A stretch of 64,000 nucleotides of DNA from Anaerolineae bacterium. GTDB taxonomy: Bacteria > Chloroflexota > Anaerolineae > 4572-78 > J111. This document shows positions 1-64,000 of this stretch, piece by piece (the first letter of the stretch is position 1; each line of letters starts with the position of its first letter). The translations under genes were made by a program, and so were the position numbers. The notes beneath the pieces are model-generated. The model was not told the origin of the DNA and made no database searches. It saw only the letters and a list, made by a program, of their open reading frames with translations. The stretch spans positions 186,001 to 250,000 of the forward strand of contig JAKLJP010000003.1 in the NCBI GenBank assembly GCA_023151115.1, written 5' to 3'.

Positions 1-1380
1 GATGTGCTGCCCGTCAGCGCCAAAACTGGCCTGGGCGTGGCGGATCTCCTGGAAGCGATTGTAACCCGCGTTCCACCCCCAGCCGGCAACCCCGACGCGC
101 CGCTACGTGCCCTGATTTTTGACAGCCATTACGACGCTTACAAGGGCGTCATCGCCTATATTCGGGTGGTGGATGGGCAGCTCAAAAAGGGCGATATAGT
201 GCAACTGCTGGCTACCGAGCGCACCCTGGAGCCGCTGGAAATTGGCTTTTTTAAGCCCGGCATGCAGCCCACCGACCAACTTAGTGCCGGCGAAGTGGGT
301 TACATTGCTACCGGCCTAAAAACTATCCGCGATGTACGCGTGGGTGATACGGTGGCCCATACGTTGAACGTTGAACGTTCCACCCCCTCCTCTCCCCTCC
401 CCGTAAACGGGGGGGGGAAGGGGGGGGTAAAACCCCTGCCCGGCTACAAGCCGGTCAAGCCGATGGTTTTTGCCGGTTTTTATCCCACCGAGGCCGAAGA
501 TTATAACCTGCTCAAAGATGCCCTGGAAAAGCTGCAACTCAACGATGCTTCGCTGATTTATCAGCCGGAATCGAGCCAGGCCCTGGGGTTTGGCTTTCGG
601 GTGGGTTTTTTGGGCCTGTTCCACATGGAAATCATCCAGGAACGGCTGGAACGGGAATATGACCTGGATTTGCTGGCTACATCGCCCAGTGTAGAGTACG
701 AGGTGGTTAAAACCAACGGCGAAAAAATTCTGATTGACAACCCGGCCGACCTGCCCGATCCGACCCTGATTGACACGATAGCCGAACCCTGGATGCACAT
801 CAGTGTCTTTACCCCGGCCGATTACATCGGCCCGATTATGGACATCACCACCCGGCGGCGCGGCGAATTTATCAAAATGGAGTACCTGGACGAAAAACGG
901 GTGCTGATGGAATATTTTCTGCCACTGTCGGAGATGATTGTGGATTATTACGACCAGCTCAAGAGCGCCACACGGGGCTACGCCTCGCTCGATTATCGCT
1001 TTGAGGGCTACCGGCCCAGCGACCTGGTCAAGCTGGATGTACTGGTCAACAGCGACCCGGTGGATGCCCTGAGCATCATCGTTCACCGCGACCAGAGCTA
1101 TAATCGCGGTCAAAAGCTGGTTAGCAAGCTCAAAGAGGTCATTCCCCGGCAGCAGTTTGTCGTCCCTATTCAGGCGGCGGTGGGCAAAAAGATTATCAGC
1201 CGGGCCAATGTCCAGGCCATGCGGAAAGATGTGCTGGCCAAGTGCTACGGCGGCGACATCACCCGCAAGCGCAAGCTGCTGGAAAAGCAAAAGAAAGGCA
1301 AAAAGCGCATGAAGATGGTCGGCAGCGTCGAGATTCCGCAAGAGGCGTTTATGTCGGTACTGCGGCTGGGCGAGGAGTAG
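1..1380 (+). CDS. lepA: Elongation factor 4 (LepA), 5' end outside the window
   Basis: This is the C-terminal three quarters of the ribosome back-translocation GTPase LepA/EF-4. The frame is open from base 1, so the GTPase G-domain start lies upstream. Visible parts are the domain II beta-barrel (around residues 30-120), the phrase PMVFAGFYP that opens the EF-G-III-like region, the EF-G-V-like domain, and the basic C-terminal domain with KKGKKRMK followed by the family ending VEIPQEAFMSVLRL. The odd point is about 20 extra residues (ERSTPSS... to ...GKGGVK) between domain II and the PLPGYK motif, where homologues have only a few residues. The extra DNA (361-430) is a heptamer array plus a G-run/C-run hairpin, and it keeps the frame. 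The family call is certain; whether the insert affects function is unknown. Confidence 0.97.
   Translation, partial: DVLPVSAKTGLGVADLLEAIVTRVPPPAGNPDAPLRALIFDSHYDAYKGVIAYIRVVDGQLKKGDIVQLLATERTLEPLEIGFFKPGMQPTDQLSAGEVGYIATGLKTIRDVRVGDTVAHTLNVERSTPSSPLPVNGGGKGGVKPLPGYKPVKPMVFAGFYPTEAEDYNLLKDALEKLQLNDASLIYQPESSQALGFGFRVGFLGLFHMEIIQERLEREYDLDLLATSPSVEYEVVKTNGEKILIDNPADLPDPTLIDTIAEPWMHISVFTPADYIGPIMDITTRRRGEFIKMEYLDEKRVLMEYFLPLSEMIVDYYDQLKSATRGYASLDYRFEGYRPSDLVKLDVLVNSDPVDALSIIVHRDQSYNRGQKLVSKLKEVIPRQQFVVPIQAAVGKKIISRANVQAMRKDVLAKCYGGDITRKRKLLEKQKKGKKRMKMVGSVEIPQEAFMSVLRLGEE
361..430. repeat. In-frame heptamer array plus C-run/G-run hairpin inside lepA
   Basis: Units ACGTTGA, ACGTTGA and ACGTTCC are followed by a C-rich run, the spacer GTAAAC and a G-rich run that can pair with it. 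The insert length preserves the lepA frame. The same ACGTTGA-type heptamers occur inside ligA at 40342-40384. Confidence 0.75.
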
Positions 1381-1382
1381 GC

Positions 1383-1613
1383 ATGATTGCTAAACCCTTA
1401 TCAAAAGCTACGACAACCGAACTAACCGAGCCAATCACAGGCGAAGCGCTCTTTAAATTGGGCGATATTGGTTCCACCGAATTAATTAAGGGAGAGTTTG
1501 TTCGCAATTCCATGGCTGAGATGAAGCGCTTTTCAGTTGGAGATGTGCTGGCTGATGAGAAAGTACTGCTCGGTTTCAGCGTTTTTATAGCAGAGTTGTT
1601 TGCGCCTGAGTAA
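1383..1613 (+). pseudogene. Internally deleted Uma2-family nuclease remnant (76 aa)
   Basis: The ATG at 1383 follows the GAGGAG at the end of lepA. The predicted 76-residue product joins a Uma2-like N-terminus (ITGEALFKLGDIGSTELIKG, compared with the family pattern around 'DIG..ELI.G') to a Uma2-like C-terminus (VLLGFSVFIAELF, compared with 'VLPGF..P..ELF'). Uma2 (DUF820) proteins are normally about 190 residues. The central part with the PD-(D/E)XK catalytic residues is missing while the frame, start and stop are kept. It is therefore read as a deletion remnant without nuclease activity. The family assignment rests on the two short ends and is moderately sure. Confidence 0.55.
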
Positions 1614-1649
1614 GCTGTTAAAATCAAGAGCAAATTGGATGTTACAAAA

Positions 1650-1949
1650 ATGGTGAATATAGAGATTCCCCAACAGCAGATTAAGGAGTTTTGCCGGCGC
1701 TACCGTGTGCGTGAACTGGCTTTATTTGGTTCAGTGCTGCGAGACGACTTCAGACCCGATAGTGATGTGGATGTGTTAGTTGTATTCGAGCCGGATGTCC
1801 AGCTAACTTTGCTAACTCTGAGTGGCATGCAAATTGAGCTGACAGAAATTCTACAACGTTCGGTAGATTTAGTGTTACGCGATGGGCTGAAACCTATAAT
1901 TCGTGAGGACATCCTATCCAGCGCCAAAACAATTTATGCGCAAAATTGA
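1650..1949 (+). CDS. mntA: Minimal nucleotidyltransferase, MntA-type antitoxin
   Basis: A 99-residue protein of the minimal nucleotidyltransferase (MNT) family. It shows the polymerase-beta signature GSVLRDDFRPDSDVDVLVVF, with the GS of the nucleotide-binding turn and the DxD metal ligands. In characterised HEPN-MNT pairs MntA AMPylates the HEPN toxin and neutralises it. The stop codon overlaps the start of the HEPN gene by 14 bases, the usual coupled arrangement. A TTG at 1635 is an alternative start in the same frame; the ATG at 1650 is preferred because the family usually begins just before the first helix. The partner toxin is broken here, so the antitoxin may be a leftover. Confidence 0.8.
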   Translation: MVNIEIPQQQIKEFCRRYRVRELALFGSVLRDDFRPDSDVDVLVVFEPDVQLTLLTLSGMQIELTEILQRSVDLVLRDGLKPIIREDILSSAKTIYAQN

Positions 1950-2286
1950 GTTGTATTTGACCGACATCGTTGAAGCAGCTGACGCTATTGAACGTTTTGT
2001 GGATAGGGCGCGGCTTGATGAATTTCTGAACGATGAGAAGGGCCAAAGCGCAGTGCTTCAAAAAATGATAGTCATTGGTGAAGCTGTAGCTCGACTGCCC
2101 GATGATTTTCGGAACCGTCATCCTGAAATTGAATAGAGCAAAATTGTCGGTTTGCGCAACATAATTGTGCATGGCTACTTCTCGATAAATAATTCAATCA
2201 TTTATGCGACGGCAATGACAGATGTGCCAGAGTTACGTCGCAAAATCGCTCTAATATTGAAGCAGGAATTTGGAAAGCAATTCTAA
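1936..2286 (+). pseudogene. hepT: HepT-like HEPN toxin (DUF86) with in-frame amber codon
   Basis: The ATG at 1936 opens a HEPN-domain protein that would have 116 residues, but a TAG at 2134-2136 stops it after 66. The frame continues intact beyond the stop as SKIVGLRNIIVHGYF and ends at TAA 2284-2286. In DUF86 proteins the position of the TAG is usually Trp (PEIPW..I.GLRN), so a single TGG-to-TAG change explains it. The ribonuclease motif RNIIVH (R-x4-H) lies after the stop. The truncated product would therefore lack the active site. This reads as a recent inactivation of the toxin half of the MNT-HEPN pair, unless the stop is read through or is an assembly error. Confidence 0.8.
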
Positions 2287-2305
2287 TCTAGAAGGAGGCG
2301 TTGCC

Positions 2306-3808
2306 TTGCAAGAAAAACTTGAAACTTTAAAGGCTAAACTTAAAGATATCAAAAACCTTCAGGCTGCCGAGGCGGTTTTGGGCTGGGATCAGCAGGTCTA
2401 TATGCCGCCCGGCGGGGCCGAGGCGCGGGCCGACCAGTTGGCTACCCTCAGCAAAATCAGCCACGAAATGTTCACCACTGATGCGATTGGACTGCTCTTG
2501 AGTGATTTGGCCGGGGCCGATTTCCCTTACGACTCCGACGAAGCCAGCCTGGTCCGGGTTGTGCAGCGGGATTATGATAAGGCCCGCAAACTGCCCTCCA
2601 CCCTGGTGGCTGAATTGAGCCGCACCTTCTCTCTGGGCCATCAAATCTGGACCAAAGCCAGAGCTAACAAAGATTTTGCTCACTTTCAGGATATTCTGAC
2701 TAAAATTGTTGATTTGAATATCCAGGTGGCCGAAGCTTTTGGCTATGAAGATTGCCTCTACGACGCCCTGCTCGACCAATTTGAGCCGGGCATGAAAACG
2801 GCGGAAGTTAACCGGGTCTTTAGCCAGCTCAAGGCTGAATTGGTGCCGCTGGTCCAGGCTATCACCGCGCGGGCCGATCAGGTGGACGACTCGGTTTTGA
2901 AGCAGGAGTTTGACGAAACCGCCCAGTGGGATTTTGGCCTGATTCCGCTCAAAGCCATCGGCTTTGACCTGGAGCGAGGCCGGCAGGACAAATCCGTTCA
3001 TCCCTTCACTATCAATTTTTCCATCAACGATGTGCGGATTACTACCCGTGTTGACAAAAATCTATTCCCTTCATCTTTGTTCAGTACCCTGCATGAGGGT
3101 GGACACGCTATGTATGAGCAGAACAGCGACCCGGCGTTGGAGGGGTCATTTTTGGCCGGTGGAACGTCGCTAGGAGTCCACGAGTCCCAATCTCGCTTGT
3201 GGGAAAATGTACTGGGTCGCAGCCGCGAGTTCTGGCAGTTTTATTATCCTCAGTTACAGCAATTTTTCCCAACCCAACTCAAAAATGTCAATCTCGACAC
3301 ATTTTACCGGGCCATTAATAAGGTTGAGCCTTCCTTTATCCGGGTTGAGGCCGATGAAGTAACCTACAATTTACACATCTTTCTGCGGTTTGAGTTGGAG
3401 CAAGCCTTGTTAGAAAAACGCCTGGCCGTGGCCGATTTGCCGGAGGCGTGGAACGCCAAAATGCAAGAATCGCTGGGGCTGACTCCGCCGCACGATGGCC
3501 TGGGGGTATTACAAGATGTTCACTGGTCAAGCGGGCTAATGGGCTATTTTCCCACCTACACCCTGGGAAATGTGCTCTCCCTCCAATTTTATCAGCAAAC
3601 ACTACAGGACATTCCCAGCCTGCCGGAACAGTTCAGCCGGGGCGAGTTTGGGGCCCTGCTGGCCTGGTTCAAGGACAAGATTCACCGGCATGGCCGCAAA
3701 TTTACCGCCAACGAGTTAGTCCAGCGCATCACCGGCGCTGACAGCATCCAGGCCCAGCCCTACCTGGATTACATTAAACGCAAATACCGCGAAATTTATG
3801 GCTTATGA
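2306..3808 (+). CDS. Carboxypeptidase Taq (M32 metallopeptidase)
   Basis: A 500-residue zinc carboxypeptidase of the M32 (Taq) family, which releases C-terminal residues from peptides in the cytoplasm. The zinc motif HEGGH lies near residue 262, followed by GTSLGVHESQSRLWEN, the conserved segment with the third ligand region. The C-terminal DVHWSSGLMGYFPTYTLGN is also diagnostic. TTG at 2306 is taken as the start because AGGAGG lies seven bases upstream. The upstream in-frame TTG at 2270 would lie inside the hepT frame without a ribosome-binding site. The 3' end overlaps the proposed miaA start by 11 bases. Confidence 0.95.
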   Translation: MQEKLETLKAKLKDIKNLQAAEAVLGWDQQVYMPPGGAEARADQLATLSKISHEMFTTDAIGLLLSDLAGADFPYDSDEASLVRVVQRDYDKARKLPSTLVAELSRTFSLGHQIWTKARANKDFAHFQDILTKIVDLNIQVAEAFGYEDCLYDALLDQFEPGMKTAEVNRVFSQLKAELVPLVQAITARADQVDDSVLKQEFDETAQWDFGLIPLKAIGFDLERGRQDKSVHPFTINFSINDVRITTRVDKNLFPSSLFSTLHEGGHAMYEQNSDPALEGSFLAGGTSLGVHESQSRLWENVLGRSREFWQFYYPQLQQFFPTQLKNVNLDTFYRAINKVEPSFIRVEADEVTYNLHIFLRFELEQALLEKRLAVADLPEAWNAKMQESLGLTPPHDGLGVLQDVHWSSGLMGYFPTYTLGNVLSLQFYQQTLQDIPSLPEQFSRGEFGALLAWFKDKIHRHGRKFTANELVQRITGADSIQAQPYLDYIKRKYREIYGL

Positions 3809-4850
3809 AGAGGCGCTGAAACGAAGCGATGGAGAGGCGATAAGAGAAGAGGAGGGGAAAATTATCCTCGCCTCCTCGCCTCCTCGCCTCCTCGTCTCAC
3901 CCCTGCTCGTCATTGTCGGCCCGACCGCCGTCGGTAAAACAGCTTTTTCCCTCCAAATTGCCCAGGATTATAACGGCGAAATCATCTCGGCCGATTCGCG
4001 CCAGATTTATCGCGGGCTGGACATCGGCGCGGCCAAAGCCACACCGGAGGAACAAGCGCTTGCCCCGCACCACCTGCTCGATATTGTTCCCCCTGACGAA
4101 ATTTTAACCCTGGCTGATTTTCAAGAACGGGCCTATGCCGCCATTGAAGCTATCCACGCCCGGCAGCGTTTACCGATTTTGGTCGGTGGGACCGGCCAGT
4201 GGGTGCAGGCCGTTGTTGAAGGCTGGGGTGTGCCCCGCGTTCCGCCCGACCCGGAGCTGCGGGCCGCGCTAGAAGCCGAAGCCGAGGCTATCGGCTCAAG
4301 GGCTTTTCATGCTCGCCTGGCTGCGGTTGACCCCCAGGCGGCCCAAAAACTCGATCCTCGCAATGTGCGCCGGGTGATTCGGGCGCTGGAGGTTTACTAC
4401 AAAACCGGCATTCCGATTAGCCAGCATCAACACAAAACCACTCCGCCTTATCATATTTGGCAGCTTGGCTTGACCATGCCCCGTGAGGCGCTCTACCGGC
4501 GCATTGACCAGCGGATTGAACACATGCTGGAAATGGGCCTGGTGGCCGAAGTAGAGCGGCTGGTGGCAGCCGGTTATGGCTGGGAGTTGCCCGCTATGTC
4601 TGGCTTGGGTTATCGCCAGATAGGGCAGTATTTGCGGGGCGAGCTTAGCCTGGAAGAGGCTGTCGCCCGCATCAAAAAAGAGACACGCCGGTATGTGCGC
4701 CAGCAGTACAACTGGTTCCGGCTGGATGACCCCCGCATAAAGTGGGTTGAGGTAGACCGAGAGCCAGAGAAAGAATACGAGGAAATAAAGAATTTTTTAG
4801 ACGAGGTTATGAGAGAGGAAGCAAAACAAGAATTTAGAAATAAGAAGTGA
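3798..4850 (+). CDS. miaA: tRNA dimethylallyltransferase MiaA
   Basis: Adds a dimethylallyl group to N6 of A37 in tRNAs reading UNN codons. The P-loop GPTAVGKT, the DSRQIYRGLDIG segment, GGTGQW and the RRYVRQQYNWFR tRNA-binding region are present. From the ATG at 3798 the protein has 350 residues, but about 34 residues precede the P-loop strand, where homologues have only a few. Those residues are encoded by an inverted array of CCTCGCCT-type octamers (3826-3902). The true start could lie closer to LLVIVGPTAVGKT at a non-ATG codon. The C-terminal residues and stop also belong to another array (4835-4893). Confidence 0.93.
   Translation: MAYEEALKRSDGEAIREEEGKIILASSPPRLLVSPLLVIVGPTAVGKTAFSLQIAQDYNGEIISADSRQIYRGLDIGAAKATPEEQALAPHHLLDIVPPDEILTLADFQERAYAAIEAIHARQRLPILVGGTGQWVQAVVEGWGVPRVPPDPELRAALEAEAEAIGSRAFHARLAAVDPQAAQKLDPRNVRRVIRALEVYYKTGIPISQHQHKTTPPYHIWQLGLTMPREALYRRIDQRIEHMLEMGLVAEVERLVAAGYGWELPAMSGLGYRQIGQYLRGELSLEEAVARIKKETRRYVRQQYNWFRLDDPRIKWVEVDREPEKEYEEIKNFLDEVMREEAKQEFRNKK
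3826..3902. repeat. Inverted octamer array at the 5' end of miaA
   Basis: The left arm holds GAGGCGATAAGAGAAGAGG and the right arm holds four CCTCGCCT-type octamers. GAGGCGA can pair with TCGCCTC. The array is translated as the MiaA N-terminus if the ATG at 3798 is used. The same octamer appears in lutA (twice) and glcE. Confidence 0.75.
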
Positions 4851-4893
4851 ATTAAGCTTGATTGACCAGCTCAAGCTCTTATTTCTTATTTTT
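4835..4893. repeat. Inverted short-repeat hairpin between convergent miaA and sensor kinase
   Basis: AAATAAGAA-type units, AAGCTTGA, a nine-base loop, TCAAGCT and TTATTTCTTATTT form a long hairpin. It contains the stop codon of miaA and ends on the stop codon of the opposite-strand kinase gene. The position fits a bidirectional terminator. Confidence 0.65.
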
Positions 4894-6499
4894 ATATCTT
4901 CAATATTTGCTCTTTGAGATAGCTGTTATCAATAGGCAGGGTGAAGGTAAACGTGGTACTTTGACCCTCTTCACTTTCGGCAAAAATTTCTCCGCCGCAG
5001 ACATTCACCATGCCTTTGGCAATGGATAGCCCCAGGCCAATGCCTCCATGCTCACGGGTAAGCGATTTTTCTACTTGATAAAAACGCTCAAAAACACGGT
5101 TCAGGTCCTTTTTGGGGATACTGATACCTGTATTGGTGACAGAAATCGTCATCATATTTTCCCCGGTTACTCTGGCAGTAAAGATAATCTGGCCGCCCGG
5201 CGGGGTAAATTTTACCGCGTTGTGAATGAGATTAACAATGATCAGATCAAGCTTTTGCGGGTCGGCTATCATCTGGGGAAAGTCAGGCGGAATATCAATC
5301 TCAATAGAGAGATTTTTCTGCTCGCTCCACAGCGATAAATCATCCAGGGCCGCGTGAACGGCTTCGTGGAGAGACAGCGGCTCTTTAGCCAATGAAACCA
5401 GCCCACTCTCCAGAGATTGCAGGCTGAGCATATCGTCAATAAGGTGGGTCAGACGCATCGAATTGCGCACAATCGTGGACATATAATCGCGCTGGATGCC
5501 GTCCAAATCCTCTTCGAGCATGCTGGCATACCCCATCAGAATAGCCAGGGGAGTCCGCAGTTCGTGAGCGGCAATATTGATAAATTCGCTCTTCATGTGG
5601 TCAAGCATTTTAAGCTCTTCATAGGCCGCCTGAATTTCGGCGAAGAGGTGGGCGTTTTCCAGAGCAATACTGGCCTGACCGGCCAGCACCAACAAAAAGT
5701 TGCTGTCGCTGGCGGCAAAATCGCTGTTGGCGCGAGCCAGGATCAAGGCGCCCAGGATAGACTCTTTTGATTTAAGTGGGGTGACAATACCAAACTGCAT
5801 GCCGAGTTGTTCCAGAACAGCCCGCTGTTCAGGGGTGGCAGTTTGAATATTAAAGACCAGTTGGGGACTACCCTCAAAGATGGCGCTGGCTAATTGGTAA
5901 CTGGCTTGTTGCTGGGGCTGAGTCGCTTCGCCATTCGCCCGGCTTTGAAAATGAGGGGTAATTTCACCACCAGGAAAGGTATATATTTGGGCGAAATCGG
6001 CTTTTGTTTCGGTCCTGGCAATATCCAGCAAACGGCGCAAAACCTCATCAGTTTCAACCGTGCCCAACAAAGTTTTATTTAATTCAAACAGGGGGATAAG
6101 TGAACGAAGGCGAAAATTTTCTTTGCGCAGACGTTCTTTATCTAAAGCCTTAGTAATGGCCGTGTTTAGCTCGTCGGGCGAAAAGGGCTTCATCACAAAT
6201 TCATCAATACCCAATTTCAGCGCCTCGATGGCCATGTCCATGGTGCTAAAGCCGGTCATGGTGACACAAATAATATTAGGCGCAAACTGCTTGACCGCCT
6301 GAGCCACCTCCAGCCCGCTCATGCCCGGCATACGAATATCGGTTAAAAGTAAATCAAAGTGCTCTTTTTGGGCAAATTCTACAACTTCACGTCCGCTGTG
6401 AGCTATCGTAACCTGATAACCTTTATTCTCCAGAATCCGTTTGCAGAGGTCAAGAACGTCGGTCTCGTCGTCAACTATGATTATTTTTTCACTGCTCAT
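4892..6499 (-). CDS. Hybrid protein: receiver, GAF sensor and histidine kinase
   Basis: A 535-residue cytoplasmic signalling protein. Residues 1-120 form a CheY-like receiver with the acidic pair DDE, the phosphoacceptor Asp in LLTDIRMPG and the conserved Lys in FVMKPF. Residues about 130-290 look like a GAF domain. A HisKA domain follows with the phosphoacceptor His in AAHELRTP, then a HATPase_c domain with the N-box NLIHNAVKFTPPGG and the G-box GGIGLGLSIAKG. There is no membrane segment. ATG at 6499 is chosen over the ATG at 6505 because the AGGGGAG site is better spaced from it. The N-terminal receiver means it probably takes phosphate from another kinase. No cognate output gene is adjacent. 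Confidence 0.92.
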   Translation of the reverse strand: MSSEKIIIVDDETDVLDLCKRILENKGYQVTIAHSGREVVEFAQKEHFDLLLTDIRMPGMSGLEVAQAVKQFAPNIICVTMTGFSTMDMAIEALKLGIDEFVMKPFSPDELNTAITKALDKERLRKENFRLRSLIPLFELNKTLLGTVETDEVLRRLLDIARTETKADFAQIYTFPGGEITPHFQSRANGEATQPQQQASYQLASAIFEGSPQLVFNIQTATPEQRAVLEQLGMQFGIVTPLKSKESILGALILARANSDFAASDSNFLLVLAGQASIALENAHLFAEIQAAYEELKMLDHMKSEFINIAAHELRTPLAILMGYASMLEEDLDGIQRDYMSTIVRNSMRLTHLIDDMLSLQSLESGLVSLAKEPLSLHEAVHAALDDLSLWSEQKNLSIEIDIPPDFPQMIADPQKLDLIIVNLIHNAVKFTPPGGQIIFTARVTGENMMTISVTNTGISIPKKDLNRVFERFYQVEKSLTREHGGIGLGLSIAKGMVNVCGGEIFAESEEGQSTTFTFTLPIDNSYLKEQILKI

Positions 6500-6680
6500 C
6501 AACATGTCTCCCCTCTGTTCCTGGTGAAAAACGTAAAGGCAGTTAGTGAAATAAGCTTGGCCCCGTTGGTGGTCAGTAAATTAATAGGTGTTGATTAAGA
6601 GGAATTATATACTATTTCAGACACGCTTTGCAAACGGTGAGATCTTTCTGAGGCTATGAGAAAAATCGGGGAAGAGAAGG

Positions 6681-7439
6681 CTAATCCTTAATGGCCTGCC
6701 TGATTTCATAAGCCAGGTGGCCGAACTCCTCGCTGTATTCAATGCCCTTGGGGCGCGGACGAGGCAAATTAATCGCAAATTCGGCGGAAATAGTGGCGGG
6801 GCGCGGGCTGAGAACCAATACCCGGTCGGCCAGAAAAACGGCTTCGCGGATATTGTGGGTCACCATAATCGCGGTCAGGTTTCGACTCTGCCACAGACGA
6901 AGCAGTTCTCCATTGAGCCGTTCACGGGTCAAGGCGTCCAACGCGCCAAACGGTTCGTCCAGCAGCAAAATTTGAGGCTGTTGAATCAAAGCACGGGCCA
7001 CCGCTACCCGCTGCTCCATCCCTCCCGAAAGTTGTTTGGGATAAGCGGTGGCGAACTCACTCAACCCAACCAGAGCCAGAACCTCCTGACCCCGCCGCTG
7101 CGCTTCGGCGGCAGGCGCGGCCTGAATTTGAAGGGGCAACAGCACATTATCCAGCACGGTTCGCCAGGGCATCAGGTTTGGTTTTTGGAAAACAATGCTG
7201 ATTTCCGGCCGGGGTTGGGTCAACAATGCGCCGGCCAGCCAGACCTGGCCTTTGGTGGGCGGTAAAAGCCCGGCCAGGATTTGCAGTAAAGTGGTTTTAC
7301 CGGAACCGGATGGCCCCACAATACACAGAAATTCGCCCGGTAAAACAGAAAAACTGATATGGGCAATGGCTAATAGCTGGCCGTTGTTAGGGCTGTCAAA
7401 GGTTTTGTAAAGCGACTCGACTTGAAGAAGGGGCTGCAT
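6681..7439 (-). CDS. ABC transporter ATPase of the RibXY-type riboflavin uptake operon
   Basis: A 252-residue NitT/TauT-class ATPase. Visible are Walker A GPSGSGKTT, the Q-loop in VFQKPNLMPW, the signature LSGGMEQR, Walker B ILLLDEPFGALD and the switch His in VTHN. It is the third gene of the operon led by an FMN riboswitch and presumably energises the RibX permease. By homology alone it could be a sulfonate, nitrate or thiamine-precursor ATPase; the substrate call comes from the riboswitch and the neighbours. Confidence 0.9.
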   Translation of the reverse strand: MQPLLQVESLYKTFDSPNNGQLLAIAHISFSVLPGEFLCIVGPSGSGKTTLLQILAGLLPPTKGQVWLAGALLTQPRPEISIVFQKPNLMPWRTVLDNVLLPLQIQAAPAAEAQRRGQEVLALVGLSEFATAYPKQLSGGMEQRVAVARALIQQPQILLLDEPFGALDALTRERLNGELLRLWQSRNLTAIMVTHNIREAVFLADRVLVLSPRPATISAEFAINLPRPRPKGIEYSEEFGHLAYEIRQAIKD

Positions 7440-7448
7440 ATAAAATAT

Positions 7449-7495
7449 GGAGATGAGAGGTTAGAGATTAAGCCAATCGCCAATCCCTCATCTCC
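7449..7495. repeat. GGAGATN heptamer hairpin between the transporter ATPase and ribY
   Basis: GGAGATGAG at 7449 pairs perfectly with CTCATCTCC at 7487-7495; the inner units are of the AGAGATT and CCAATCC kind. No T-run follows on the transcribed strand, so this is probably not a strong terminator. It is an intercistronic hairpin. Confidence 0.75.
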
Positions 7496-7503
7496 GAAAG
7501 TCC

Positions 7504-8553
7504 TTACTCTACTTCGATAAATTTATTGGTGTAAAGCATCTCCGGAGCAAGCGTTTTTTCCAGCAGGCCGGTTTTACTCATAAACTCAACCGACTCCTGC
7601 CAGGCCTGAGGATTCGACTCACCGAGCTTGTCGCTTTGCCACAGCATGATCGAGTCTTCCAAAACCTTGCGCTGCGTGGGCGCTTTGTCATCGGTGATTT
7701 CGGGAATCACCTGGCGGACAATCGCAAAAGCATCATCGGGCTTGGCGATGGTTTCTTGCAAGCCGCGCAAACTGGCCCGGACCATGCGCTGCACCAGGTC
7801 GGGGTCATCGGCCATTAACTTGTCACCAACTACAATCCCGTTGGAAACCAAGTCAAGATAATCAGACACTTGCAGCACCTTCACCTCGATGCCCTGACTG
7901 CGGAGTTGGTTTGGCTCATTAGCAATATAGATCATAGCCGCATCAACCACCCCCTGCTGTATCGCCGCCGTTTGAGTAAAACCAATATCTTTCACTTCGA
8001 TGGTGTTTTCATCGAGCTGGGCGGCATAAATCAGGCCCTTCCAGCCAATAAATGAGGCTCCAAAAAAGCCCGGCAGACCCACTTTTTTGCCAACCAGGTC
8101 GCTTGGTTGGGTAATCCCTTTGTCAGCCGGGGAAACCAAGGCTACGGGAAAGCGCTGGTACCACTTCATTACATAGGTAATCGGCAATCCCTGAGCGCGG
8201 GCCAGAATCACCTGGTCGCCGCTGGCAACGGCAAATTCTCGTTCTCCCTGCGCGGCCAGAGCGACAAAATCATTTTCAAAACCATATTCGATTTCGACCT
8301 CCAGTCCTTCTTCAGCATAAAAACCTTTGCTTTGAGCCACATAAAAAGGCGCAAACTGAACGTCGGGAATATAGCCGACGCCCAACCGGACCTTACGCAG
8401 CTCATCCGCCGGTGCTTCGGTTGCGGCAGCAGCGGGAGCCTCCTGAGCCGGGGCTTCCACTGCTTGAGTTGGCGCTTGTGCGGCCTCGGCGCCGCAGCCA
8501 ACCAGCCCCAACAGGACCACAAATAGAAAAACCCACTTCATCCAGAACTTCAT
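7504..8553 (-). CDS. ribY: Riboflavin ABC transporter substrate-binding lipoprotein (RibY-like, NMT1/THI5 family)
   Basis: A 349-residue lipoprotein. A signal peptide ends in the lipobox LVGC, followed by an Ala/Pro/Glu-rich linker to about residue 52 and an NMT1/ThiY-type periplasmic-binding fold (VRLGVGYIPDVQFAPFYVAQSKGFYAEEGL). This fold usually binds pyrimidine or flavin-like ligands or sulfonates. Gene order behind an FMN riboswitch matches the RibXY system proposed from comparative genomics for Chloroflexota riboflavin uptake. AAGGAG lies about ten bases before the ATG. Without the riboswitch it would be called only a NitT/TauT-family binding protein. Confidence 0.82.
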   Translation of the reverse strand: MKFWMKWVFLFVVLLGLVGCGAEAAQAPTQAVEAPAQEAPAAAATEAPADELRKVRLGVGYIPDVQFAPFYVAQSKGFYAEEGLEVEIEYGFENDFVALAAQGEREFAVASGDQVILARAQGLPITYVMKWYQRFPVALVSPADKGITQPSDLVGKKVGLPGFFGASFIGWKGLIYAAQLDENTIEVKDIGFTQTAAIQQGVVDAAMIYIANEPNQLRSQGIEVKVLQVSDYLDLVSNGIVVGDKLMADDPDLVQRMVRASLRGLQETIAKPDDAFAIVRQVIPEITDDKAPTQRKVLEDSIMLWQSDKLGESNPQAWQESVEFMSKTGLLEKTLAPEMLYTNKFIEVE

Positions 8554-8577
8554 CCTACTTTCTGCTCCTTAAGAAAT

Positions 8578-8631
8578 AGAGATTGAAGATTGGAGACTGG
8601 AGATTAAGCGAATCTCCAAGCTCTAATCTCC
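8578..8631. repeat. GGAGATT heptamer hairpin between ribY and ribX
   Basis: Units of the AGATTGA, AGATTGG and AGACTGG kind lead to GGAGATT, a five-base loop and AATCTCC, then further complementary units ending TAATCTCC. It belongs to the same unit family as the arrays at 7449 and 23023. Confidence 0.78.
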
Positions 8632-8639
8632 GGCTTGAT

Positions 8640-9473
8640 TTATTGCCGCCAGGCCAGCAGCCAATGCTCCAGCCTGGTAACAAACAAATATAAACACAGC
8701 GAGATGCTGGCCAGGGTGATCAACGCGGCGAACATAAGCGGCGTGTCAAACAATCCCTTGGCTTGATTAATCAAAAAACCTACCCCCCGGTCAGCGCCGA
8801 CAAACTCGCCGACGACTGCTCCAATGACCGACAACGTGACCCCAATTTTTAAGCCTCCCAGTAAGACCGGCATGGCCGCCGGGATTTCCAACATGACAAA
8901 GGTCTGCCAGCGATTGGCCCGCAGGGAGCGCATGAGTGTTTTCAAGCCCGCATCCACCGAGCGAATCCCGACAATGGTATTGACTAACACCGGAAAGAAA
9001 ACTACCAAGGCGCAAATGAGTACCTTGCTCAACTTGCCGGAACCAAACCAGATGACCAACAGAGGGGCAATGGCTACCGCTGGAATAGACTGCGAGGCCA
9101 CAATGTACGGCCCGGCCAGCCGTTCCAACAGCGGACTTTTAGCCAGCAGATAACCGAGGAGGGTAGCAGTCGTCAAGCCCAAAGTCAGGCCGCCCACAAT
9201 CGCCACCAGTGTCGCCTGGCTGTGATGCCACAAGAGACCGTTAATAACAATCTCGCTCAGCTTATTAAAAACACTGATCGGATCGGGCAAAATAAAAGTA
9301 GGATAATTGCCCACCAGCGCCACCGCCATCCACAGACCCAGCAGCAAAATAATTCCCAGCGGCAAAGCTACCATTTCCAAACCAATTTTCTGCCAGCGGT
9401 GCTGCCTGGGTTGGCTCAGAAAAGCGGTACGACGCGCTTTGGGTGCATCTAAAACTTTAATCATTTCATGCAT
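8640..9473 (-). CDS. ribX: Riboflavin ABC transporter permease (RibX-like)
   Basis: A 277-residue BPD_transp_1-type permease with about six hydrophobic segments beginning at residue 33 (MVALPLGIILLLGLWMAVALVG). The EAA-like loop is in the LRANRWQTFVMLEIPAAMPVLLGG region. It is the first gene after the FMN riboswitch and terminator on the minus strand, with AGGAAAGGG about ten bases before the ATG. The likely role is uptake of riboflavin together with the downstream lipoprotein and ATPase. The substrate is inferred from the riboswitch. Confidence 0.85.
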   Translation of the reverse strand: MHEMIKVLDAPKARRTAFLSQPRQHRWQKIGLEMVALPLGIILLLGLWMAVALVGNYPTFILPDPISVFNKLSEIVINGLLWHHSQATLVAIVGGLTLGLTTATLLGYLLAKSPLLERLAGPYIVASQSIPAVAIAPLLVIWFGSGKLSKVLICALVVFFPVLVNTIVGIRSVDAGLKTLMRSLRANRWQTFVMLEIPAAMPVLLGGLKIGVTLSVIGAVVGEFVGADRGVGFLINQAKGLFDTPLMFAALITLASISLCLYLFVTRLEHWLLAWRQ

Positions 9474-9514
9474 TGGATTGACCCTTTCCTAAAGGAGTGT
9501 TACCTCCCTTAAAC

Positions 9515-9555
9515 AAAAATGCCCCAAATGTTAGCACAAACGCAAACATCGGGGC
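9515..9555 (-). terminator. Second terminator-like hairpin in the ribX leader
   Basis: On the minus strand GCCCC-G-ATGTT pairs with AACAT-TT-GGGGC and is followed by ATTTTTG. It lies just before the AGGGAGG-rich start region of ribX. It could be a weaker second terminator or a translation-affecting hairpin. Confidence 0.5.
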
Positions 9556-9614
9556 GAAAAAGGCAGCAGGGGGCAACATCAAGCGATACAGCCTATCGCT
9601 CTGGTTGCCAGCCA

Positions 9615-9653
9615 TAAAAAACCCCGAAGCACATGCATAAATGTACTCCGGGG
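9615..9653 (-). terminator. Intrinsic terminator of the FMN riboswitch
   Basis: A 13-bp stem (CCCCGGAGTACAT against ATGTGCTTCGGGG, two G-T wobbles) with a six-base loop is followed by six T residues on the minus strand. It lies between the aptamer and ribX, as expected for FMN-dependent transcription attenuation. Confidence 0.9.
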
Positions 9654-9700
9654 CCAGCTAATTTCAGAGAATACCCCAAAAAATGGGGAAGCTGAATGGA

Positions 9701-9941
9701 TTACCTTCTCCCATCCGGACTATACCGTCGGCTTCAGAATCACACTGAATCGGCGCTAACCTTCTCCTGCTTTTATAACAGGCAGATTAAACTTGGGTTT
9801 TAATCTCTTTCGATAGCCTCTTCCCTCTCATAAGGGAAGCCGGTTAGCGTTCGCGGGCTTGGCTGCCCCCGCAGCCTCACCGCCGGTCGGGAATTACGGC
9901 CAATCTTTAAGATTGATCCCTCACCCTGCCCCGAAGGTAGA
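9701..9941 (-). promoter_or_regulatory. FMN riboswitch (RFN element)
   Basis: The minus strand carries the RFN consensus blocks in order: CTTCGGGGCAGGGTG, TTCCCGACCGGCGGT, AGCCCGCGAA, GATTCTGAAGCCGACGGT and AGTCCGGATGGGAGAAGG. The element is about 240 nt, longer than usual. The additional length is in an extended variable stem between the AGCCCGCGA and GAAGCCGACGGT blocks, plus a small insertion in the first arm. FMN binding should favour the downstream terminator and so switch off riboflavin uptake. Confidence 0.97.
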
Positions 9942-9958
9942 TATTCTGTTTGAAGCTG

Positions 9959-9986
9959 ATTATAACGAATTTCTTCGATATGTCAA
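9959..9986 (-). promoter_or_regulatory. Consensus sigma-70-type promoter of the rib operon
   Basis: On the minus strand a perfect TTGACA (9981-9986) and a perfect TATAAT (9959-9964) are separated by 16 bases. Transcription would start near 9952, about ten bases before the aptamer. Confidence 0.85.
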
Positions 9987-10000
9987 TAGTCGAATTATTA

Positions 10001-10050
10001 ATGAATGGCGAATGAAGCATTATTCGCCATTCGCTCATTCGTCATTCATC
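10001..10050. repeat. GAATGNN heptamer hairpin at the 3' end of the kinase gene
   Basis: AATGGCGAAT and ATTCGCCATT form a ten-base stem; flanking units are GAATGAA, TCATTCG and TCATTCAT. The TGA of the kinase gene directly joins the array. It lies upstream of the rib promoter. Confidence 0.78.
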
Positions 10051-11599
10051 ACGGCGCGCCCGGTTGAATCACAAACGTAGCCGTTGCCACCGTTTGTCCA
10101 TTGACTTCCAATGTCACCTTGTAAGGGCCAGGCTGGTAGCCTCCGGTGGGATTGTAAAAAACCCAGGCGGTGCCGCTGCTGTTATAACCCGACGACCAGA
10201 CATCCTGGTAGGCGTCCAACTCCGTGTCGGCCCAGGTCCAGCGATGGGTCCAGGTAGTACCCGGTTTAATCCCATCATAATCAAAGAAAAGATAGACCGG
10301 TTGGGTGCCGGGACGAAAAGAGGTCCCCACCTGTTCAGGTTGATTATCTTCACCGATGTTCTGAGCTAGACGTAGATTGGTGAACGGACTGTCGGCGGCA
10401 ATGGTGGGCGCGCCGGGGGTAGGTAGCGGTACAAAGGTGGGCGTCATTGTAGGGGTGGGGGTGGACTCAGGCGTAGGCAGCAGTGTTTCGGTCGGTTCGA
10501 CCTTTACCACCACAGCGCCGCTCGGCTCGCTCTCAGCCCCACCGGCCCCTTGAGCTGCCGCCGTTGGCGTAGCTGGTAAAGGCCCGCTAGTGCTCACCGG
10601 CGCGGGCTGGAAGACATTCAACAGGGAGACAACCCAAAAACCCAAAGCCAACAGCAGGGCGATAACCGGAATGGCAATCAAAAGCCAGACCCAGGAACGT
10701 TTCCAAATCGGCAGGGTTGATTGCAACCCGGCTTCTTTAATTTGTGCTGCTGCCGCCGCGGGGGCGCGCACCGGCGCCGTGCCCTCAATTGCCACCGACA
10801 ACGCCCGCACAAACTCTGCGCCGGTATTGTAGCGCAGCTCCAAACCTTTGGAAAGCATCCGTCCAATGGCTTCACTCAAAGGCACCGAAATGCTGGGGTT
10901 CACCAAATGCAGCGGGCGGGGCTGCTCGTAAGCCTGAGCGTGCAAAACGGCCGCCGGTGTACCTGTAAACGGCGGCTTGCCGGCTAACATTTGGTAACAC
11001 AAAATCCCCAACGAATAAAGATCGGATTGGCGGCTAGTCCCTTGCCCATGCACTCGCTCCGGAGCCAGAATTTCGGGGGTGCCAACTGCGTACCCCTGTT
11101 TCACCAGGCTGGTGCCCACCATAGCCTGGGTTTGCCCAAAGTCGGCCACCGTCGCCTGATCGTTGGCATCAAGGTAAACCCGGTTGGCCGAGAGGTCGCC
11201 GTGGGTGATGGATTTTTGGTGGGCGTAATCTAAGGCGGCGGCAATCTGGCGGGCAATCATCAACATGCGCTGCGGGGGAAAAGGGCCTTGCGCCTCCAGC
11301 ACTTCGGCCAGGGGTCGGGCGTCAATCAGCTCCCGGACTACATATAAGACGCTGCCTTGCTGCTTGGCCTCATAAGTGCGGACAATATGAGGATGTTCTA
11401 GCCGGGCTGTCTGCTTGGCGATCTCTTTAAAGCGCCGGCCAAAAAACTCATCGAAGGTGAAATGGCAGGCCAGCATCTTGACCGCCACCTCGGCCCCATC
11501 GGAACGGCGGCGCGCCCGGTAAACAACAGCCAGATCGCCTCGGCCAATTTCTTCTTCAAGCACATAGTCTTGAAGCTGGATATCTAAAGTTATGGTCAT
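10049..11599 (-). CDS. Membrane Ser/Thr kinase-like protein with altered catalytic loop
   Basis: A 516-residue protein: kinase domain (about residues 8-265), a transmembrane helix near 305-330 (WVWLLIAIPVIALLLALGFW), a Pro/Thr-rich extracellular stalk and a C-terminal beta-rich domain (PVYLFFDYDGIKPGTTWTHRWTW). The glycine loop (IGRGDLAVVY), the VAVK lysine and DFG are kept. The catalytic loop reads HGDLSANRVYLD instead of HRDLKxxN: the Asp is present, but the Lys is Ser and the metal-binding Asn position is Arg. It may be a weak or pseudo-kinase sensor. ATG at 11599 has GGAG five bases upstream; a GTG at 11620 overlaps the stop of the gene before it. The stop codon borders a heptamer array. 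Confidence 0.88.
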   Translation of the reverse strand: MTITLDIQLQDYVLEEEIGRGDLAVVYRARRRSDGAEVAVKMLACHFTFDEFFGRRFKEIAKQTARLEHPHIVRTYEAKQQGSVLYVVRELIDARPLAEVLEAQGPFPPQRMLMIARQIAAALDYAHQKSITHGDLSANRVYLDANDQATVADFGQTQAMVGTSLVKQGYAVGTPEILAPERVHGQGTSRQSDLYSLGILCYQMLAGKPPFTGTPAAVLHAQAYEQPRPLHLVNPSISVPLSEAIGRMLSKGLELRYNTGAEFVRALSVAIEGTAPVRAPAAAAAQIKEAGLQSTLPIWKRSWVWLLIAIPVIALLLALGFWVVSLLNVFQPAPVSTSGPLPATPTAAAQGAGGAESEPSGAVVVKVEPTETLLPTPESTPTPTMTPTFVPLPTPGAPTIAADSPFTNLRLAQNIGEDNQPEQVGTSFRPGTQPVYLFFDYDGIKPGTTWTHRWTWADTELDAYQDVWSSGYNSSGTAWVFYNPTGGYQPGPYKVTLEVNGQTVATATFVIQPGAP

Positions 11600-11616
11600 T
11601 ACTGCTCCATCTACCG

Positions 11617-12582
11617 TCACAAATCGCGGAGGGCCGGTATCCCGGCAACTGAGGTTGCCTGTTGTACGGCATCAATAATCGCCAGGGCTGTGGCTTCAGC
11701 CCCATAAGCCCCGATTAAGGTCACGTCCGCCCCAGCGCCCTGACCTGTCGCCAGCACAAAAATCGTATCGCCATCGAACATCGTATGGGCCGGACGAATA
11801 GCGCGAGCTAACCCATCGTGAGCCATTTGGGCCACCTTATTGGCCGCCTCTTTTGAGAGAGCCGCATTGGTCGCCACCACGCCGATGACAGTGTTCCCAG
11901 AGCCGGTGAAGCTCTCTGCTAACGGCGTTTTCAACACCTGCATGGTATCAACAAAATCATTATCTGGCAACTTTCGCGCCCCCGCTAGAATTTGACCCGT
12001 TTGAGGCTGGATGATATCGCCCAGGCAGTTGACCGCCATCAACGCACCCACCCATAAACCCGGCCAGACTTCAATAACGGCTGTACCCACGCCCCCCTTC
12101 ATCTGCGCTGCCGGCCCCATTATCTTGCCAATCGTCGCCCCCGTGCCCACGCCGACCGTTCCGGCGGTTATCGCCTGCCGATTGTTGGCAGCCGCCTGGC
12201 AGGCCACATAGCCCATCACCGCATCGGGTCGAACGTCGGCCCGGCCAACGGCCAGGTCGAACAGAATGGCTGCCGGTACAATGGGCACCCGCGCTACACG
12301 GACCTCAAACCCAACCCCATTCTCTTCCAGCCAACGCATCACGCCATCGGCGGCAGCCAGACCATAGGCGCTGCCCCCGGCGAGCAGCACCGCATGCACT
12401 TTTTCAACCAGATGCATGGGCCGCAGCAAATCCGTTTCACGGGTGCCGGGCGCGCCGCCGCGCTGGTCTACCCCGCATACCGCACCGCCTTGAGTCAACA
12501 CCACGGTGCAGCCGGTGAGCGCTTCAAAATCCTGGGCATGACCCGCTTGTAAACCGGGGATTTGATTGAAAGCAATCGTCAT
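11617..12582 (-). CDS. P1 family (S58/DmpA-NylC-like) self-processing peptidase
   Basis: A 321-residue member of the DmpA/NylC Ntn-hydrolase-like family, which includes aminopeptidases and nylon-oligomer hydrolases. Members cleave themselves before a nucleophilic Thr or Ser. Here the motif GSGNTVIGVVATNAALSKEAA suggests cleavage between Asn and Thr, giving a large N-terminal and a small C-terminal chain. GVDQRGGAPGTRETDLL and LAGGSAYGLAAADGV are also typical. The ATG at 12582 is preferred to the upstream TTG at 12600. It may be transcribed with the kinase gene that follows. The natural substrate cannot be told from sequence. Confidence 0.9.
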   Translation of the reverse strand: MTIAFNQIPGLQAGHAQDFEALTGCTVVLTQGGAVCGVDQRGGAPGTRETDLLRPMHLVEKVHAVLLAGGSAYGLAAADGVMRWLEENGVGFEVRVARVPIVPAAILFDLAVGRADVRPDAVMGYVACQAAANNRQAITAGTVGVGTGATIGKIMGPAAQMKGGVGTAVIEVWPGLWVGALMAVNCLGDIIQPQTGQILAGARKLPDNDFVDTMQVLKTPLAESFTGSGNTVIGVVATNAALSKEAANKVAQMAHDGLARAIRPAHTMFDGDTIFVLATGQGAGADVTLIGAYGAEATALAIIDAVQQATSVAGIPALRDL

Positions 12583-12606
12583 AATCTTACTGGCCCCCAA
12601 TAATGA

Positions 12607-12666
12607 AAGTGAGGTGAGGACGCGAGAAGATTATTCGCGTCCTCGCCTCACCCGTCATCGCCTCTT
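12607..12666. repeat. GTGAGG/CCTCAC inverted array between divergent genes
   Basis: A 17-bp stem (12609-12625 against 12635-12651, one wobble) is formed by GTGAGGTGAGGACGCGA and its complement, followed by CGTCATCGCCTC and a T-run. It lies between two divergently transcribed genes. The units resemble the CCTCGCCT octamers of miaA and lutA. Confidence 0.78.
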
Positions 12667-12715
12667 TTTTGGAGGGTATCTTATCATATCTTTCGAGATG
12701 TGATAAAATATCATC

Positions 12716-13267
12716 ATGAAACATAACCCACTTACCTTAATCCTGGGGGGGGCGCGCAGCGGCAAGAGTGATTACGCCGAAAAGTTGGCCGATCAAATGG
12801 GCCGGCGCGTGCTTTATATCGCTACGGCAGAAATTGGCGACGACGAAATGGCCCAACGCATTGCCGCCCACCGCCTCGCTCGACCCGCCGACTGGCAAAC
12901 CCTGGAAGCGCCGCGCCGTGTAGGCGCAGCCCTGGCCGAGATTAAAACACCTCCGGAAGCACTGCTGCTCGACTGCCTGACGTTGCTGGTCTCGAATATT
13001 CTCCTGGCTTTGGAAAATGAGCCGCAGCCGGCCATCGAGACGGCAGTGCAGGCCGAACTTGAAGCTATTTTAACGGCTCAGGCTCGCCTGAACGTGCCGC
13101 TCATTGTGGTATCCAATGAGGTTGGGCTGGGGCTGGTTCCGCCCTACCCATTAGGCCGAGTTTATCGGGATGTCTTGGGCCGGGCCAACCAATATATGGC
13201 CGCCCGCGCCCAACGAGTTATTTTTATGGTCGCAGGACTACCGATGGTAATAAAGGATGAAGGATGA
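12716..13267 (+). CDS. cobU: Adenosylcobinamide kinase / adenosylcobinamide-phosphate guanylyltransferase
   Basis: A 183-residue bifunctional enzyme of nucleotide-loop assembly in cobalamin biosynthesis or salvage. It phosphorylates adenosylcobinamide and then attaches GMP. Visible are the P-loop [39 protein letters not shown] and [12 protein letters not shown], all diagnostic of CobU/CobP. No other cobalamin gene lies in the window. The last codons and the TGA stop are made of AAGGATG heptamers, so the C-terminus merges into an array. A small hairpin with a TTCG loop (12683-12706) lies just upstream; no cobalamin riboswitch is seen. Confidence 0.95.
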
Positions 13268-13325
13268 GGGATAAAGGATGAAAAAAACAATTTCCGACTT
13301 CATCCTTCCGCCGTCCTCCTTTCTT
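13251..13325. repeat. AAGGATG heptamer array overlapping the cobU stop
   Basis: Units AAGGATG, AAGGATG, AGGGATA and AAGGATG lead through an A-run to TTCATCCTTCCGCCGTCC, the approximate complement. The TGA of cobU is part of the second unit. Confidence 0.78.
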
Positions 13326-13340
13326 TAAGGGGGATTTAGC

Positions 13341-13772
13341 GTGTTGTCATTAATTCTGGCTAAAGAATTGAAAGCGGCGGGGCTGGCCTGGACGCCGGCC
13401 CAAAACGATTTTTTTGCCGTGCCTGATCGGGGCCTGGATGAAAATGTCTTTGTCATCAGCGATATGACGGTGCTGGTGGAGTTGGTCAAAGGGCAGTTAG
13501 CTGTAACCTTTCATGGCACGGCGGAGTGGGCTTTGGACCATGTACTGGTGGCCGATTTGGTCTGGCTGCCCACCGAAACCCAACTGCGCGAACTGCTGGA
13601 ACAACGCCTTTTGGGTGAACCTGAGCCGGTGCTGCAACTGATCAGCACCGCCGACGGCTATTGGTGTGAGATCCGCTGGCAGGGAGAACGGCTGCTGTTT
13701 GAAGCTTTTGGCGCGGCAGAAGCTTATGCCAAAGCTTTACTGCACGTGCTGCAACATCAATCGCCAGGATAA
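13341..13772 (+). CDS. Conserved hypothetical protein (143 aa)
   Basis: A soluble 143-residue protein that I do not assign to a known function. GTG at 13341 follows AGGGGG by eight bases. It has no signal peptide or membrane segment and reads as a mixed alpha/beta protein, with the phrases NDFFAVPDRGLDENVFVISDM and WLPTETQLRELLEQRL. Similar proteins seem common in Anaerolineae and are sometimes labelled pilus assembly CpaE-like; I see no Walker motif to support that. Its 3' end overlaps the convergent lutC gene by 16 bases. Confidence 0.8.
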   Translation: MLSLILAKELKAAGLAWTPAQNDFFAVPDRGLDENVFVISDMTVLVELVKGQLAVTFHGTAEWALDHVLVADLVWLPTETQLRELLEQRLLGEPEPVLQLISTADGYWCEIRWQGERLLFEAFGAAEAYAKALLHVLQHQSPG

Positions 13773-14446
13773 ATGATAACGTGGATTTCTTTCGGCCCGT
13801 GTACGCCCATGCTCAAGGTCAATTCGATATCGGCGGTGCGGCTGGGGCCGGTGATAAATACCAGGTTGCTGCCTTCAGTGGCGGCGTTGGGGTTAGCGGA
13901 CAGAAAGGCCGGCAGCGAAGGGTAAAGCTTCTGTAGCGGCAGCAGCGCAATATGAACCGGCGGCAACAGCGAGGCCAGCCGCCCCCGGCCCGGCCCGCTG
14001 ACCAACGCCAGCGTGCCGGTATCGGCCAGGCCGCCCTGAGCCCCGGTCAGACCCACCCGAATCCCATCGAGGGCAGCTAAAGCGGCTTTGCGTTCGTTGG
14101 CTTCATGCCCCAGTTCATGACGGGTTAGAGTTATCCCCGCCGCAGTCAGCGCCTCTGAGAGCCATGGCAGACTCAGGCCGGCGTCATCCCAGGCGATAAC
14201 TTGCTGAGCCTGGTGTTTCTGCAAAATTTCCAGGATGACTCCCACGATGGCTTCGCTGTCTTCCAGCCAATGTACATAACCCGATAACACTCCCAATTCG
14301 CGGGCGAAGCTCTCGGCCATCTGCGCGGCTGAAGCATCTGCTTGAAAGGTATAACTCTGAAACGAGCCGGGATGCTCCGCGCTGGCTGCCGGAAGATGGG
14401 CCTGGCGCAAACTCTGCTGGATGCGGGCTAGAAATTGTTCTTTCAT
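13757..14446 (-). CDS. lutC: LutC/YkgG family lactate utilisation protein
   Basis: A 229-residue LUD-domain protein, the C subunit of the LutABC L-lactate oxidation system, which feeds lactate to pyruvate. The segments VGLTGAQGGLADTGTLAL and GPSRTADIELTLSMGVHGPKEIHVII are the family signatures. The ATG at 14446 is chosen: upstream in-frame codons run through a dispersed repeat (14465-14612) and encode unlikely sequence. It is separated from lutAB by the dapB-like gene, all on the same strand. Confidence 0.92.
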   Translation of the reverse strand: MKEQFLARIQQSLRQAHLPAASAEHPGSFQSYTFQADASAAQMAESFARELGVLSGYVHWLEDSEAIVGVILEILQKHQAQQVIAWDDAGLSLPWLSEALTAAGITLTRHELGHEANERKAALAALDGIRVGLTGAQGGLADTGTLALVSGPGRGRLASLLPPVHIALLPLQKLYPSLPAFLSANPNAATEGSNLVFITGPSRTADIELTLSMGVHGPKEIHVIIYPGD

Positions 14447-14464
14447 TAATAACTGCTCACCCCC

Positions 14465-14612
14465 CATGTCATTTCGAGGCTGAAAGCCGAGAAATCTTTG
14501 AGGCCGTTGTCTGCAAATCACAACTTAGAGATTTCTCGCTTCTAACGTCACTCGAAACCTACCCCACCCTTTCGGGTGCGCCGAAGGGCATGAGCGAAGT
14601 CGAAGGATGACA
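14465..14612. repeat. Dispersed TGTCAT...ATGACA palindromic element, copy 1
   Basis: It is bounded by ATGTCATTTCGA and TCGAAGGATGACAT. Internally it has GAGAAATCT and AGATTTCTC units and the hairpin CCTTTCGGGTGCGCCGAAGGG. The 3' half recurs in reverse orientation at 35123-35180. This class of GTCATTTCGAG-type intergenic repeat is widespread in bacteria. Confidence 0.75.
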
Positions 14613-14641
14613 TGGTTAAATAGTTACCTCTCATTAAAATA

Positions 14642-15445
14642 TTAGAATTCCATCACGCTATCCAGCCCGCGATGGAGGCCCACCAATTTACTCACGTTTC
14701 GGATGGCCAGAAGCGCTCCCCCGACATAAGGTTCTGCGCTTGAGCCTGACTCGTGCCGCAAAATTAATTTCTGGTCAGGCATGCCAAAAATGGCATCTAA
14801 TGAAATGATATACCCCGGCAGTCGAACCGAATGAACCTGAGAACCTTGCAGCCGGACCCCCCGACTCTCTTTTGGGCCTTCTACTTTATCTAACGGGACG
14901 TCAAGATGTGACTCTTGCACCTGGGCCAGACGGTTGGCCAATTCGCGCGCGGTGCCGCTGGGAGCATCTTTCTTGCCGGCGTGAGCATAATCAATGATCT
15001 CCCAATGAGGAATATATTTAGCGGCAATTTCGGCAAACTTCTGCAACAGCACGGCGGTGAGGGCAAAGTTTCCCACGGCCAGAACACCTCGTTTGACCTC
15101 CTGGGCGACCTTGTCAATTTCTTGATAGTCGTCGCTGCTCAGCCCCGATGTCCCGACGACCACATGAGCGCCGCTCCTGAGCGCCGACAAAGCATGAGCC
15201 TTAGCCACATCAGGTTTGGTATATTCAACAAAAACATCGGGGTGGGTTTTGAGCGCCTCTTCTGCCGTGGCGAAAACAGGCGTAGTGAGTCCTTTAATAT
15301 CAATCGCTTCCTCAAGAACTTGTCCGGCGTAACTACGGGAAACAGCAGCAACAAGTTCCATATCAGGAGCGGCAAAGATACCGCTGGCCAGTGCAGAACC
15401 GGCCCAGCCAGTTGCCCCGGCTAAACAAATGCGAATGTTGGTCAC
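14642..15445 (-). CDS. dapB: 4-hydroxy-tetrahydrodipicolinate reductase (DapB-like)
   Basis: A 267-residue NAD(P)H-dependent reductase of the lysine/diaminopimelate pathway family. The N-terminal Rossmann motif GATGWAGSA and the catalytic segment HAGKKDAPSGTA (with the conserved Lys) are present, as are VGTSGLSSDDY and the C-terminal LRHESGSSAEPYVGGALLAI. GTG at 15445 is taken as the start because AAAGGAG lies six bases upstream; codons further upstream encode repeat-derived sequence. It sits between lutB and lutC, which is unusual. Divergence from textbook DapB (DYAHAGKK where HH is common) leaves room for a DapB paralogue with another substrate. Confidence 0.85.
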   Translation of the reverse strand: MTNIRICLAGATGWAGSALASGIFAAPDMELVAAVSRSYAGQVLEEAIDIKGLTTPVFATAEEALKTHPDVFVEYTKPDVAKAHALSALRSGAHVVVGTSGLSSDDYQEIDKVAQEVKRGVLAVGNFALTAVLLQKFAEIAAKYIPHWEIIDYAHAGKKDAPSGTARELANRLAQVQESHLDVPLDKVEGPKESRGVRLQGSQVHSVRLPGYIISLDAIFGMPDQKLILRHESGSSAEPYVGGALLAIRNVSKLVGLHRGLDSVMEF

Positions 15446-15555
15446 GTTATCTCCTTTGTAAATACGACCGCCGACGGTAGATCCTTCGGGCTGAACCTCG
15501 GACGAAGCCGCCGACCGCCGAAATCTATGCGACCTTGCGACCTTAAGAATGACGA

Positions 15556-17052
15556 TTACGCTTTTCTTTCCTCTCGCCACTGCTGGCTGAAGGATTGGGG
15601 CGCAAAAGCCGGGAAATCGCGAGTGTTGGTCCAGGCGGCCACTGGGCCGGGCAGTTTGCTCATCCAGCCATCTTTAGCCAGAAGCCGGGTGGTCCTACGC
15701 GCCAGCGACCCGCCCAAGCGATACAAACTGGGCCGGACCACGGCGAAACGATACAACCCAATCCCCAACTTGAGCCAGGCCGGCGACTGACCGGCCCGTG
15801 TACTTTCATCGCGCAGCTTGAGCAGCATGCGCGGGATGTCAATCCGCATGGGGCAGACTTCGCGGCAAGCCCCGCACAGACTGCTGGCGTGGGGTAGTTC
15901 GGCCCACGGCTCGAGGCCGTACAAGCCGGGCGTTAGCACTGCCCCCACCGGGCCAGGGTAAACACTGCCATAGCCGTGCCCGCCGATTTGCTGGTACACC
16001 GGACAAATATTCAAACAAGCGCCGCAGCGAATACAGTACAAAATCTCGGCCACCTCGCTCCCCAAAACCTTACTGCGGCCATTATCCAGGATGATGATGT
16101 GCAGTTCATCGGGGCCATCCGGCTCTACCGATTTTGGATTTTGGATTTTGGATTTTGGATTGGGTGACATCTCGCCCCCCTGCTCCCCTGCTCCCTTGCT
16201 CCCTTGCACTGCTGTTCGCCGTGGGCCGGTAATGATGTTGCTGTAGACGCTCAACTTCTGGCCGGTGGCGCTGCGAGCTAAAAGTTGCAGCATCACTCCC
16301 AAATCTTCAATCGTCGGTACCAGGCGTTCCATACCCATCATCGCCACGTGGATGCGGGGCGTGGTGGTGGTCAGCCTGCCGTTACCTTCGTTTGTGACCA
16401 GGCAAATGCTGCCCGTCTCGGCGACGCCAAAATTGACCCCGCTGATGCCCATATCGGCCTGTAAAAAGTCGGCCCGCAACAGCCGCCGGGCCAGGGCGGT
16501 CATGCTGGGCACATCGGCCAGGTCGGCCTCCGTCGCGTTGAGCTTCTCCCGAAACAGTTCAGCGATTTGCTGGCGGCTTTTATGAATGACCGGGGCGATA
16601 ATATGCGACGGTTTTTCCTGGGCCAGTTGGATGATATACTCGCCCAAATCCGTCTCGACCACGCGCACCCCGGCGGCTTCCAGTTTGTGGTTGATTTCCA
16701 ACTCCTCGCTGATCATGGATTTGGATTTGACCACCGTTTTAACGCCCCGCGCCTGGGCCAGTTCAACCACGTAGCGATTGGCCTCTTCCGGCGTTTCAGC
16801 CCAGCAAATATGGCCGCCCAATCGTTCCACTGCCTCGGCAAATTGGGCCAGGTATCGGTCGAGGTGGGCCAGGGTGTGAGCGCGAATAAGCCGGCCATGG
16901 TCGCGCAGGGCATCGGCTTCCGGCAGCGAGTCGAACCCTTTGGCCCGCAGCATCACAAAGCGCGTCGTCGCCAGGTTTAGCGCCGCATGCAGCTTTTTGT
17001 CTTGCAGCGCATCCTCCACCCGCTCGTAAAACGTCACATTTGCCGCGCTCAT
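15556..17052 (-). CDS. lutB: LutB-like iron-sulfur protein of lactate oxidation, with repeat-encoded insertion
   Basis: A 498-residue protein with an N-terminal LUD domain and a C-terminal ferredoxin-like module. The cluster motifs are CIRCGACLNICP and CGACREVCP. It would pass electrons from lactate oxidation with LutA and LutC. Between the LUD domain and the first cluster lie about 25 foreign residues containing SKIQNPKS. They are encoded by five GGATTTT heptamers and a TGCTCCCT octamer array (16129-16210), and the frame is kept. The ATG at 17052 overlaps the lutA stop by four bases (ATGA), so the two are translationally coupled. Confidence 0.93.
   Translation of the reverse strand: MSAANVTFYERVEDALQDKKLHAALNLATTRFVMLRAKGFDSLPEADALRDHGRLIRAHTLAHLDRYLAQFAEAVERLGGHICWAETPEEANRYVVELAQARGVKTVVKSKSMISEELEINHKLEAAGVRVVETDLGEYIIQLAQEKPSHIIAPVIHKSRQQIAELFREKLNATEADLADVPSMTALARRLLRADFLQADMGISGVNFGVAETGSICLVTNEGNGRLTTTTPRIHVAMMGMERLVPTIEDLGVMLQLLARSATGQKLSVYSNIITGPRRTAVQGSKGAGEQGGEMSPNPKSKIQNPKSVEPDGPDELHIIILDNGRSKVLGSEVAEILYCIRCGACLNICPVYQQIGGHGYGSVYPGPVGAVLTPGLYGLEPWAELPHASSLCGACREVCPMRIDIPRMLLKLRDESTRAGQSPAWLKLGIGLYRFAVVRPSLYRLGGSLARRTTRLLAKDGWMSKLPGPVAAWTNTRDFPAFAPQSFSQQWREERKA
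16129..16210. repeat. Two tandem arrays (GGATTTT heptamers, TGCTCCCT octamers) inside lutB
   Basis: About five GGATTTT units are followed by four TGCTCCCT-type units. Together they form an in-frame insertion. The same GGATTTT unit flanks the four-helix-bundle relic at 58930-59165. Confidence 0.85.
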
Positions 17053-17855
17053 TCTGTGCGCCTCCTCGCCTCCTCGCCTCCTCGATACTCGGCCAGCACT
17101 TCCGCCAAATGCTTCACCCTCACCTTGCTGCCCCGTCGATGCAGTCCCCCGGCAATGTGCATCAAACAGCTTACATCCCCACCGACAACCGTATCTGCGC
17201 CGCTGGCTTCGATGTTGTCCAGCTTGCGCTGCAAAATAGCCCCGGAGATGTCGCCCATCTTGACCGCAAACAACCCGCCAAAACCACAGCAGGCTTCGGC
17301 CTCCGGCAGTTCTTTGAACTCCACTTCCTCCAGCTGGGCCAGTAGTTGGCGCGGCTGTTCCTTAATCCCCAACCCACGCAGCCCGTGACACGAAGCGTGA
17401 TAGGTGAGACAAGTTGACTTCCTCGCCTCCCCGCCTCCTCGCCTCCTCGCCCCTTTCACCCCCAACACATCTACCAAAAACTGGCTAAATTCATAGGTGC
17501 GACTGGCGACTGCTTTTGCTTTGGCCGCGTAAGCCGCATCCTCGGCCAGAAGTTCGGGGTAGTGATGGATCATCATATCGGCGCAGGAGCCGGAGGGAAC
17601 AATAATCGGGGCGTCACTCTGCGATAAAACATTGACCGTGTGCCGGGCCATCGCCCGTGCGTCGTCCCAAAAGCCGCCGTTAAAAGCCGGTTGGCCGCAG
17701 CAGGTTTGCGCCTGGGGAAATTCAACCGTCAGCCCTAAATCTTCCAAAATCTTAACCACGGCCCAACCAACATCAGGGAAAAAGTTGTCTACCAGGCAGG
17801 TGACAAAGAGTTGAACACGTTGAGGAGATAATTTTTCAGGAGTTGTTTGCTTCAT
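17049..17855 (-). CDS. lutA: LutA-like (Fe-S)-binding protein with repeat-encoded insertions
   Basis: A 268-residue protein with two CCG (DUF224) domains, the heterodisulfide-reductase-like fold of LutA/GlcF proteins. The motifs are CCGQPAFNGG, TYHASCHGLRGLG and CCGFGGLFAVKMGDIS. It heads the lutA-lutB-dapB-lutC series on the minus strand. About 14 residues (KGARRRGGGEARKS) between VDVLGV and TCLTYHASCH, and the tail RGGEEARRRTE, are translations of CCTCGCCT-type octamer arrays. Both keep the frame. The start ATG at 17855 has no clear ribosome-binding site, so it is tentative. Confidence 0.92.
   Translation of the reverse strand: MKQTTPEKLSPQRVQLFVTCLVDNFFPDVGWAVVKILEDLGLTVEFPQAQTCCGQPAFNGGFWDDARAMARHTVNVLSQSDAPIIVPSGSCADMMIHHYPELLAEDAAYAAKAKAVASRTYEFSQFLVDVLGVKGARRRGGGEARKSTCLTYHASCHGLRGLGIKEQPRQLLAQLEEVEFKELPEAEACCGFGGLFAVKMGDISGAILQRKLDNIEASGADTVVGGDVSCLMHIAGGLHRRGSKVRVKHLAEVLAEYRGGEEARRRTE
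17058..17086. repeat. CCTCGCCT octamer array at the lutA 3' end
   Basis: Three octamers encode the last residues of LutA (GGEEARRR) just before the overlapping lutB start. Confidence 0.78.
17418..17457. repeat. CCTCGCCT octamer array inside lutA
   Basis: Four to five octamers (one variant with CCCC) are translated in frame as KGARRRGGGEARKS between two conserved LutA segments. Confidence 0.82.
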
Positions 17856-18048
17856 TGTGGGTCTCTAGGGGAAAGTTTAGCCGTATTCTAACGTCAAGCC
17901 GGGCAAAGGGCAAAACCGGGAGAAGTTGGTTGATTAACGGGTTAGGTGCTAAAATAACATTGAATTGGTGCCCTGCGGCCCGCCGGGGGATAAATCGGGC
18001 TTGAATAGTCGGATTCATCCAGCGTAGTCCTCTAACCCGGCTGACATC

Positions 18049-20394
18049 GTGCCCTGTGGGTATTTATCACCGGGCGGGGTGGTTATAGCAGCCGCCGGGT
18101 GCAACCTCTTCATAAACATCGAACAGGTCAGCGAATTGATCACGGAAGACACCTCTGCCTTAATCAAAACCCTGCAAGACCTCAACGAGGTGGTCCGCCA
18201 AGTTAACCACCTGGGGGTGGGCCGCGATTTGCCGGCCACGCTGCGCTTGATCGTCGAAAAGGCGGTGCAGGCCGTGGCGGCGGGAACGGAGGCCAGCGCC
18301 AACCGGCCCAATGCTTCGGCGGTGATTTGGGTTTACGATGCGGCTCAACGCAGCTTTGACCCGTACTCGCGCGTCTCAGCGGGCGAGCCGGCAGGCGCGT
18401 CAAGCGATGACTTCCCCCGGCCTAACGGCCTGGGCATGCAGGCCATCCAGCGCCGCCGCCGGCTGCTTTCTTACCAGGAGCGAGGCTGCTCCATCCACCC
18501 GGCCAAACAGGCCGCCGGGGCGCGCTCGTTGGCCTGTTATCCGCTGATTGTGGCCGATGAGATTGTCGGCGTGCTCTATGTTTATCGCTGCGATGAGAGC
18601 CGCTTTAGCGAGGTCGAACTGCTGCTGCTGGATAATTTTGTCAATCTGGCCGCCCTGGCTATTCATCACGGACGGCAGGTCGGCGGGATGACCCGCGCCT
18701 TAGCCCGTAAGGTTAACCAATTGGAAAAGCTGGCGCGGGCCTCGCGTTTGGTCAGCAGCCGGACCAGTCTGGATGAGACTCTGCACGAAATTCTGGCGAT
18801 TGGCCTGGATATGACCGCCGCCCAATACGGCAGCTTTGAGTTATACGATAAACAGCGCCACCAGCTCACCATTCGCGCCCTGGCCGGGCGGCCGGAAGGG
18901 CTGGCAGTGGGGCCGCCCCTGCCGGTGGATGAACACAGCATTGTGGGCCGGGTAGCCTTGCAGCGCCAATCCCTGCTGATTGCCGATTTACAGGAGCCAC
19001 CCTGGCAGAGCATCTACCAACCGCTACCGGTAGACCGGCCCATGCGCTCCGAACTGGCCGTCCCGCTGATTGGGACCGGCGGCGGATTAGAAGGCGTCCT
19101 CAACCTTGAAAGCCCGCTGCCGTACGCCTTTACTACTGAGGACCAGCAGTTGCTGGAGGCGCTGGCCGCGCAGACGGTGATTGCCTTGCAGGAAATTCGC
19201 CTGCTTGACGCGCTTCAGGAGTTGGTTGGGGCGCTGCTGGCGACCGACCTAGACGAATTGCTGCGCCTGGTCATTGACCGGGCCTGCGATTTGATTAACG
19301 TGCCGGTGGCTTCCATCTGGACCATTGCCGACGCCAACACCCTGCTGCTGCGCCAATCCACCGCCGGCCACCGCCGGGGCCGGCAACTGCCGCTTGACCG
19401 CAGTTTAACCGGGCGAGCCATTCGCCTGCGCCAGCCGATTGCCATTGACGACGTGCGCGAGCATCCCGATTTTCACCACAAAGAACTGGCGGTTGAGCAG
19501 GGCTGGGTCTCGGCCATCGTGGTCCCGTTGCTCATTCCCGGCGAAGGAGGCCGGGCTTTAGGCAGTTTTAGCCTATATGCCACCGAACTGCGCGATTTTT
19601 CCGACTGGGACAAAAAGCTACTCATCTGCCTGGCCAATCATGCCGCCGTCGCCATTCAGGATGCCGAACAACTGGCGCTATTGAAGCAGGCGCGCGAACG
19701 CCAGGCGACGGCGGAAACCTTTGCCGCCGTCGGCGATGTGGCAGCCAATCTGCTGCACCAGCTTAACAACAAAGTCGGCGCTATTCCGGCGCGGGTGCAG
19801 GGTATCGAAGAGAAATGCGCCGACGCGCTGGCCGCTTCGCCCTATCTGGACCAAAACCTGCGCGAAATCGAACGCAGCGCCCGCCAGGCCATGAACATTG
19901 TGCGCGAGTCGATGGCCCATTTGCGCCCGCTGGAACGCCAGGCCGTAGACCTGGCGGGTTGCCTGGAACGGGCCATTCAACGCGCCGCCCCCGGCCCGGC
20001 CATCACTCTCAGCCGGGTGGGTCTGGCCGATTTGCCCCGCGCCGTAGCCGGAGAACAGCAGCTTGAAATGGTTTTTTACAACCTGATTGACAACGCCCTC
20101 CAGGCCATGGGCGAGCGAGGGGAACTGCGGCTGACCGGCCAGGCCCAGGGCCAGGAAGTCGCCATAACCGTAGCCGATACCGGTCCCGGCATTGAGCCAG
20201 CCCTGCTGCCAACCTTGTTCGAGTTTTCGGCGTTCCGGGCTGCGGCTTCGACCGGGGAGGCCCGCCGCCTGGGTTTTGGTCTGTGGTGGGTTAAAACCTT
20301 TGTAGACCGCTTTGGCGGACGGCTGTTGGTCGAGAGCGAACCAGGGCAAGGCGCTGCCTTCACCGTCTGGCTGCCGGTAGAAAGGAGGGGCTGA
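18049..20394 (+). CDS. Cytoplasmic triple-GAF sensor histidine kinase
   Basis: A roughly 780-residue kinase. Three GAF domains lie at about residues 60-215, 240-395 and 400-545; the last shows RSLTGRAIRLRQPIAIDDV. The kinase core has LLHQLNNKVGAI in place of the more common HELRNPL H-box, the N-box NLIDNALQAM, and G-boxes DTGPGIEP and GFGLWWVKTFVDRFGG. No membrane helix or signal peptide is seen. The start is uncertain: GTG at 18049 gives the longest form, and a TTG near 18136 is possible. The response regulator gene starts two bases after the stop. Confidence 0.9.
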   Translation: MPCGYLSPGGVVIAAAGCNLFINIEQVSELITEDTSALIKTLQDLNEVVRQVNHLGVGRDLPATLRLIVEKAVQAVAAGTEASANRPNASAVIWVYDAAQRSFDPYSRVSAGEPAGASSDDFPRPNGLGMQAIQRRRRLLSYQERGCSIHPAKQAAGARSLACYPLIVADEIVGVLYVYRCDESRFSEVELLLLDNFVNLAALAIHHGRQVGGMTRALARKVNQLEKLARASRLVSSRTSLDETLHEILAIGLDMTAAQYGSFELYDKQRHQLTIRALAGRPEGLAVGPPLPVDEHSIVGRVALQRQSLLIADLQEPPWQSIYQPLPVDRPMRSELAVPLIGTGGGLEGVLNLESPLPYAFTTEDQQLLEALAAQTVIALQEIRLLDALQELVGALLATDLDELLRLVIDRACDLINVPVASIWTIADANTLLLRQSTAGHRRGRQLPLDRSLTGRAIRLRQPIAIDDVREHPDFHHKELAVEQGWVSAIVVPLLIPGEGGRALGSFSLYATELRDFSDWDKKLLICLANHAAVAIQDAEQLALLKQARERQATAETFAAVGDVAANLLHQLNNKVGAIPARVQGIEEKCADALAASPYLDQNLREIERSARQAMNIVRESMAHLRPLERQAVDLAGCLERAIQRAAPGPAITLSRVGLADLPRAVAGEQQLEMVFYNLIDNALQAMGERGELRLTGQAQGQEVAITVADTGPGIEPALLPTLFEFSAFRAAASTGEARRLGFGLWWVKTFVDRFGGRLLVESEPGQGAAFTVWLPVERRG

Positions 20395-20395
20395 C

Positions 20396-21040
20396 TTGGC
20401 GGGTCAGGCCATTTTGATTATCGAAGACGATCCGAACTGGCAGCACATCTACCGCGAGATTATCAGCGACGCCGGGTTTGAACCCCAGGTAGTGACCAGC
20501 TACCGCGAGGCGTTAACCGCCCTGGCCAATCGCCCCTATGCCCTGGCGGTGGTGGATATGTCGCTATCGGAGGCGGATTACGCCAACCGGGATGGCCTGA
20601 GGGTGCTGCGCCAGATTGCCGCCGCACCCGAACCGCTGCCGGCGATTGTCGTGACCGGCTATGCCACGGTTAACCTGGCCATCGAGACCCTGGTGGAGCT
20701 AAAAGCCGTCCATTTCTTTCGCAAAGAGGAGTTTGACCGGCGCAAGTTCCGCCAGACATTGGAGAAAGAGGCGCTGGTTAAACCCCATGTCTCTGGCCAG
20801 AGCCAGCACATCCCGGCCAGCTTCCGCCAGAAGGTCCAACCGGCGGTGGCCGCTTTGTTAAGCGAACGGGAGTTGGAAGTGCTGTATTATCTGAGCCAGG
20901 GCCAGACCAACAAGGAGATTGGCCAGCGGCTGACCGTAACCGTCAACACCGTTAAAAAACATACCCAGAGTATTTTTACCAAGCTCCGCGTCAACAGCCG
21001 CGCCGCCGCCGTAGCCCAGGCCTTGAATGTGAAGGATTAA
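20396..21040 (+). CDS. Response regulator with LuxR-type HTH
   Basis: A 214-residue regulator. The N-terminal receiver (about 1-130) has IEDDPNW, the phosphoacceptor region VVDMSLSEADY and a Lys in FRKEEF. The C-terminal LuxR/GerE HTH has LSERELEVLYYLSQGQTNKEIGQRLTV and NTVKKHTQSIFTKL. TTG at 20396 is the start, with GGAGGGG upstream inside the end of the kinase gene. It is almost certainly the partner of that kinase. The acidic, slightly extended loop around the phosphoacceptor (SLSEADYANRDG) is atypical. Confidence 0.92.
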   Translation: MAGQAILIIEDDPNWQHIYREIISDAGFEPQVVTSYREALTALANRPYALAVVDMSLSEADYANRDGLRVLRQIAAAPEPLPAIVVTGYATVNLAIETLVELKAVHFFRKEEFDRRKFRQTLEKEALVKPHVSGQSQHIPASFRQKVQPAVAALLSERELEVLYYLSQGQTNKEIGQRLTVTVNTVKKHTQSIFTKLRVNSRAAAVAQALNVKD

Positions 21041-21074
21041 ACTTGGCGCAGCCCCGCTTTGGAGTAACCCCCTG

Positions 21075-21101
21075 GGTTTAAGGGTATTAAACCTTGCTTT
21101 T
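21075..21101 (+). terminator. Possible terminator after the response regulator
   Basis: GGTTTAA and TTAAACC form a seven-base stem with a five-base loop, followed by TTGCTTTT. It lies between convergent genes. Confidence 0.4.
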
Positions 21102-22905
21102 AAGGAGCGTTTACCACCACCGAGATAGTACCCAACGGCATGGCTTCGGCCGGGTTGCGGTTGGGCGAAATTGAGGCAATGATCTGGTAAGTTCCGGCGG
21201 CGGCAGGGGTGGTCCACTGAAACGTTGGGCTGGTTAGATCAACAATCTGCTCGGCAATCAGGCCGCCTTCCTGGTTTTTGACGTGCCAGACCAGGGCGTG
21301 CTGCCCTTCCACCGGCGACAGGGCCAGGTCGAGAAAGCGGCGGATAACATCGCGGATTTGGGGGTCGCTGTCGGCGTCAAACAGGTTTTGCACGGCCACG
21401 CCGCGCAGATTGTACTGGGCCACAAACTGCAGTTTACGGGCCACGCTGGCCGCGTTTTCCAGGTAAATAACCCGCTGGCCGGCGGCGGCGGGAGGGAAGG
21501 CAAAAGAGTATAGGCCGCTGTCAACATCAAACTGTACTTTTGCTCCGGCGGGTAGCCCGCTGAGGGTCAGTTCGAGTGGCTGGTTGGGACCGGCGGTTGT
21601 TGCCCCTCCACCGACAGCCACCGTACCGAGCGCGGCCAGGGCCTCCTGGTAGCCCAGTTCGCGGGGTGGCTGGTCCGTCAGTTGTTCCAGGCTGCGAGTC
21701 GAAAAGACCAGTTGCAGTTTGTAGCGGCTTACCTGGCCCACGGCCCAATCGAGCATGGCGGCCATTTGTCCATCCTGAGCATAGGCTTTGGGATCAGCCA
21801 GGGTAGGTACCTTGACCACATCGGCCAGCCGACCAATGGCCTGCCAGTCATACGCGCCGCTGTCCCAGGTATCGCCGGAAAGCTGATGGGGTAGTTCAAC
21901 CCGCACCACCAGCCGTTTGCCCGCCGGCAACGCGGCGCGGAGCTCCTCTAAAAAGGTGGTAAATTCGGGCCGCAGGTCGGCGGCAATACCGCGATAATCC
22001 AGCTCAACGCCGGCGTAAGCGTTTTGCTGGATCAGGCCGACGATGGTGGCCACGTGCCGCTGGCGGGCAGTATCGTCAATCAACAAATTGTCAATCAAGT
22101 CAGCTCGTACGGAGCCATCGTCGCCCCAATTGCGCAGGGTAGGCATAATCACAAATGCGCCGTTGAGCAGATCACTGGGCAGGGTCGGTGGCGTACCGGC
22201 AATCAAACCTTCGGCTTCCAGGTATAATCCCTGGGGATTGATTTCCAGCGTGGCGTCGCGGTAGTTATCCGGCAAAACCTGCTCCTGTAGGTAAGTGGCG
22301 GCCACGTTGGGATTAAGGGCGTGGGTTTGCATGACCACCACCGAATCGGGTAAATAATCCAGGTGCGACTCAATGATGCCCTCGGCGGGGATAACCCGGC
22401 TGGGCAGCCAAGTCCAGCCTTCGCCGTTCCAACTGTAAAGATCAAGGGTGCGGTAGGGTTCGGCGTCGTTGGGAATGGGCACGGCCAGCGTCGCCCGCTT
22501 GGGGGCCGCGCCGCGCCGCTGAATGTAGTAAAAGGGGCTTTTCATCACCAGATGGGCCGGAATACTGCTGGCAGCGGTTAACAGGTTATCACTGACCGCG
22601 CCTTCCAAAAAGAGGTTGCGCGGCACGCTGGTGATTTTAACCCGGAAGGGCCGGTCAACATCTTCCGGCAAAAAAGTCATCTGCATGCCGTCGGAGTCGC
22701 GCAGGGTGTTGCCGCCCAAGTCTACGGCAGTGTAGGAGGGATCGAGCCGCGACAGCAGCGACAGCGGCGGTAATAACAGCGCCGCCACAATCAGGGCAAT
22801 AAACAGCGCCGCCAGCAGCAGCCCGCCCAAGATCAACCAGGGCCAAATGCCGCTCTGGAAATATTCAATTTTGGTTTGGTAGGGGTTCTCTCTATATCGC
22901 ATCAT
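21100..22905 (-). CDS. Membrane-anchored protein with degenerate GH18-like fold
   Basis: About 600 residues. A transmembrane segment (WPWLILGGLLLAALFIALIVAALLL) follows a short cytoplasmic N-terminus. The middle part looks like the TIM barrel of GH18/YaaH-type spore-germination hydrolases: NAYAGVELDYRGI aligns with the catalytic 'GV.LD.EG' strand, followed by RPEFTTFLEELRAALPAGKRLVVRVELP. The position of the catalytic Glu is Arg here, so hydrolase activity is unlikely. The C-terminus (HALVWHVKNQEGGLIAEQIV) resembles a beta-sandwich domain. It may bind cell-wall glycans without cutting. The ATG at 22905 is chosen over the TTG at 22941, with weak evidence for either. Confidence 0.75.
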   Translation of the reverse strand: MMRYRENPYQTKIEYFQSGIWPWLILGGLLLAALFIALIVAALLLPPLSLLSRLDPSYTAVDLGGNTLRDSDGMQMTFLPEDVDRPFRVKITSVPRNLFLEGAVSDNLLTAASSIPAHLVMKSPFYYIQRRGAAPKRATLAVPIPNDAEPYRTLDLYSWNGEGWTWLPSRVIPAEGIIESHLDYLPDSVVVMQTHALNPNVAATYLQEQVLPDNYRDATLEINPQGLYLEAEGLIAGTPPTLPSDLLNGAFVIMPTLRNWGDDGSVRADLIDNLLIDDTARQRHVATIVGLIQQNAYAGVELDYRGIAADLRPEFTTFLEELRAALPAGKRLVVRVELPHQLSGDTWDSGAYDWQAIGRLADVVKVPTLADPKAYAQDGQMAAMLDWAVGQVSRYKLQLVFSTRSLEQLTDQPPRELGYQEALAALGTVAVGGGATTAGPNQPLELTLSGLPAGAKVQFDVDSGLYSFAFPPAAAGQRVIYLENAASVARKLQFVAQYNLRGVAVQNLFDADSDPQIRDVIRRFLDLALSPVEGQHALVWHVKNQEGGLIAEQIVDLTSPTFQWTTPAAAGTYQIIASISPNRNPAEAMPLGTISVVVNAP

Positions 22906-23022
22906 AGGTTTGATTTTACTGATGATAGGCGGGGCGGGCAAAATTGAGGGCCAGAGTCACATTGACCTGTGGGGGTAATAAGCATATAATGAAGTTAGGA
23001 CTCGTCTATAACTTGTGCTTGT

Positions 23023-23061
23023 GGAGATTGGAGATTGGGTAATCTCCAATCTCTAATCTCC
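23023..23061. repeat. GGAGATT heptamer hairpin upstream of the patatin gene
   Basis: GGAGATTGGAGATT, the loop GGGT, then AATCTCCAATCTC form a 13-bp stem, followed by a further TAATCTCC unit. It is the clearest example of the family. Confidence 0.85.
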
Positions 23062-23099
23062 GTCCAGGCTGTTTAATTCAAGCAGTTGGGAGAGGGTCG

Positions 23100-24740
23100 T
23101 TGCTGCCAAAAGATATCCTCAGAGGGATTCCCCTGTTCAACAATCTCAGCGATGGCGATCTACGTTTTATCGCCAGCCGCTTGCGCCGCGAGAGCTACCC
23201 CAAAGGGACCCTTATTTTTAGCGAAGGCGACATCGGCGATACCATGTACGTGGTCGAATCGGGCCAGGTGGTGGTGTTTAGCCAGGCCAGCAGGGAAACT
23301 ATTGCCGTGCTGGGGCCGGGCACGTTTGTCGGCGAGATTTCGCTGTTGTTAGCCCAGCCACGCACGGCCAGCTTGGAAGTAACCATTGACGCTCAACTGT
23401 GGGCCTTGTGCAAACAAGACTTTGAGGACCTCATCAGCACCCGCCCGGCCATGGCCCTGGAAATGATGCGCGAATTGAGCAAACGCCTGGTCAGCACCAC
23501 CCAACGCCGGCGGCGGCAGTTAAGCCGCCGGATTACGGCCCTGTGGGGCAGCCGGATAACTCTCCCCTTAGGACGTGCTCTACACGCTCAACTCAAAGCG
23601 CCCATCGGGGTCTTGCCCTTACCCAATACCGATATGGCCGGAGCCAATGATGTGACGATTAGCGGCGGCTTAATGTTTCTGGGCCACGATGATTTGACGG
23701 TTGAGATGCTGGCCGAAAGCTTAAGCTACCAGGTGGAGGTTTTTAAGCACATCTTGTTGGTTCTGCCCGACCAGCCGGATCCGCTGGCTGAGAAGGCCGT
23801 AGACCTGGCCGATACGGTGGTCAGTGCTGGCCCGCCGCCAGCCTGGCTGACGCGAGGCAAAGATAAAAAGGATGTCTGGACCATTCGGGCTGACGATGAA
23901 GATGTGCGGCGGGCGGCTCGCCGCTTGACCAACCGTACGGTTGGCCTGGCCCTGTCGAGCGGCGGCTCGCGTGGGTTGGCTCATATTGGGGTGATCAAGG
24001 TGCTGCTGGAGGAAAACATTCCGGTGGATTTGGTAGCCGGGACTAGCGCGGGGGCCTGGTTTGCCGCGTTTTATGCCCTGGGCTGGGATTGGCGGCGCTT
24101 TGAGCGCTTTATCGAAGAGATAAAAACCTTCAACCGCTTCCCCAATTGGGACTTTAACATTCCGCCCCGCACGGCCATTTTGAAGGGCCGGCTGGCCCGC
24201 GACCGCATCATCAATCGCACCGTGGAAGGCCGCACCTTTGCCGAAGTTAAAACGCCGCTGTACATCGTCGCCGCCGACATTTTTACCGGGGAAGAGGTGG
24301 TCTTCGACTCCGGCTCCCTGGCCGACGCCGTCCGGGCCAGCTTAAGTTTGCCGGTTTTGGTCGATCCCTGGCAGGTTCAAGGCCGCTTTCTGGTAGATGG
24401 CGGTATCGTCAACCCACTGCCGGCCAGCGTCCTGCGCGACCGAGGCGCGGACATTATCATTGCCTCCAGCGTGGTCCGGCCTATGCGCGACTCCTTCAAC
24501 GGGCGCACCGACCGGCGGCCCAGCATTTTACAAGTGGTCTTTAATATGTTCAGCGCCATGGAAGCTGAAGTGATTGACAAGCAACTTCCCCTGATTGACG
24601 TGCTGATCCACCATAAAGTCGCAGCCAAGCACAGTTTGGATTTTGAGCAGGTTCACGATTTGGTACGAATGGGCGAGGAATCGGCCCGGCAGATGCTGCC
24701 GGAGATCAAGGCGGCCATTGAGTCGCCGCCGGAGGGATGA
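23100..24740 (+). CDS. Cyclic-nucleotide-binding domain fused to patatin-like phospholipase
   Basis: A 546-residue protein of the NTE/RssA type. Residues about 1-130 form a cNMP-binding barrel (GDIGDTMYVVESGQV, GPGTFVGEISLLLAQPRTASLEV). The patatin domain begins near 280 with the oxyanion loop SSGGSRGLAHIG, the nucleophile motif GTSAG near 315, and the catalytic Asp in VDGGIVNP near 434. It probably cleaves lysophospholipids at the membrane under cyclic-nucleotide control. TTG at 23100 is preceded by GGGAGAGGG. No membrane helix is seen. It is monocistronic, with a heptamer hairpin in its leader. Confidence 0.93.
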   Translation: MLPKDILRGIPLFNNLSDGDLRFIASRLRRESYPKGTLIFSEGDIGDTMYVVESGQVVVFSQASRETIAVLGPGTFVGEISLLLAQPRTASLEVTIDAQLWALCKQDFEDLISTRPAMALEMMRELSKRLVSTTQRRRRQLSRRITALWGSRITLPLGRALHAQLKAPIGVLPLPNTDMAGANDVTISGGLMFLGHDDLTVEMLAESLSYQVEVFKHILLVLPDQPDPLAEKAVDLADTVVSAGPPPAWLTRGKDKKDVWTIRADDEDVRRAARRLTNRTVGLALSSGGSRGLAHIGVIKVLLEENIPVDLVAGTSAGAWFAAFYALGWDWRRFERFIEEIKTFNRFPNWDFNIPPRTAILKGRLARDRIINRTVEGRTFAEVKTPLYIVAADIFTGEEVVFDSGSLADAVRASLSLPVLVDPWQVQGRFLVDGGIVNPLPASVLRDRGADIIIASSVVRPMRDSFNGRTDRRPSILQVVFNMFSAMEAEVIDKQLPLIDVLIHHKVAAKHSLDFEQVHDLVRMGEESARQMLPEIKAAIESPPEG

Positions 24741-24745
24741 ATGAA

Positions 24746-24783
24746 CAGGAGTCAGACGGCTTTAGCCGTTTTCTAACTCCTCC
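24746..24783. repeat. REP-like palindrome left of the RAYT gene
   Basis: CAGGAGTCAG is followed by the palindrome ACGGCTTTAGCCGT (24756-24769). A related element in opposite orientation lies on the other side of the transposase at 25551-25579. Confidence 0.7.
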
Positions 24784-24801
24784 ACCATCTCTAACCGCTT
24801 C

Positions 24802-25350
24802 TCAGAACTCATCATCATACGCCTCTCGTAAAACCAATGTACGAAATTCGGGATGGGTCTGAAACTGCTGGCGTAACTTCTCCGACCCGTGGATTGCCAA
24901 CGCTTCATGAAAACTCGAAAAAGGGTAGTCATGCAAATTAGCCACATAGCCGTGTTTGACCGGGTTATTGAGCAAGTAAACTAATCGAATCATATAATCC
25001 TGTTCATTACGGGGACAATAATCCCAATAATTCCACCAAACACGTTCTTGCGTTTGGCTGACTTGCTTAATATGGTAGCCGCTAAAGGCGTGAATTTCGG
25101 TCATAATTTTTGACAAATCCTGGCCAACCCAGCTTTTTCCCAAAAGGTGATAGTGGTTGTCTAAAATCACCCAATGATGCAGTTCCCACTTATATTTATC
25201 AAAGCACGATCTGATCCGTTCTAACAATAATTGTTTCAATTGTGGCGCTTGTAGTAACGGACGTTTTTGATAAATAGCAGCAGTGATAAAGTAGAGGGTA
25301 TCATCGGCAAAAATGTGGGTGGGGTTGTGAGGGTAATCTTTTCTTCGCAT
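24802..25350 (-). CDS. REP-associated tyrosine transposase (RAYT, Y1 family)
   Basis: A 182-residue Y1 single-strand transposase-like protein. The HUH metal motif is in WVILDNHYHLLG; a downstream Tyr in the YMIRLVYLLNNPVKHGY segment fits the RAYT pattern (NP.K.GYV). RAYTs are domesticated relatives of IS200/IS605 TnpA that process REP palindromes. Here the gene is bracketed by two inverted GGAGTCA-palindrome elements, as expected for a REP unit. A link to the short tandem arrays elsewhere in the window is possible but not shown. Confidence 0.9.
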   Translation of the reverse strand: MRRKDYPHNPTHIFADDTLYFITAAIYQKRPLLQAPQLKQLLLERIRSCFDKYKWELHHWVILDNHYHLLGKSWVGQDLSKIMTEIHAFSGYHIKQVSQTQERVWWNYWDYCPRNEQDYMIRLVYLLNNPVKHGYVANLHDYPFSSFHEALAIHGSEKLRQQFQTHPEFRTLVLREAYDDEF

Positions 25351-25409
25351 TTTCTGAGGCCAAACAACTTTATCTCACTATGTTTGCACTTTTCATAACC
25401 AGCCAAAAT

Positions 25410-25503
25410 TTGAACGCAGATGACGCAGATTCAACTGATTTTCGCTGATTTTTTATAAATTTTTCTGCGCCAATCTGCGTTTATCGGCGTTTATCTGCGT
25501 TCT
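25410..25503. repeat. ACGCAGAT/ATCTGCGT dispersed repeat upstream of the RAYT gene
   Basis: Units AACGCAGATGACGCAGATT and CTGATTTTCGCTGATTTTT are followed by CTGCGCCAATCTGCGTTTATCGGCG and ATCTGCGTT-type units in the opposite sense. The ATCTGCGT word is a common dispersed repeat in diverse bacterial genomes. Confidence 0.65.
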
Positions 25504-25550
25504 ATTTAAAAAGTACAAAGGTAGTGAACTTTATCTGTTTCTTTTCTAAA

Positions 25551-25579
25551 GCTAATGGCTGAAGCCATTTGACTCCTGG
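25551..25579. repeat. REP-like palindrome right of the RAYT gene
   Basis: The palindrome AATGGCTGAAGCCATT is followed by TGACTCCTGG. Its reverse complement matches the left element (CAGGAGTCA, then GGCT...AGCC), so the pair is inverted around the transposase. Confidence 0.7.
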
Positions 25580-25581
25580 TT

Positions 25582-26221
25582 TTATCTTCTTCCCTCCACC
25601 AACCTATCCCCCGCCTGCGCCTCATCCCATAACTGAGCGTACATCTCGCGCACGCTGGCATCAAGCTTTTGGCTAAACTCCGGATCAAGTTGCAAGGCTC
25701 TGATCAAATCCTGCGCATCGGCCAGGTCACGGCGGCGGTGGGCGGCAGTCATCCCGGAGGCCAGTTTCAACTCGATCAGTTTTTCCAGGCTGATGACTCG
25801 CAAACCGGCCACTTCAACCGTAGCTCCTGCCGGATCGGGAAAAGAAACCGGCTTGGGCAAGCCATCCCCCGGATATTCGCCGCTGGTAATAACCTCAATG
25901 CGCACACGCCGGTATCGGTCGCCCGGAATGTTTTTTTGCCCCTGAGAAGGCCAGGACATAGCCGTGCCCCAACACCTGAGCTTTAAAGGCTTACAATCCC
26001 TCGGCGGTCAACAAAATATTAATATCTTCGGTCATACGGACAAAGCCGTGCTGGGCCAAGGCCAAGCCCCCAATCAAAGCGTAGGGAATACCGGCTTCAT
26101 CCAGACGACGGCTTAAATCTTGCAAGGTCTGGTAAAGGTCGCCTTTGTGACTGAAATACAGGCTAGCTTCCTTCAACACCAGTTCGGGACTGCTGCGGAG
26201 ACGCTGTTCGTAGGAAATCAT
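25582..26221 (-). pseudogene. AbiEii-type nucleotidyltransferase, broken by a stop and a frameshift
   Basis: The first part (26221-25991, 76 codons) has the nucleotidyltransferase core GGLALAQHGFVRMTEDINILL, in which the family DxD reads DIN. It stops at a TAA after AEGL. The coding sense resumes past the stop (AFKAQVLG). It then shifts frame near an A7 run around 25945 and continues as RVRIEVITSGEYPGDGLPKPV, then KLIELKLASGMTAAHRRRDLADAQDLI, the C-terminal part of the family. Two lesions plus the changed active-site Asp indicate a dead copy of an AbiEii/DUF1814 toxin-like enzyme. Its start codon lies directly after an octamer array at the end of the preceding gene. Confidence 0.8.
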
Positions 26222-26250
26222 TTGCTACTCTGCTACCTTGCTACTTTGCC
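26222..26250. repeat. GCAAAGTA octamer array at a gene junction
   Basis: On the minus strand the units GCAAAGTA, GCAAGGTA and GCAGAGTA are followed by GCAAATG. They supply the last codons and stop of the PEP-synthase-like gene and lead into the ATG of the AbiEii relic. Confidence 0.75.
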
Positions 26251-28849
26251 GAGCCGGCTCCAACACCTGCACCACCCCCGTACTCCCATCCATCAGCACA
26301 CTATCACCCGTGCGGAACTGCTGAGTGGCGTTGGCGATGTTGGCCACCGCGGGTAGACCGTATTCGCGGGCAATGACCGAGCCGTGCGAGAGCAGGCCGC
26401 CCATTTCGACGATGAGGCCGGAGGCGAGGTGCAGCAACGGCAGCCAGGCCGGGTCGGTGGAGGGGGTAACTAAAATAATATCGTCGGCGATGCGCTCGAA
26501 CTCATCGGGGTGGCGCAGAACCAACACCGTGCCGCGCACCTGGCCCGGACTGATGGGTAAGCCGACCAGCACATCAGATGCAGCCTGGTCCTGCAAGCCC
26601 ACCCCCAATTGAATCGCCGGGATTTGCGACTCGTGGACCTTGAACGGCATGCGGGTTTCGGCGTAGGTCTGGTAGGTCTCTTTGCGGGCCTGCACCGTCG
26701 AGGCAAGGCTGATTCCGGTGTCGCCTTCCAGCATCAGGGTTCGCTCAACCTCTTCCAGGGTCAACCAGAAAATATCGTCCGGCTGGACCAGCCAGCCCTG
26801 GTCGGTCCATTTTTGCCCCAGGGCCAAATCCCAGCGGCGGCAGGCGGCCATGCCCCTAGCTTTGGCGCTGTTTAACCGATCGCGCATCCGTAGTAACCGG
26901 CTTAGGGTTCTAACAAACAAGGCTGCCAGCCAAAAACGCCAGGGTAACCAGCGATTGATTCCTTTGGTTGGGCCAATCAGGCTACGCCAACTGACCTCGG
27001 CCTTAGCCGTTTCGCCACTCAAATCGCTCTGAGCATAACGGCGGATGATATTCAGCAGTGGAGCCGAATCGTCGCCGTAGCGCGGCCAGCCCATATCGGT
27101 TTCATAAGTTCCCCGCTGTCCGAATTTAGCCAACAGTTCTGCAAAGGGGGCCTGAAAATCGGGTGGAGGCGTCGGCGTAGCACCAGCCAAATAATCTTGA
27201 ACGGCGGGATTTTGGCGAGCCAGTTGGCTTAAGTTGAGCAAAGCCTGGTTCAGCTCAACCTCGCCGGTTTTGACATTTTTTAAGGCCAGGGCGCTGATCA
27301 CTGTGGCCGGATTGGGGGTTAAGGGGGCAATCAAGCTGCTGCCGACGGCGGTAGCGGCAGAAATGCTGATGTCCAACCCCAGGTTGGCGTTGAATAACTC
27401 CTGATAAAGCCGCTCGTGCTGGCGCAGTTGGGCCAGCAGCGTTGCCGGCGGCCCCTCAAAGCGAACATCTTCCAAAACGGCGGCAACCTCATTGACGACG
27501 GCCTGATAACGTTTCAGATGATGGGTATTGGTAAAGGCCCGCTTTAAAATACGCCCGTAGGTTGCCCGTTTTTGCCAAACCGTGGCCCCATCTATAGAAA
27601 GCAGCCCGCCAGCTCCCCCCGGCTCGGTGTGGCCGATGGTGTGGAGCAAACTACCCGGATTCAAGCCAACTTGAGAAATAATCCGCTTAAGAAAGGTCAA
27701 ATTAAGATAAGGCCGCCCCAAAATCAGCTTGACATACGGGCCAAGCCCCTCCACCTGCAAGCCCAGGTCCTTAAAAAAAGCAATCGCTCGCGTCTGGCTG
27801 CGCTCGAGCAGCGAGCCAAAGAGCGGCGATGGCAGCTCCGGCAGAAATTCCGGGTGACTGCCGCGAGTCCATTCAATATCAAGTTTATTGGGCGCTTCAG
27901 GCAGCGCCACTACCGGGCGGGTCTGCAAGAAGAAAAAGCAATTGTCCTGCCAGGCCCACTCCACATCTTGGGCCTCCCCCATCAACGCCTGTACCTGGGT
28001 TAAGTGAATGGCTAACTTGGTTAATTCCGGAGGACTGAGAGGACCAGTGTGCCCCGGCTCAATGCCTACGGGCGGCAGTGTATTACCGACCCGCTGCTCA
28101 AGCAGCGGATAATCGGGCGGCTGGTTGGCCAGTCGGTAGAAATAGGGCTGCACCGCCCCGCTGACCACACTTTCACCCAAGCCCCAGGCCGCCTCAATCA
28201 CCAATTCATCGCGGCTGCCGTTGAGGGGATTGACGGTAAAACTAACCCCGGAGCAGACAGGGTTTAGCATCGGCTGGATAAGCACCGCCATGCGAATGCC
28301 CTGGATGGACATGCCGTGCGCCCGGCGATACTCCAGGGCCGGCCCATCCAGGGCCGAGGCCCAGCAGCGGGTAATGGCAATCGGCAGCGCGCTGCGCGGT
28401 ACACCCAACTCGGTCAGGTGGACGCCGGCAAAGGAATAGTCGCGCTGGTCTTCATCTACTGCTGAGGAACGGACGGCAAACGTTTCTACATTTGGGCCAA
28501 ACAGGGCGTTGAGAGCCTCGGTTAAGGCGGCGGAGAGTTCTTTGCCCAGGGGCTTGGTTTTGAGCACATCGGCCAGCCAGTTCAGGGATTCGGTGGTGAC
28601 GGCTACATCGGGCGAACCGGCCCACAGGGGAATCAGTTGAGCATGGCGCAGTTGCGCTTCAAAAAAGGCGGTGGTTAACACCAGGCCCGGCGGAACATTC
28701 AAGCCGTGCTGTTTGAGGCTGGCCAGGCGAAAGGCCTTGCCCCCAACCAGAGGCAGGTCAATCCCTTCGATGGTCTCCAGGGTGCGCAGCCACGGCGCGG
28801 GCAATGGGTCAGGTTCAGCCGGGGTTACAACTTTAGCCGGATAAGTCAT
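26225..28849 (-). CDS. PEP-synthase / rifampicin-phosphotransferase-like enzyme
   Basis: An 874-residue three-part protein. The N-terminal PPDK/PEP-synthase ATP-binding domain runs to about residue 310 (VGGKAFRLASL, FAVRSSAVDEDQRDYSFAG, VEWAWQDNCFFFLQTRP). A large middle domain has no motif I recognise. The C-terminal swivelling phosphohistidine domain has EMGGLLSHGSVIAREYGLPAV with the catalytic His. Length and layout match rifampicin phosphotransferase (about 865 residues) better than PEP synthase, because no C-terminal TIM barrel follows. Its real substrate, and any link to antibiotic resistance, cannot be told. The C-terminus SSKVAE and stop come from an octamer array. Confidence 0.85.
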   Translation of the reverse strand: MTYPAKVVTPAEPDPLPAPWLRTLETIEGIDLPLVGGKAFRLASLKQHGLNVPPGLVLTTAFFEAQLRHAQLIPLWAGSPDVAVTTESLNWLADVLKTKPLGKELSAALTEALNALFGPNVETFAVRSSAVDEDQRDYSFAGVHLTELGVPRSALPIAITRCWASALDGPALEYRRAHGMSIQGIRMAVLIQPMLNPVCSGVSFTVNPLNGSRDELVIEAAWGLGESVVSGAVQPYFYRLANQPPDYPLLEQRVGNTLPPVGIEPGHTGPLSPPELTKLAIHLTQVQALMGEAQDVEWAWQDNCFFFLQTRPVVALPEAPNKLDIEWTRGSHPEFLPELPSPLFGSLLERSQTRAIAFFKDLGLQVEGLGPYVKLILGRPYLNLTFLKRIISQVGLNPGSLLHTIGHTEPGGAGGLLSIDGATVWQKRATYGRILKRAFTNTHHLKRYQAVVNEVAAVLEDVRFEGPPATLLAQLRQHERLYQELFNANLGLDISISAATAVGSSLIAPLTPNPATVISALALKNVKTGEVELNQALLNLSQLARQNPAVQDYLAGATPTPPPDFQAPFAELLAKFGQRGTYETDMGWPRYGDDSAPLLNIIRRYAQSDLSGETAKAEVSWRSLIGPTKGINRWLPWRFWLAALFVRTLSRLLRMRDRLNSAKARGMAACRRWDLALGQKWTDQGWLVQPDDIFWLTLEEVERTLMLEGDTGISLASTVQARKETYQTYAETRMPFKVHESQIPAIQLGVGLQDQAASDVLVGLPISPGQVRGTVLVLRHPDEFERIADDIILVTPSTDPAWLPLLHLASGLIVEMGGLLSHGSVIAREYGLPAVANIANATQQFRTGDSVLMDGSTGVVQVLEPARQSSKVAE

Positions 28850-29627
28850 GGGTTTCTTGTCGGGTATCCTTAAAGCCGGGTTGGCTGGCCAGGGTTAACA
28901 GGACAATCATCCCGGCCATCCCGCCGGTAAAGATCATCACGGCGTAATTGGGCGGATTGGCAATCAGGCTGATGGTCGGGCCGACCAGCAGCAGTCCCAG
29001 GGCCAGCAGCAGGCTACCATAAAAACCAATCATCGAGCGCAAAAATAGGGCAATGGTGATATTCAAGCTGACCAGCCCCCCCAGCACAAAGAGGAGAGCC
29101 ACCAGCAGTTCGAAGGCTTGTAGGCCGGTCAGGTAATGAGGAAAAGTACGGCTTCTGACCGTAGAAGCCAGCCACTCTCCTGAGGCGAGGATTCCGCCTA
29201 GCAGAAAGATAACCGAGATTCCGGCCCAAAACGCGGTGATAAGTTTCAGCACCAGTGGGTGGGCCGGCCGAGCGGCAGTCTTGCTTTTGCGCTTGGCGCG
29301 AGCAGCGCGTTGGCCGGCTTTGGCCGCAATTCCCGGTTCGGGAGTAAGTGCATCGGCGGCCCCGGCATAATTCAGCAGCTCCTGTCTGGCCCAGCCATTG
29401 TGGGGGTTGATGACAATGAGATTTTCGAGGCAAACCCGCTTGTCTTCTTGGCGATCAAAGACCTGGTACAGCCAAAACCAGGCCGCCTCATTGGTTTGAT
29501 CCTGCTCAACCACGTCGAGGAGGCGATAGCGCGCCTGTTCAACCTGGCCGGCTTTGGCCGCCAGGATGCCTTCTTGAAGCCATTGGGCAATATCGTGCGG
29601 GCTGGTCATATTGGGGTAGAGCATCAT
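28833..29627 (-). CDS. TPR-like N-terminus fused to a four-helix membrane protein
   Basis: About 264 residues. The N-terminal part (AQWLQEGILAAKAGQVEQARYRLLDVVEQDQTNEAAWFWLYQV) has the periodicity of tetratricopeptide repeats. A basic Ala/Lys linker (KAGQRAARAKRKSKTAARP) leads to four hydrophobic segments in the C-terminal half. Function is unknown; this layout is frequent in Anaerolineae. The 3' end overlaps the start of the next gene by 17 bases, so the two are probably co-transcribed. The exact start among several near Met codons is unclear. Confidence 0.8.
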   Translation of the reverse strand: MMLYPNMTSPHDIAQWLQEGILAAKAGQVEQARYRLLDVVEQDQTNEAAWFWLYQVFDRQEDKRVCLENLIVINPHNGWARQELLNYAGAADALTPEPGIAAKAGQRAARAKRKSKTAARPAHPLVLKLITAFWAGISVIFLLGGILASGEWLASTVRSRTFPHYLTGLQAFELLVALLFVLGGLVSLNITIALFLRSMIGFYGSLLLALGLLLVGPTISLIANPPNYAVMIFTGGMAGMIVLLTLASQPGFKDTRQETHDLSG

Positions 29628-29740
29628 AGGCGACACTGTCCAGAATAGACAAACACCCCGTGGTGTAACAGCTTGTCCATCCTTCGATTCTACCCTATAA
29701 GGTTAAGAGGCACAAGTGACCAGCTCAAAAACGGCCCCGT

Positions 29741-30994
29741 TTACAATTTTACCCCGTAGGCCCGGTCCAGTAGTTCCATCGTATGGTAGACTGGTAGCGG
29801 TTTGGGCAAGTGCGATTGAATTTGGGTCATGCAGCCGATATTGCCGGTGACGACTGCCTCGGCCCCGGTGTTAAGAATATTGTGCGCTTTGCGCCGGCCC
29901 AACTCCCCGGCGATAGCCGGCTGCTCAAGATTGTAGGTCCCCGCCGACCCGCAGCAGATTTCCCCTTCCGGGATTTCCAGCAGGGTCAAGTTGGCAATGC
30001 TTTTGAGCAGTTTGCGCGGAGCAGCCTGGACCCCCTGAGCGTGAGCCAGGTGGCAGGCGTCGTGATAAGCCACTTTGAGCGGCCTGGGCAGGTTAGCCGG
30101 AGTCTTGAATCCTAATGTATCCAGAAAAACGCTGACATCTTTGACCTGCCGGGCAAAAGCTTCTGCCCCTTTTTCCTCGACCAGTCCTTTAAACAACAGC
30201 CCATACTCCTGCATGCCCGACCCACAGCCGGCGGCGTTGGTCAAAATCGCGTCCACATCTTTGGGAAAAGTTCGCAAATTCTGGCGGGCCAGCACCCTGG
30301 CCTGTTTGGCCGCGCCGGTGTGCATAGACAGAGCGCCGCAGCAGCCCTGATGTTTGGGAATGACTGTTTCCACGCCGTTTTCGGCCAGAACCCGCAGCGT
30401 GGCCCAATTGATTTGCGGAGCCAACACCTGCTGGACGCAGCCACTCAACAGCGCCACCCGCGCCCGGCGCGGCCCTTTGGCCGGATAAAGCTCCGGTAGC
30501 GGCTGGGCTGTGGGTAAATTGGCTGGCAAAAGCTCCAGCATGGCCCGAAATTTGGCGGGCAGCAGTCCCTGGAACGGGCGAGCCAGCTTGCCCATATTCA
30601 CTGCCAGCCGGAAACTCCACGGAAAGGGCAGCGTTTGCAGGGTCATCAGCCGCGAGACGCGGTCCAGCGGGGGAGAAGTGCGGCGGTCTTCGGTGTAAGC
30701 GCGGAAAGGAATCAACAGGTCGCCGTAGGGCACACCTGAAGGGCAGGCGGTAACGCAAGCCTGACAGCCCAGGCAGCGATCAATGTACGGCAGGGCCTGT
30801 GCGGTAGACAGGTGGCCTTCCAGCACTTCTTTCATCAAAAAGATGCGTCCGCGCGGCGAGTCCATCTCTTCGCCCAGCACTTTATAGGTGGGACAAGTCG
30901 GCAGGCAAAAGCCGCAGTGAACGCAACTGGCAATGGCGTGGGCCATGGCTTCGCCCTGGGGGCCGAGCGATTTAACCGGAATCTGATGCTGCAT
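29741..30994 (-). CDS. glcF: Glycolate oxidase iron-sulfur subunit GlcF
   Basis: A 417-residue protein. Two 4Fe-4S motifs near the N-terminus ([14 protein letters not shown] and [18 protein letters not shown]) are followed by two CCG domains (GCVQQVL...[11 protein letters not shown] and [12 protein letters not shown]...CCGSAGTYN). This is the electron-transfer subunit of glycolate (or D-lactate) dehydrogenase. A clear AGGAG precedes the ATG. It is the last gene of glcD-glcE-glcF on the minus strand, separated from glcE by a heptamer array. Confidence 0.95.
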
Positions 30995-31012
30995 CGAGTC
31001 TCCTCAAAAATA

Positions 31013-31087
31013 GTAGACGGTAGACAGTAAACGGTAGACGGGGATAAGAGCGGCTGTTCTTCCTGCTACTTTGCTACTTTGCAACTA
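31013..31087. repeat. GTAGACG heptamer array and TACTTTGC octamers between glcE and glcF
   Basis: GTAGACG, GTAGACA, GTAAACG and GTAGACG units are followed, after a spacer, by CTGCTACTTTGCTACTTTGC. The two arms belong to different unit families and are not complementary over their full length. Confidence 0.72.
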
Positions 31088-31090
31088 AGT

Positions 31091-32239
31091 TTAGAAATCC
31101 AAAAACCGGCCCCCCGCGTCGAGAGCCTGCTTGACCCGGCGGGCTAACGGCGCGCCGGGGTTGACCCCCAAGCGAGTCACACCGGGCGGGCCGAGCAAGA
31201 CCAAACCGCACAAATCAAGATCGGTGAGCAGTTTGTCCAACTGGTCGGCCCACTTGCCGGTAGTCGGCCAGGCCAGCCAGACCAAATTACCGGCGGCGCT
31301 GTATCGCCGCCGGGTTTTAAGCTTGTTCAGTTGCGCTTCCAGGGTGGGAATACGCTTGAGCGTCAACGGGACTTTGACCAGCGCCGAATCGGCCGGGGTC
31401 CAGCTTAGATTTTTAACCTGCTGCCATAAGTCACTTTCGGCGGAGCCGTCAAAGATTTCGACGGCGGTAGCGCCCCCTTTGGGAGCTAACAAAAACTCGC
31501 GCATCCGTTCTACACGAGCCGGAAGCGCCTCGGCCAGTCCACCCAACCGAACCCACAACGTCCAGACCTGTCCCCCTCCGCCTCCTCGCCTCCTCGCCTC
31601 TTCGTCTCTTCCTCCCGGTTCCAAATCGAGGGCGTGCAGCTCCAGCGCCGAAGTCGCCAGGCGATAGATGTCGGTTAGAGCGGTTTCCAGGTGGGGATAG
31701 GTTAACCTGAGGGTAGTGTAAGCCGCCGGGCCGGGGAAGACTTTAAAGGTCAACTCAATCAGCACGCCCAGCCGGCCCAAACTTCCGACCATCAACTTGG
31801 GCAGGTCGAAGCCGGCCGCGTTCTTGACCACCTTGCCCCCGCCGCGCACCAATTGGCCCCCGCCATTAATAAAGCGGACGCCAATCAAAAAGTCGCGCAC
31901 CCCACCATATCGCTGCCGGCCGGGACCACTCACCCCGGCGGCGACCGTCCCGCCCAGGGTTGCACCCTTTTCGGCCAGCAGCGGGTCAAAGGGTAAATAT
32001 TGGCCGTGCCGGGCCAGCAGCTTCTCCACTTCGGCCACCGGCGTACCGGCCAGGGCGGTGAAGGTGTATTCATCCGGCTCGTACTCCAGCACTCCGGACA
32101 GGCCGGATAGTTCGAGGCTGGGCGCGTCTTGGGGAGGGGTAGACAGGGCGGGTTTGCTGCCGCCTCCACGTGGCAACAGGCGGGGATGGGCCTGCACCAG
32201 AGCTTGAGCTTCTTCAGGGGTGGTTGGACGCAGGCTCAT
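31091..32239 (-). CDS. glcE: Glycolate oxidase FAD-binding subunit GlcE, with repeat-encoded insertion
   Basis: A 382-residue FAD-binding (PCMH) protein of glycolate dehydrogenase. It has [47 protein letters not shown] and [31 protein letters not shown]. Between LDLEP and [10 protein letters not shown] about 15 residues ([16 protein letters not shown]) come from an in-frame CCTCGCCT octamer array. The start overlaps the glcD stop by four bases. Confidence 0.94.
31573..31616. repeat. CCTCGCCT octamer array inside glcE
   Basis: About five octamers, with the last ones varying to TTCGTCTC, are translated in frame between conserved GlcE segments. Confidence 0.82.
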
Positions 32240-33684
32240 TCGCGGGAAATCCTTCCGGCCCGTTCCAGCGGATGTGGTCCGTGCGCGTGTAAAGCCGGAG
32301 CCTCACCGCCGGGGAACATCTTGCCTCGATTAGACAGCTCCAGTGGGTCTAGCGCATGTCGCAGGTCCTTCATCACGGCCAGGTCCGTTTCGCTGAACAT
32401 CTCCGGCAGGTAATCTCGTTTTTCCATGCCAATGCCGTGCTCGCCGGTAATCGAGCCACCCAGGCCGATACACAGGCGCAAAATTTCGCCGGCCAGGGCC
32501 TCGGCCCGTTCCAGCGCGCCGGGCTCGCGCCCATCGTAGAGAATGAGCGGGTGTAAATTGCCGTCGCCGGCGTGGAAAACATTGGCCACCCGGATGTTGT
32601 AGGCTGCTCCCAACCGCTCGATTTCCGAAAGGGCGTGGCCCAATTTGCCGCGCGGAACCACGCCATCATTCACAATATAGTCCGGGCTAAGCCGCCCAAC
32701 CGCCGAAAAGGCGCTCTTGCGGCCCTTCCAGATGCGCATACGCTCGTCGTCATTCTGGGCCACCCGCACCTCATAAGCCCCTGACTCCTGGATGACTTCC
32801 AGCAGCTTGGTAAATTCGGCCTCGACCTGGGTCGTTTCACCTTCCAGCTCGACAATCAACAGGGCTGCCGCCTCGCGGGGATAGCCGGCGTGGACAGCCG
32901 CCTCCGCCGCTTCAATGGCCAGCTTGTCCATAATTTCTATGGCTCCCGGCAGCAGCCCGGAGGCGACTACCATAGCTACGGCGTTACCCGCCGCGCCGAG
33001 GCTATTGTAGGCGGCCAATACGGTGCGATACAACTCCGGTTTGGGCAGTAAACGCAGGGTTATTTCCAGGGCAATTCCAAACAGTCCCTCGGACCCGACA
33101 AACAGGCCAATCAAGTCCGGCCCGACGCCTTCCAGGCTTTCGCTGCCAAACTCGACCACCTCACCGTCGGGTAGCAGGGCTTTAATCGCCAGAATGTGGT
33201 TGCTGGTCATGCCGTATTTGAGGCAGTGTGCTCCGCCGGAATTGAAAGCGACATTGCCGCCGATGGTGCAAATGGATTGGCTGGAAGGGTCGGGGGCATA
33301 GTAGAGGTTATAAGGCGCGGCGGCTTTGGAGACATCCAGGTTGATGACCCCCGGCTCAACCACCGCCAGCCGTTCCTGGGGGTCGAGCCGCAAAATCCGG
33401 TTGAGCCGGTTCAGCCCGATGACCAGCCCATCCTGAATGGGCAAAGAGCCGCCCGACAGGCTGGTGCCGCTGCCGCGCGCCACAAAAGGCACTTTGGCCC
33501 GGTGACACAGCCTGACCGTCTCGATGATTTCAGCAGCGCTTTCGGGTAAAACAACAGCGCGGGGCTTGGCTCGGAAGGCGGTCAGGGCATCGGATTCATA
33601 GGGGGCTAATTCGGCGGGTTGGGCTAACAGCCGGTGGCGCGGATAAATTTTGGCTAACTCAGCCAGAAATGTTTGTGCTTCCAT
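32236..33684 (-). CDS. glcD: Glycolate oxidase catalytic subunit GlcD
   Basis: A 482-residue FAD-linked oxidase. The PCMH FAD domain has [39 protein letters not shown] and [16 protein letters not shown]. The C-terminal substrate cap has [13 protein letters not shown] and the metal or active-site stretch [21 protein letters not shown]. It oxidises glycolate or D-lactate in the cytoplasm together with GlcE and GlcF. ATG at 33684, with GTGAGG upstream, is preferred to the start 12 bases earlier. It heads the glcDEF operon. Confidence 0.96.
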
Positions 33685-33827
33685 CGGTGGCCTCACTGGG
33701 CGGGTCTTATAAAAATAGACGCTGTGGCAAAATTTGTTTGCTGCGGCGTCTATTATACATAGAGCGGTTAATTTTGTCTATGTTTATTGAGGTTTGCACC
33801 GTTAATGAGATGTGTTATAACAAAAAC

Positions 33828-33856
33828 TTGACAAGACGAGGTAAAATGGGAATATT
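33828..33856 (+). promoter_or_regulatory. Candidate promoter of the alcohol dehydrogenase gene
   Basis: TTGACA (33828-33833) and AATATT (33851-33856) are 17 bases apart, about 80 bases before the ATG. The -10 box is poor. Confidence 0.4.
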
Positions 33857-33860
33857 CAAA

Positions 33861-33912
33861 GTAACAGGTAACAGATAGCAAGGCCACAGAGCTTATCTGA
33901 TTACTGATTACT
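33861..33912. repeat. GTAACAG heptamer inverted array upstream of adh
   Basis: GTAACAG, GTAACAG and ATAGC are answered after a short spacer by TATCTGATTACTGATTAC, the approximate reverse complement built from TGATTAC units. It would be in the 5' untranslated region. Confidence 0.72.
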
Positions 33913-33934
33913 ATTTCAATGAATGAGGTAGAGG

Positions 33935-35014
33935 ATGAAAGCCGCCTTATGTTATGAATTTGGCCAGCCCCTGGTTATTGAAGAAATAAAAATTGACCCG
34001 CCCCAAGCTGGAGAGGTAAAAGTAAAGCTGGCGGCTTGCGCCATTTGCCACAGCGACATTCACGCCATCGAGGGCGCTTGGGGCGGAGTGTTGCCGGCAG
34101 TTTATGGACACGAAGCTGCCGGTATGGTGGTCGAGGTTGGCCCCCAAGTTTCATTGGTCAAACCGGGCGACTCCGTTGTTGTGACCCTGATCCGCTCTTG
34201 CGGGCGCTGCTACTTTTGCGCGCAGGGTCAGCCTCATCTGTGCGAGGCTGCCTTTACCCTGAACACCGAGAGCCGACTCCACACCAAGGCTGGCCAACCT
34301 ATTCACCAGGGCATTCGCACCGGCGCTTTTGCCGAATATGTTGTTGTAGACCAATCCCAAGTGGTGCAAATCCCTCCAGAGATGCCGCTGGATAGCGCCT
34401 CGCTGCTGGCTTGTGGCGTCATCACCGGACTGGGCGCTGTGGTCAATACAGCCCGGGTGCCCTCCGGCAGCAGTGTGGTAGTCATCGGCAGCGGTGGGGT
34501 TGGCCTGAACAGCATTCAGGGTGCATTTCTGTCGGGGGCACAGCCCATCATAGCCATTGATTTGGTGCCTGGTAAATTGGCGGCAGCTAAAAGGTTTGGG
34601 GCAACGCATACAGTCAATCCCACCGAAGAAAATCCGCTGGCAGCCGTCCGCTCACTCACCCAGGGCAGAGGCGCGGATTATGTGTTTGTTACCGTAGGCA
34701 GCACCAAGGCTATGGAACAGGGGTTGACCTTACTGCGGCGGGCCGGCACATTGGTTATCGTCGGTATGCCGGCGAGCGGCGCAAAATTACAGATCGAGGC
34801 GGTTGATTTTGCCGATAACAGCCAGCACATTCTGGGCAGCAAAATGGGTTCAACTCGGTTACAGGTGGATGTGCCAAAGCTGGTGGAGCTTTACCAGCAA
34901 GGCCGGCTCAAACTGGACGAGTTAATTACGGCCCGCTATCCGTTAGCGGAGATTAACGAAGCCATTGCTGCCGTGAAGCGGGGTGAAGCCCTGCGTAATG
35001 TCATTGTGTTTTAG
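33935..35014 (+). CDS. Zinc-dependent alcohol dehydrogenase (MDR superfamily)
   Basis: A 359-residue NAD-dependent dehydrogenase. The catalytic-zinc ligands are in CAICHSDIH and GHEAAG, and the third is C in LLACGVITG. The structural-zinc loop is CGRCYFCAQGQPHLC. The Rossmann motif is GSGGVGLN, followed by AIDLVPGK, whose Asp indicates NAD rather than NADP. This is the class III-like group that includes S-(hydroxymethyl)glutathione and mycothiol dehydrogenases and many broad-range enzymes. The substrate is not predictable. GAGGTAGAGG lies just before the ATG. Confidence 0.94.
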   Translation: MKAALCYEFGQPLVIEEIKIDPPQAGEVKVKLAACAICHSDIHAIEGAWGGVLPAVYGHEAAGMVVEVGPQVSLVKPGDSVVVTLIRSCGRCYFCAQGQPHLCEAAFTLNTESRLHTKAGQPIHQGIRTGAFAEYVVVDQSQVVQIPPEMPLDSASLLACGVITGLGAVVNTARVPSGSSVVVIGSGGVGLNSIQGAFLSGAQPIIAIDLVPGKLAAAKRFGATHTVNPTEENPLAAVRSLTQGRGADYVFVTVGSTKAMEQGLTLLRRAGTLVIVGMPASGAKLQIEAVDFADNSQHILGSKMGSTRLQVDVPKLVELYQQGRLKLDELITARYPLAEINEAIAAVKRGEALRNVIVF

Positions 35015-35032
35015 TCAAGGTAGCTGGTTAGC

Positions 35033-35098
35033 AAAGTCGCAAGGCAACAGAGTCGTAAGGTAATAAAGATGCACCCCTGCGACCTTGCTACTTGTTTC
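35033..35098. repeat. GCAAAGTC-type octamer inverted array
   Basis: GCAAAGTC, GCAAGGCA, ACAGAGTC and GTAAGGTA are followed by GCGACCTTGCTACTTG in the opposite sense. It lies 3' of the alcohol dehydrogenase gene. Confidence 0.68.
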
Positions 35099-35122
35099 AT
35101 TGGGTAGCCGTAACTGCCAGGT

Positions 35123-35180
35123 ATGTCATCCTTCGACAAGCTCACGCCCTTCGGCGCACCCGAAGGGAGAAATCTCTGAG
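35123..35180. repeat. Dispersed TGTCAT...ATGACA element, copy 2 (partial)
   Basis: ATGTCATCCTTCGAC, the hairpin CCCTTCGGCGCACCCGAAGGG and AGAAATCTCTGAGG match the 3' half of the element at 14465-14612 in reverse orientation. Confidence 0.72.
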
Positions 35181-35198
35181 GCCTATGTCCTAGGGCGC

Positions 35199-35657
35199 TT
35201 ATTCATTGATGACCCAGGTACCCGCCAGATGGTCGTGCAGGCAACGATGCTCCTGTCCAAAGATAAACAGGACATCCACAATGGACAAGACCCCCCCGAC
35301 GAGCGGGATTTGGGCGACCAGGCCGGGTAAGAAATAGCGCAGCCCAAACAGTTTGCCGAAGGATGGAACATCACCATTCTGGTCCACTATCCTGATTTTA
35401 GTCACAGCCTTGCCGATGGTCTGCCCCTTGTGATAGAGCAAATAGCCGTTCCAGATCAGAAAGAGAATCCACCCGCCCACAAAAAGAGCGATTTGTTGGT
35501 TCAGGGTCAAGGGTTGGTCGTTAAGGACCTGTGGGAGCATCCCGGTGAGCGACATAATCGGCACAACCATGAGCACGGCCACGAGACCGTCAATCAGGGC
35601 AGCGCCGAGCCGCTTCCATGGACTGGCTAAATGGGTTGTTACGATTGCAGCATTCAT
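35199..35657 (-). CDS. RDD family membrane protein
   Basis: A 152-residue protein with the RDD signature RLGAALIDGLVAVLMV and three to four hydrophobic segments; GQTIGKAVTKIRIVDQNG is the second family motif. Function is unknown; members are small integral membrane proteins sometimes linked to ion exchange. ATG at 35657, with GTGAGGG upstream, is preferred over the codon at 35669. It is divergent from the signalling pair that follows. Confidence 0.88.
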   Translation of the reverse strand: MNAAIVTTHLASPWKRLGAALIDGLVAVLMVVPIMSLTGMLPQVLNDQPLTLNQQIALFVGGWILFLIWNGYLLYHKGQTIGKAVTKIRIVDQNGDVPSFGKLFGLRYFLPGLVAQIPLVGGVLSIVDVLFIFGQEHRCLHDHLAGTWVINE

Positions 35658-35831
35658 ATTTTCCCTCACTTGTTGAAATAAGTTTGATGGAGCTTGTTAA
35701 TGCCTAGCATACGGAAGAACTGTCTTTTTAACGTTACGGCAACCGTTACCACCCAAACCTGACATAACGTTATATTACCGCAAAAGGATAATCAATCTAG
35801 CAGACATAACAACGAAATTCATTCCCCTATT

Positions 35832-35860
35832 GTGACAAGTAAAAAAAACCGTGCTATACT
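35832..35860 (+). promoter_or_regulatory. Promoter of the receiver-phosphatase operon
   Basis: GTGACA (35832-35837) and TATACT (35855-35860) have 17-bp spacing; each differs from the consensus by one base. The start would be near 35867, giving a leader of about 85 nt. Three CGTTA-type words (35732-35790) lie upstream and may be an operator. Confidence 0.7.
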
Positions 35861-35952
35861 CTGGCTAGTCAGGTTAATTTTACAGCGGGTTTGCCGAAGG
35901 TCATTGATGGGGGTAAAATGGCAGGCGGTTAAACTCAGAAGCGGAGCCAGGG

Positions 35953-36384
35953 ATGTCGAACATTCTTTACGCCGAAGACGACCGTGACTGCCGAGAATTG
36001 TTTGCCTTTGCCCTGCGGCAGAACGATCATAAAGTTCACGAAGCCATTAACGGGGCCCAGGCGGTGCAGATTGTCCGGGAAGAACCCATTGACCTTATCA
36101 TTCTGGATATTCGCATGCCCATGATGACCGGCTATGACGCAGCCCGGATTATTGCCAAAGAAGCCCCGGATATTCCGGTGGTCTTCCTCAGCGCCAAGGG
36201 GATGCGCCGCGAGGTAAGCATGGCTTTTGAGTGTGGCCCTATGACAGTGGATTACCTGATCAAGCCGATTTCCCCGGAGCAGTTGGTTAACCGGGTGGAA
36301 AACATTCTGGAAGCTTGCCGGGTACGCGGCATAGCCGCCGTGCGCGAAGAAAATATGGCCCGTGAGTTGGTTGTGGCCTGGTAA
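35953..36384 (+). CDS. Single-domain response regulator
   Basis: A 143-residue CheY-like receiver: acidic pair EDD at residues 8-10, phosphoacceptor Asp in LIILDIRMPMMTGYD near 52, Thr/Ser position in FLSAKG, and Lys in YLIKPISPEQL. A 20-residue tail (GIAAVREENMARELVVAW) follows the fold. There is no DNA-binding output. The cNMP-PP2C phosphatase gene starts 15 bases downstream, so it likely controls or is controlled by that protein. Confidence 0.92.
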   Translation: MSNILYAEDDRDCRELFAFALRQNDHKVHEAINGAQAVQIVREEPIDLIILDIRMPMMTGYDAARIIAKEAPDIPVVFLSAKGMRREVSMAFECGPMTVDYLIKPISPEQLVNRVENILEACRVRGIAAVREENMARELVVAW

Positions 36385-36399
36385 GGGTGGAAAAACAAA

Positions 36400-37635
36400 T
36401 TGAGCAGCATTCAATCGGCGCTGGAGCTTGCTCTGGGCGTTCTCCCCGCAGATGAACTCGCCGCCTTATTGAATGTCGTTGTTACCCGCGACTACCCCGC
36501 CGATTCGATCATTTGCCGCGAGGGTCAACTAGAGTACACTTTTTACATTATTCAAGAAGGCCAGGTTGCCTTTACCAAGCAGATGGCTCAGGGTGAGCAG
36601 TTTCTGGGCATGAAAGGCCCCGGCGAGTTTTTTGGCGAGTTGGGGGTTTTGGATCGCGCTCCGCGTGCTGCTACAGTGCTCGCCCTTTCGGATTGCCGCT
36701 TAATTGAAATTGATGAACAGACTTTAAACGACATTTTAACTCGCAACCCGTCGGTGTCTCGGGCCATTATGCGTGGTATTACTCGCAGCGTACGCGACAC
36801 CGACCGGATTACCATTGCTGAGCTGCAGCTTAAAAACAGCGAGTTGGCCCGCACCCTTGACGACCTGCGAGCAGCCCAGGCCGAACTGTTGCGACGAGAA
36901 CGGCTCAAGCGCGACCTGGAGATTGCCGCCCAAGTTCACAAAAATATCCTTCCCACCTCCTTTCCCCAAGTACCCGGTTTTGAATTTGCCGCCCTGGCTC
37001 GCCCGGCCCGCGAGATTGGCGGCGACCTGTACGACATTGTGGATATGGGCCAAAATGAAATTGGCATTGTTATGGCCGACGCGTCGGGCAAAAGCGTTCA
37101 AGCAGCTATTTATATGGCCGTGGTGCGCGCGCTTTTTCTCAGCGAAACCAACGCCAACCTCTCACCCAGCGAAACCGCCCACCGCATCCACAACTTGCTG
37201 CTCAAGGTTTCAACCGCCAACGATATGTTTGTCACCGCCTTTTATGCTACGCTTAACTGCACCACTCGCCACATGCGCTACGTTCGCGGCGGGCACGACC
37301 GGCCCGTTTATTACCATGCCGCCACCGGCGAGGTTAGTTTGCTCAACCCGCCGGGCCGGTTTCTGGGCTTACTGCCCAACTTAATTATCCAGGAAGAGGC
37401 GCTCACTTTTCAAAGCGGGGATATGCTGGTTTGCTACAGCGACGGCGTGACCGACGCCACCCGACGCGGCGATGGTGAAATGTACGGCCTGGATAAGTTG
37501 ATTGAAATGGTCAAACGGGAGGGCCACCGCTCTGCCAGTGAGCTGGTCAAAATTATCGTCAGCGATATTGATCACTTTAGAAATGGCGAAGAACAGCCCG
37601 ACGATTTGACTTTGTTGGTAACTAAAGCGGTGTAA
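36400..37635 (+). CDS. Cyclic-nucleotide-binding SpoIIE-type PP2C phosphatase
   Basis: A 411-residue signalling phosphatase. The cNMP-binding barrel spans about 5-125 (GQLEYTFYIIQEGQVAF, GPGEFFGELGVLDRAPRAATV). A coiled segment (130-180) links it to a PPM/SpoIIE domain with EIGGDLYDIVDMG, VMADASGKSVQAA, the GGHDRPVYY segment and CYSDGVTDA. Such proteins dephosphorylate anti-sigma-factor antagonists (RsbU/SpoIIE role). TTG at 36400 is the start. No anti-sigma kinase or STAS gene follows, which is unusual. The TAA borders a heptamer array. Confidence 0.93.
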   Translation: MSSIQSALELALGVLPADELAALLNVVVTRDYPADSIICREGQLEYTFYIIQEGQVAFTKQMAQGEQFLGMKGPGEFFGELGVLDRAPRAATVLALSDCRLIEIDEQTLNDILTRNPSVSRAIMRGITRSVRDTDRITIAELQLKNSELARTLDDLRAAQAELLRRERLKRDLEIAAQVHKNILPTSFPQVPGFEFAALARPAREIGGDLYDIVDMGQNEIGIVMADASGKSVQAAIYMAVVRALFLSETNANLSPSETAHRIHNLLLKVSTANDMFVTAFYATLNCTTRHMRYVRGGHDRPVYYHAATGEVSLLNPPGRFLGLLPNLIIQEEALTFQSGDMLVCYSDGVTDATRRGDGEMYGLDKLIEMVKREGHRSASELVKIIVSDIDHFRNGEEQPDDLTLLVTKAV

Positions 37636-37638
37636 CAG

Positions 37639-37692
37639 GGAGTAGGGAGTAAGCAGTAGGGAGTAGGGGTACGTACCCACCTCTACTGTCTA
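37639..37692. repeat. GGAGTAG heptamer array after the phosphatase gene
   Basis: GGAGTAG, GGAGTAA, GCAGTAG and GGAGTAG units are followed by CCCACCTCTACTGTCTACTA, an approximate complement. It starts four bases after the TAA. Confidence 0.76.
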
Positions 37693-37712
37693 CTATTTTC
37701 TGAGGAGTGTTC

Positions 37713-37850
37713 ATGAGCCCGCGGCACGCCACCGCTAATGAAAATCTTTTGCCGACGATGATCGGAGACCGAGAACCGGCTGTTTGCTATCGCCCGGTCT
37801 TCCGTCCCCGGTCCTCGGTCGTATTTACGAAGGAGACTTTTAGGTTATGA
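37713..37850 (+). CDS. Possible small ORF coupled to the SH3 gene (45 aa)
   Basis: An ATG at 37713 has GAGGAG six bases upstream. The frame runs 45 codons to a TGA that overlaps the next ATG (ATGA). The first 19 residues (MSPRHATANENLLPTMIGD) are not repeat-derived, but the rest is encoded by a heptamer array. I recognise no family. It may be a relic of a gene truncated by the array, or simply a coupling leader. Confidence 0.25.
   Translation: MSPRHATANENLLPTMIGDREPAVCYRPVFRPRSSVVFTKETFRL
37761..37822. repeat. GACCGNN heptamer inverted array
   Basis: ATCGGAGACCGAGAACCGG is answered by GCCCGGTCTTCCGTCCCC and GGTCCTCGGTC. The left units read GACCGAG and AACCGGC; the right units read CCCGGTC and CTCGGTC. 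Confidence 0.72.
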
Positions 37851-38491
37851 AAGATAACTGGCGCGATCAGCAAACCCGCCAAACCCGGCGACCTCGCCGT
37901 TTAGAAGAGGTAAGCAGCGCCGAAATCGGTTTTCCGGTGGTCTGGGTGCTGGTAGGGGCTTTGGCCGGCCTGCTGGTCATTGGCCTCATTGGCCTGGGCG
38001 TGGTGAATATTTTGCGCAAGCAGGCCATCACCCCCACTCCGGAAGTTATTCCAGGTCTGGCCCCCACCCAACCTATTGTCGAAGCGACTACTACCGCCAG
38101 CGCCCCCGCCGACGCCACCCCAACGCTACCGCCGGTGGTCACGCTTGAACCGACAGCTACACCCATTCCCACCGCCACCCCAGTGCCAACTCCGCCCAAT
38201 GCGTTAGCTAAAGGGGTTTATGCCCAGGTGATTGGCACCGAGGGTGCAGGTGTCAGCCTGCGAGCCGGACCCGGCACCAATAATGCCCGCCTGGATGTAG
38301 CGCCCGAAGAGAGTGTGGTATTGATTTTGGACGGCCCCAGAGCCGACGAGAATCAGGAAGAAATTGTATGGTGGTTTGTGCGCGGTCCGAACGGCGCCGA
38401 AGGCTGGGCCGCTCAGGATTATCTCAAACCCACCCTGCCGCCCGGAACCGAACAAAACGCGCCCACCGCCGAGCCAACCACCGAAAACTAA
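37847..38491 (+). CDS. Membrane-anchored SH3-domain protein
   Basis: A 214-residue protein. The basic N-terminus is cytoplasmic, a single TM helix lies at about residues 29-54 (FPVVWVLVGALAGLLVIGLIGLGVV), a Pro/Thr-rich stalk runs to about 120, and a bacterial SH3 domain follows (GVSLRAGPGTNNARLDVAPEESVVLI through WWFVRGPNGAEGWAAQDYL). The SH3b domain probably binds cell-envelope material outside the membrane. AGGAG lies 11 bases before the ATG. A strong intrinsic terminator follows the gene. Confidence 0.87.
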   Translation: MKDNWRDQQTRQTRRPRRLEEVSSAEIGFPVVWVLVGALAGLLVIGLIGLGVVNILRKQAITPTPEVIPGLAPTQPIVEATTTASAPADATPTLPPVVTLEPTATPIPTATPVPTPPNALAKGVYAQVIGTEGAGVSLRAGPGTNNARLDVAPEESVVLILDGPRADENQEEIVWWFVRGPNGAEGWAAQDYLKPTLPPGTEQNAPTAEPTTEN

Positions 38492-38517
38492 ATAAAACAC
38501 AATTGGAAAATCCCTAG

Positions 38518-40608
<2,091 letters not shown>

Positions 40609-40705
40609 GAGTTATTTGGGTGTTCAACCAAAAGGAATTTCAACTTGACTCCCTTTTTAGGACAGATACAATGCATTGCTTACGCAGCTACACACCAGCA
40701 GATTT

Positions 40706-40762
40706 TGTAAGACAAGCTGTTAGCTTGTCCCAGCCCCGGACAAACTAACCGTTTGTCCTACA
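40706..40762. repeat. GACAAGC/GCTTGTC inverted repeat upstream of fabF
   Basis: GACAAGCTGTTAGCTTGTC and GGACAAACTAACCGTTTGTCC are two consecutive related palindromes in the fabF leader. Confidence 0.72.
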
Positions 40763-40785
40763 AGATTATTTTTAGAGGAGAAGCT

Positions 40786-42042
40786 ATGACTCGTGTCGTA
40801 ATTACCGGACTGGGGGCAATTACCCCGCTTGGCAACGATGTGACTACTTTTTGGGAAAATATGAAAGCAGGCATGTCGGGGGCCGGGCCGATTACCGCTT
40901 TCAACCCGGCCAATTTTGCCATCAGGATTGCCTGTGAAGTTAAAGGATTCGAGCCGACCGAGTGGATGGATAAAAAGACGGCCAAGCGGCTAGCTCGCTC
41001 AACCCAATTTTCCATTGCCAGCGCCCGGCAAGCCCTGACCGACTCTGGTTTTGAAGTCACCCCCCAAAATTCAGACCGGGTGGGGGTTGTTTTTAATACC
41101 GGCGGCGGTGGGATCAGCACCATGGAAGAAGGCACCCAACAACTGCTGGCCGAGGGACCGCGCTCGATTACCCCCTTTTTAGTGACCAATGTGATGGCGA
41201 ATGCCGCCTCGTGCCTGGTCTCCATCGAGTTTGGCACGACTGGGCCGCTCAACACCTCGGCGTTGGCCTGCGCCAGCGGCAACTATGCCCTGGTTGACGC
41301 CTTCCATATGCTCAAACGGGGCGAAGCCGATGTGATGATTGCCGGAGGAACCGAGGCGGCAATTTCGCCCCTTATCTTTGCCTCGTTTGCCCGCATGGGC
41401 GCCCTTTCGACCCGCAATGATGACCCTCAAAGCGCCAGCCGGCCCTTTGATAAGGACCGCGACGGTTTTGTTTTTGGCGAAGGCGCAGCGGCTTTTGTGT
41501 TAGAAACCGAAGAACACGCCCAAGCCCGCGGCGCTCGCATTTACGCCGAAGTGTTGGGGGGGCGGCTCACCTCGGACGCCTACCATCTGACCGCGCCCAA
41601 ACCGGATGCCAGCGGCGCCATCGCCGCCATCAAGGGCACTTTGGCTTCGACAGGCACAAAGCCGGAGGACATTGATGCCATTTTTGCCCACGGCACCAGC
41701 ACGCCACTGGGGGATGTGGCCGAAACTCTGGCCCTCAAAACTGTCTTCGGTGAACTGGCTTACCAGATACCCATCACCGGCACCAAATCCCAGGTGGGGC
41801 ACACCCTGGGAGCAGCCGGGGCTATCTCGGCTTTGGCGGCCGTCAAAACCATTGAAGAGGGCATTATTTGCCCCACCATCAATTATCATACGCCCGACCC
41901 GGAATGTGACCTCGATTACGTCCCCAATGAAGCGCGCCGGCACGAAACCAACCTGGCCCTGGTCAATGCTTTCGGCTTTGGCGGCCAAAATGTCGTTTTA
42001 GCCCTCAAACGATACAGCGAAAATGGGGTGAAGCAAGGGTAA
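40786..42042 (+). CDS. fabF: 3-oxoacyl-[ACP] synthase II (FabF)
   Basis: A 418-residue condensing enzyme of fatty-acid elongation. The catalytic Cys is near residue 162 in NTSALACASGNYAL. The two active-site His residues are in AHGTSTPLGD and GHTLGAAGA, and the C-terminal GFGGQN motif is present. ATG at 40786 with GAGGAG five bases upstream is clear. No other fab gene or ACP is adjacent, so this may be one of several copies. The stop borders a heptamer array. Confidence 0.95.
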   Translation: MTRVVITGLGAITPLGNDVTTFWENMKAGMSGAGPITAFNPANFAIRIACEVKGFEPTEWMDKKTAKRLARSTQFSIASARQALTDSGFEVTPQNSDRVGVVFNTGGGGISTMEEGTQQLLAEGPRSITPFLVTNVMANAASCLVSIEFGTTGPLNTSALACASGNYALVDAFHMLKRGEADVMIAGGTEAAISPLIFASFARMGALSTRNDDPQSASRPFDKDRDGFVFGEGAAAFVLETEEHAQARGARIYAEVLGGRLTSDAYHLTAPKPDASGAIAAIKGTLASTGTKPEDIDAIFAHGTSTPLGDVAETLALKTVFGELAYQIPITGTKSQVGHTLGAAGAISALAAVKTIEEGIICPTINYHTPDPECDLDYVPNEARRHETNLALVNAFGFGGQNVVLALKRYSENGVKQG

Positions 42043-42047
42043 GAATT

Positions 42048-42105
42048 ACGTCTTGCGTCTTGCGTGTTCCGTTTGCTTTAACTCACGCAAGACGCAACAC
42101 GTTTC
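42048..42105. repeat. CGTCTTG heptamer inverted array after fabF
   Basis: CGTCTTG, CGTCTTG and CGTGTTCC are answered by ACGCAAGACGCAACACG. It lies between convergent genes. Related units appear at 45427 and 45683. Confidence 0.8.
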
Positions 42106-42111
42106 CCTCAG

Positions 42112-42534
42112 TCATAATGTTATCACTATTACTGTCCCCGCTTCATCCACTTCTACCCTCTGTCCGGTACGCAGCCGGGCAAAATCAGCCTCAGCCAGCA
42201 CCACCAGCGGAATAGGCCGGGCATACATTTCATCAGCCACAATTGAAGCCAGAGCAAAAAAGGAGTCGGGCGCCGTGGTAATAATCGCCGCCGGGGCTGT
42301 GTCCGCTTTGACCGCTTCCAGCAGTACGGCTGTGGTTGTGCTCGACCCTCGGGTAAAGGGCACGGCCAGCACCCGGCCCGCCGCGCACTGTCCCGCCAGG
42401 GCATGCCGCCGGTCAATAATTGTCCCCGTTTGATAGTCGTACCCACCCCAAAAACTTAACGGCTCAGTCGAAACAAGAGCGACCCCGCTGGCTTGGCCGG
42501 GAATTATGGGCCGGCCACGTAAAATCATCTCCAT
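42112..42534 (-). CDS. Aconitase X swivel (small) subunit, DUF126
   Basis: A 140-residue protein with the swivelling beta-barrel of aconitase X small subunits: LRGRPIIPGQASGVALVS, LSFWGGYDYQTGTIID, HALAGQCAAGRVLAVPFTRGSSTTTAVLLEAVK. It would pair with the large subunit encoded just upstream. Characterised AcnX enzymes include cis-3-hydroxy-L-proline dehydratase and the archaeal phosphomevalonate dehydratase. No neighbouring gene shows which reaction applies here. Confidence 0.88.
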   Translation of the reverse strand: MEMILRGRPIIPGQASGVALVSTEPLSFWGGYDYQTGTIIDRRHALAGQCAAGRVLAVPFTRGSSTTTAVLLEAVKADTAPAAIITTAPDSFFALASIVADEMYARPIPLVVLAEADFARLRTGQRVEVDEAGTVIVITL

Positions 42535-42550
42535 CTGAACCCTTTCAAAA

Positions 42551-42637
42551 AGGAACTGAGGAAACTAAGGGAACTTGAGAGGAGTTCTCTAAAGCTCCCT
42601 CAGTTCCTACAAGTTCCCTCAATTCCGTTAGTTCCCT
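42551..42637. repeat. GGAACTNA-type inverted array between the two AcnX genes
   Basis: GGAACTGAGGAAACTAAGGG and GAACTTGAG are answered by CTCCCTCAGTTCC, AAGTTCCCTCAATTCC and TTAGTTCCC. The last unit contains the TAA of the large-subunit gene. The array at 57079 has the same units. Confidence 0.8.
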
Positions 42638-43899
42638 TCTGCCCACAACGACTCATCCCGCACCACCCGACCCTCAACCGCCGACTGCACGCAATCGGCC
42701 AGGCTGCCAAAGGTGATTTCGGTCTTGAGCATGCCGGGCGCATAATAGGCATACTTGGCCGAATTGGTCATCAGCCTTTTGATTTCCGGCGGCAGCATCG
42801 GCGAGGCCAGAATACAGGTGTCCACCGTCACCTGGCCGCCAAACGCCTCCAACGCGGCCAGATAGCCGGCCTTTTGGGCTAATAATGTCATCGCCCGGCT
42901 GGATGTGACCAGAAATTTGACCTCCGGGTGAACCCGCCGGCCGGCCAATAACGGGGCTAACTGTTTGAACTCGGCCAGAGAGAAATGGGGACTGCCCAGC
43001 ACTACCAGGTCTAGCTTGGCCCCGGTGGCCGTGGTCAACTCGCACCGGGCCGCTCGCAGTGAGTCCAGAGTAATCGTGTACCTCTCCTCCGGCTGATGGC
43101 CTTGAAACGCGGCTTCGAGAGTGGGCGCTTCGGGGGTGTGGCCGACAAGGTGAAACAGGGCCACCGCCCCCGACGAGGCGCTGGCCGCGCCCAATGCCTT
43201 GAATTGGTCTTCGGTCGGGTGGACTTGCAGCCCGGTGACAACCGGAATACGCTCACGGGCAATTTTACCCAGCAGATGGCCCAGCACCGCATAAAACGAG
43301 TCGTCTTGCTGCAAGGCCAGGGGAATATCGCTCAATTCCAACAACAGTTGGCCGGCCCGATTTTCGGTCAGGTGCAGGCCCACCGCCGGGACGCGTCCGG
43401 TGATGGCGGCGCAAATGTCCAGCAAGTCCGGGTAACGCTCGGTGCGCGCCCCAATGACCGAGTTGGCAAATACAATGGCGTTTGACTCGCCCCAGGCGAT
43501 TTGCTGCCCAAATTTGGGGATGAGGTCAACCTGGTATGGGGCGCAGGTCCAGGTGGGCCGGCAGCCCATCTGGACATAAGCGGCCATCTGGCGGCGAGCA
43601 TTGGCCGCCCAAGCCGGGGGGACCGCCCACTCCTGCCAGTGGTGTTCGTCCACCGCGCTGACATTGAGCGTGGCCGGAACCACTACTTTAGCCCCCAGGC
43701 CGGCCAGCCGTTCGGCAAATTCCAGCCCGGCCTCGCCCATATAAATGGAGCTGTCAATGTGGGCCTGTTCGATGTTCAGCAGCCGTTCCGCGCCATGAAA
43801 TTCGGCCATGCGCACTATAACGGACATTGCCATTTTAGCCCCCGGGCCGCGCTCGCCGGCCAGGAGATCATGGTCGTAGGGGGAGAGGTGAAGGGTCAT
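42628..43899 (-). CDS. Aconitase X catalytic (large) subunit, DUF521
   Basis: A 423-residue hydro-lyase subunit. Family features are GAKMAMSVIVRMAEFHGA, HIDSSIYMGEAGLEF, the Cys-containing GCRPTWTCAPYQ, GESNAIVFANSVIGARTERYPD, DTCILASPML and TNSAKYAYYAPGMLKTEITFGSLADCV. The Cys residues are candidate Fe-S ligands. It is a dehydratase whose substrate is unknown. Possibilities are cis-3-hydroxyproline or phosphomevalonate; proline-catabolic or mevalonate genes are absent from the window. The gene overlaps the stop of a small DUF4058 remnant by four bases. Confidence 0.9.
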   Translation of the reverse strand: MTLHLSPYDHDLLAGERGPGAKMAMSVIVRMAEFHGAERLLNIEQAHIDSSIYMGEAGLEFAERLAGLGAKVVVPATLNVSAVDEHHWQEWAVPPAWAANARRQMAAYVQMGCRPTWTCAPYQVDLIPKFGQQIAWGESNAIVFANSVIGARTERYPDLLDICAAITGRVPAVGLHLTENRAGQLLLELSDIPLALQQDDSFYAVLGHLLGKIARERIPVVTGLQVHPTEDQFKALGAASASSGAVALFHLVGHTPEAPTLEAAFQGHQPEERYTITLDSLRAARCELTTATGAKLDLVVLGSPHFSLAEFKQLAPLLAGRRVHPEVKFLVTSSRAMTLLAQKAGYLAALEAFGGQVTVDTCILASPMLPPEIKRLMTNSAKYAYYAPGMLKTEITFGSLADCVQSAVEGRVVRDESLWAEGN

Positions 43900-44090
43900 G
43901 ACTGTCGCAGCCCAACCGCCCGCAGCCTCTCCTCGACCCAGGCAGTATCGGCTTCGCTCAGCGGTGGATTGGGCGGGCGGGTGTAATCAATGGCGCGGCA
44001 ATCGTGAAAATCCGGCCAAATATCCGGGGCTTCAAGGTACGGGTCCATGCCCGGAAAGGGCGACAAATATACTTGGGCGTTTTCGTTCAT
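43896..44090 (-). pseudogene. Internally deleted DUF4058 remnant (64 aa)
   Basis: The 64-residue product joins a DUF4058 N-terminus (SPFPGMDPYLEAPDIWPDFHD) to a DUF4058-like C-terminus (DYTRPPNPPLSEADTAWVEERLR). Full-length members have about 250 residues. Start, stop and frame are kept while the centre is missing, the same pattern as the Uma2 remnant at 1383. The ATGA overlap with the AcnX gene means it could still serve as a translational leader. Confidence 0.65.
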
Positions 44091-44150
44091 TTTGCCACCT
44101 CTACTGAATCCACAGCTTGAGCGGAATTATACCGCCAGAAAGGGAAAACA

Positions 44151-44175
44151 AAAAACGCTCTCATCGAGCGTTTTT
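44151..44175 (-). terminator. Bidirectional intrinsic terminator after the M50 protease gene
   Basis: AAAAACGCTC, loop TCATC, GAGCGTTTTT. On the minus strand the stem is followed by a T-rich run (TTTTTTG), which fits termination of the protease transcript. Confidence 0.85.
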
Positions 44176-44248
44176 GTGGCTGAAATAATAGAGAGCCGGG
44201 GGCGTAGAGGGTCTAACCGACCCCCAACCCCCGACCCCTGATCCCCCA

Positions 44249-45376
44249 TTAACCAGCCTGCCAGCCAATACGCCGACCGGAACTTTGACTTCGGCTGAGA
44301 AAACCAAAGACCCGGTAAACATCTTCCAGGCTGATCAAGCCCCGGAAGTGCAGACCATCGTACACCGCCGCCACCCGGCTGGAAGTTTGAGCCAGCTTGT
44401 CCTGCACCTCGTCCAGCGAGGCGGTCAGGGCAATCGTCGGCACGGTGCGGGCCTGCTGCATAATCTCGGCAACCCGGCTGCGCCAGCGACCCTGCTGCAT
44501 GGCCTGGGTGACAGTATGATGCGAAGCCACGCCCAACAGTTGCCCGGTCAGCGGGTCGAGTACGGGAAAATCGGGCTGGCGGCTGGTCATCATTAACGAG
44601 GCAACCTGGCCGACGGTCGCTTCGGGCGAAAGGGCGACTGCATGGGGCGTCAACGCCTGGGCGACCCGCACCTTGCGCAACATCCCTTTCACCGCCACCG
44701 CCTGGCCTTCCTGGCCGCCGGCAAAGAAGATAAAGACCGCGATGAGAGCCAGGAAAATCTGGCCGGGCACAAAGAGCGCGACCAGCCCCAAGCCAATAGC
44801 AAAGACACGCCCAACGGTCACAGCTATCTGAGTGGCGCGTTGATAATCGGTGAAAAAGCCCAAAGTCGCCCGCAGCACCCGTCCGCCATCCAGGGGAAAA
44901 GCCGGGATCATATTAAATATCGCCAGCGAAATATTGGCCGAGAGTAAAAAAGTCAGCAACCCCAGCAGGCCCGGCTGCATCAGCATCCGCAGCGAGAAGG
45001 TTTCGCCTTGCAGCGCGGCCAAAACCGCCACCAGCGGTAATAACCCTATGGCTAAAACCACGTTAACTAGCGGGCCGGCCAGCGCCACGACCAATTCATG
45101 CAAAGGTTTCTCCGGCATCCGTTCCAGCCGGGCCAGACCGCCAATCGGCAGCAGCGTAATATCTCTGACCGGAATGCCATAGCCCAGCGCGGCCACACTG
45201 TGGCCCAACTCGTGCAGCAAAACCAGGGTAAAGAGCGCCAGAGTTACCAACACGCCGTACAACGGCCCGGCGCTGCCGCCATAGTTAAATGCTCCCCAGA
45301 CCAGAATCAGCAAAAAAGTCAGGTGTATCTTGATGTCAATTCCAAATATTCGTCCTACTTTAATAGACCAACTCAT
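44249..45376 (-). CDS. Site-2-protease family (M50) intramembrane metallopeptidase with two CBS domains
   Basis: A 375-residue membrane protein with about six hydrophobic segments. The zinc motif HELGH near residue 55 lies in a membrane helix, and the second motif NMIPAFPLDGGRVLR supplies the Asp ligand. Two CBS domains fill residues about 245-360 (MLRKVRVAQALTPHAVALSPEATVGQVASLM and VPTIALTASLDEVQDKL). It belongs to the SpoIVFB-like subgroup that cleaves membrane-embedded regulators. CBS domains suggest control by adenine nucleotides. A promoter lies at 45527-45556. Confidence 0.93.
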   Translation of the reverse strand: MSWSIKVGRIFGIDIKIHLTFLLILVWGAFNYGGSAGPLYGVLVTLALFTLVLLHELGHSVAALGYGIPVRDITLLPIGGLARLERMPEKPLHELVVALAGPLVNVVLAIGLLPLVAVLAALQGETFSLRMLMQPGLLGLLTFLLSANISLAIFNMIPAFPLDGGRVLRATLGFFTDYQRATQIAVTVGRVFAIGLGLVALFVPGQIFLALIAVFIFFAGGQEGQAVAVKGMLRKVRVAQALTPHAVALSPEATVGQVASLMMTSRQPDFPVLDPLTGQLLGVASHHTVTQAMQQGRWRSRVAEIMQQARTVPTIALTASLDEVQDKLAQTSSRVAAVYDGLHFRGLISLEDVYRVFGFLSRSQSSGRRIGWQAG

Positions 45377-45426
45377 CGTTGTTCCTTATACCTCCGTCGA
45401 AGAGACCATTCCAAGATTTAAGCCAG

Positions 45427-45467
45427 TCAAAACGTCTTGCGTCTTACGTGTTCCGTCTGTGTTACGC
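45427..45467. repeat. CGTCTTG heptamer array in the M50 leader
   Basis: ACGTCTTGCGTCTTACGTG and TTCCGTCTGTG are followed by TTACGCAAAGTACGAC in the opposite sense. It sits in the 5' untranslated region of the protease transcript. Confidence 0.68.
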
Positions 45468-45526
45468 AAAGTACGACTTTACTGGACTCTACAACACAGA
45501 CTAAATCAACTCTTCAATTACCCCAT

Positions 45527-45556
45527 AGTATAGCTTTTGATTATTAGAATTGTCAT
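45527..45556 (-). promoter_or_regulatory. Candidate promoter of the M50 protease gene
   Basis: On the minus strand ATGACA (45551-45556) and TATACT (45527-45532) are 18 bases apart. The predicted leader of about 145 nt includes the heptamer array. The rest of 45377-45787 contains only repeats and no gene. Confidence 0.55.
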
Positions 45557-45682
45557 AGAATTAGTTTAAAGTGAGATGAGAGCAAGCGCGCACTTGTGCC
45601 TATAGGCCGGGTAGGGTAAAATTTATCCAACAAGTAGACCCATCGGGTTTAAAAGGCGCTTCCCCAAAATAATGATGAGGAC

Positions 45683-45740
45683 TCGTGTCGTGTGTTGCGT
45701 CAAAGGTAAAACGAAAGACGCAACACGCAACACGCTTGGG
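45683..45740. repeat. CAACACG heptamer inverted array upstream of the large kinase gene
   Basis: CGTGTCGTGTGTTGCGTC is answered by GACGCAACACGCAACACGC around an A-rich loop. The right arm has two perfect CAACACG units. Confidence 0.8.
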
Positions 45741-45787
45741 GCTGCCTGAAACTGGATGTGTCTCCCAATCCTCCCCAGGAAGCCGCC

Positions 45788-48700
45788 ATGTTCAAACGAC
45801 GCCAACCGACCCTTTCGACCATTAGCCTCGGCTCTCTGCTGCATGGACGCTATCGGCTGCAAGAACAGCTCGGCCAGGGCGGTGCAGGGATTGTCTACAA
45901 GGCCGAAGATGAACAGCTCCAGCGCATTGTAGCCCTAAAAGTGTTGACCACCGATGGCGGCATGGCCGCGGACAAGCTGGCTCGTTTCCGCAGCGAGGCC
46001 CTGTCGGTGGCGCAGCTCAACCACCCTAACATTATCACCCTGTACGATTACGCCGAACAGGAAGCGCATCCTTATCTGGTCATGGAGTATGTGCCCGGCC
46101 AGGATTTGTGGAGCCTGGACAACAGCTACGCCCCCAACTTGATGCCCATCGAGGTCTCGCTGCCCATTATTGATGGCATTCTAGCCGCCCTGGAATATTC
46201 CCACGCCCACAAAGTTATTCACCGCGACCTCAAACCCGAAAACGTAATGATTACCCCCGAAGGCCAGGTGAAAGTGATGGATTTTGGCCTGGCCCGGATT
46301 CAGGGGCAATCGCGGCTGACGCAAGAGGGATTGGTGGCCGGGACGGCTTCGTACCTGGCCCCGGAACTGGCCCTGGGCGAGCCAGGCGACCACCGGGTTG
46401 ACCTGTACGCGCTGGGGGTGATGATGTATGAACTGCTCACCGGCCGCCTGCCCTTTTCCGGCGACGACCCTCTCAGTGTGGTCTCGCAGCATATTCATGC
46501 CCCGGTGGTGCCGCCCCAACGCTACAATCCGGCTATCTCCGCCGAACTGCAAGCCGTTGTGCTCAAGCTGCTGGCCAAACACGCCAACGAGCGTTATCCC
46601 CATGCCGGCGAAGTCCGCCGCGAATTAGCCCCGCTGCTGGCCGAATTGCGCGGTGAGACAATCGCCTCATCTATCGAGCCGGAGCCAGCGCTCGCCCTTA
46701 GTTTTGAAGTCGGCGCTGCCCAGCAAGCCCTGCTTGACCGCATTGCACGCGGCAAAATGATTGGCCGTGAGGCCGAAATGACCGAACTCAAACGGCGCTG
46801 GGACCGCGTCCGCCGGGGCGAGGCCGAGATGGAGCCGGTTTTGCTAATTTCGGGCGAGGCTGGGATTGGCAAAAGCCGGCTGCTGCGCGAATTGCAGGTT
46901 TATGCCGGTCTGCGCGATGGTTACGTTTTACAAGGCATTGCCCGCGAGGAAGATATGGGCATCCCCTACAACCTTTTTGCCACCGCCCTGCGCAACTATA
47001 TCCGCGAGCAGCCGGCAGACACGCTGGCTCGTCACGCCCCCGGTTTCATCGCCGGCGAAGTGGTCAAACTGGCCCCGCAACTGGGCGACAAGCTGGGCTA
47101 TATTCCGCCCAACCCGCCGCTCAGCGCCGACGCCGAGCGTGCCCGCCTGTTGGAACAGGTCAGCAATTTCTTTTTGAATATGGCTAACGAGCGGCCCGTC
47201 CTGCTTCTGCTGGATGACCTGCACTTTGCCGACCCCGGCAGCCTGGAACTCCTGGAAACGCTGGCCCGCAGTTCTGTGGGCAGTTCGCTGCTCATCGCCG
47301 GAGCCTACCGGGATGTGTCGGTCGGCTTTTCTACAGCCATTAACCACCATATTGCCGTGCTGGCCGTATCAGAGCTGGTCTACCGCGTCCCCCTGGCCCG
47401 CCTGCCGGATACGGCGGTGCGGCAAATGCTGGAGGCGCTGTTGGGCGACCCGGTCAGCGATGAGTTTGTCCGCTCGATTTACGATGTGACCGAAGGCAAC
47501 CCGCTGTTTGTGGAGGAAGTGGTCAAAAATCTGGCCGTTGACGGCCAGATTATGCTGCGCGACGGCCACTGGGAGCAGCGCGACACGGGCCGTTTGCACG
47601 TACCGGGCAGCATCAAATCGGTGCTGGGGGGACGGCTCAAGCGCATCAAAAAGTCTACCCTGGAACTGCTGCAACTGGCCGCCGCCATTGGCCGCACCTT
47701 TACTCTGGACCTCTTGACCGAGGCCAGCCCTTATGGCGAGGAAATTATCGAGGCGGCTTTTGAAGAAGCCTTTCTGTACCAGTTGATCGAGATGAACAAA
47801 ATTGTAGACCAGGCCCACAACAGCCGTTATGGCCTGGATGTGACCTATCAGTTTCAACACGCCATTATCCGCGAAACGCTGTACGAGGAGTTGCGCCCCC
47901 TGCGCCGCCGTTTACTGCACCGGCGGGTGGCTCAAGCTATGGAAAAACTGGCGGGCGACCAGCCCATCGAGAAGCCGGCGGTGTTGGCTCATCACTTTAT
48001 CGCCGGGGGGCGGGAAGATTTGGCGGTCTGCTATCTGCGCCAGGCCGGTGATAATGCCCGCCAGGTCCATGCCAACGCCGAGGCGGTGGACTACTTCAGA
48101 CAGGCCCGTGAAATCATGGAGGACGCCGCCCTGGATTTGAATGAGTCAGACGGGCGGGCCAACCTGGTCCAGCGCTTTGACTTGCTGAGCCAGGAGCAGG
48201 CCATTTTGCACCTGATGAGCGACCGCAGCCGCGAATTGGAAACCCTGGAAGCCTTGCTTGAAGCCGCCGAAGCCCTGGACGACCAGCCCCGTTGGGTCGA
48301 GGTGATGTCGTGGCTGGCGCTGTATTACTGGCATATCGGCCGGCTCAACCAGGCCGAAAAAGTGGCCCGCCAGGGCCTGGAGGTGGCCCAGAAAAACAAC
48401 GACCGGCGCGGTGAGCAATACTGCCTGGAACAAATTGCCCGCGTCTTGTGGACTCGCCGCAACGCCGACAGCATGCATTACGCGGCCCAGGCCCTGCTGA
48501 TTGCCCAGGAATTGGGCGACCGGCGGCGGGAGGGCCGCCTGACAGAGTTGGTCGGCCACATCTATACTGACACTCTGCACGACCCGGAGCGGGCTGCCAT
48601 TTATTTCGAACAGGCGCTGGCCATCTGCCGCGAAACCGGCAACCGCCTGGAAGAAGCCTGGACGTTGTGGGGCATGGGCGGCCTGGCCATGTTTGTCAAC

Positions 48701-49471
48701 CATTACGTCCGCGCCCTCAATTTGTACGAGCAAGCCAAAGAAATCTCCGAAAGTATGGGAGCAACCTTACAGGTAGGTTGGGATGTGTACGACATGGGCA
48801 ACGCCTGGTATAACCTGGGCGATTATGAAGCCGCCCGGACACATTATGAGCAGGCCCAGGTAATTTTTAACAGCTCGCACCATCAGCGCGGCAAAATATA
48901 CGCTATGATTTCGCTGGGACTGGTGTTGATGGCGACCGGCCAACTCGACCCGGCCTCAACCTATCTGGAGCAGGCCATGCGCCAGGGCGAAGAACGCCAG
49001 GATGCCAGCCTGATTTTCCGCAGCTACGAGGCGCTGGCCGCCTATTACCAACGCCTGGGCGGCGATGATAACCTGACCTATGCCATCCGGCTCAGCAATC
49101 AGGTGATTAAGCTGGCCGTGGAGGGCGACCACTTTGAGCACGAGCTACTGGGCCACTACCTGCGCAGCACCAGCCTGTATCACCTGAGCGAGTTTGACGA
49201 CGCGTTCAAAAGCTCTAGCCAGGCCGTCGGCCAGCTCGAGCGGCTGACCTACATTCATTCCCTCCAAATTTCGGCGGCGGAGATTTATTTTCAACACAGC
49301 CAGATTTTGGCCGCCCTGGGGGAAATGGCTCAAGCTCAACATTATCTCCAGCAAGCTTACAGCGAAGTAATGCGCAAAGCCAAACTCATCCCCGACGACT
49401 TGCAGCGCCGCGATTTTCTGCAAAATGTGCCGGTCAACCGGCAGATTTTAAAGGCCAATCGGGAGAGTTAG
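45788..49471 (+). CDS. Ser/Thr kinase fused to AAA-type ATPase and TPR array
   Basis: A 1227-residue cytoplasmic protein. The kinase domain (about 17-275) has LGQGGAGIVYKAED, VALK, the intact catalytic loop HRDLKPEN and DFG. An AAA_16-like ATPase follows, with Walker A GEAGIGKS near 357 and Walker B LLLLDDLHF near 470. The C-terminal 480 residues are tetratricopeptide-like repeats (YYWHIGRLNQAEKVARQGLEVAQ, ALNLYEQAKEISESMG and others). The layout matches PknB-AAA-TPR signalling hubs of Chloroflexota and Myxococcota. ATG at 45788 with AGGAAG upstream is preferred to the GTG at 45758. Targets are unknown. Confidence 0.93.
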   Translation: MFKRRQPTLSTISLGSLLHGRYRLQEQLGQGGAGIVYKAEDEQLQRIVALKVLTTDGGMAADKLARFRSEALSVAQLNHPNIITLYDYAEQEAHPYLVMEYVPGQDLWSLDNSYAPNLMPIEVSLPIIDGILAALEYSHAHKVIHRDLKPENVMITPEGQVKVMDFGLARIQGQSRLTQEGLVAGTASYLAPELALGEPGDHRVDLYALGVMMYELLTGRLPFSGDDPLSVVSQHIHAPVVPPQRYNPAISAELQAVVLKLLAKHANERYPHAGEVRRELAPLLAELRGETIASSIEPEPALALSFEVGAAQQALLDRIARGKMIGREAEMTELKRRWDRVRRGEAEMEPVLLISGEAGIGKSRLLRELQVYAGLRDGYVLQGIAREEDMGIPYNLFATALRNYIREQPADTLARHAPGFIAGEVVKLAPQLGDKLGYIPPNPPLSADAERARLLEQVSNFFLNMANERPVLLLLDDLHFADPGSLELLETLARSSVGSSLLIAGAYRDVSVGFSTAINHHIAVLAVSELVYRVPLARLPDTAVRQMLEALLGDPVSDEFVRSIYDVTEGNPLFVEEVVKNLAVDGQIMLRDGHWEQRDTGRLHVPGSIKSVLGGRLKRIKKSTLELLQLAAAIGRTFTLDLLTEASPYGEEIIEAAFEEAFLYQLIEMNKIVDQAHNSRYGLDVTYQFQHAIIRETLYEELRPLRRRLLHRRVAQAMEKLAGDQPIEKPAVLAHHFIAGGREDLAVCYLRQAGDNARQVHANAEAVDYFRQAREIMEDAALDLNESDGRANLVQRFDLLSQEQAILHLMSDRSRELETLEALLEAAEALDDQPRWVEVMSWLALYYWHIGRLNQAEKVARQGLEVAQKNNDRRGEQYCLEQIARVLWTRRNADSMHYAAQALLIAQELGDRRREGRLTELVGHIYTDTLHDPERAAIYFEQALAICRETGNRLEEAWTLWGMGGLAMFVNHYVRALNLYEQAKEISESMGATLQVGWDVYDMGNAWYNLGDYEAARTHYEQAQVIFNSSHHQRGKIYAMISLGLVLMATGQLDPASTYLEQAMRQGEERQDASLIFRSYEALAAYYQRLGGDDNLTYAIRLSNQVIKLAVEGDHFEHELLGHYLRSTSLYHLSEFDDAFKSSSQAVGQLERLTYIHSLQISAAEIYFQHSQILAALGEMAQAQHYLQQAYSEVMRKAKLIPDDLQRRDFLQNVPVNRQILKANRES

Positions 49472-49601
49472 TCTGTACCCGACCAATTCATCTCGATAAT
49501 GATTTAGTGCGACTTCCCGATCGCCCTAGAATTTCCCCAGGTGGGACACCCCGGCCGAGTTTGATGAGATTAACGCCAAATTTTGCCGGCTGCCGCCGTG
49601 A

Positions 49602-49920
49602 TTATTTCGCACGACCGCTGGCTTCTTTTGCCTCAATTAGAGAGATGAGCAGTTCCACCGCTTCGGCGGCAAAGGCCGGGTCGTCAGTGTGAGTGTTGCG
49701 CTCGATAACCCGCATGTTGGGCGGCAGGTTAGCCTTCAACTCAGCCACAAAAGCGGCGTCGGCTGCGGGGTCGTAGAAACCTTCCCCTTTAACCGCATAA
49801 CTATCGTAGCCGGCAGCGCCCGCATCACCCGGGTACTCAAGGTGGTCACTTGTGTGCCGCCGCCCAATTTTACATCCTGGCAGGTCAGCGGGGAAATAAA
49901 GTCCTCCAGAAAAGTTTTCG
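49602..49920 (-). pseudogene. C-terminal remnant of a Tm-1-like (UPF0261) protein
   Basis: On the minus strand an open frame ends at TAA 49604-49602. It reads AGAAGYDSYAVKGEGFYDP, then AAFVAELKANLPPNMRVIERNTHTDDPAFAAEAVELLISLIEA, which resembles the C-terminus of Tm-1-like ATP-binding proteins (FYDP... HINDPAFA). No start or N-terminal part is present. The coding sense fades out next to an octamer array at 49931. The call is tentative because only about 90 residues remain. The rest of 49472-50113 shows no gene apart from this relic and the array. Confidence 0.45.
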
Positions 49921-49930
49921 CCGCTAAAAC

Positions 49931-49990
49931 AGGTAGCAAAGTAGCATGTAGCATGTCATAAATATGCTACTTTGCTACTTGCTACCTTTC
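49931..49990. repeat. GTAGCAAA/TTTGCTAC inverted octamer array
   Basis: AGGTAGCAAAGTAGCATGTAGCATG is answered by ATGCTACTTTGCTACTTGCTACC around a short loop. It marks the upstream edge of the Tm-1-like relic. Confidence 0.8.
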
Positions 49991-50113
49991 TCGTTGAGAA
50001 AGAACTTTTCTGGACACCCATACCCATACAACAACAGGTTCAAGCTCTGTATTCGTCCAAATGAAAAATACATTGTATGATAGGACGGCAAGAGTTCACT
50101 TTGGAGGCTCATT

Positions 50114-51265
50114 ATGTCCATCAATTTTGACGCCATGACCACTTTACTGCAAGCCATGGTGCGCCTGCACACCCCACCCGGCGAGGAAAAATCGCTGATC
50201 GAACTGCTGGCGGGGGAAATGCGTCGGCTGGGCTTTGACCGGGTTTGGGTCAACCCCGAAGGCAGCCTGATTGGACTGATCGAGGGAGCGCGGCCCGGCC
50301 CCACCTTATTACTCGACACGCACGGCGACACGGTTGGCGTCGCGCCGGGAGTCCCCTGGCAGCATGATCCTTTTGGGGCGGTCATCGAAGGGGGACGGAT
50401 ATATGGTCGGGGCACGTCGGATATGAAAGGGGCGCTGGCGGCCATGATTTACGCCGCCTTGGCCGCTGACCGCAGCCGCCTGGCCGGACGGGTGGCCATC
50501 AGTGTGACGGTGATGGAGGAAGTTCTGGAGGGCATCGCTCTGAAAACGGTCATGGAGGAGGTTGAGCCAGATTTTGTGGTCATCGGTGAATCCACCGAAC
50601 TGAACCTGAATCACGGCGGGCGGGGGCGCGCCGAAATTCACCTGGAAACCATTGGCCGGCCCGCTCATTCCTCCTCACCGCAGTTGGGGGTGAACGCGGT
50701 TCACCTGATGCTACCGGCAGTCCAGGCGCTCAAGGAGCTGGCCCTGCCCAGCGACCCGCTGCTCGGTCCGGCTATCCTGGCCCTGACCGACATCATCTCC
50801 GCCCCCTATCCGGGCTATTCGGTCATCCCCAGCCGTTGCCGGGTGACGTATGATCGCCGCCTGCTGGCCGGTGAAACTATTGAAAGTGTGATAGGTTCTA
50901 TCCAACGGCTACCCGAATTGACCGGGGTGAATGTCGCCATTGCCCAAGGAGAACACACCACCTACACCGGGGCAAAGCTGCGCCACTCCAAATTTTTCCC
51001 GGCCTGGAAATTTGCCGCCGACCATCCCTTTGTGCAAAGAGCGTTGGCAGGTTTGCAGGTGGTCGGGTTGAATCCGAGCCTGGGCGCTTATCGTTTCTGC
51101 ACCAATGCGGCCTACAGCGCCGGAATGGCCGGCGTCCCCACTATCGGCTTTGGCCCCTCCGCCGAAGGCCAGGCCCACGTTATTGACGAGTATATTGAGT
51201 TTGAACAGCTGTACGCGGCTGCACGGGGTTATTTGGGTATTATTGAAAGTGTGTTGAGAGTATAG
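50114..51265 (+). CDS. M20 family metallopeptidase (YgeY-like hydrolase)
   Basis: A 383-residue di-zinc hydrolase. The metal ligands lie in DTHGDTV, GRGTSDMKG, VMEEVLEG, the GESTELNLNHGGRGR segment and a C-terminal His in AHVIDEY. The wording DTVGVAP...W..DPFGAVIEGGRIYGRGTSDMKG resembles the YgeY subgroup linked to selenium-dependent purine metabolism, but no such genes lie nearby. Generic amidohydrolase or dipeptidase activity is the safe call. TTTGGAGG lies seven bases before the ATG. Confidence 0.92.
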   Translation: MSINFDAMTTLLQAMVRLHTPPGEEKSLIELLAGEMRRLGFDRVWVNPEGSLIGLIEGARPGPTLLLDTHGDTVGVAPGVPWQHDPFGAVIEGGRIYGRGTSDMKGALAAMIYAALAADRSRLAGRVAISVTVMEEVLEGIALKTVMEEVEPDFVVIGESTELNLNHGGRGRAEIHLETIGRPAHSSSPQLGVNAVHLMLPAVQALKELALPSDPLLGPAILALTDIISAPYPGYSVIPSRCRVTYDRRLLAGETIESVIGSIQRLPELTGVNVAIAQGEHTTYTGAKLRHSKFFPAWKFAADHPFVQRALAGLQVVGLNPSLGAYRFCTNAAYSAGMAGVPTIGFGPSAEGQAHVIDEYIEFEQLYAAARGYLGIIESVLRV

Positions 51266-51416
51266 ATCGGAATTACTTTCTAACTGTTTTCTCACAAAAT
51301 TCACGTTGGATTCAAATTCAGACTTGTTAATATTGAGGAACATAGTGTAATATTATAGGTAAGAAAAGCTGTTGCTCATTAATAATTTCTCTTAGTTTTC
51401 AGCAAAGCGATTGGTC

Positions 51417-51932
51417 ATGATTAAATGTCAGTTTTGTCAGACTGTCCATGTGGATAATACCATTTTTTGCAGTGAGTGTGGCTACTATCTGCTGGAAAAT
51501 ACCGGCCGGGAGACTGATCCCTTAGATACGGTGGAAATGCGCGAGGAGGAAAATCGCACTGTCAATGGTCTGGCCGGCTCGCTCCAGCGTGGCGGCGAGT
51601 CCCTGGCAATCCGCCTAAAGATCGGTCCCCGGCAGCGCGAGGTCGAGATGCCCCTCAACGTCATTACCCATTTGGGCCGGGTAGACGCTTCTGCAAGCGT
51701 CTTTCCAGAGGTAGACCTGAGCGACGATAGTGATGCTTCGCACGGGGTGTCTCGCCGCCACGCTCGTATTCTCAAACAGGGCGGCATGGTCGTGGTCGAA
51801 GATATGGGCAGTATCAACGGCACTTTTGTCAATGGCAAGCGGCTTGATCCCTACCTGCCCGAAGTACTCAACGACGGGGACGTTCTCCAATTAGGTAAAC
51901 TCAAGATAGAAGTAAAGATTCGCAAACGATAG
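51417..51932 (+). CDS. Zinc-ribbon FHA-domain protein
   Basis: A 171-residue protein. The N-terminal zinc ribbon has CQFC and CSECGYYL. The FHA domain (about 80-165) has LGRVD, SRRHARIL, MGSINGTFVNGKRL and LNDGDVLQLG, the phosphothreonine-binding loop residues. It likely reads phosphorylation by the Ser/Thr kinases, with the PP2C gene downstream as the opposing enzyme. There is no good ribosome-binding site at the ATG 51417; a TTG at 51411 is in frame. Confidence 0.9.
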   Translation: MIKCQFCQTVHVDNTIFCSECGYYLLENTGRETDPLDTVEMREEENRTVNGLAGSLQRGGESLAIRLKIGPRQREVEMPLNVITHLGRVDASASVFPEVDLSDDSDASHGVSRRHARILKQGGMVVVEDMGSINGTFVNGKRLDPYLPEVLNDGDVLQLGKLKIEVKIRKR

Positions 51933-52048
51933 GTCAATCATTAACATTCCAGGCTTTGTCTTAACATTACAAACCAGATTCAAACCAAATTCCGGTACAA
52001 TAATCAAAAGCTTTTTGCTTTAAAATTGGGGAGAGAAAGGAGGTAATG

Positions 52049-52195
52049 ATGTTATTTGTGCCACGTGAACAAGGGCAGGGCCTGGTTGAATATGCGTTGA
52101 TTTTGGTCTTGGTTGCTGTCGTGGTGATTGCAATCTTGCTGATAGTAGGTCCCGTCGTTGGCAATGTTTTCAGCAATCTGGTCGCTAATTTGTAA
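52049..52195 (+). CDS. Flp/Fap-type type IVb pilin (48 aa)
   Basis: A very small gene with AAAGGAGG five bases before the ATG. The product MLFVPREQGQGLVEYALILVL continues as a hydrophobic helix and ends VGNVFSNLVANL. GQGLVEYALIL is the prepilin signature: processing after the Gly before LVEYA would leave the Glu at position +5-like spacing typical of Flp pilins. No tad assembly genes (CpaF, TadB/C, prepilin peptidase) are in the window. An intrinsic terminator follows directly, so the gene is a stand-alone unit. Confidence 0.88.
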   Translation: MLFVPREQGQGLVEYALILVLVAVVVIAILLIVGPVVGNVFSNLVANL

Positions 52196-52228
52196 ATTTT
52201 TATTCCGTTGAAATTGTCTATTTTATCA

Positions 52229-52254
52229 GCCATCCCCTGGGGGATGGCTTTTTT
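52229..52254 (+). terminator. Intrinsic terminator of the pilin gene
   Basis: GCCATCCCC, loop TGG, GGGATGGC and six T residues. Confidence 0.92.
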
Positions 52255-52410
52255 GTTGCGCCACTCGCCCACGTTTACCTGAACCCTGCCAATGCGACTT
52301 TAAGACCATTGTCAAGACTGGTGATCAATGATATACTTGGGGGTAGACTGGGTCGTTTCAAGTTGACCCCCACCCCTCTTCTCTGAGTAGACAAACGCTA
52401 AGGACACAAA

Positions 52411-53148
52411 ATGACCAGCATTTCCGCACACAAAACCGACGTGGGGCGCGTATCCAAGCATAATCAGGATTATATCTGGACCGATGAGTCAAACCAGGTC
52501 TACATTGTTGCCGATGGCATGGGTGGGCAAGATGCGGGTGAACTGGCCAGTGAACTGGCGGCGACTACAACCGGCCAGTTTATCACGGCTCGGTTACAGG
52601 CACAGGCGACGGCTGCGGTGGTCAAAGAAATTATGAGCGCGGCCTTGGAGGCGGCCAACAAGACGGTGATGCGGGCGGCCCAGGCCGCTAAACAGGATCG
52701 TCCAATGGGGGCGGCCATCGTGGTGGCCGTAGTTCGCCCCCCGACTGCCTACATTTCTCACGCTGGAGATGCGCGCGCCTACTTGATTCAGCAGGCCACG
52801 GTAAGCCGGCTAACTACCGATGACTCCTGGGTCGCTCAATTGGTAGCCAACGGGGTTATTACCGAGGAACAGGCGGAGCATCACCCCTTAGGCCATATTT
52901 TGATTAAAGCCGTGGGGCACGAGTCACCCTTGGAGCCGGCCTTTAAAGAAGTAAAGGTGACTTCGGGCGACTGGCTGCTGCTGTGCAGTGATGGCCTCTG
53001 GAAGATGCTAAACCACGAACAATTTCTGGCGGTTCTACAGTCCCCTGAAACTACCCCGGCCAGCGCCGCCGAAACCCTGGTAGAGGCTGCCAACGCTGCC
53101 GGGGGTAAAGATAACATCTCGATCATTCTCATCAAAATCACCACTTAA
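52411..53148 (+). CDS. PP2C-family protein phosphatase (Stp/PrpC-like)
   Basis: A 245-residue metal-dependent Ser/Thr phosphatase. The motifs are DVGRVSKHNQD, ADGMGGQDAGE, GDARAYLI, CSDGLW and GGKDNISIIL, covering the metal-binding Asp residues. It would reverse phosphorylation by the Ser/Thr kinases encoded in this window. It follows the FHA and pilin genes but has its own leader after a terminator. The 3' end overlaps the convergent lipoprotein gene by four bases. Confidence 0.94.
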   Translation: MTSISAHKTDVGRVSKHNQDYIWTDESNQVYIVADGMGGQDAGELASELAATTTGQFITARLQAQATAAVVKEIMSAALEAANKTVMRAAQAAKQDRPMGAAIVVAVVRPPTAYISHAGDARAYLIQQATVSRLTTDDSWVAQLVANGVITEEQAEHHPLGHILIKAVGHESPLEPAFKEVKVTSGDWLLLCSDGLWKMLNHEQFLAVLQSPETTPASAAETLVEAANAAGGKDNISIILIKITT

Positions 53149-54551
53149 GGTACGGCCACCCAACTGGCATATCCTTTCACCGACCAGCTGGGTCCCACTT
53201 CAAAAGATTGCGGGTCGAGCAGCGCCAGGTGGGTTTCTTGTTCATCCGCCCGGCTGGCCAGGATGGCCGGCTGCCCATCAATCCGCCGGGTAGCAACTAC
53301 CTCCCAATCAGCCAAATATTTAACCCGCTCCAAGGTGACTGCATCGAGTACCTCGGTCCCATAACCGGCTTTACCCCAACCGCTTAAGAGCAAATACACC
53401 CCATCAGCGGTCAGGCTAATCGCACTGGCCTCAGCGTCATAACTGGCAACTTTGCGCCCACTCTCCACCTCGATCACCTGAAGCCCGGAAAACGTTTGCT
53501 CGCTCTGCCACAACCCTTCGGCATTACGAGTCGCCTCCGTAGTCTGGCCTAACATATAAAGCTGCGCCCCGTCGGCCGACAGCACCGCCGATTTAAAAGC
53601 ACCCTGCCAGGCTCCCTTTGCCTGGACTGCCCCGGCGGTAAAAGCTAAAAATTCCTCAACCCAGGAGCGAACCGCTTGTAGTTCAACACTGCTCACCGTT
53701 TGGGCGGTAAAATCTACGGTGATTAGTTTGTCGGCGTCGGCGTGGACAATGTACAGCTTACGTCCATCAGCCGAGAAAACCACCGCTGGCGACCAGTGAG
53801 CCATAAGGCGCTGTTCGTGAGAATCGGCGCAATTTTCCTCGCACCAACTGCCACTGATGATACCCGCCAGCGACCGCTTCCATTGGACTTCCAGGGTGGC
53901 CGCATTGAGCAGCGAAAGCTGCGGCCAATCGGGTTTCGACATGCCCGGCTCCGCACCGAGCGGTGCGCCGTAGATGGTCAGCGTTGTTCCTTCCTGGTCG
54001 TAGCGCAGCAGCGAGGGCCGAAATTCCAGGTCACGTTGGTCCGTGAGTTGGCCGGTATCCATGTCGAAAAGCAGCAATTGGCTGCTTTTTGCGGTGTGAT
54101 AGGTCAAAGCCAGGGTAGACGTGATCGGATGAAAAGCGAGCGGGCCAAGCCAACCCCGGCCTGGAAGAGCCGCCGTAACCCGATGCCCCCCTGGTAAATG
54201 GCTAAAGTACAACTCATCGGCGCTGGGCCGGCAACTGCTGCCGCCGCCATAAGGCTCGCAGCTTTGGCCGTGCGAACCGGCAGCCACCAGAGTTTGCCCA
54301 TCTGGCGCAATCGCCGCCGGCAAAGCGAATAAATTGTTGTTACTGATGGTGGTCAGAGTATGCTCTGGCATATCCCGCCCGGTAGCCGGGTCAACCAGGC
54401 GAATTTCATGGCGCTGCGCTTGTTCATTCCACAGCGAGAGCAGCACTCCCGCTTGAGGAGTGATTGTTGGGGTGAGAGCTGCACCGGCCTCAACCCCCAC
54501 CCCACCACAGGCGCTCAGCAACATCAGACATAAAAAGGTGATATTTCGCAT
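53145..54551 (-). CDS. Beta-propeller-like lipoprotein
   Basis: A 468-residue secreted lipoprotein. The signal peptide MRNITFLCLMLLSACGG has the lipobox LSAC. The rest consists of repeated WD/YVTN-like blades (FSADGRKLYIVHADADKLITVDF, LSADGAQLYMLGQT, LTADGVYLLLSGWG), suggesting a six- or seven-bladed propeller. No enzymatic motif is seen. The start at 54551 with GGAG upstream is favoured over a longer form, because only this one gives a proper signal peptide. Confidence 0.85.
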   Translation of the reverse strand: MRNITFLCLMLLSACGGVGVEAGAALTPTITPQAGVLLSLWNEQAQRHEIRLVDPATGRDMPEHTLTTISNNNLFALPAAIAPDGQTLVAAGSHGQSCEPYGGGSSCRPSADELYFSHLPGGHRVTAALPGRGWLGPLAFHPITSTLALTYHTAKSSQLLLFDMDTGQLTDQRDLEFRPSLLRYDQEGTTLTIYGAPLGAEPGMSKPDWPQLSLLNAATLEVQWKRSLAGIISGSWCEENCADSHEQRLMAHWSPAVVFSADGRKLYIVHADADKLITVDFTAQTVSSVELQAVRSWVEEFLAFTAGAVQAKGAWQGAFKSAVLSADGAQLYMLGQTTEATRNAEGLWQSEQTFSGLQVIEVESGRKVASYDAEASAISLTADGVYLLLSGWGKAGYGTEVLDAVTLERVKYLADWEVVATRRIDGQPAILASRADEQETHLALLDPQSFEVGPSWSVKGYASWVAVP

Positions 54552-54606
54552 CTCGGTGCTCCTATTCACCTTTATTACACCTGCCAGAACAAGAGGGTTC
54601 CGCCAT

Positions 54607-54720
54607 TTACGGCTGATAAACAATGATCTCGACCAAACCCTGGTGTGAGCAAATCAGCCAATCCGGGCCGGCGGCGGAGAGCAGCGCCGAGTCGCCTGCA
54701 CCGGACCACATCGTAATCAC
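54607..54720 (-). CDS. Possible small ORF or gene tail (37 aa)
   Basis: GTG at 54720 follows GAGGAG, and the frame runs 37 codons (MITMWSGAGDSALLSAAGPD...). It has coding-like composition but no family I recognise. It could be the end of a decayed gene upstream of the lipoprotein. Confidence 0.25.
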   Translation of the reverse strand: MITMWSGAGDSALLSAAGPDWLICSHQGLVEIIVYQP

Positions 54721-54810
54721 TATCTCCTCAGGTGGTTCGTAGTATAGCTGCTTCCCTACGGGTGTCAATCATAGTTTGACCTGGCCTCTAACTGAGGATA
54801 TACTGGGAGG

Positions 54811-55830
54811 ATGAAATTTGATACCACCCTCCTGAGCAGTGATTTGAGCCAGGTGCCCGCCTTGACCCGTACCGCCGAGGCCATGGGGTTTGCCGGCATC
54901 TGGGTGGCCGAAACTGCCCACGATGCCTTTTTACCGCTTACCCTGGCGGCGGAACACAGCCGGCAGCTTTCGTTAGGGACCGGCATTGCCCTGGCCTTTT
55001 CGCGCAGCCCGGCGGCGCTGGCTTACCTGTCCTGGGATTTGGCCCGCTTTTCACAGGGTCGTTTTATTTTGGGCCTGGGAACACAAGTCAAAGGGCATAA
55101 CGAGCGCCGTCTGGGGGTCAAGTGGGAGAAGCCGGTTGAGAAAATGCGCGAGGTCATCCTGGCCCTACGCGCTTTTTGGGATTGCTGGCAACATGGAACC
55201 AGGTTAAATTTTCGGGGTGAGTTTTTTAGGCTGACCCTCATGACCCCTTTCTTCAACCCCGGCCCGCACGACTACCCCCACGTGCCAATTTATATCGCCG
55301 GGGTTAATGCTGGCATGTGCCACCTGGCCGGCGAGTTGTGCCAGGGATTTCATGTCCATCCTTTGCACACCGTCCGCACTCTACGAGAAGTGACCCTGCC
55401 CAACATCGAACAAGGGCTGGCCCAGAGTGGACGCCGGCGCAGCGCAATAGAATTGACCAGCAGCATCTTTGTTATCCCCACCGACGACCCCGTTCAGACC
55501 CGCCGTTACGAGGCCGAGACCCGCCAGCAAATCGCCTTTTATGCCAGCACCCCCTCTTACAAAATTGTCTTTGATCTTCACGGCTGGGGCCAGACCGCCG
55601 AGCAGTTGAGCGCCCTGGCGGCTCGTGGCCGGTGGGCCGAGATGCCGGCCTTGATCAGCGATGACATCCTGGCCGAGTTCACCTTGCGCGGCCCCTGGGC
55701 TGAACTGCCGGCTCTGGTCAAGGCCAAATACGCCGGTCTGCTGGACCGGGTGAGCTACTATTTCCCCTTTGTGCCCGGTCAAAACGATCAGGGCTGGCAG
55801 GCCACGCTGGCCGGATTCAACAGCCCATAG
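54811..55830 (+). CDS. LLM-class F420-dependent oxidoreductase
   Basis: A 339-residue TIM-barrel flavin/F420 enzyme of the luciferase-like monooxygenase superfamily. It has LTRTAEAMGFAGIWVAETAHDAF, SLGTGIALAFSRSPAALAYLSWDLARFSQGRFILGLGTQVKGHNERR and YPHVPIYIAGVN. The sequence resembles the TIGR03617 subgroup, thought to use coenzyme F420. The substrate is unknown. No F420 biosynthesis gene is nearby. Confidence 0.9.
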   Translation: MKFDTTLLSSDLSQVPALTRTAEAMGFAGIWVAETAHDAFLPLTLAAEHSRQLSLGTGIALAFSRSPAALAYLSWDLARFSQGRFILGLGTQVKGHNERRLGVKWEKPVEKMREVILALRAFWDCWQHGTRLNFRGEFFRLTLMTPFFNPGPHDYPHVPIYIAGVNAGMCHLAGELCQGFHVHPLHTVRTLREVTLPNIEQGLAQSGRRRSAIELTSSIFVIPTDDPVQTRRYEAETRQQIAFYASTPSYKIVFDLHGWGQTAEQLSALAARGRWAEMPALISDDILAEFTLRGPWAELPALVKAKYAGLLDRVSYYFPFVPGQNDQGWQATLAGFNSP

Positions 55831-55919
55831 GTCTACCGTAACGCTTTCCGTAACGGTCAGCAGACATCTTCCTCCTAAACTAAGGTCAACTGATAAATTT
55901 AATCGTGGAGGAAGTTGCC

Positions 55920-56831
55920 GTGAAAAAGTTCTTTAAGTGGGTGGGCCTTATTGTCGCTGGGCTGCTCGGAATTGTCGTACTGAGCTTGGGAGTGATATTT
56001 ATTCTGAGTGAGGTGCGGCTGAATAAGCTCTATCAAATTGAGGTCGCGCCAGTTGCCATCCCCACCGATGCCGCCTCTATCGCCGAAGGGAAACGGCTCT
56101 TTGCCACCCGTGGCTGTGGTGACTGTCACAAAAGCAACGGTGCAGGGGGTGATTTTATTGACGATCCGTTGCTGGGGTATATTAACGCCGCCAATCTGAC
56201 CGCGGGCCAGGGCGGCCGCGGCGGCAGTTTTAGCGACGATGACTGGGTGCGAGCGATTCGCCACGGGGTTGGCCCTGATGGCAAGCCGCTGTGGATTATG
56301 CCTTCGCAGGAATTTAACGCCATCAACGACAAAGATTTGGGGGCGCTCATCGCTTACATCAAAAGCCTGCCGCCGGTGGATATGGAAATTCCAGAGAAGC
56401 GCCTGGGACCGCTGGGGCGAGTCCTGTTGGTAACGAGCGAACAGGTAACCGTTTTGCCCGCCGAGCGCATAGACCACGCCGCGCCTCGTCCCGCCGCCGT
56501 CGAAGTGGCGGCTACCGTGGAGTATGGGGCCTACCAGGCCCAAACATGTGTCGGCTGTCACGGGGCGACTCTCTCCGGCGGCGCAATTCCCGGCGTTCCG
56601 GCCGAGCCACCTTATCCGGCCAACCTGACCCCCGACCCTGAAACCGGCCTGGGCACCTGGACCGAAGCCGACTTTGTGCAGGCCATCCGCACCGGCGTCC
56701 GTCCCGACGGGTCCACGATAAATCCAACCCTCATGCCCTGGCCCAACTTTGCCCAGATGAGCGATACCGAACTCAGCGCTTTGTGGCTCTATCTCCAATC
56801 CATTCCGGCCAAACCCGAAGGGCAACGTTAA
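55920..56831 (+). CDS. Membrane-anchored diheme cytochrome c
   Basis: A 303-residue protein. The N-terminal helix (WVGLIVAGLLGIVVLSLGVIFIL) anchors it. Two class-I cytochrome c domains have haem motifs CGDCH (near residue 67) and CVGCH (near 205), with axial Met candidates in WIMPSQEF and LMPWPNF. GTG at 55920 with GGAGGAAG upstream is the start. It likely carries electrons at the outer face of the membrane. The partner oxidase or dehydrogenase is not in the window. Confidence 0.9.
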   Translation: MKKFFKWVGLIVAGLLGIVVLSLGVIFILSEVRLNKLYQIEVAPVAIPTDAASIAEGKRLFATRGCGDCHKSNGAGGDFIDDPLLGYINAANLTAGQGGRGGSFSDDDWVRAIRHGVGPDGKPLWIMPSQEFNAINDKDLGALIAYIKSLPPVDMEIPEKRLGPLGRVLLVTSEQVTVLPAERIDHAAPRPAAVEVAATVEYGAYQAQTCVGCHGATLSGGAIPGVPAEPPYPANLTPDPETGLGTWTEADFVQAIRTGVRPDGSTINPTLMPWPNFAQMSDTELSALWLYLQSIPAKPEGQR

Positions 56832-56867
56832 CCAAAAAAATAGATGAGGCATTTCTACCAGTACATT

Positions 56868-57059
56868 ACCGCCAAGGGTGGGAGCTTCTATTACCCCCTT
56901 GTCGAAGGCGCCCCTGGGTATTCCTCAGACTGGATTGGAAGCCCGCAAGCAACTGATTGCACTGGGTCGCCCTGGTACGCCGGACCAATTTTGTTCCTCT
57001 GCTCCCCCCTGGCCAATTACGTTACCAGCCACGTGTTGCAGGTGGATGGCGGACACTAA
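56868..57059 (+). pseudogene. C-terminal relic of a short-chain dehydrogenase
   Basis: The sequence LEARKQLIALGRPGTPD in one frame and FLCSPLANYVTSHVLQVDGGH in another together form the C-terminus of an SDR (ending QVDGG). A frameshift separates the two parts, and the Rossmann and catalytic parts are absent. Confidence 0.65.
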
Positions 57060-57078
57060 GTGATTGTCCAAAAATTAA

Positions 57079-57132
57079 ATTCCCTCAAGTTCCTATGAGT
57101 TCCAGGGAACTAAGGGAACTTGTAGGAACTCA
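57079..57132. repeat. GGAACTNA-type inverted array
   Basis: TTCCCTCAAGTTCC and ATGAGTTCC are answered by GGGAACTAAGGGAACTTG and AGGAACTC. It shares its units with the array at 42551. Confidence 0.78.
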
Positions 57133-57182
57133 AATGGGAAGTAAATTTTAGACGTTTACTAAGCACAATCCTGATCAATTTA

Positions 57183-57216
57183 AACGGATGAAGCTATCAG
57201 GCTCATCCGTTTTTTA
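57183..57216 (+). terminator. Intrinsic terminator
   Basis: AACGGATGA, an 11-base loop, TCATCCGTT and a T-run. No intact gene lies directly upstream, so it probably served the decayed SDR gene. Confidence 0.8.
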
Positions 57217-57235
57217 TTCCCAACGCGGATTCTTT

Positions 57236-57264
57236 TTGACATTGTTAAGCTAATCTGGTATATT
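57236..57264 (+). promoter_or_regulatory. Strong promoter of the aldehyde dehydrogenase-CoA transferase cluster
   Basis: Perfect TTGACA (57236-57241) and TATATT (57259-57264) have 17-bp spacing. An imperfect palindrome directly downstream (57271-57288, ATACC...GGTAT) overlaps the expected start and could bind the TetR regulator encoded at 61667. Confidence 0.78.
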
Positions 57265-57270
57265 GAAAAC

Positions 57271-57288
57271 ATACCTTCCAGTCGGTAT
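57271..57288. promoter_or_regulatory. Candidate TetR operator
   Basis: ATACCTTCCAGTCGGTAT has five-base inverted ends and two further symmetric positions. It lies at the predicted transcription start of the catabolic cluster, which contains a TetR gene. Confidence 0.45.
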
Positions 57289-57294
57289 TTTCTT

Positions 57295-57390
57295 ATATCC
57301 TTCCCCATCTACAAAACCCTCACCAACATTTTGGAAGAGGCAAAAAACTCTGGTTCTTCAGGATTTCGTGGGTTTGGGCGTGATACGTAA
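57295..57390 (+). pseudogene. N-terminal relic of a TetR regulator gene
   Basis: Positions 57324-57346 are identical, apart from one A in a homopolymer, to 61696-61719 near the start of the TetR gene, where they encode ANILEEAKK. Beyond this the similarity is lost. It looks like the left end of a second, deleted TetR copy between the promoter and the aldehyde dehydrogenase. Confidence 0.6.
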
Positions 57391-57468
57391 TGACCCTAAT
57401 CACCTATCAGGCATCACGTTGCCGCTGCCCCCTGAAATCCGAAAAGCCTCCAAAATCAGGAGTTGTTT

Positions 57469-58929
57469 ATGGCTCAAATGTTCATCAACGGTGAGTGGGT
57501 CAATGCCCTGAGCGGCAAGACCTATGAGGTCAAAAATCCCGCCAACCGTCAAATGATTGATGCTGTGCCCTTAGGCGACGCCGCCGACGCGCGGGCCGCC
57601 GTTGACGCCGCGGTCGCCGCCTTTGGCGAGTGGGCCAGCACCGCCCCGGATAAGCGGGCCGAATTGATGCAGGCCGGAATTGTCAAAGTGAAAGAAAATT
57701 TATCCGAACTGACGACTTTGTTGACCAAAGAGCAGGGCAAACCGCTCATGGAGGCCAACGGTGAGCTGCACCACTTTTTGCACGGCATGGAATTTTACGC
57801 CGGCCTGGCCAGCAAAATTCGGGGCGCTTTGGCTCCCCTGCCGCCCGCCATGAACCCCAAAAGTTATGGCGTGATTATGCCTCAGCCGGTCGGCGTGTCG
57901 GTGGGTATTGTGCCCTGGAACTTCCCCATTACCCTGATGGGGACCAAGGTTGGTCCGGCGCTGGCGGCGGGCTGCCCCATCATCATTAAACCGGCCAGCA
58001 CTACCCCTTTGACCTCGCTAAAAATTATTGGCCTGCTGAACGAGGCCGGTCTCCCTCCGGGGGTGCTGCAATGCGTCACCGGGCCGGGTGGATCGCTGGG
58101 GCGCGAATTGATTAGTCATCCCCAAGTGCGGCGGGTCGCTCTGACCGGCAGTACCGCCACCGGCGAGCAAGTGATGCAGGTGGCCGGGCCGAAATTCAAG
58201 CGGATCACCCTGGAATTGGGCGGCTCCGACCCCATGATCGTTTGCCCCGATGCTGATCTGGCCAAAGCGATCAACGGGGCGATGATTGGCCGTTACTGGA
58301 ACGCGGGGCAAGCCTGCCTGGCGGTCAAGCGGCTCTATCTGTTCGAGGAGATTTACGACGAGTTTGTAGATGCCCTCGTCGGCAAGGTCAAACGATATGA
58401 GCCGGGCGACGGTCTGACCAAAGCCGAAAAACCCAAGATTCGCATGGGGCCGCTGCATACCGAAAGCCAGCGAGTCGAGGTGGAAGAACAAGTGGCCGAT
58501 GCGGTCGGCCAAGGGGCCGAGGTATTGGCCGGCGGTACACGTCCTGAAGGAGTGGAACTGGATAAAGGCTATTTTTACAACCCGGCGGTGGTAGTCAACA
58601 TGCCGGAGGACAGCCGGTTGGTGACGGAGGAGGTCTTTGGACCGGTGCTGCCGGTGTTCAAAGTGAAGGACCTGGACGAGGCGATTGCCAAAGCCAACGC
58701 CAGCCCGTGGGGGTTGGGCGCATCCATCTGGACGAACAACATGAAATGGGCCAACCAGGCTGCCCGCGAGGTCGAGAGCGGGATGCTCTGGATCAACCAG
58801 ATTCATTACGGTTACGACGAAATGCCCTTCGGTGGAGTTAAAGCCAGCGGCATTGGCCGCGAGCACGGCCCGGAGGCGCTGGATTATTATTTAGAGCCGA
58901 AGAGCGTGGTGTTTGGCGGCCTGGACTGA
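57469..58929 (+). CDS. NAD(P)-dependent aldehyde dehydrogenase
   Basis: A 486-residue ALDH superfamily enzyme. The Asn of the active site is in VPWNFPI, the general-base Glu in ITLELGGSDP and the catalytic Cys in NAGQACLAVKR. The coenzyme-binding GSTATGEQV motif is present. Similarity to succinate-semialdehyde or lactaldehyde dehydrogenases is likely, but the substrate is not defined. ATG at 57469 with AGGAG seven bases upstream is the start. It leads a cluster with crotonase and CoA-transferase genes. Its TGA directly borders a GGATTTT array. Confidence 0.94.
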   Translation: MAQMFINGEWVNALSGKTYEVKNPANRQMIDAVPLGDAADARAAVDAAVAAFGEWASTAPDKRAELMQAGIVKVKENLSELTTLLTKEQGKPLMEANGELHHFLHGMEFYAGLASKIRGALAPLPPAMNPKSYGVIMPQPVGVSVGIVPWNFPITLMGTKVGPALAAGCPIIIKPASTTPLTSLKIIGLLNEAGLPPGVLQCVTGPGGSLGRELISHPQVRRVALTGSTATGEQVMQVAGPKFKRITLELGGSDPMIVCPDADLAKAINGAMIGRYWNAGQACLAVKRLYLFEEIYDEFVDALVGKVKRYEPGDGLTKAEKPKIRMGPLHTESQRVEVEEQVADAVGQGAEVLAGGTRPEGVELDKGYFYNPAVVVNMPEDSRLVTEEVFGPVLPVFKVKDLDEAIAKANASPWGLGASIWTNNMKWANQAAREVESGMLWINQIHYGYDEMPFGGVKASGIGREHGPEALDYYLEPKSVVFGGLD

Positions 58930-59165
58930 TTTTAGATTTTGGATTTTGTGTCGCGCTAAGTCCAAAGCGGATATGTTAGCCAAGCTAGCTACCGTTGAAG
59001 AAGAAAGTGATGAAACACTGTACTGGTTGGAGTTGCTGATCGAGACAGGCCTTATCCCTAAGGGCGCTTATCTGATCTGATGCGAGAAACAAACGAAGTT
59101 CTAGCAATGACAGTTTCGTCAATGAAAACATTGCGCAAAAGCAATAATCCAAAATCCAAAATGGA
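58930..59165. repeat. Inverted GGATTTT heptamer pair enclosing a gene relic
   Basis: The left arm TTTTAGATTTTGGATTTTG (58930-58948) and the right arm AATCCAAAATCCAAAATGG (59145-59163) are inverted. They enclose about 195 bp of a decayed four-helix-bundle gene. The same unit is inserted in lutB. Confidence 0.85.
58946..59148 (+). pseudogene. C-terminal relic of a four-helix-bundle (S23/IVP-type) protein
   Basis: The frame from 58946 reads LCRAKSKADMLAKL, then TVEEESDETLYWLELLIETGLI, up to a TGA at 59078-59080. In the overlapping frame it continues LMRETNEVLAMTVSSMKTLRKS. Together they match the last two helices of the four-helix-bundle family known from 23S rRNA intervening sequences (TIGR02436), with one frameshift. 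The N-terminal half is missing. It lies exactly between inverted heptamer arms. Confidence 0.75.
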
Positions 59166-59173
59166 GAGGTGTT

Positions 59174-59956
59174 ATGGCAGATATATACGTAACTCTAACC
59201 AAAGAAGCGCCGCTGGGCATCATTACCCTCAACCGGCCCCCGGCGAATAGCTACGACCTCAAATTTATGCAAGATTTGGATACCGCCATCGAAGGCGCAG
59301 CGCGAGATACCGAGATCAAAGCGGCGTTGCTGGTTAGCGCCTCGGAGAAGTTTTTCTCCAGCGGAGCCGATATTAAAGCTTTTCTGGCTAATACGCCGCA
59401 GGCCAATACGGAGATGGTTAATTTTGCCCATCAAGCCTTGGCTAAGATGGCCCACGTTCCCAAAGTTTTTATCGCCGTGATTAACGGGCACGCCCTGGGC
59501 GGCGGGCTGGAGATGGCCCTGGCTTGCGATTTGCGCTTTGTAGGCGAGGGCAACTTCAGATTGGGTTTGCCAGAGGCGACTTTGGGGCTACTCCCCGGCA
59601 ATGGGGGCACGCAGCGGTTGGCGCGACTCATCGGGGCTAACCGGGCGCTCGAGATGATGTTGACCGGGGAGACAGTAGGCCCCGGCAAAGCGGTTGACCT
59701 AGGGATTGCCAACAAAATCTTTCCCACCGCCTCAGTGTTGGACGAGGCCAAAACTTATGCCCTAAAGTTGGCAAATGGCCCTACCAAAGCGCTGGCTTAT
59801 ATCAAGCGCTGCGTTTATGAGGGGATAGAACACCCCCTGGCCGATGGCCTGCTGCTAGAACGGAAACTCATCACCGACATCTTCACCACCGAAGATGCTC
59901 GCGAGGGATTGACCGCTTTTGTGGAAAAACGGAAAGCCGAGTTCAAGGGAAGATAG
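59174..59956 (+). CDS. Enoyl-CoA hydratase/isomerase (crotonase family)
   Basis: A 260-residue crotonase. The oxyanion and catalytic segments are SSGADIKAF, INGHALGGGLEMALACD (Glu) and LPEATLGLLPGNGGTQRL (second Glu), so hydratase activity is plausible. GAGAGG from the end of the adjoining array precedes the ATG and may be its ribosome-binding site. It is followed 14 bases later by the CoA-transferase genes. Confidence 0.93.
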   Translation: MADIYVTLTKEAPLGIITLNRPPANSYDLKFMQDLDTAIEGAARDTEIKAALLVSASEKFFSSGADIKAFLANTPQANTEMVNFAHQALAKMAHVPKVFIAVINGHALGGGLEMALACDLRFVGEGNFRLGLPEATLGLLPGNGGTQRLARLIGANRALEMMLTGETVGPGKAVDLGIANKIFPTASVLDEAKTYALKLANGPTKALAYIKRCVYEGIEHPLADGLLLERKLITDIFTTEDAREGLTAFVEKRKAEFKGR

Positions 59957-59970
59957 GGAACTGAGGGAAG

Positions 59971-60882
59971 ATGCCTGATTCCAAATTACTGTCTCTCTCC
60001 GAAGCTATCTCCCGCTTTGTGCCCGATGGCAGCTCGGTGGCGTTGGGGACGGCCCAGGAGTCGTGCATTCCTTTTGCTGCCGGCCACGAGATCATCCGTC
60101 AACGCAAACGTAACCTGACCCTGATCGGCCCCATTTCGGATATTTTGTTTGACCAGCTTATCGGCGCCGGCTGTGTCCGCAAAATCCGGGCGGCCTGGGT
60201 CGGCAATGTTATCACCGGCTCCGCCTACAATTTTCGCCACGCCGTCGAGCAGGGTCTCATCGAAATGGAGGATCATTCCAATCTGACTCTGGCCATGGGC
60301 CTGCGCGCCGGGGCGATGGGAGTCCCTTTTATGCCAGCCCGGACCGCTCTGGGCAGTGATCTGTATAAAACCAACGCCGGCCTCAAAGTGATCACCTGTC
60401 CTTTTAGCGGCGATAAGCTGACCGCCGTGGCGGCCATCAACCCCGACGTAACGATCATTCACCTCCAACGCGCCGACGAATACGGTAACGCCCACTTTTG
60501 GGGTAACTTCGGCATTACCCGTGAGGCCTGCCTGGCCAGTCGCCACATCGTCATTACCGCCGAAGAGATTGTACCGCCCGACGTTATCAGCAGCGACCCC
60601 AATCGAGTCATCACCCCCGGCTTTCGGGTCAGTGCGGTGGTTCATACCCCGTGGGGAGCGCATCCTTCGCCGGCGCCGGGTTATTATAATCGAGACCATC
60701 AGGCCTTTGCCGATTATCGCCAGGCTAGCGTCACCCCCGCCGCATTTGCCGACTGGCAGGCTCGTTGGGTAGACGGGGTACGAAGCAGCTCGGATTACCT
60801 GAGCTTGCTGGGTCAGGAAAGAGTGGCCAGCCTGGCCTTGAAAAAACACGAGCTGTCGGCGGTTGTAGATTATGGCTACTAA
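59971..60882 (+). CDS. CoA-transferase subunit A (glutaconate CoA-transferase-like)
   Basis: A 303-residue family I CoA-transferase alpha subunit. It has FVPDGSSVALGTAQESCIPFAAGHEIIRQ, LTLIGPISDILFDQLIGAGCV, and the ADEYGNAHFWGNFG and RHIVITAEEIV segments of GctA-like proteins. It would activate an acid to its CoA ester for the crotonase. GAGGGAAG precedes the ATG. Its 3' end overlaps subunit B by 11 bases. Confidence 0.9.
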   Translation: MPDSKLLSLSEAISRFVPDGSSVALGTAQESCIPFAAGHEIIRQRKRNLTLIGPISDILFDQLIGAGCVRKIRAAWVGNVITGSAYNFRHAVEQGLIEMEDHSNLTLAMGLRAGAMGVPFMPARTALGSDLYKTNAGLKVITCPFSGDKLTAVAAINPDVTIIHLQRADEYGNAHFWGNFGITREACLASRHIVITAEEIVPPDVISSDPNRVITPGFRVSAVVHTPWGAHPSPAPGYYNRDHQAFADYRQASVTPAAFADWQARWVDGVRSSSDYLSLLGQERVASLALKKHELSAVVDYGY

Positions 60883-61654
60883 TCGCCCGCCCTACACCCT
60901 GGCCCAATTGATGGTCACCGCCGCCGCCCGCGAAATCAACGATGGCGACGTGGTGTTTGTGGGGATGCGTCTACCGCTGCTGGGCTTTTTGTTAGCCAAA
61001 AGTACCCACGCCCCTCAGTCCGTAGGGGTGTATGAACTCGGCGTAATTCGCGAAACCGTCGCCCCCGAACCAATCCTGACGATGGGCGACCTGCCCAACC
61101 TCTCCCAGGCCCAGTGGCTGGCCGACACCGCCGACCTGATGGGCTTGCTGCAACAGGGATGGGTGGATGTCAGCTTTATCGGTGGCGCCCAGGTGGACCG
61201 TTTTGGAAATTTGAATACCAGCTACATTGGCGGGCTAGAAAACATACAGACCCGGCTGCCCGGCAGTGGCGGCGCATGCGACCTGGCCAGCCTGGCCAGG
61301 CGGCACATTATCATTATGACTCACCAAAAGCGTCGTTTTGTGCCCCGGGTGGATTACATCACGTCGCCCGGCTACGGCGATGGGGCCGGCTGGCGCGAGC
61401 GGGTTGGTTTGCCCCGCGGCGGTCCTGCGACGGTAATCACTACGCTGGGCGTGCTTCATTTTGACGCCGAAACTCGGGAGATGGTGTTGGCCTCGATTCA
61501 TCCCGGCGTCACCGTAGAAGAGATAAGGGCCAACACCGGCTGGGAGCTGCGGGTCGCCCCGAATTTGGCGCAAACGCCTGCGCCAACCGAAGCCGAACTG
61601 GCCATGCTGCAACACTTTGACCCAACAGGTTTTTGGACCGGCAACTTTTTTTAG
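60872..61654 (+). CDS. CoA-transferase subunit B (glutaconate CoA-transferase-like)
   Basis: A 260-residue beta subunit. VYELGVIRE contains the candidate catalytic Glu that carries the CoA thioester. FIGGAQVDRFGNLNTSYIGG and LPGSGGACDLASLARRHIIIM are typical. It pairs with the preceding gene. The exact acid (glutaconate, oxoadipate or another dicarboxylate) cannot be decided; an aldehyde dehydrogenase and a Liv-type importer in the same cluster suggest uptake and oxidation of a small acid or amino-acid-like compound. Confidence 0.9.
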   Translation: MATNRPPYTLAQLMVTAAAREINDGDVVFVGMRLPLLGFLLAKSTHAPQSVGVYELGVIRETVAPEPILTMGDLPNLSQAQWLADTADLMGLLQQGWVDVSFIGGAQVDRFGNLNTSYIGGLENIQTRLPGSGGACDLASLARRHIIIMTHQKRRFVPRVDYITSPGYGDGAGWRERVGLPRGGPATVITTLGVLHFDAETREMVLASIHPGVTVEEIRANTGWELRVAPNLAQTPAPTEAELAMLQHFDPTGFWTGNFF

Positions 61655-61666
61655 CTTGACATCTAT

Positions 61667-62257
61667 ATGTATGCCAAATCAACAACGACCATTGCCAACA
61701 TTTTGGAAGAGGCAAAAAAACTTTTTGTCAGCAAGAATTACGCGGATGTGACCATGTTAGACATCGCTGAAGCCGCTCAGGTGACAAAAGGAGCGCTTTA
61801 CCACCATTTTGCTAACAAGGAAGCCCTTTACGTGGCGATGATGTTAGCCTACCTACAGGAGAAACAAGTCCTCTTGCAATCGGCGGTAGCGAGTGATGGC
61901 CCCTGTCGGGAGCGATTACGCCACCTGACGTTGAACTTCCTTAGCCTGCCCTCTGAAGAGCAAGAAATGATGAAGTTAGTCCGGCGTGACATTAATATTT
62001 TCAAGGATCCCATTCGTGATAAACTCATTCGCGCTTACCAGGCTGCTTTGCCGGAGCAAGTAGAAGCCATTATCCGCGATGGTATCCGTGAGGGTGAACT
62101 GGTAGACACGGACCCCCGTTTGTTAGCCTGGGAATATGTGGCTATCGTTGAAGTTGTTCTCAGCCGGTATGCCCAGGGGGTGTTGGGCAACCACAACCAC
62201 TTGGCCGACTACGTTCTAAACCTGTTCTTCAATGGGGTAAAGGCCACCGGAGCCTAA
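61667..62257 (+). CDS. TetR family transcriptional regulator
   Basis: A 196-residue regulator. The N-terminal HTH reads ANILEEAKKLFVSKNYADVTMLDIAEAAQVTKGALYHHFANKEALY, the TetR signature. The C-terminal ligand domain resembles the AcrR/TetR_C group. It follows gctB by 12 bases and likely represses the cluster, with a candidate operator at 57271-57288. No ribosome-binding site is evident at ATG 61667; TTGACA lies just upstream (61655-61660). Confidence 0.92.
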   Translation: MYAKSTTTIANILEEAKKLFVSKNYADVTMLDIAEAAQVTKGALYHHFANKEALYVAMMLAYLQEKQVLLQSAVASDGPCRERLRHLTLNFLSLPSEEQEMMKLVRRDINIFKDPIRDKLIRAYQAALPEQVEAIIRDGIREGELVDTDPRLLAWEYVAIVEVVLSRYAQGVLGNHNHLADYVLNLFFNGVKATGA

Positions 62258-62313
62258 AGAATCTTGAAATAATTGTTACTAGGCTGAGCAGTTACTAGCG
62301 GGAGGAGAGCAAA

Positions 62314-62445
62314 ATGACCGAACAGAACCAAACATAATTTACCCACCGCGAGTTTCTTGAGGTCACAGGGGGGTATATCAAAGATGCGGCAAAAGTGACC
62401 CACCAAAGCAAAATCTTGGAAATTGTAGAACAAGGAGGAGGAAAT
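62314..62445 (+). pseudogene. Short coding relic or leader before the Liv-type binding protein
   Basis: ATG at 62314 after GGAGGAGAG reads MTEQNQT and stops at TAA. The same frame then continues with coding-like sequence (FTHREFLEVTGGYIKDAAKVTHQSK, then ILEIVEQ) into the ribosome-binding site of the next gene. It may be a small gene with a new stop codon or a leader peptide. No family was recognised. Confidence 0.35.
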
Positions 62446-63796
62446 GATGAAACGCTGGAGATTCATATTTCTACCGTTGCTTGCAGTTTTCGCGCTTGTG
62501 GTAACGGCGTGCGCCGGTGGTGCGACGCCTGAGTCTGCCCAGGAAGTAGCCCCGGAAGTAACCGAGGCTGCGCCGGTTGCCACCGAAGAACCGGCGGCAG
62601 AAGCACCGGCCGCAACCGAGGAAGCAGCAGTGGAAGCGCCGGCTGCCACTGAAGCTGCGGAGCCAGCCGAGGCTGCCTCATCGGAGCCGATCAAGATTGG
62701 CATGCTGACCGACCTGACCAAAACCTTCACCCCGTGGGGGGTTCAGGTTCGCGACGGGATGGCGCTCGCCGCCCAGGAAATCAATGACGCAGGCGGGGTC
62801 AATGGCCGTTTGATCGAAATCGTTGCCCAGGACGACGAGAACGACGGCGACATTGGCGTTGACCGTTTCGAGCGGCTCGTCGAAGAAGGCGTGGTCGCCG
62901 TCGGGGGTATCATTTCCAGCGGCGTCGGTGCGCCGGTCGCCGCAACCGCCGAGCAGCTACAGATGCCAACCTTCCTGGTAAAATCGGGCACCGAGGCTGC
63001 CCTCACCCGGGACAGCCGGTACACCTTCCGCACCTGTCTGCCGGCAGCACCGATGGATGCCGGACCGGTGCTTCAGTACGCTAAGGAGAAGGGGTTCAGC
63101 AAGGTCGGGGCTATCGTCGCCGACTACCCCTGGGGGCAGTCGGTTAAGTCGGCTATAGAGAAGACGTTCGAGGGTTCGGGCATCGAATACACCATCGAGG
63201 TCGCCCCGGTCCCGCCGACCACTGACTTCACCCCGTTTGTCCGGGCGATGGCCGACTTTGGCGCCGAGATGATCGTAGCTACCGGCCATCCGCCGGGAAA
63301 TTCAGCGATTGTCAGCCTGTCGGCCGACCTGGCCGGGAATGTACCGGTCACCGGGGCCTGGACTCCGCCCGACCTGGCGGTCGGGGGTCTGCAGGAGCTG
63401 GCCATCGGGCGCTACAGCGATTTCTCCTGCGCCGATTACTTCAGTGACAGCTACGCCGACCTGGCCAAGCGCTACTTGACCTTCTCCGACAACAAGTTTA
63501 TGTCGGACGATGCCGTCGCCGGGTATGCCATCGTGCAACTGGTTGCCCAGGCGGTCGGGGCAGTCGGCGACGACCCGGCGGCCATCGCCGAATATCTGCA
63601 CGCTAACAAGTTCACCATGCCGGGCTATGCCCATCCGTTGAGTTGGACCGAGTGGGACGAGCTGGCCAATTCCCAGCCAATTTTCACCATCATCAGCGCC
63701 GGGCCGGCGCCCAAGGGGTTAAATGAAGCCGGCGACTGGTGGTTCGAGTTGCTGACCCATTCCGAACCGCTCAAGCCCTACGAGCCGGGACAATAG
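62444..63796 (+). CDS. Branched-chain-amino-acid-type ABC transporter substrate-binding lipoprotein
   Basis: A 450-residue type I periplasmic-binding protein. The signal peptide ends at the lipobox VTAC. A long Glu/Ala/Pro-rich linker (about 25-80) precedes the fold: IKIGMLTDLTKTFTPWGVQVRDGMALAAQEINDAGGVNGRLIEIVAQDDEND and RLVEEGVVAVGGIISSGV are typical of LivJ/Peripla_BP_6. GGAGGAGG precedes the ATG. It is followed by the LivG gene. The ligand could be an amino acid, an amide or an aromatic acid. Confidence 0.92.
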   Translation: MMKRWRFIFLPLLAVFALVVTACAGGATPESAQEVAPEVTEAAPVATEEPAAEAPAATEEAAVEAPAATEAAEPAEAASSEPIKIGMLTDLTKTFTPWGVQVRDGMALAAQEINDAGGVNGRLIEIVAQDDENDGDIGVDRFERLVEEGVVAVGGIISSGVGAPVAATAEQLQMPTFLVKSGTEAALTRDSRYTFRTCLPAAPMDAGPVLQYAKEKGFSKVGAIVADYPWGQSVKSAIEKTFEGSGIEYTIEVAPVPPTTDFTPFVRAMADFGAEMIVATGHPPGNSAIVSLSADLAGNVPVTGAWTPPDLAVGGLQELAIGRYSDFSCADYFSDSYADLAKRYLTFSDNKFMSDDAVAGYAIVQLVAQAVGAVGDDPAAIAEYLHANKFTMPGYAHPLSWTEWDELANSQPIFTIISAGPAPKGLNEAGDWWFELLTHSEPLKPYEPGQ

Positions 63797-63801
63797 CGCC
63801 A

Positions 63802-64000
63802 GTGGCTTTACTGGAGCTGGATCAGGTCCAGAAGCACTTTGGCGGCCTCGCCGCTGTCAATGGGGTGACGATGCAGGCTGATGATGGTGAGATTCTGGCC
63901 ATCGTCGGCCCCAACGGGGCCGGTAAGAGCACGCTGCTCAAGCTGATCGTCGGCCTCGAAACACCGACCTTCGGCACGATCAGGTTCGCCGGCGAGAACA
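63802..64000 (+). CDS. livG: LivG-type ABC transporter ATPase, 3' end outside the window
   Basis: The first 66 codons of a branched-chain-amino-acid-type ATPase: GTG start at 63802, FGGLAAVNGVTM and Walker A GPNGAGKST. It begins five bases after the binding-protein stop, so the transporter operon continues beyond the window. Confidence 0.92.
   Translation, partial: MALLELDQVQKHFGGLAAVNGVTMQADDGEILAIVGPNGAGKSTLLKLIVGLETPTFGTIRFAGEN

Follow-up and report, generated by a model that had tools for sequence, protein, structure and literature searches.

Neighbouring arrays of 7-8-nt tandem repeats in an Anaerolineae genome and its relatives face each other with their G-rich strands 3'-to-3', and our analysis shows that this polarity is kept even where the two arrays consist of unrelated units that do not pair. 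The stretch of DNA analysed here (the window) is 64,000 nucleotides long, and its loci were compared with the orthologous sites of one close relative belonging to another species, the MAG H5_CFX5 (G001).

Abundance of the arrays

In total, 25 arrays of period 7 or 8 were found in the window (score of at least 9) against a mean of 2.3 and a maximum of 5 in ten order-3 Markov sequences, which bears out the claim of a first-pass annotation that the arrays are real and settles the shuffling control it had called for. Across periods 4-15, at a score of at least 10, there were 15, 7 and 5 arrays at periods 7, 8 and 14 where 0.3, 0.2 and 0.2 were expected, and at most 3 at any other period. The window thereby holds degenerate 7-nt tandem units above chance, as expected of STRR. 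Units vary from locus to locus as had been proposed, and the loci inspected lie where they had been placed; the array at 42552-42637 is indeed there, with a period of about 9 and not 7-8, and the span originally given (7449..59165) contains the inspected loci while further arrays lie beyond it at 361, 3865 and 4877 (Table 1). The statement that most arrays are followed by their reverse complement did not hold, as only 8 of the 25 have a partner scoring at least 10 within 60 nt (0/25 in the reversed-sequence control); the remainder either stand alone, form inverted arrays that are degenerate, or adjoin an array of another unit (16130-16207, 31012-31086). Genes that contain arrays are those for LepA, LutB, LutA, GlcE, LigA and, at its start, MiaA.

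The arrays are unlikely to be an assembly artefact, a concern raised at the outset, because G001 carries about 400 arrays per Mb and multiplied GGAGATT occurs in 46 of the 298 genomes sampled from the class (hand count); G001 is an independent MAG with Mb contigs and shares many of the window's loci, and similar arrays are found class-wide. At the gathering threshold the sole Rfam match in the window was an FMN riboswitch, longer than the Rfam model and with no array seen within it.

Table 1 Repeat loci of the window, with their state at the G001 site and remarks
Feature	Position	State in G001 or remark
ACGTTGA array in lepA, loop before LepA domain III region	361..379	G001: similar sequence, no tandem scored
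8-nt GAGGCGAx / TCCTCGCC inverted array, start of miaA	3820..3898	strand +
AGAAATA / TTCTTAT degenerate inverted array, miaA-histidine kinase gene interval	4829..4900	longer in G001
GGAGATT inverted array, decayed	7449..7495	loop AAGCC; GGCTT (inverted) in G001
GGAGATT inverted array	8579..8631	loop AAGCG; CGCTT (inverted) in G001
GAATGGC inverted array, kinase gene 3' end	10002..10047	
8-nt GAGGCGAG inverted array	12603..12670	many relatives within G001
AAGGATG inverted array, 3' end of cobU	13250..13322	G001: one unit less
GACCGCC-like arm, loop and TGCGACCT arm, lutB-dapB interval	15465..15544	G001: GACCGGG and TGCTACCC/T
Chimeric head-to-head pair in lutB, GATTTTG (7) vs CCCCTGCT (8)	16130..16207	G001 right unit: CCTCCTCG
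Lone 8-nt CGCCTCCT array, lutA end	17059..17084	
Lone 8-nt TCCTCGCC array within lutA	17420..17451	G001 copy +3 nt
GGAGATT inverted array	23022..23061	G001 loop holds ~104 nt extra, another palindrome
Lone 8-nt TGCTACTT array, 3' end of PEP-utilising enzyme gene	26221..26249	
Different-unit pair GTAGACG (7) vs TGCTACTT (8)	31012..31086	"different" by one criterion, "unclear" under strict cut
8-nt CGCCTCCT array in glcE	31579..31614	G001 site 21 nt shorter (in frame), without array
GTAACAG / CTGATTA inverted array	33861..33912	none seen at G001 site
AGGGAGT arm and short TACTGTC arm	37637..37703	
Second element, GACCGNN type	37765..37820	window only
AACGTTC array encoding linker ahead of BRCT domain, ligA	40332..40381	
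CGTCTTG inverted array 3' of fabF	42046..42102	G001: one more unit, identical loop
GGAACTNNN inverted array, period ~9	42552..42637	G001 site: 8-nt CCTCGCCT-like array
ACCCCCA/G array	44217..44245	absent at G001 site
CGTCTTG array	45432..45469	G001 same site: CGTGGTG unit
CGTGTTG / CAACACG inverted array	45684..45735	absent in G001
Dispersed MITE-like element, core a GTAGCA(AA) inverted array	49897..50022	
GATTTTG array, end of aldehyde dehydrogenase gene	58928..58948	
AATCCAA array directly ahead of enoyl-CoA hydratase gene	59139..59162	

Polarity of paired arrays

With arrays of |G-C|<2 left out, 101 of the 110 pairs lying within 25 nt in G001 were G-then-C, and at 201-1000 nt the proportion was that of chance (47/178). 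The window, G002 and other Chloroflexota when pooled gave 59/71 within 25 nt and again chance (19/83) at 201-1000 nt. Among inverted elements of G001 and the window the 5' arm was the G-rich one in 118 of 125 cases, with 3 reversed and 4 ties, and two sets from other Chloroflexota gave 9/12 (3 reversed) and 8/10 (0 reversed). Per-locus array counts from this survey, and a separate set of counts for other Chloroflexota, contained runs of N and were left out. Two convergent arrays close together, the arrangement typical of Xanthomonas repeats, are therefore present here.

Pairs of unrelated units hold the same polarity, in 14 of 17 cases in G001 (P 1e-6) and in 12 of 17 in the pool of the remaining sequences (P 1e-4), weak-skew pairs (two in G001 and two in G240) being left out of these counts. 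By eye, four of the 14 G001 chimeras resemble one family drifted apart. Single genomes varied: G240 has one divergent chimera and none that converges, G109 has two convergent and two parallel, and the array-poor G257 (32 per Mb) has a single inverted pair of weak skew.

Relation between arms

The earlier proposal that arms are copied or re-templated is not supported as far as copying of one arm from the other in mirror order goes, as mirrored identity was 0.835 against 0.836 when shuffled (P 0.66, 111 loci). Mirror pairing was also absent in a wider sample of 139 loci from four genomes (P 0.25), and mirror-copying of arms was rejected after three negative tests. When selected families, some of which overlap, were pooled, a slight mirror excess appeared (0.817 vs 0.793), which permutation tests did not confirm. 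Within an arm, identity falls with unit distance (0.83, 0.81, 0.78, 0.75, 0.74), which we read as serial copying and count in support of the end extension proposed below, and adjacent units are more alike than in shuffled order (P 0.005). In the literature we found no description of heptamer arms without mirror covariation, nor of polarity holding for two unrelated, non-pairing arrays.

Unit families and turnover at orthologous sites

The 243 heptamer arrays classified fall into 79 unit classes. Unit classes of G001 take in 17 of 18 arrays from G002 (reversed control 3) and 27 of 106 from other Chloroflexota (reversed control 11). Units are thus not arbitrary at each locus and form families common to the closest relatives and partly wider.

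When the window loci were merged to 19, 16 could be mapped in G001 and were classified by reading: ten kept the unit family, three had changed family in one or both arms, and three were empty, these sites being too unclean to reveal a break point. Across the orthologous sites, units had been replaced, copy numbers had changed, arrays had been gained or lost and loops had been inverted. The idea that period and layout stay constant while the unit differs was upheld even at single orthologous sites between the two species, because units differ at the right half of the LutB pair, 45432, 15435 and 42552. Arrays in coding sequence differ in length by 21, 6 or 3 nt, or not at all.

These patterns could alternatively reflect ordinary STRR microsatellites, in which an ancestral palindrome spread long ago, slippage and concerted evolution followed, polarity was inherited and chimeras are drifted palindromes. 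The decay of unit identity with distance agrees with this, as do the shifts of copy number by whole units between the window and G001, a likeness of 0.79-0.82 among units within one locus against 0.72 with units at other loci of the family (families overlap), and arrays in other Chloroflexota that morph along their length. In addition, a 2007 survey cited by PMC4692102 and PMC4679880 reported an excess of heptamer repeats in many bacterial genomes, and a polymerase-footprint idea for the 7-nt step is in print (PMC4679880). We nevertheless consider it somewhat unlikely, as the chimeric halves, on reading, are often near-perfect members of two families, some differing in period, which drift would rarely reach, and repeated spread or seeding is needed to place one family at numerous loci whose loops are unrelated.

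Loops and candidate enzymes

Loops of at least 5 nt were alike (>0.7) in just 12 of 513 same-family pairs, and sharing was rarer still between families (0.6% of 5052 pairs). Whole-element copying also occurs, since some loops are shared, more often within than between families. Outer and inner array ends are phase-locked in several families.

Movement of whole non-autonomous MITE- or REP-like palindromes by a transposase would account for defined ends and for the loops that are shared, and true MITEs exist in the same genomes, where the dispersed element at 49897-50022 carries an array. We regard it as unlikely, given that most same-family pairs have no common loop, no target duplication was seen by eye in the listed heptamer elements, chimeras exist and Y1 transposase fails to track arrays. 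Across 16 genomes Y1 (RAYT) copy number was unrelated to array number, with 3 matches vs 472 GGAGATT hits in G001, 3 vs 9 in G002 and 0 vs 490 in G149, and Y1 was rejected as a driver, the MAGs being possibly incomplete and absences in them weak. The conserved whole sequence, terminal inverted repeats and target duplication of MITEs are not features of the heptamer arrays; the dispersed elements at 14450 and 57056 do have conserved ends.

Other enzymes were likewise rejected as drivers. Reverse transcriptase does not track arrays in 11 genomes (MAG absences weak), and RVT_1 was not found in G149 or G280, both GGAGATT-rich but possibly incomplete MAGs. Ku and the LigD polymerase gave no match in 11 genomes, absences again being weak in MAGs, and PolX, at one per genome in 11/11 with the array-poor G257 included, is non-discriminating.

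Gene context and folding

By our own gene-calling script, 166 of the 243 heptamer arrays are intergenic, 51 coding and 26 mixed in DNA that is 82% coding, so that the many dispersed, mainly intergenic loci of STRR are seen. Array density was 0.33 per kb between convergent genes, below tandem (0.63) and divergent (0.42) arrangements by the same script, and the 3'-end enrichment of intrinsic terminators is not found. Seven same-unit loci fold as DNA (z -1.95 to -8.25), and the two mixed-unit loci that were folded form no stable hairpin (16128-16210, z 0.67; 31008-31090, z 0.18). Functional RNA hairpins under selection, as terminators or mRNA stabilisers, are a very improbable explanation despite the good folding and intergenic bias, as convergent genes are not enriched, arms lack mirror covariation, non-pairing pairs still hold polarity and some arrays sit in coding sequence.

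Comparison with known systems

The view that these arrays had not been described as one system is partly right, as two of the components are in print. Convergent heptamer pairs are described in Xanthomonas, with 70 cases of GGGAATC in Xcc and 75 in Xac (PMC4692102, excerpt), and independent replacement of unit classes (TDNGATT or NNTGAGT) has been inferred for the P6b hairpin of the Nostoc trnL intron (PMC4476775, excerpt). The Xanthomonas repeats resemble the arrays here in being heptamers that often form two convergent arrays; they are one unit family studied for G-quadruplex potential, whereas the arrays studied here draw on dozens of units, some of them 8 nt long, and include pairs whose units are unrelated. 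GGG is missing from many common units (GGAGATT, GATGCGT, GATTTAC) and present in AGGGAGT and GACCGGG, as read from the unit lists.

Cyanobacterial STRR share degenerate 7-nt units, many loci and several unit families with these arrays, and the GATTTAC/GATTTTG family fits TDNGATT of Nostoc trnL. Inverted pairs are far rarer in cyanobacterial plasmid DNA (5 in 600 kb) than in G001 and the window (125 in 1.26 Mb). Overall overlap of the lexicons does not exceed the reversed control (8 classes against 7), and single units are common to both (GATTTAC, AGGGAGT). In single-array searches 5/6, 1/1 and 7/7 records were cyanobacterial, the 7/7 being plasmid records matching a GATTTAC/GATTTTG-family array of G001, and both reversed control arrays also matched one cyanobacterium each; the same kind of search found no match for arrays of GGAGATT, GATGCGT or GACCGG.

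Short interstitial telomeric sequences of vertebrates likewise consist of short G-rich units repeated in tandem away from the chromosome ends; according to PMC7215372, empty orthologous loci indicate insertion at double-strand break repair, and head-to-head telomeric units mark a chromosome fusion site. They have one unit with telomerase implicated, in contrast to the many units here and no tracking reverse transcriptase in 11 genomes. REP/RAYT elements and MITEs are also short palindromes dispersed mainly between genes, unlike which the arrays here show no Y1 link in 16 genomes and mainly unconserved loops. We found in the literature no tested mechanism for the 7-nt step or the inverted pairing.

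A possible origin by end extension and joining

We tentatively favour an origin in which two DNA 3' ends are extended independently in steps of 7-8 nt and then joined. A locus would plausibly be the junction of one or two modules, each a short array of 7-8-nt units with its G-rich strand running 5' to 3' toward the junction, and the apparent loop may be that junction itself. A break, gap or collapsed fork would expose two 3' ends, each might be primed either by its own terminal unit or by a heptamer array present at another site, and stepwise extension would yield stuttering, drifting units before the ends were joined with little or no homology. The same unit family at both ends would give a palindrome and different families a chimera. 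Slippage could afterwards shift copy number, arms could be homogenised within a locus, palindromic copies could flip the loop, and alleles inside genes may persist if the frame is kept.

In favour of end extension we count the polarity and its persistence with unrelated units, the missing hairpin at the mixed-unit loci, the lack of mirror pairing, the mostly unlike loops, the turnover at G001 sites and the small length differences of coding arrays. Against it we count that no enzyme was identified, Ku, LigD, RVT_1 and PolX all failing to track the arrays in the 11 genomes, and that phase-locked ends would also be expected from whole-element copying. The unclean empty sites in G001, the shared loops, the four drift-like chimeras and the G240 and G109 results are counted likewise.

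It is a rather improbable extension of this origin that Anaerolineae join or heal broken ends by a telomere-like system, in which a dedicated activity would add G-rich 7-8-nt repeats to 3' ends for head-to-head joining. On the same doubtful reading each genome would have its own lexicon, changing as one copy serves as template for the next, and would carry scars, palindromic or chimeric, that number from hundreds to thousands.

That polarity persists with unrelated arms sets the pairing of arrays apart from the formation of hairpins and points towards strand-directed synthesis at DNA ends, which makes the origin of heptamer repeats testable. At hundreds per Mb in some genomes the arrays are abundant enough to reshape intergenic regions and to furnish essential proteins, LigA and LepA among them, with in-frame linkers.

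Abundance and distribution of the arrays

The LigA encoded in the window (64 kb, 56% GC) is 94% identical to that of the MAG 'Anaerolineales bacterium H5_CFX5' (L001; genome G001, 9.0 Mb) and 89% identical to that of H5_CFX7 (L002; genome G002, 9.4 Mb), bearing out the first-pass annotation of a Chloroflexota-like genome, and most long syntenic blocks share 89-93% DNA identity with G001. The relatives compared were mainly MAGs, 1.27 of the 9 Mb of G001 was examined with genes called by a purpose-written script, and all comparisons were made between rather than within species.

At a detection score of at least 10 the window contains 15, 7 and 5 arrays of period 7, 8 and 14, against order-3 Markov expectations of 0.3, 0.2 and 0.2, and at a lower cut there are 25 arrays of period 7 or 8 vs 2.3 in order-3 Markov sequences. 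The period-7/8 arrays are real, and the expectation that they exceed chance held in this shuffle-type control. The claim that most are followed by an inverted partner did not hold as worded, since 8 of the 25 have a strict partner within 60 nt (0 in the reversed control). Across 1.08 Mb of G001 we counted 243 arrays of heptamers and 73 of octamers. An inverted partner lies within 80 nt of 133 and 46 of these, respectively, compared with 20 and 5 in the reversed control. Their units fall into 79 classes for heptamers and 30 for octamers, in agreement with the proposal of many distinct units sharing a period.

Heptamer density in G002 is one tenth of that in G001 at the strict cut (27.5 vs 277.5 per Mb), and for periods 7 and 8 together at the lower cut it is one quarter (98 vs 402 arrays per Mb). 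At least one match to GGAGATTGGAGATT with no more than one mismatch occurs in 212 of 298 sampled genomes of the class, and 20 or more, by hand count, in 46; matches number 472 in G001, 490 and 468 in two further genomes (G149, G280) and 9 in G002, while the reversed pattern is low in most class genomes, with a maximum of 48 (G065). At loci in other Chloroflexota and in genome G109 the unit was also seen to morph stepwise along the array, for example from AGGAGTC through AGGAGTT and GGGGGTT to GCGAATG.

In G001, where 82% of the DNA is coding according to our own gene script, 166 of the 243 heptamer arrays lie between genes, 51 lie in coding sequence and 26 are mixed, and inverted elements showed no concentration between convergent genes. 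Translated arrays in the window lie in LutB (separating the LUD from the Fe-S part), LutA, GlcE, LigA (before the BRCT domain) and LepA (within a loop), and coding arrays differ in length from those of G001 by 21, 6, 3 nt or zero.

Polarity of paired arrays

Most inverted elements consist of a G-rich arm, a loop usually of 1-22 nt and a C-rich arm. The 5' arm is G-rich in 118 of 125 elements from G001 and the window (3 reversed, 4 ties), in 9 of 12 from stretches of other class genomes (3 reversed) and in 8 of 10 from the regions around LigA in other Chloroflexota (none reversed). No inverted pair occurred in two Markov sequences. Of the 110 G001 pairs no more than 25 nt apart, 101 run G-rich then C-rich; at gaps of 26-60, 61-200 and 201-1000 nt the corresponding fractions drop to 0.63, 0.43 and 0.26.

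Had such pairs arisen as hairpins, or served as such, adjacent arrays of unrelated units would be expected in random orientation. This is contradicted by neighbouring pairs with a best 7-mer match of at most 4 in any rotation on either strand (weak-skew pairs dropped), which are G-then-C in 14 of 17 cases in G001 (P 1e-6; 4 of these 14 look, by eye, like diverged members of one family) and in 12 of 17 in the other sequences pooled (P 1e-4), against 25% expected. Two mixed-unit window loci folded into no stable hairpin; seven same-unit loci gave z of -1.95 to -8.25.

Copying of the arms in mirror order was not supported: mirrored unit identity is 0.835 vs 0.836 with shuffled unit order (111 loci, P 0.66), and no mirroring was detected in 139 loci from four genomes (P 0.25). 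Within arms, unit similarity is highest for neighbours and declines with distance. In the larger families the element ends keep a fixed phase relative to the unit. In the GACCGGG family the same starting base recurs at 8 of the 11 outer 5' ends and 9 of the 11 outer 3' ends, and in the GAGGCGAG family at 9 of 14 of each; all three tests fell below 0.05 in 4 of 10 families, locking being partial or absent in the other 6. Members of a family mostly carry unrelated loops: for loops of at least 5 nt, mean similarity is 0.43 within vs 0.40 between families, with values above 0.7 in 12 of 513 same-family pairs vs 0.6% of 5052 between-family pairs.

Turnover at orthologous sites

A G001 counterpart was located for 16 of 19 merged window loci, and by our own reading the unit family was kept at 10, changed in at least one arm at 3, and the array was missing at 3. 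Replacement between species at these three changed loci and at two outside the list agrees with the earlier proposal that units change while the layout stays. The array in the LigA-FabF spacer is present in G001 and absent from the window. Palindrome centres have flipped at two loci where the loops are exact reverse complements between species, and therefore invert within about 10% divergence.

Window loci compared with G001, chimeric pairs of unrelated units, and other repeats nearby
Window position	Feature	Observation
361	array	degenerate; family kept, no tandem scored in G001
361-440	LepA	in-frame heptamer array, then C-rich/G-rich palindrome
7449	5-nt loop	AAGCC in the window, GGCTT in G001 (contig C2)
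8579	5-nt loop	AAGCG in the window, CGCTT in G001 (contig C2)
9699-9942	FMN riboswitch match	exceeds model length (244 bases vs 138 positions)
13253	array	whole-unit copy-number change
14450-14558	second dispersed MITE-like element in G001	ends GTAACT...CATGTCATTTCGAGG; no heptamer array
15435	array (outside 19-locus list)	unit changed
16130	array	unit family changed
23022	inverted element	second palindrome inside loop in G001
24802-25545	IS200-type Y1 transposase gene	150-bp palindrome upstream, ATCTGCGTTT-type 10-nt units, dispersed in G001 and G002 too
31012	array	unit family changed
31579	array	no array in G001
33861	array (outside 19-locus list)	G001 site empty
42049	array	whole-unit copy-number change
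42552	array (outside 19-locus list)	unit changed
44217	array	no array in G001
44220	counterpart at G001 contig C2 ~1503700-1504830	different palindrome with CTTCGACAAGCTCAGGA motif, a repeat of many bacteria
45432	array	unit family changed
45699	array	no array in G001
57056-57161	high-copy MITE	20 matches in 1.27 Mb of G001; terminal repeats GTGATTGTCCAAAAAT...; apparent 3-4 bp target duplications (by eye); palindromic core of GGAACT-type units
	chimera	(GGGGTCG)4 vs (AATCTCC)4
	chimera	(AAGGATG)4 vs (ATTCGCC)5
	chimera	GATTTAC vs ACGCACC
in LutB	chimera	GATTTTG (7 nt) vs CCCCTGCT (8 nt)

Relation to known repeats and possible origin

In the 600 kb of cyanobacterial plasmid DNA scanned, heptamers are again the commonest short period, with 70 arrays and few inverted pairs (5); the resulting 117 arrays per Mb is not an unbiased density, the plasmids having been picked for prior matches. 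Earlier reports describe GGGAATC pairs that are convergent in Xanthomonas and few in Nostoc (PMC4692102), two heptamer classes in Nostoc trnL, one replacing the other (PMC4476775), TAACTGA repeats with mention of a polymerase-footprint idea (PMC4679880) and interstitial telomeric repeats at breaks (PMC7215372). We found no description of heptamer, tandem or inverted repeats in Chloroflexi or Anaerolineae, in a search that covered the subscription literature thinly.

A conservative rival explanation would be an old palindromic STRR maintained by slippage, with its arms drifting. As possible drivers, reverse transcriptase, Ku, LigD polymerase and Y1 transposase did not track the arrays across 11-16 genomes, and PolX is present once per genome in 11 of 11, array-rich or array-poor alike.

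These observations call for a process that builds G-rich arrays independently on both sides, aimed at the junction, with a 7-8-nt stutter and with units taken from a pool. In the simplest picture, a break or gap undergoing repair, each 3' end would be lengthened through short-range repeated copying and the extended ends would then be joined; extension and joining of this kind would account for the polarity, the chimeras, the lack of mirroring, the unrelated loops and the in-frame survivors.
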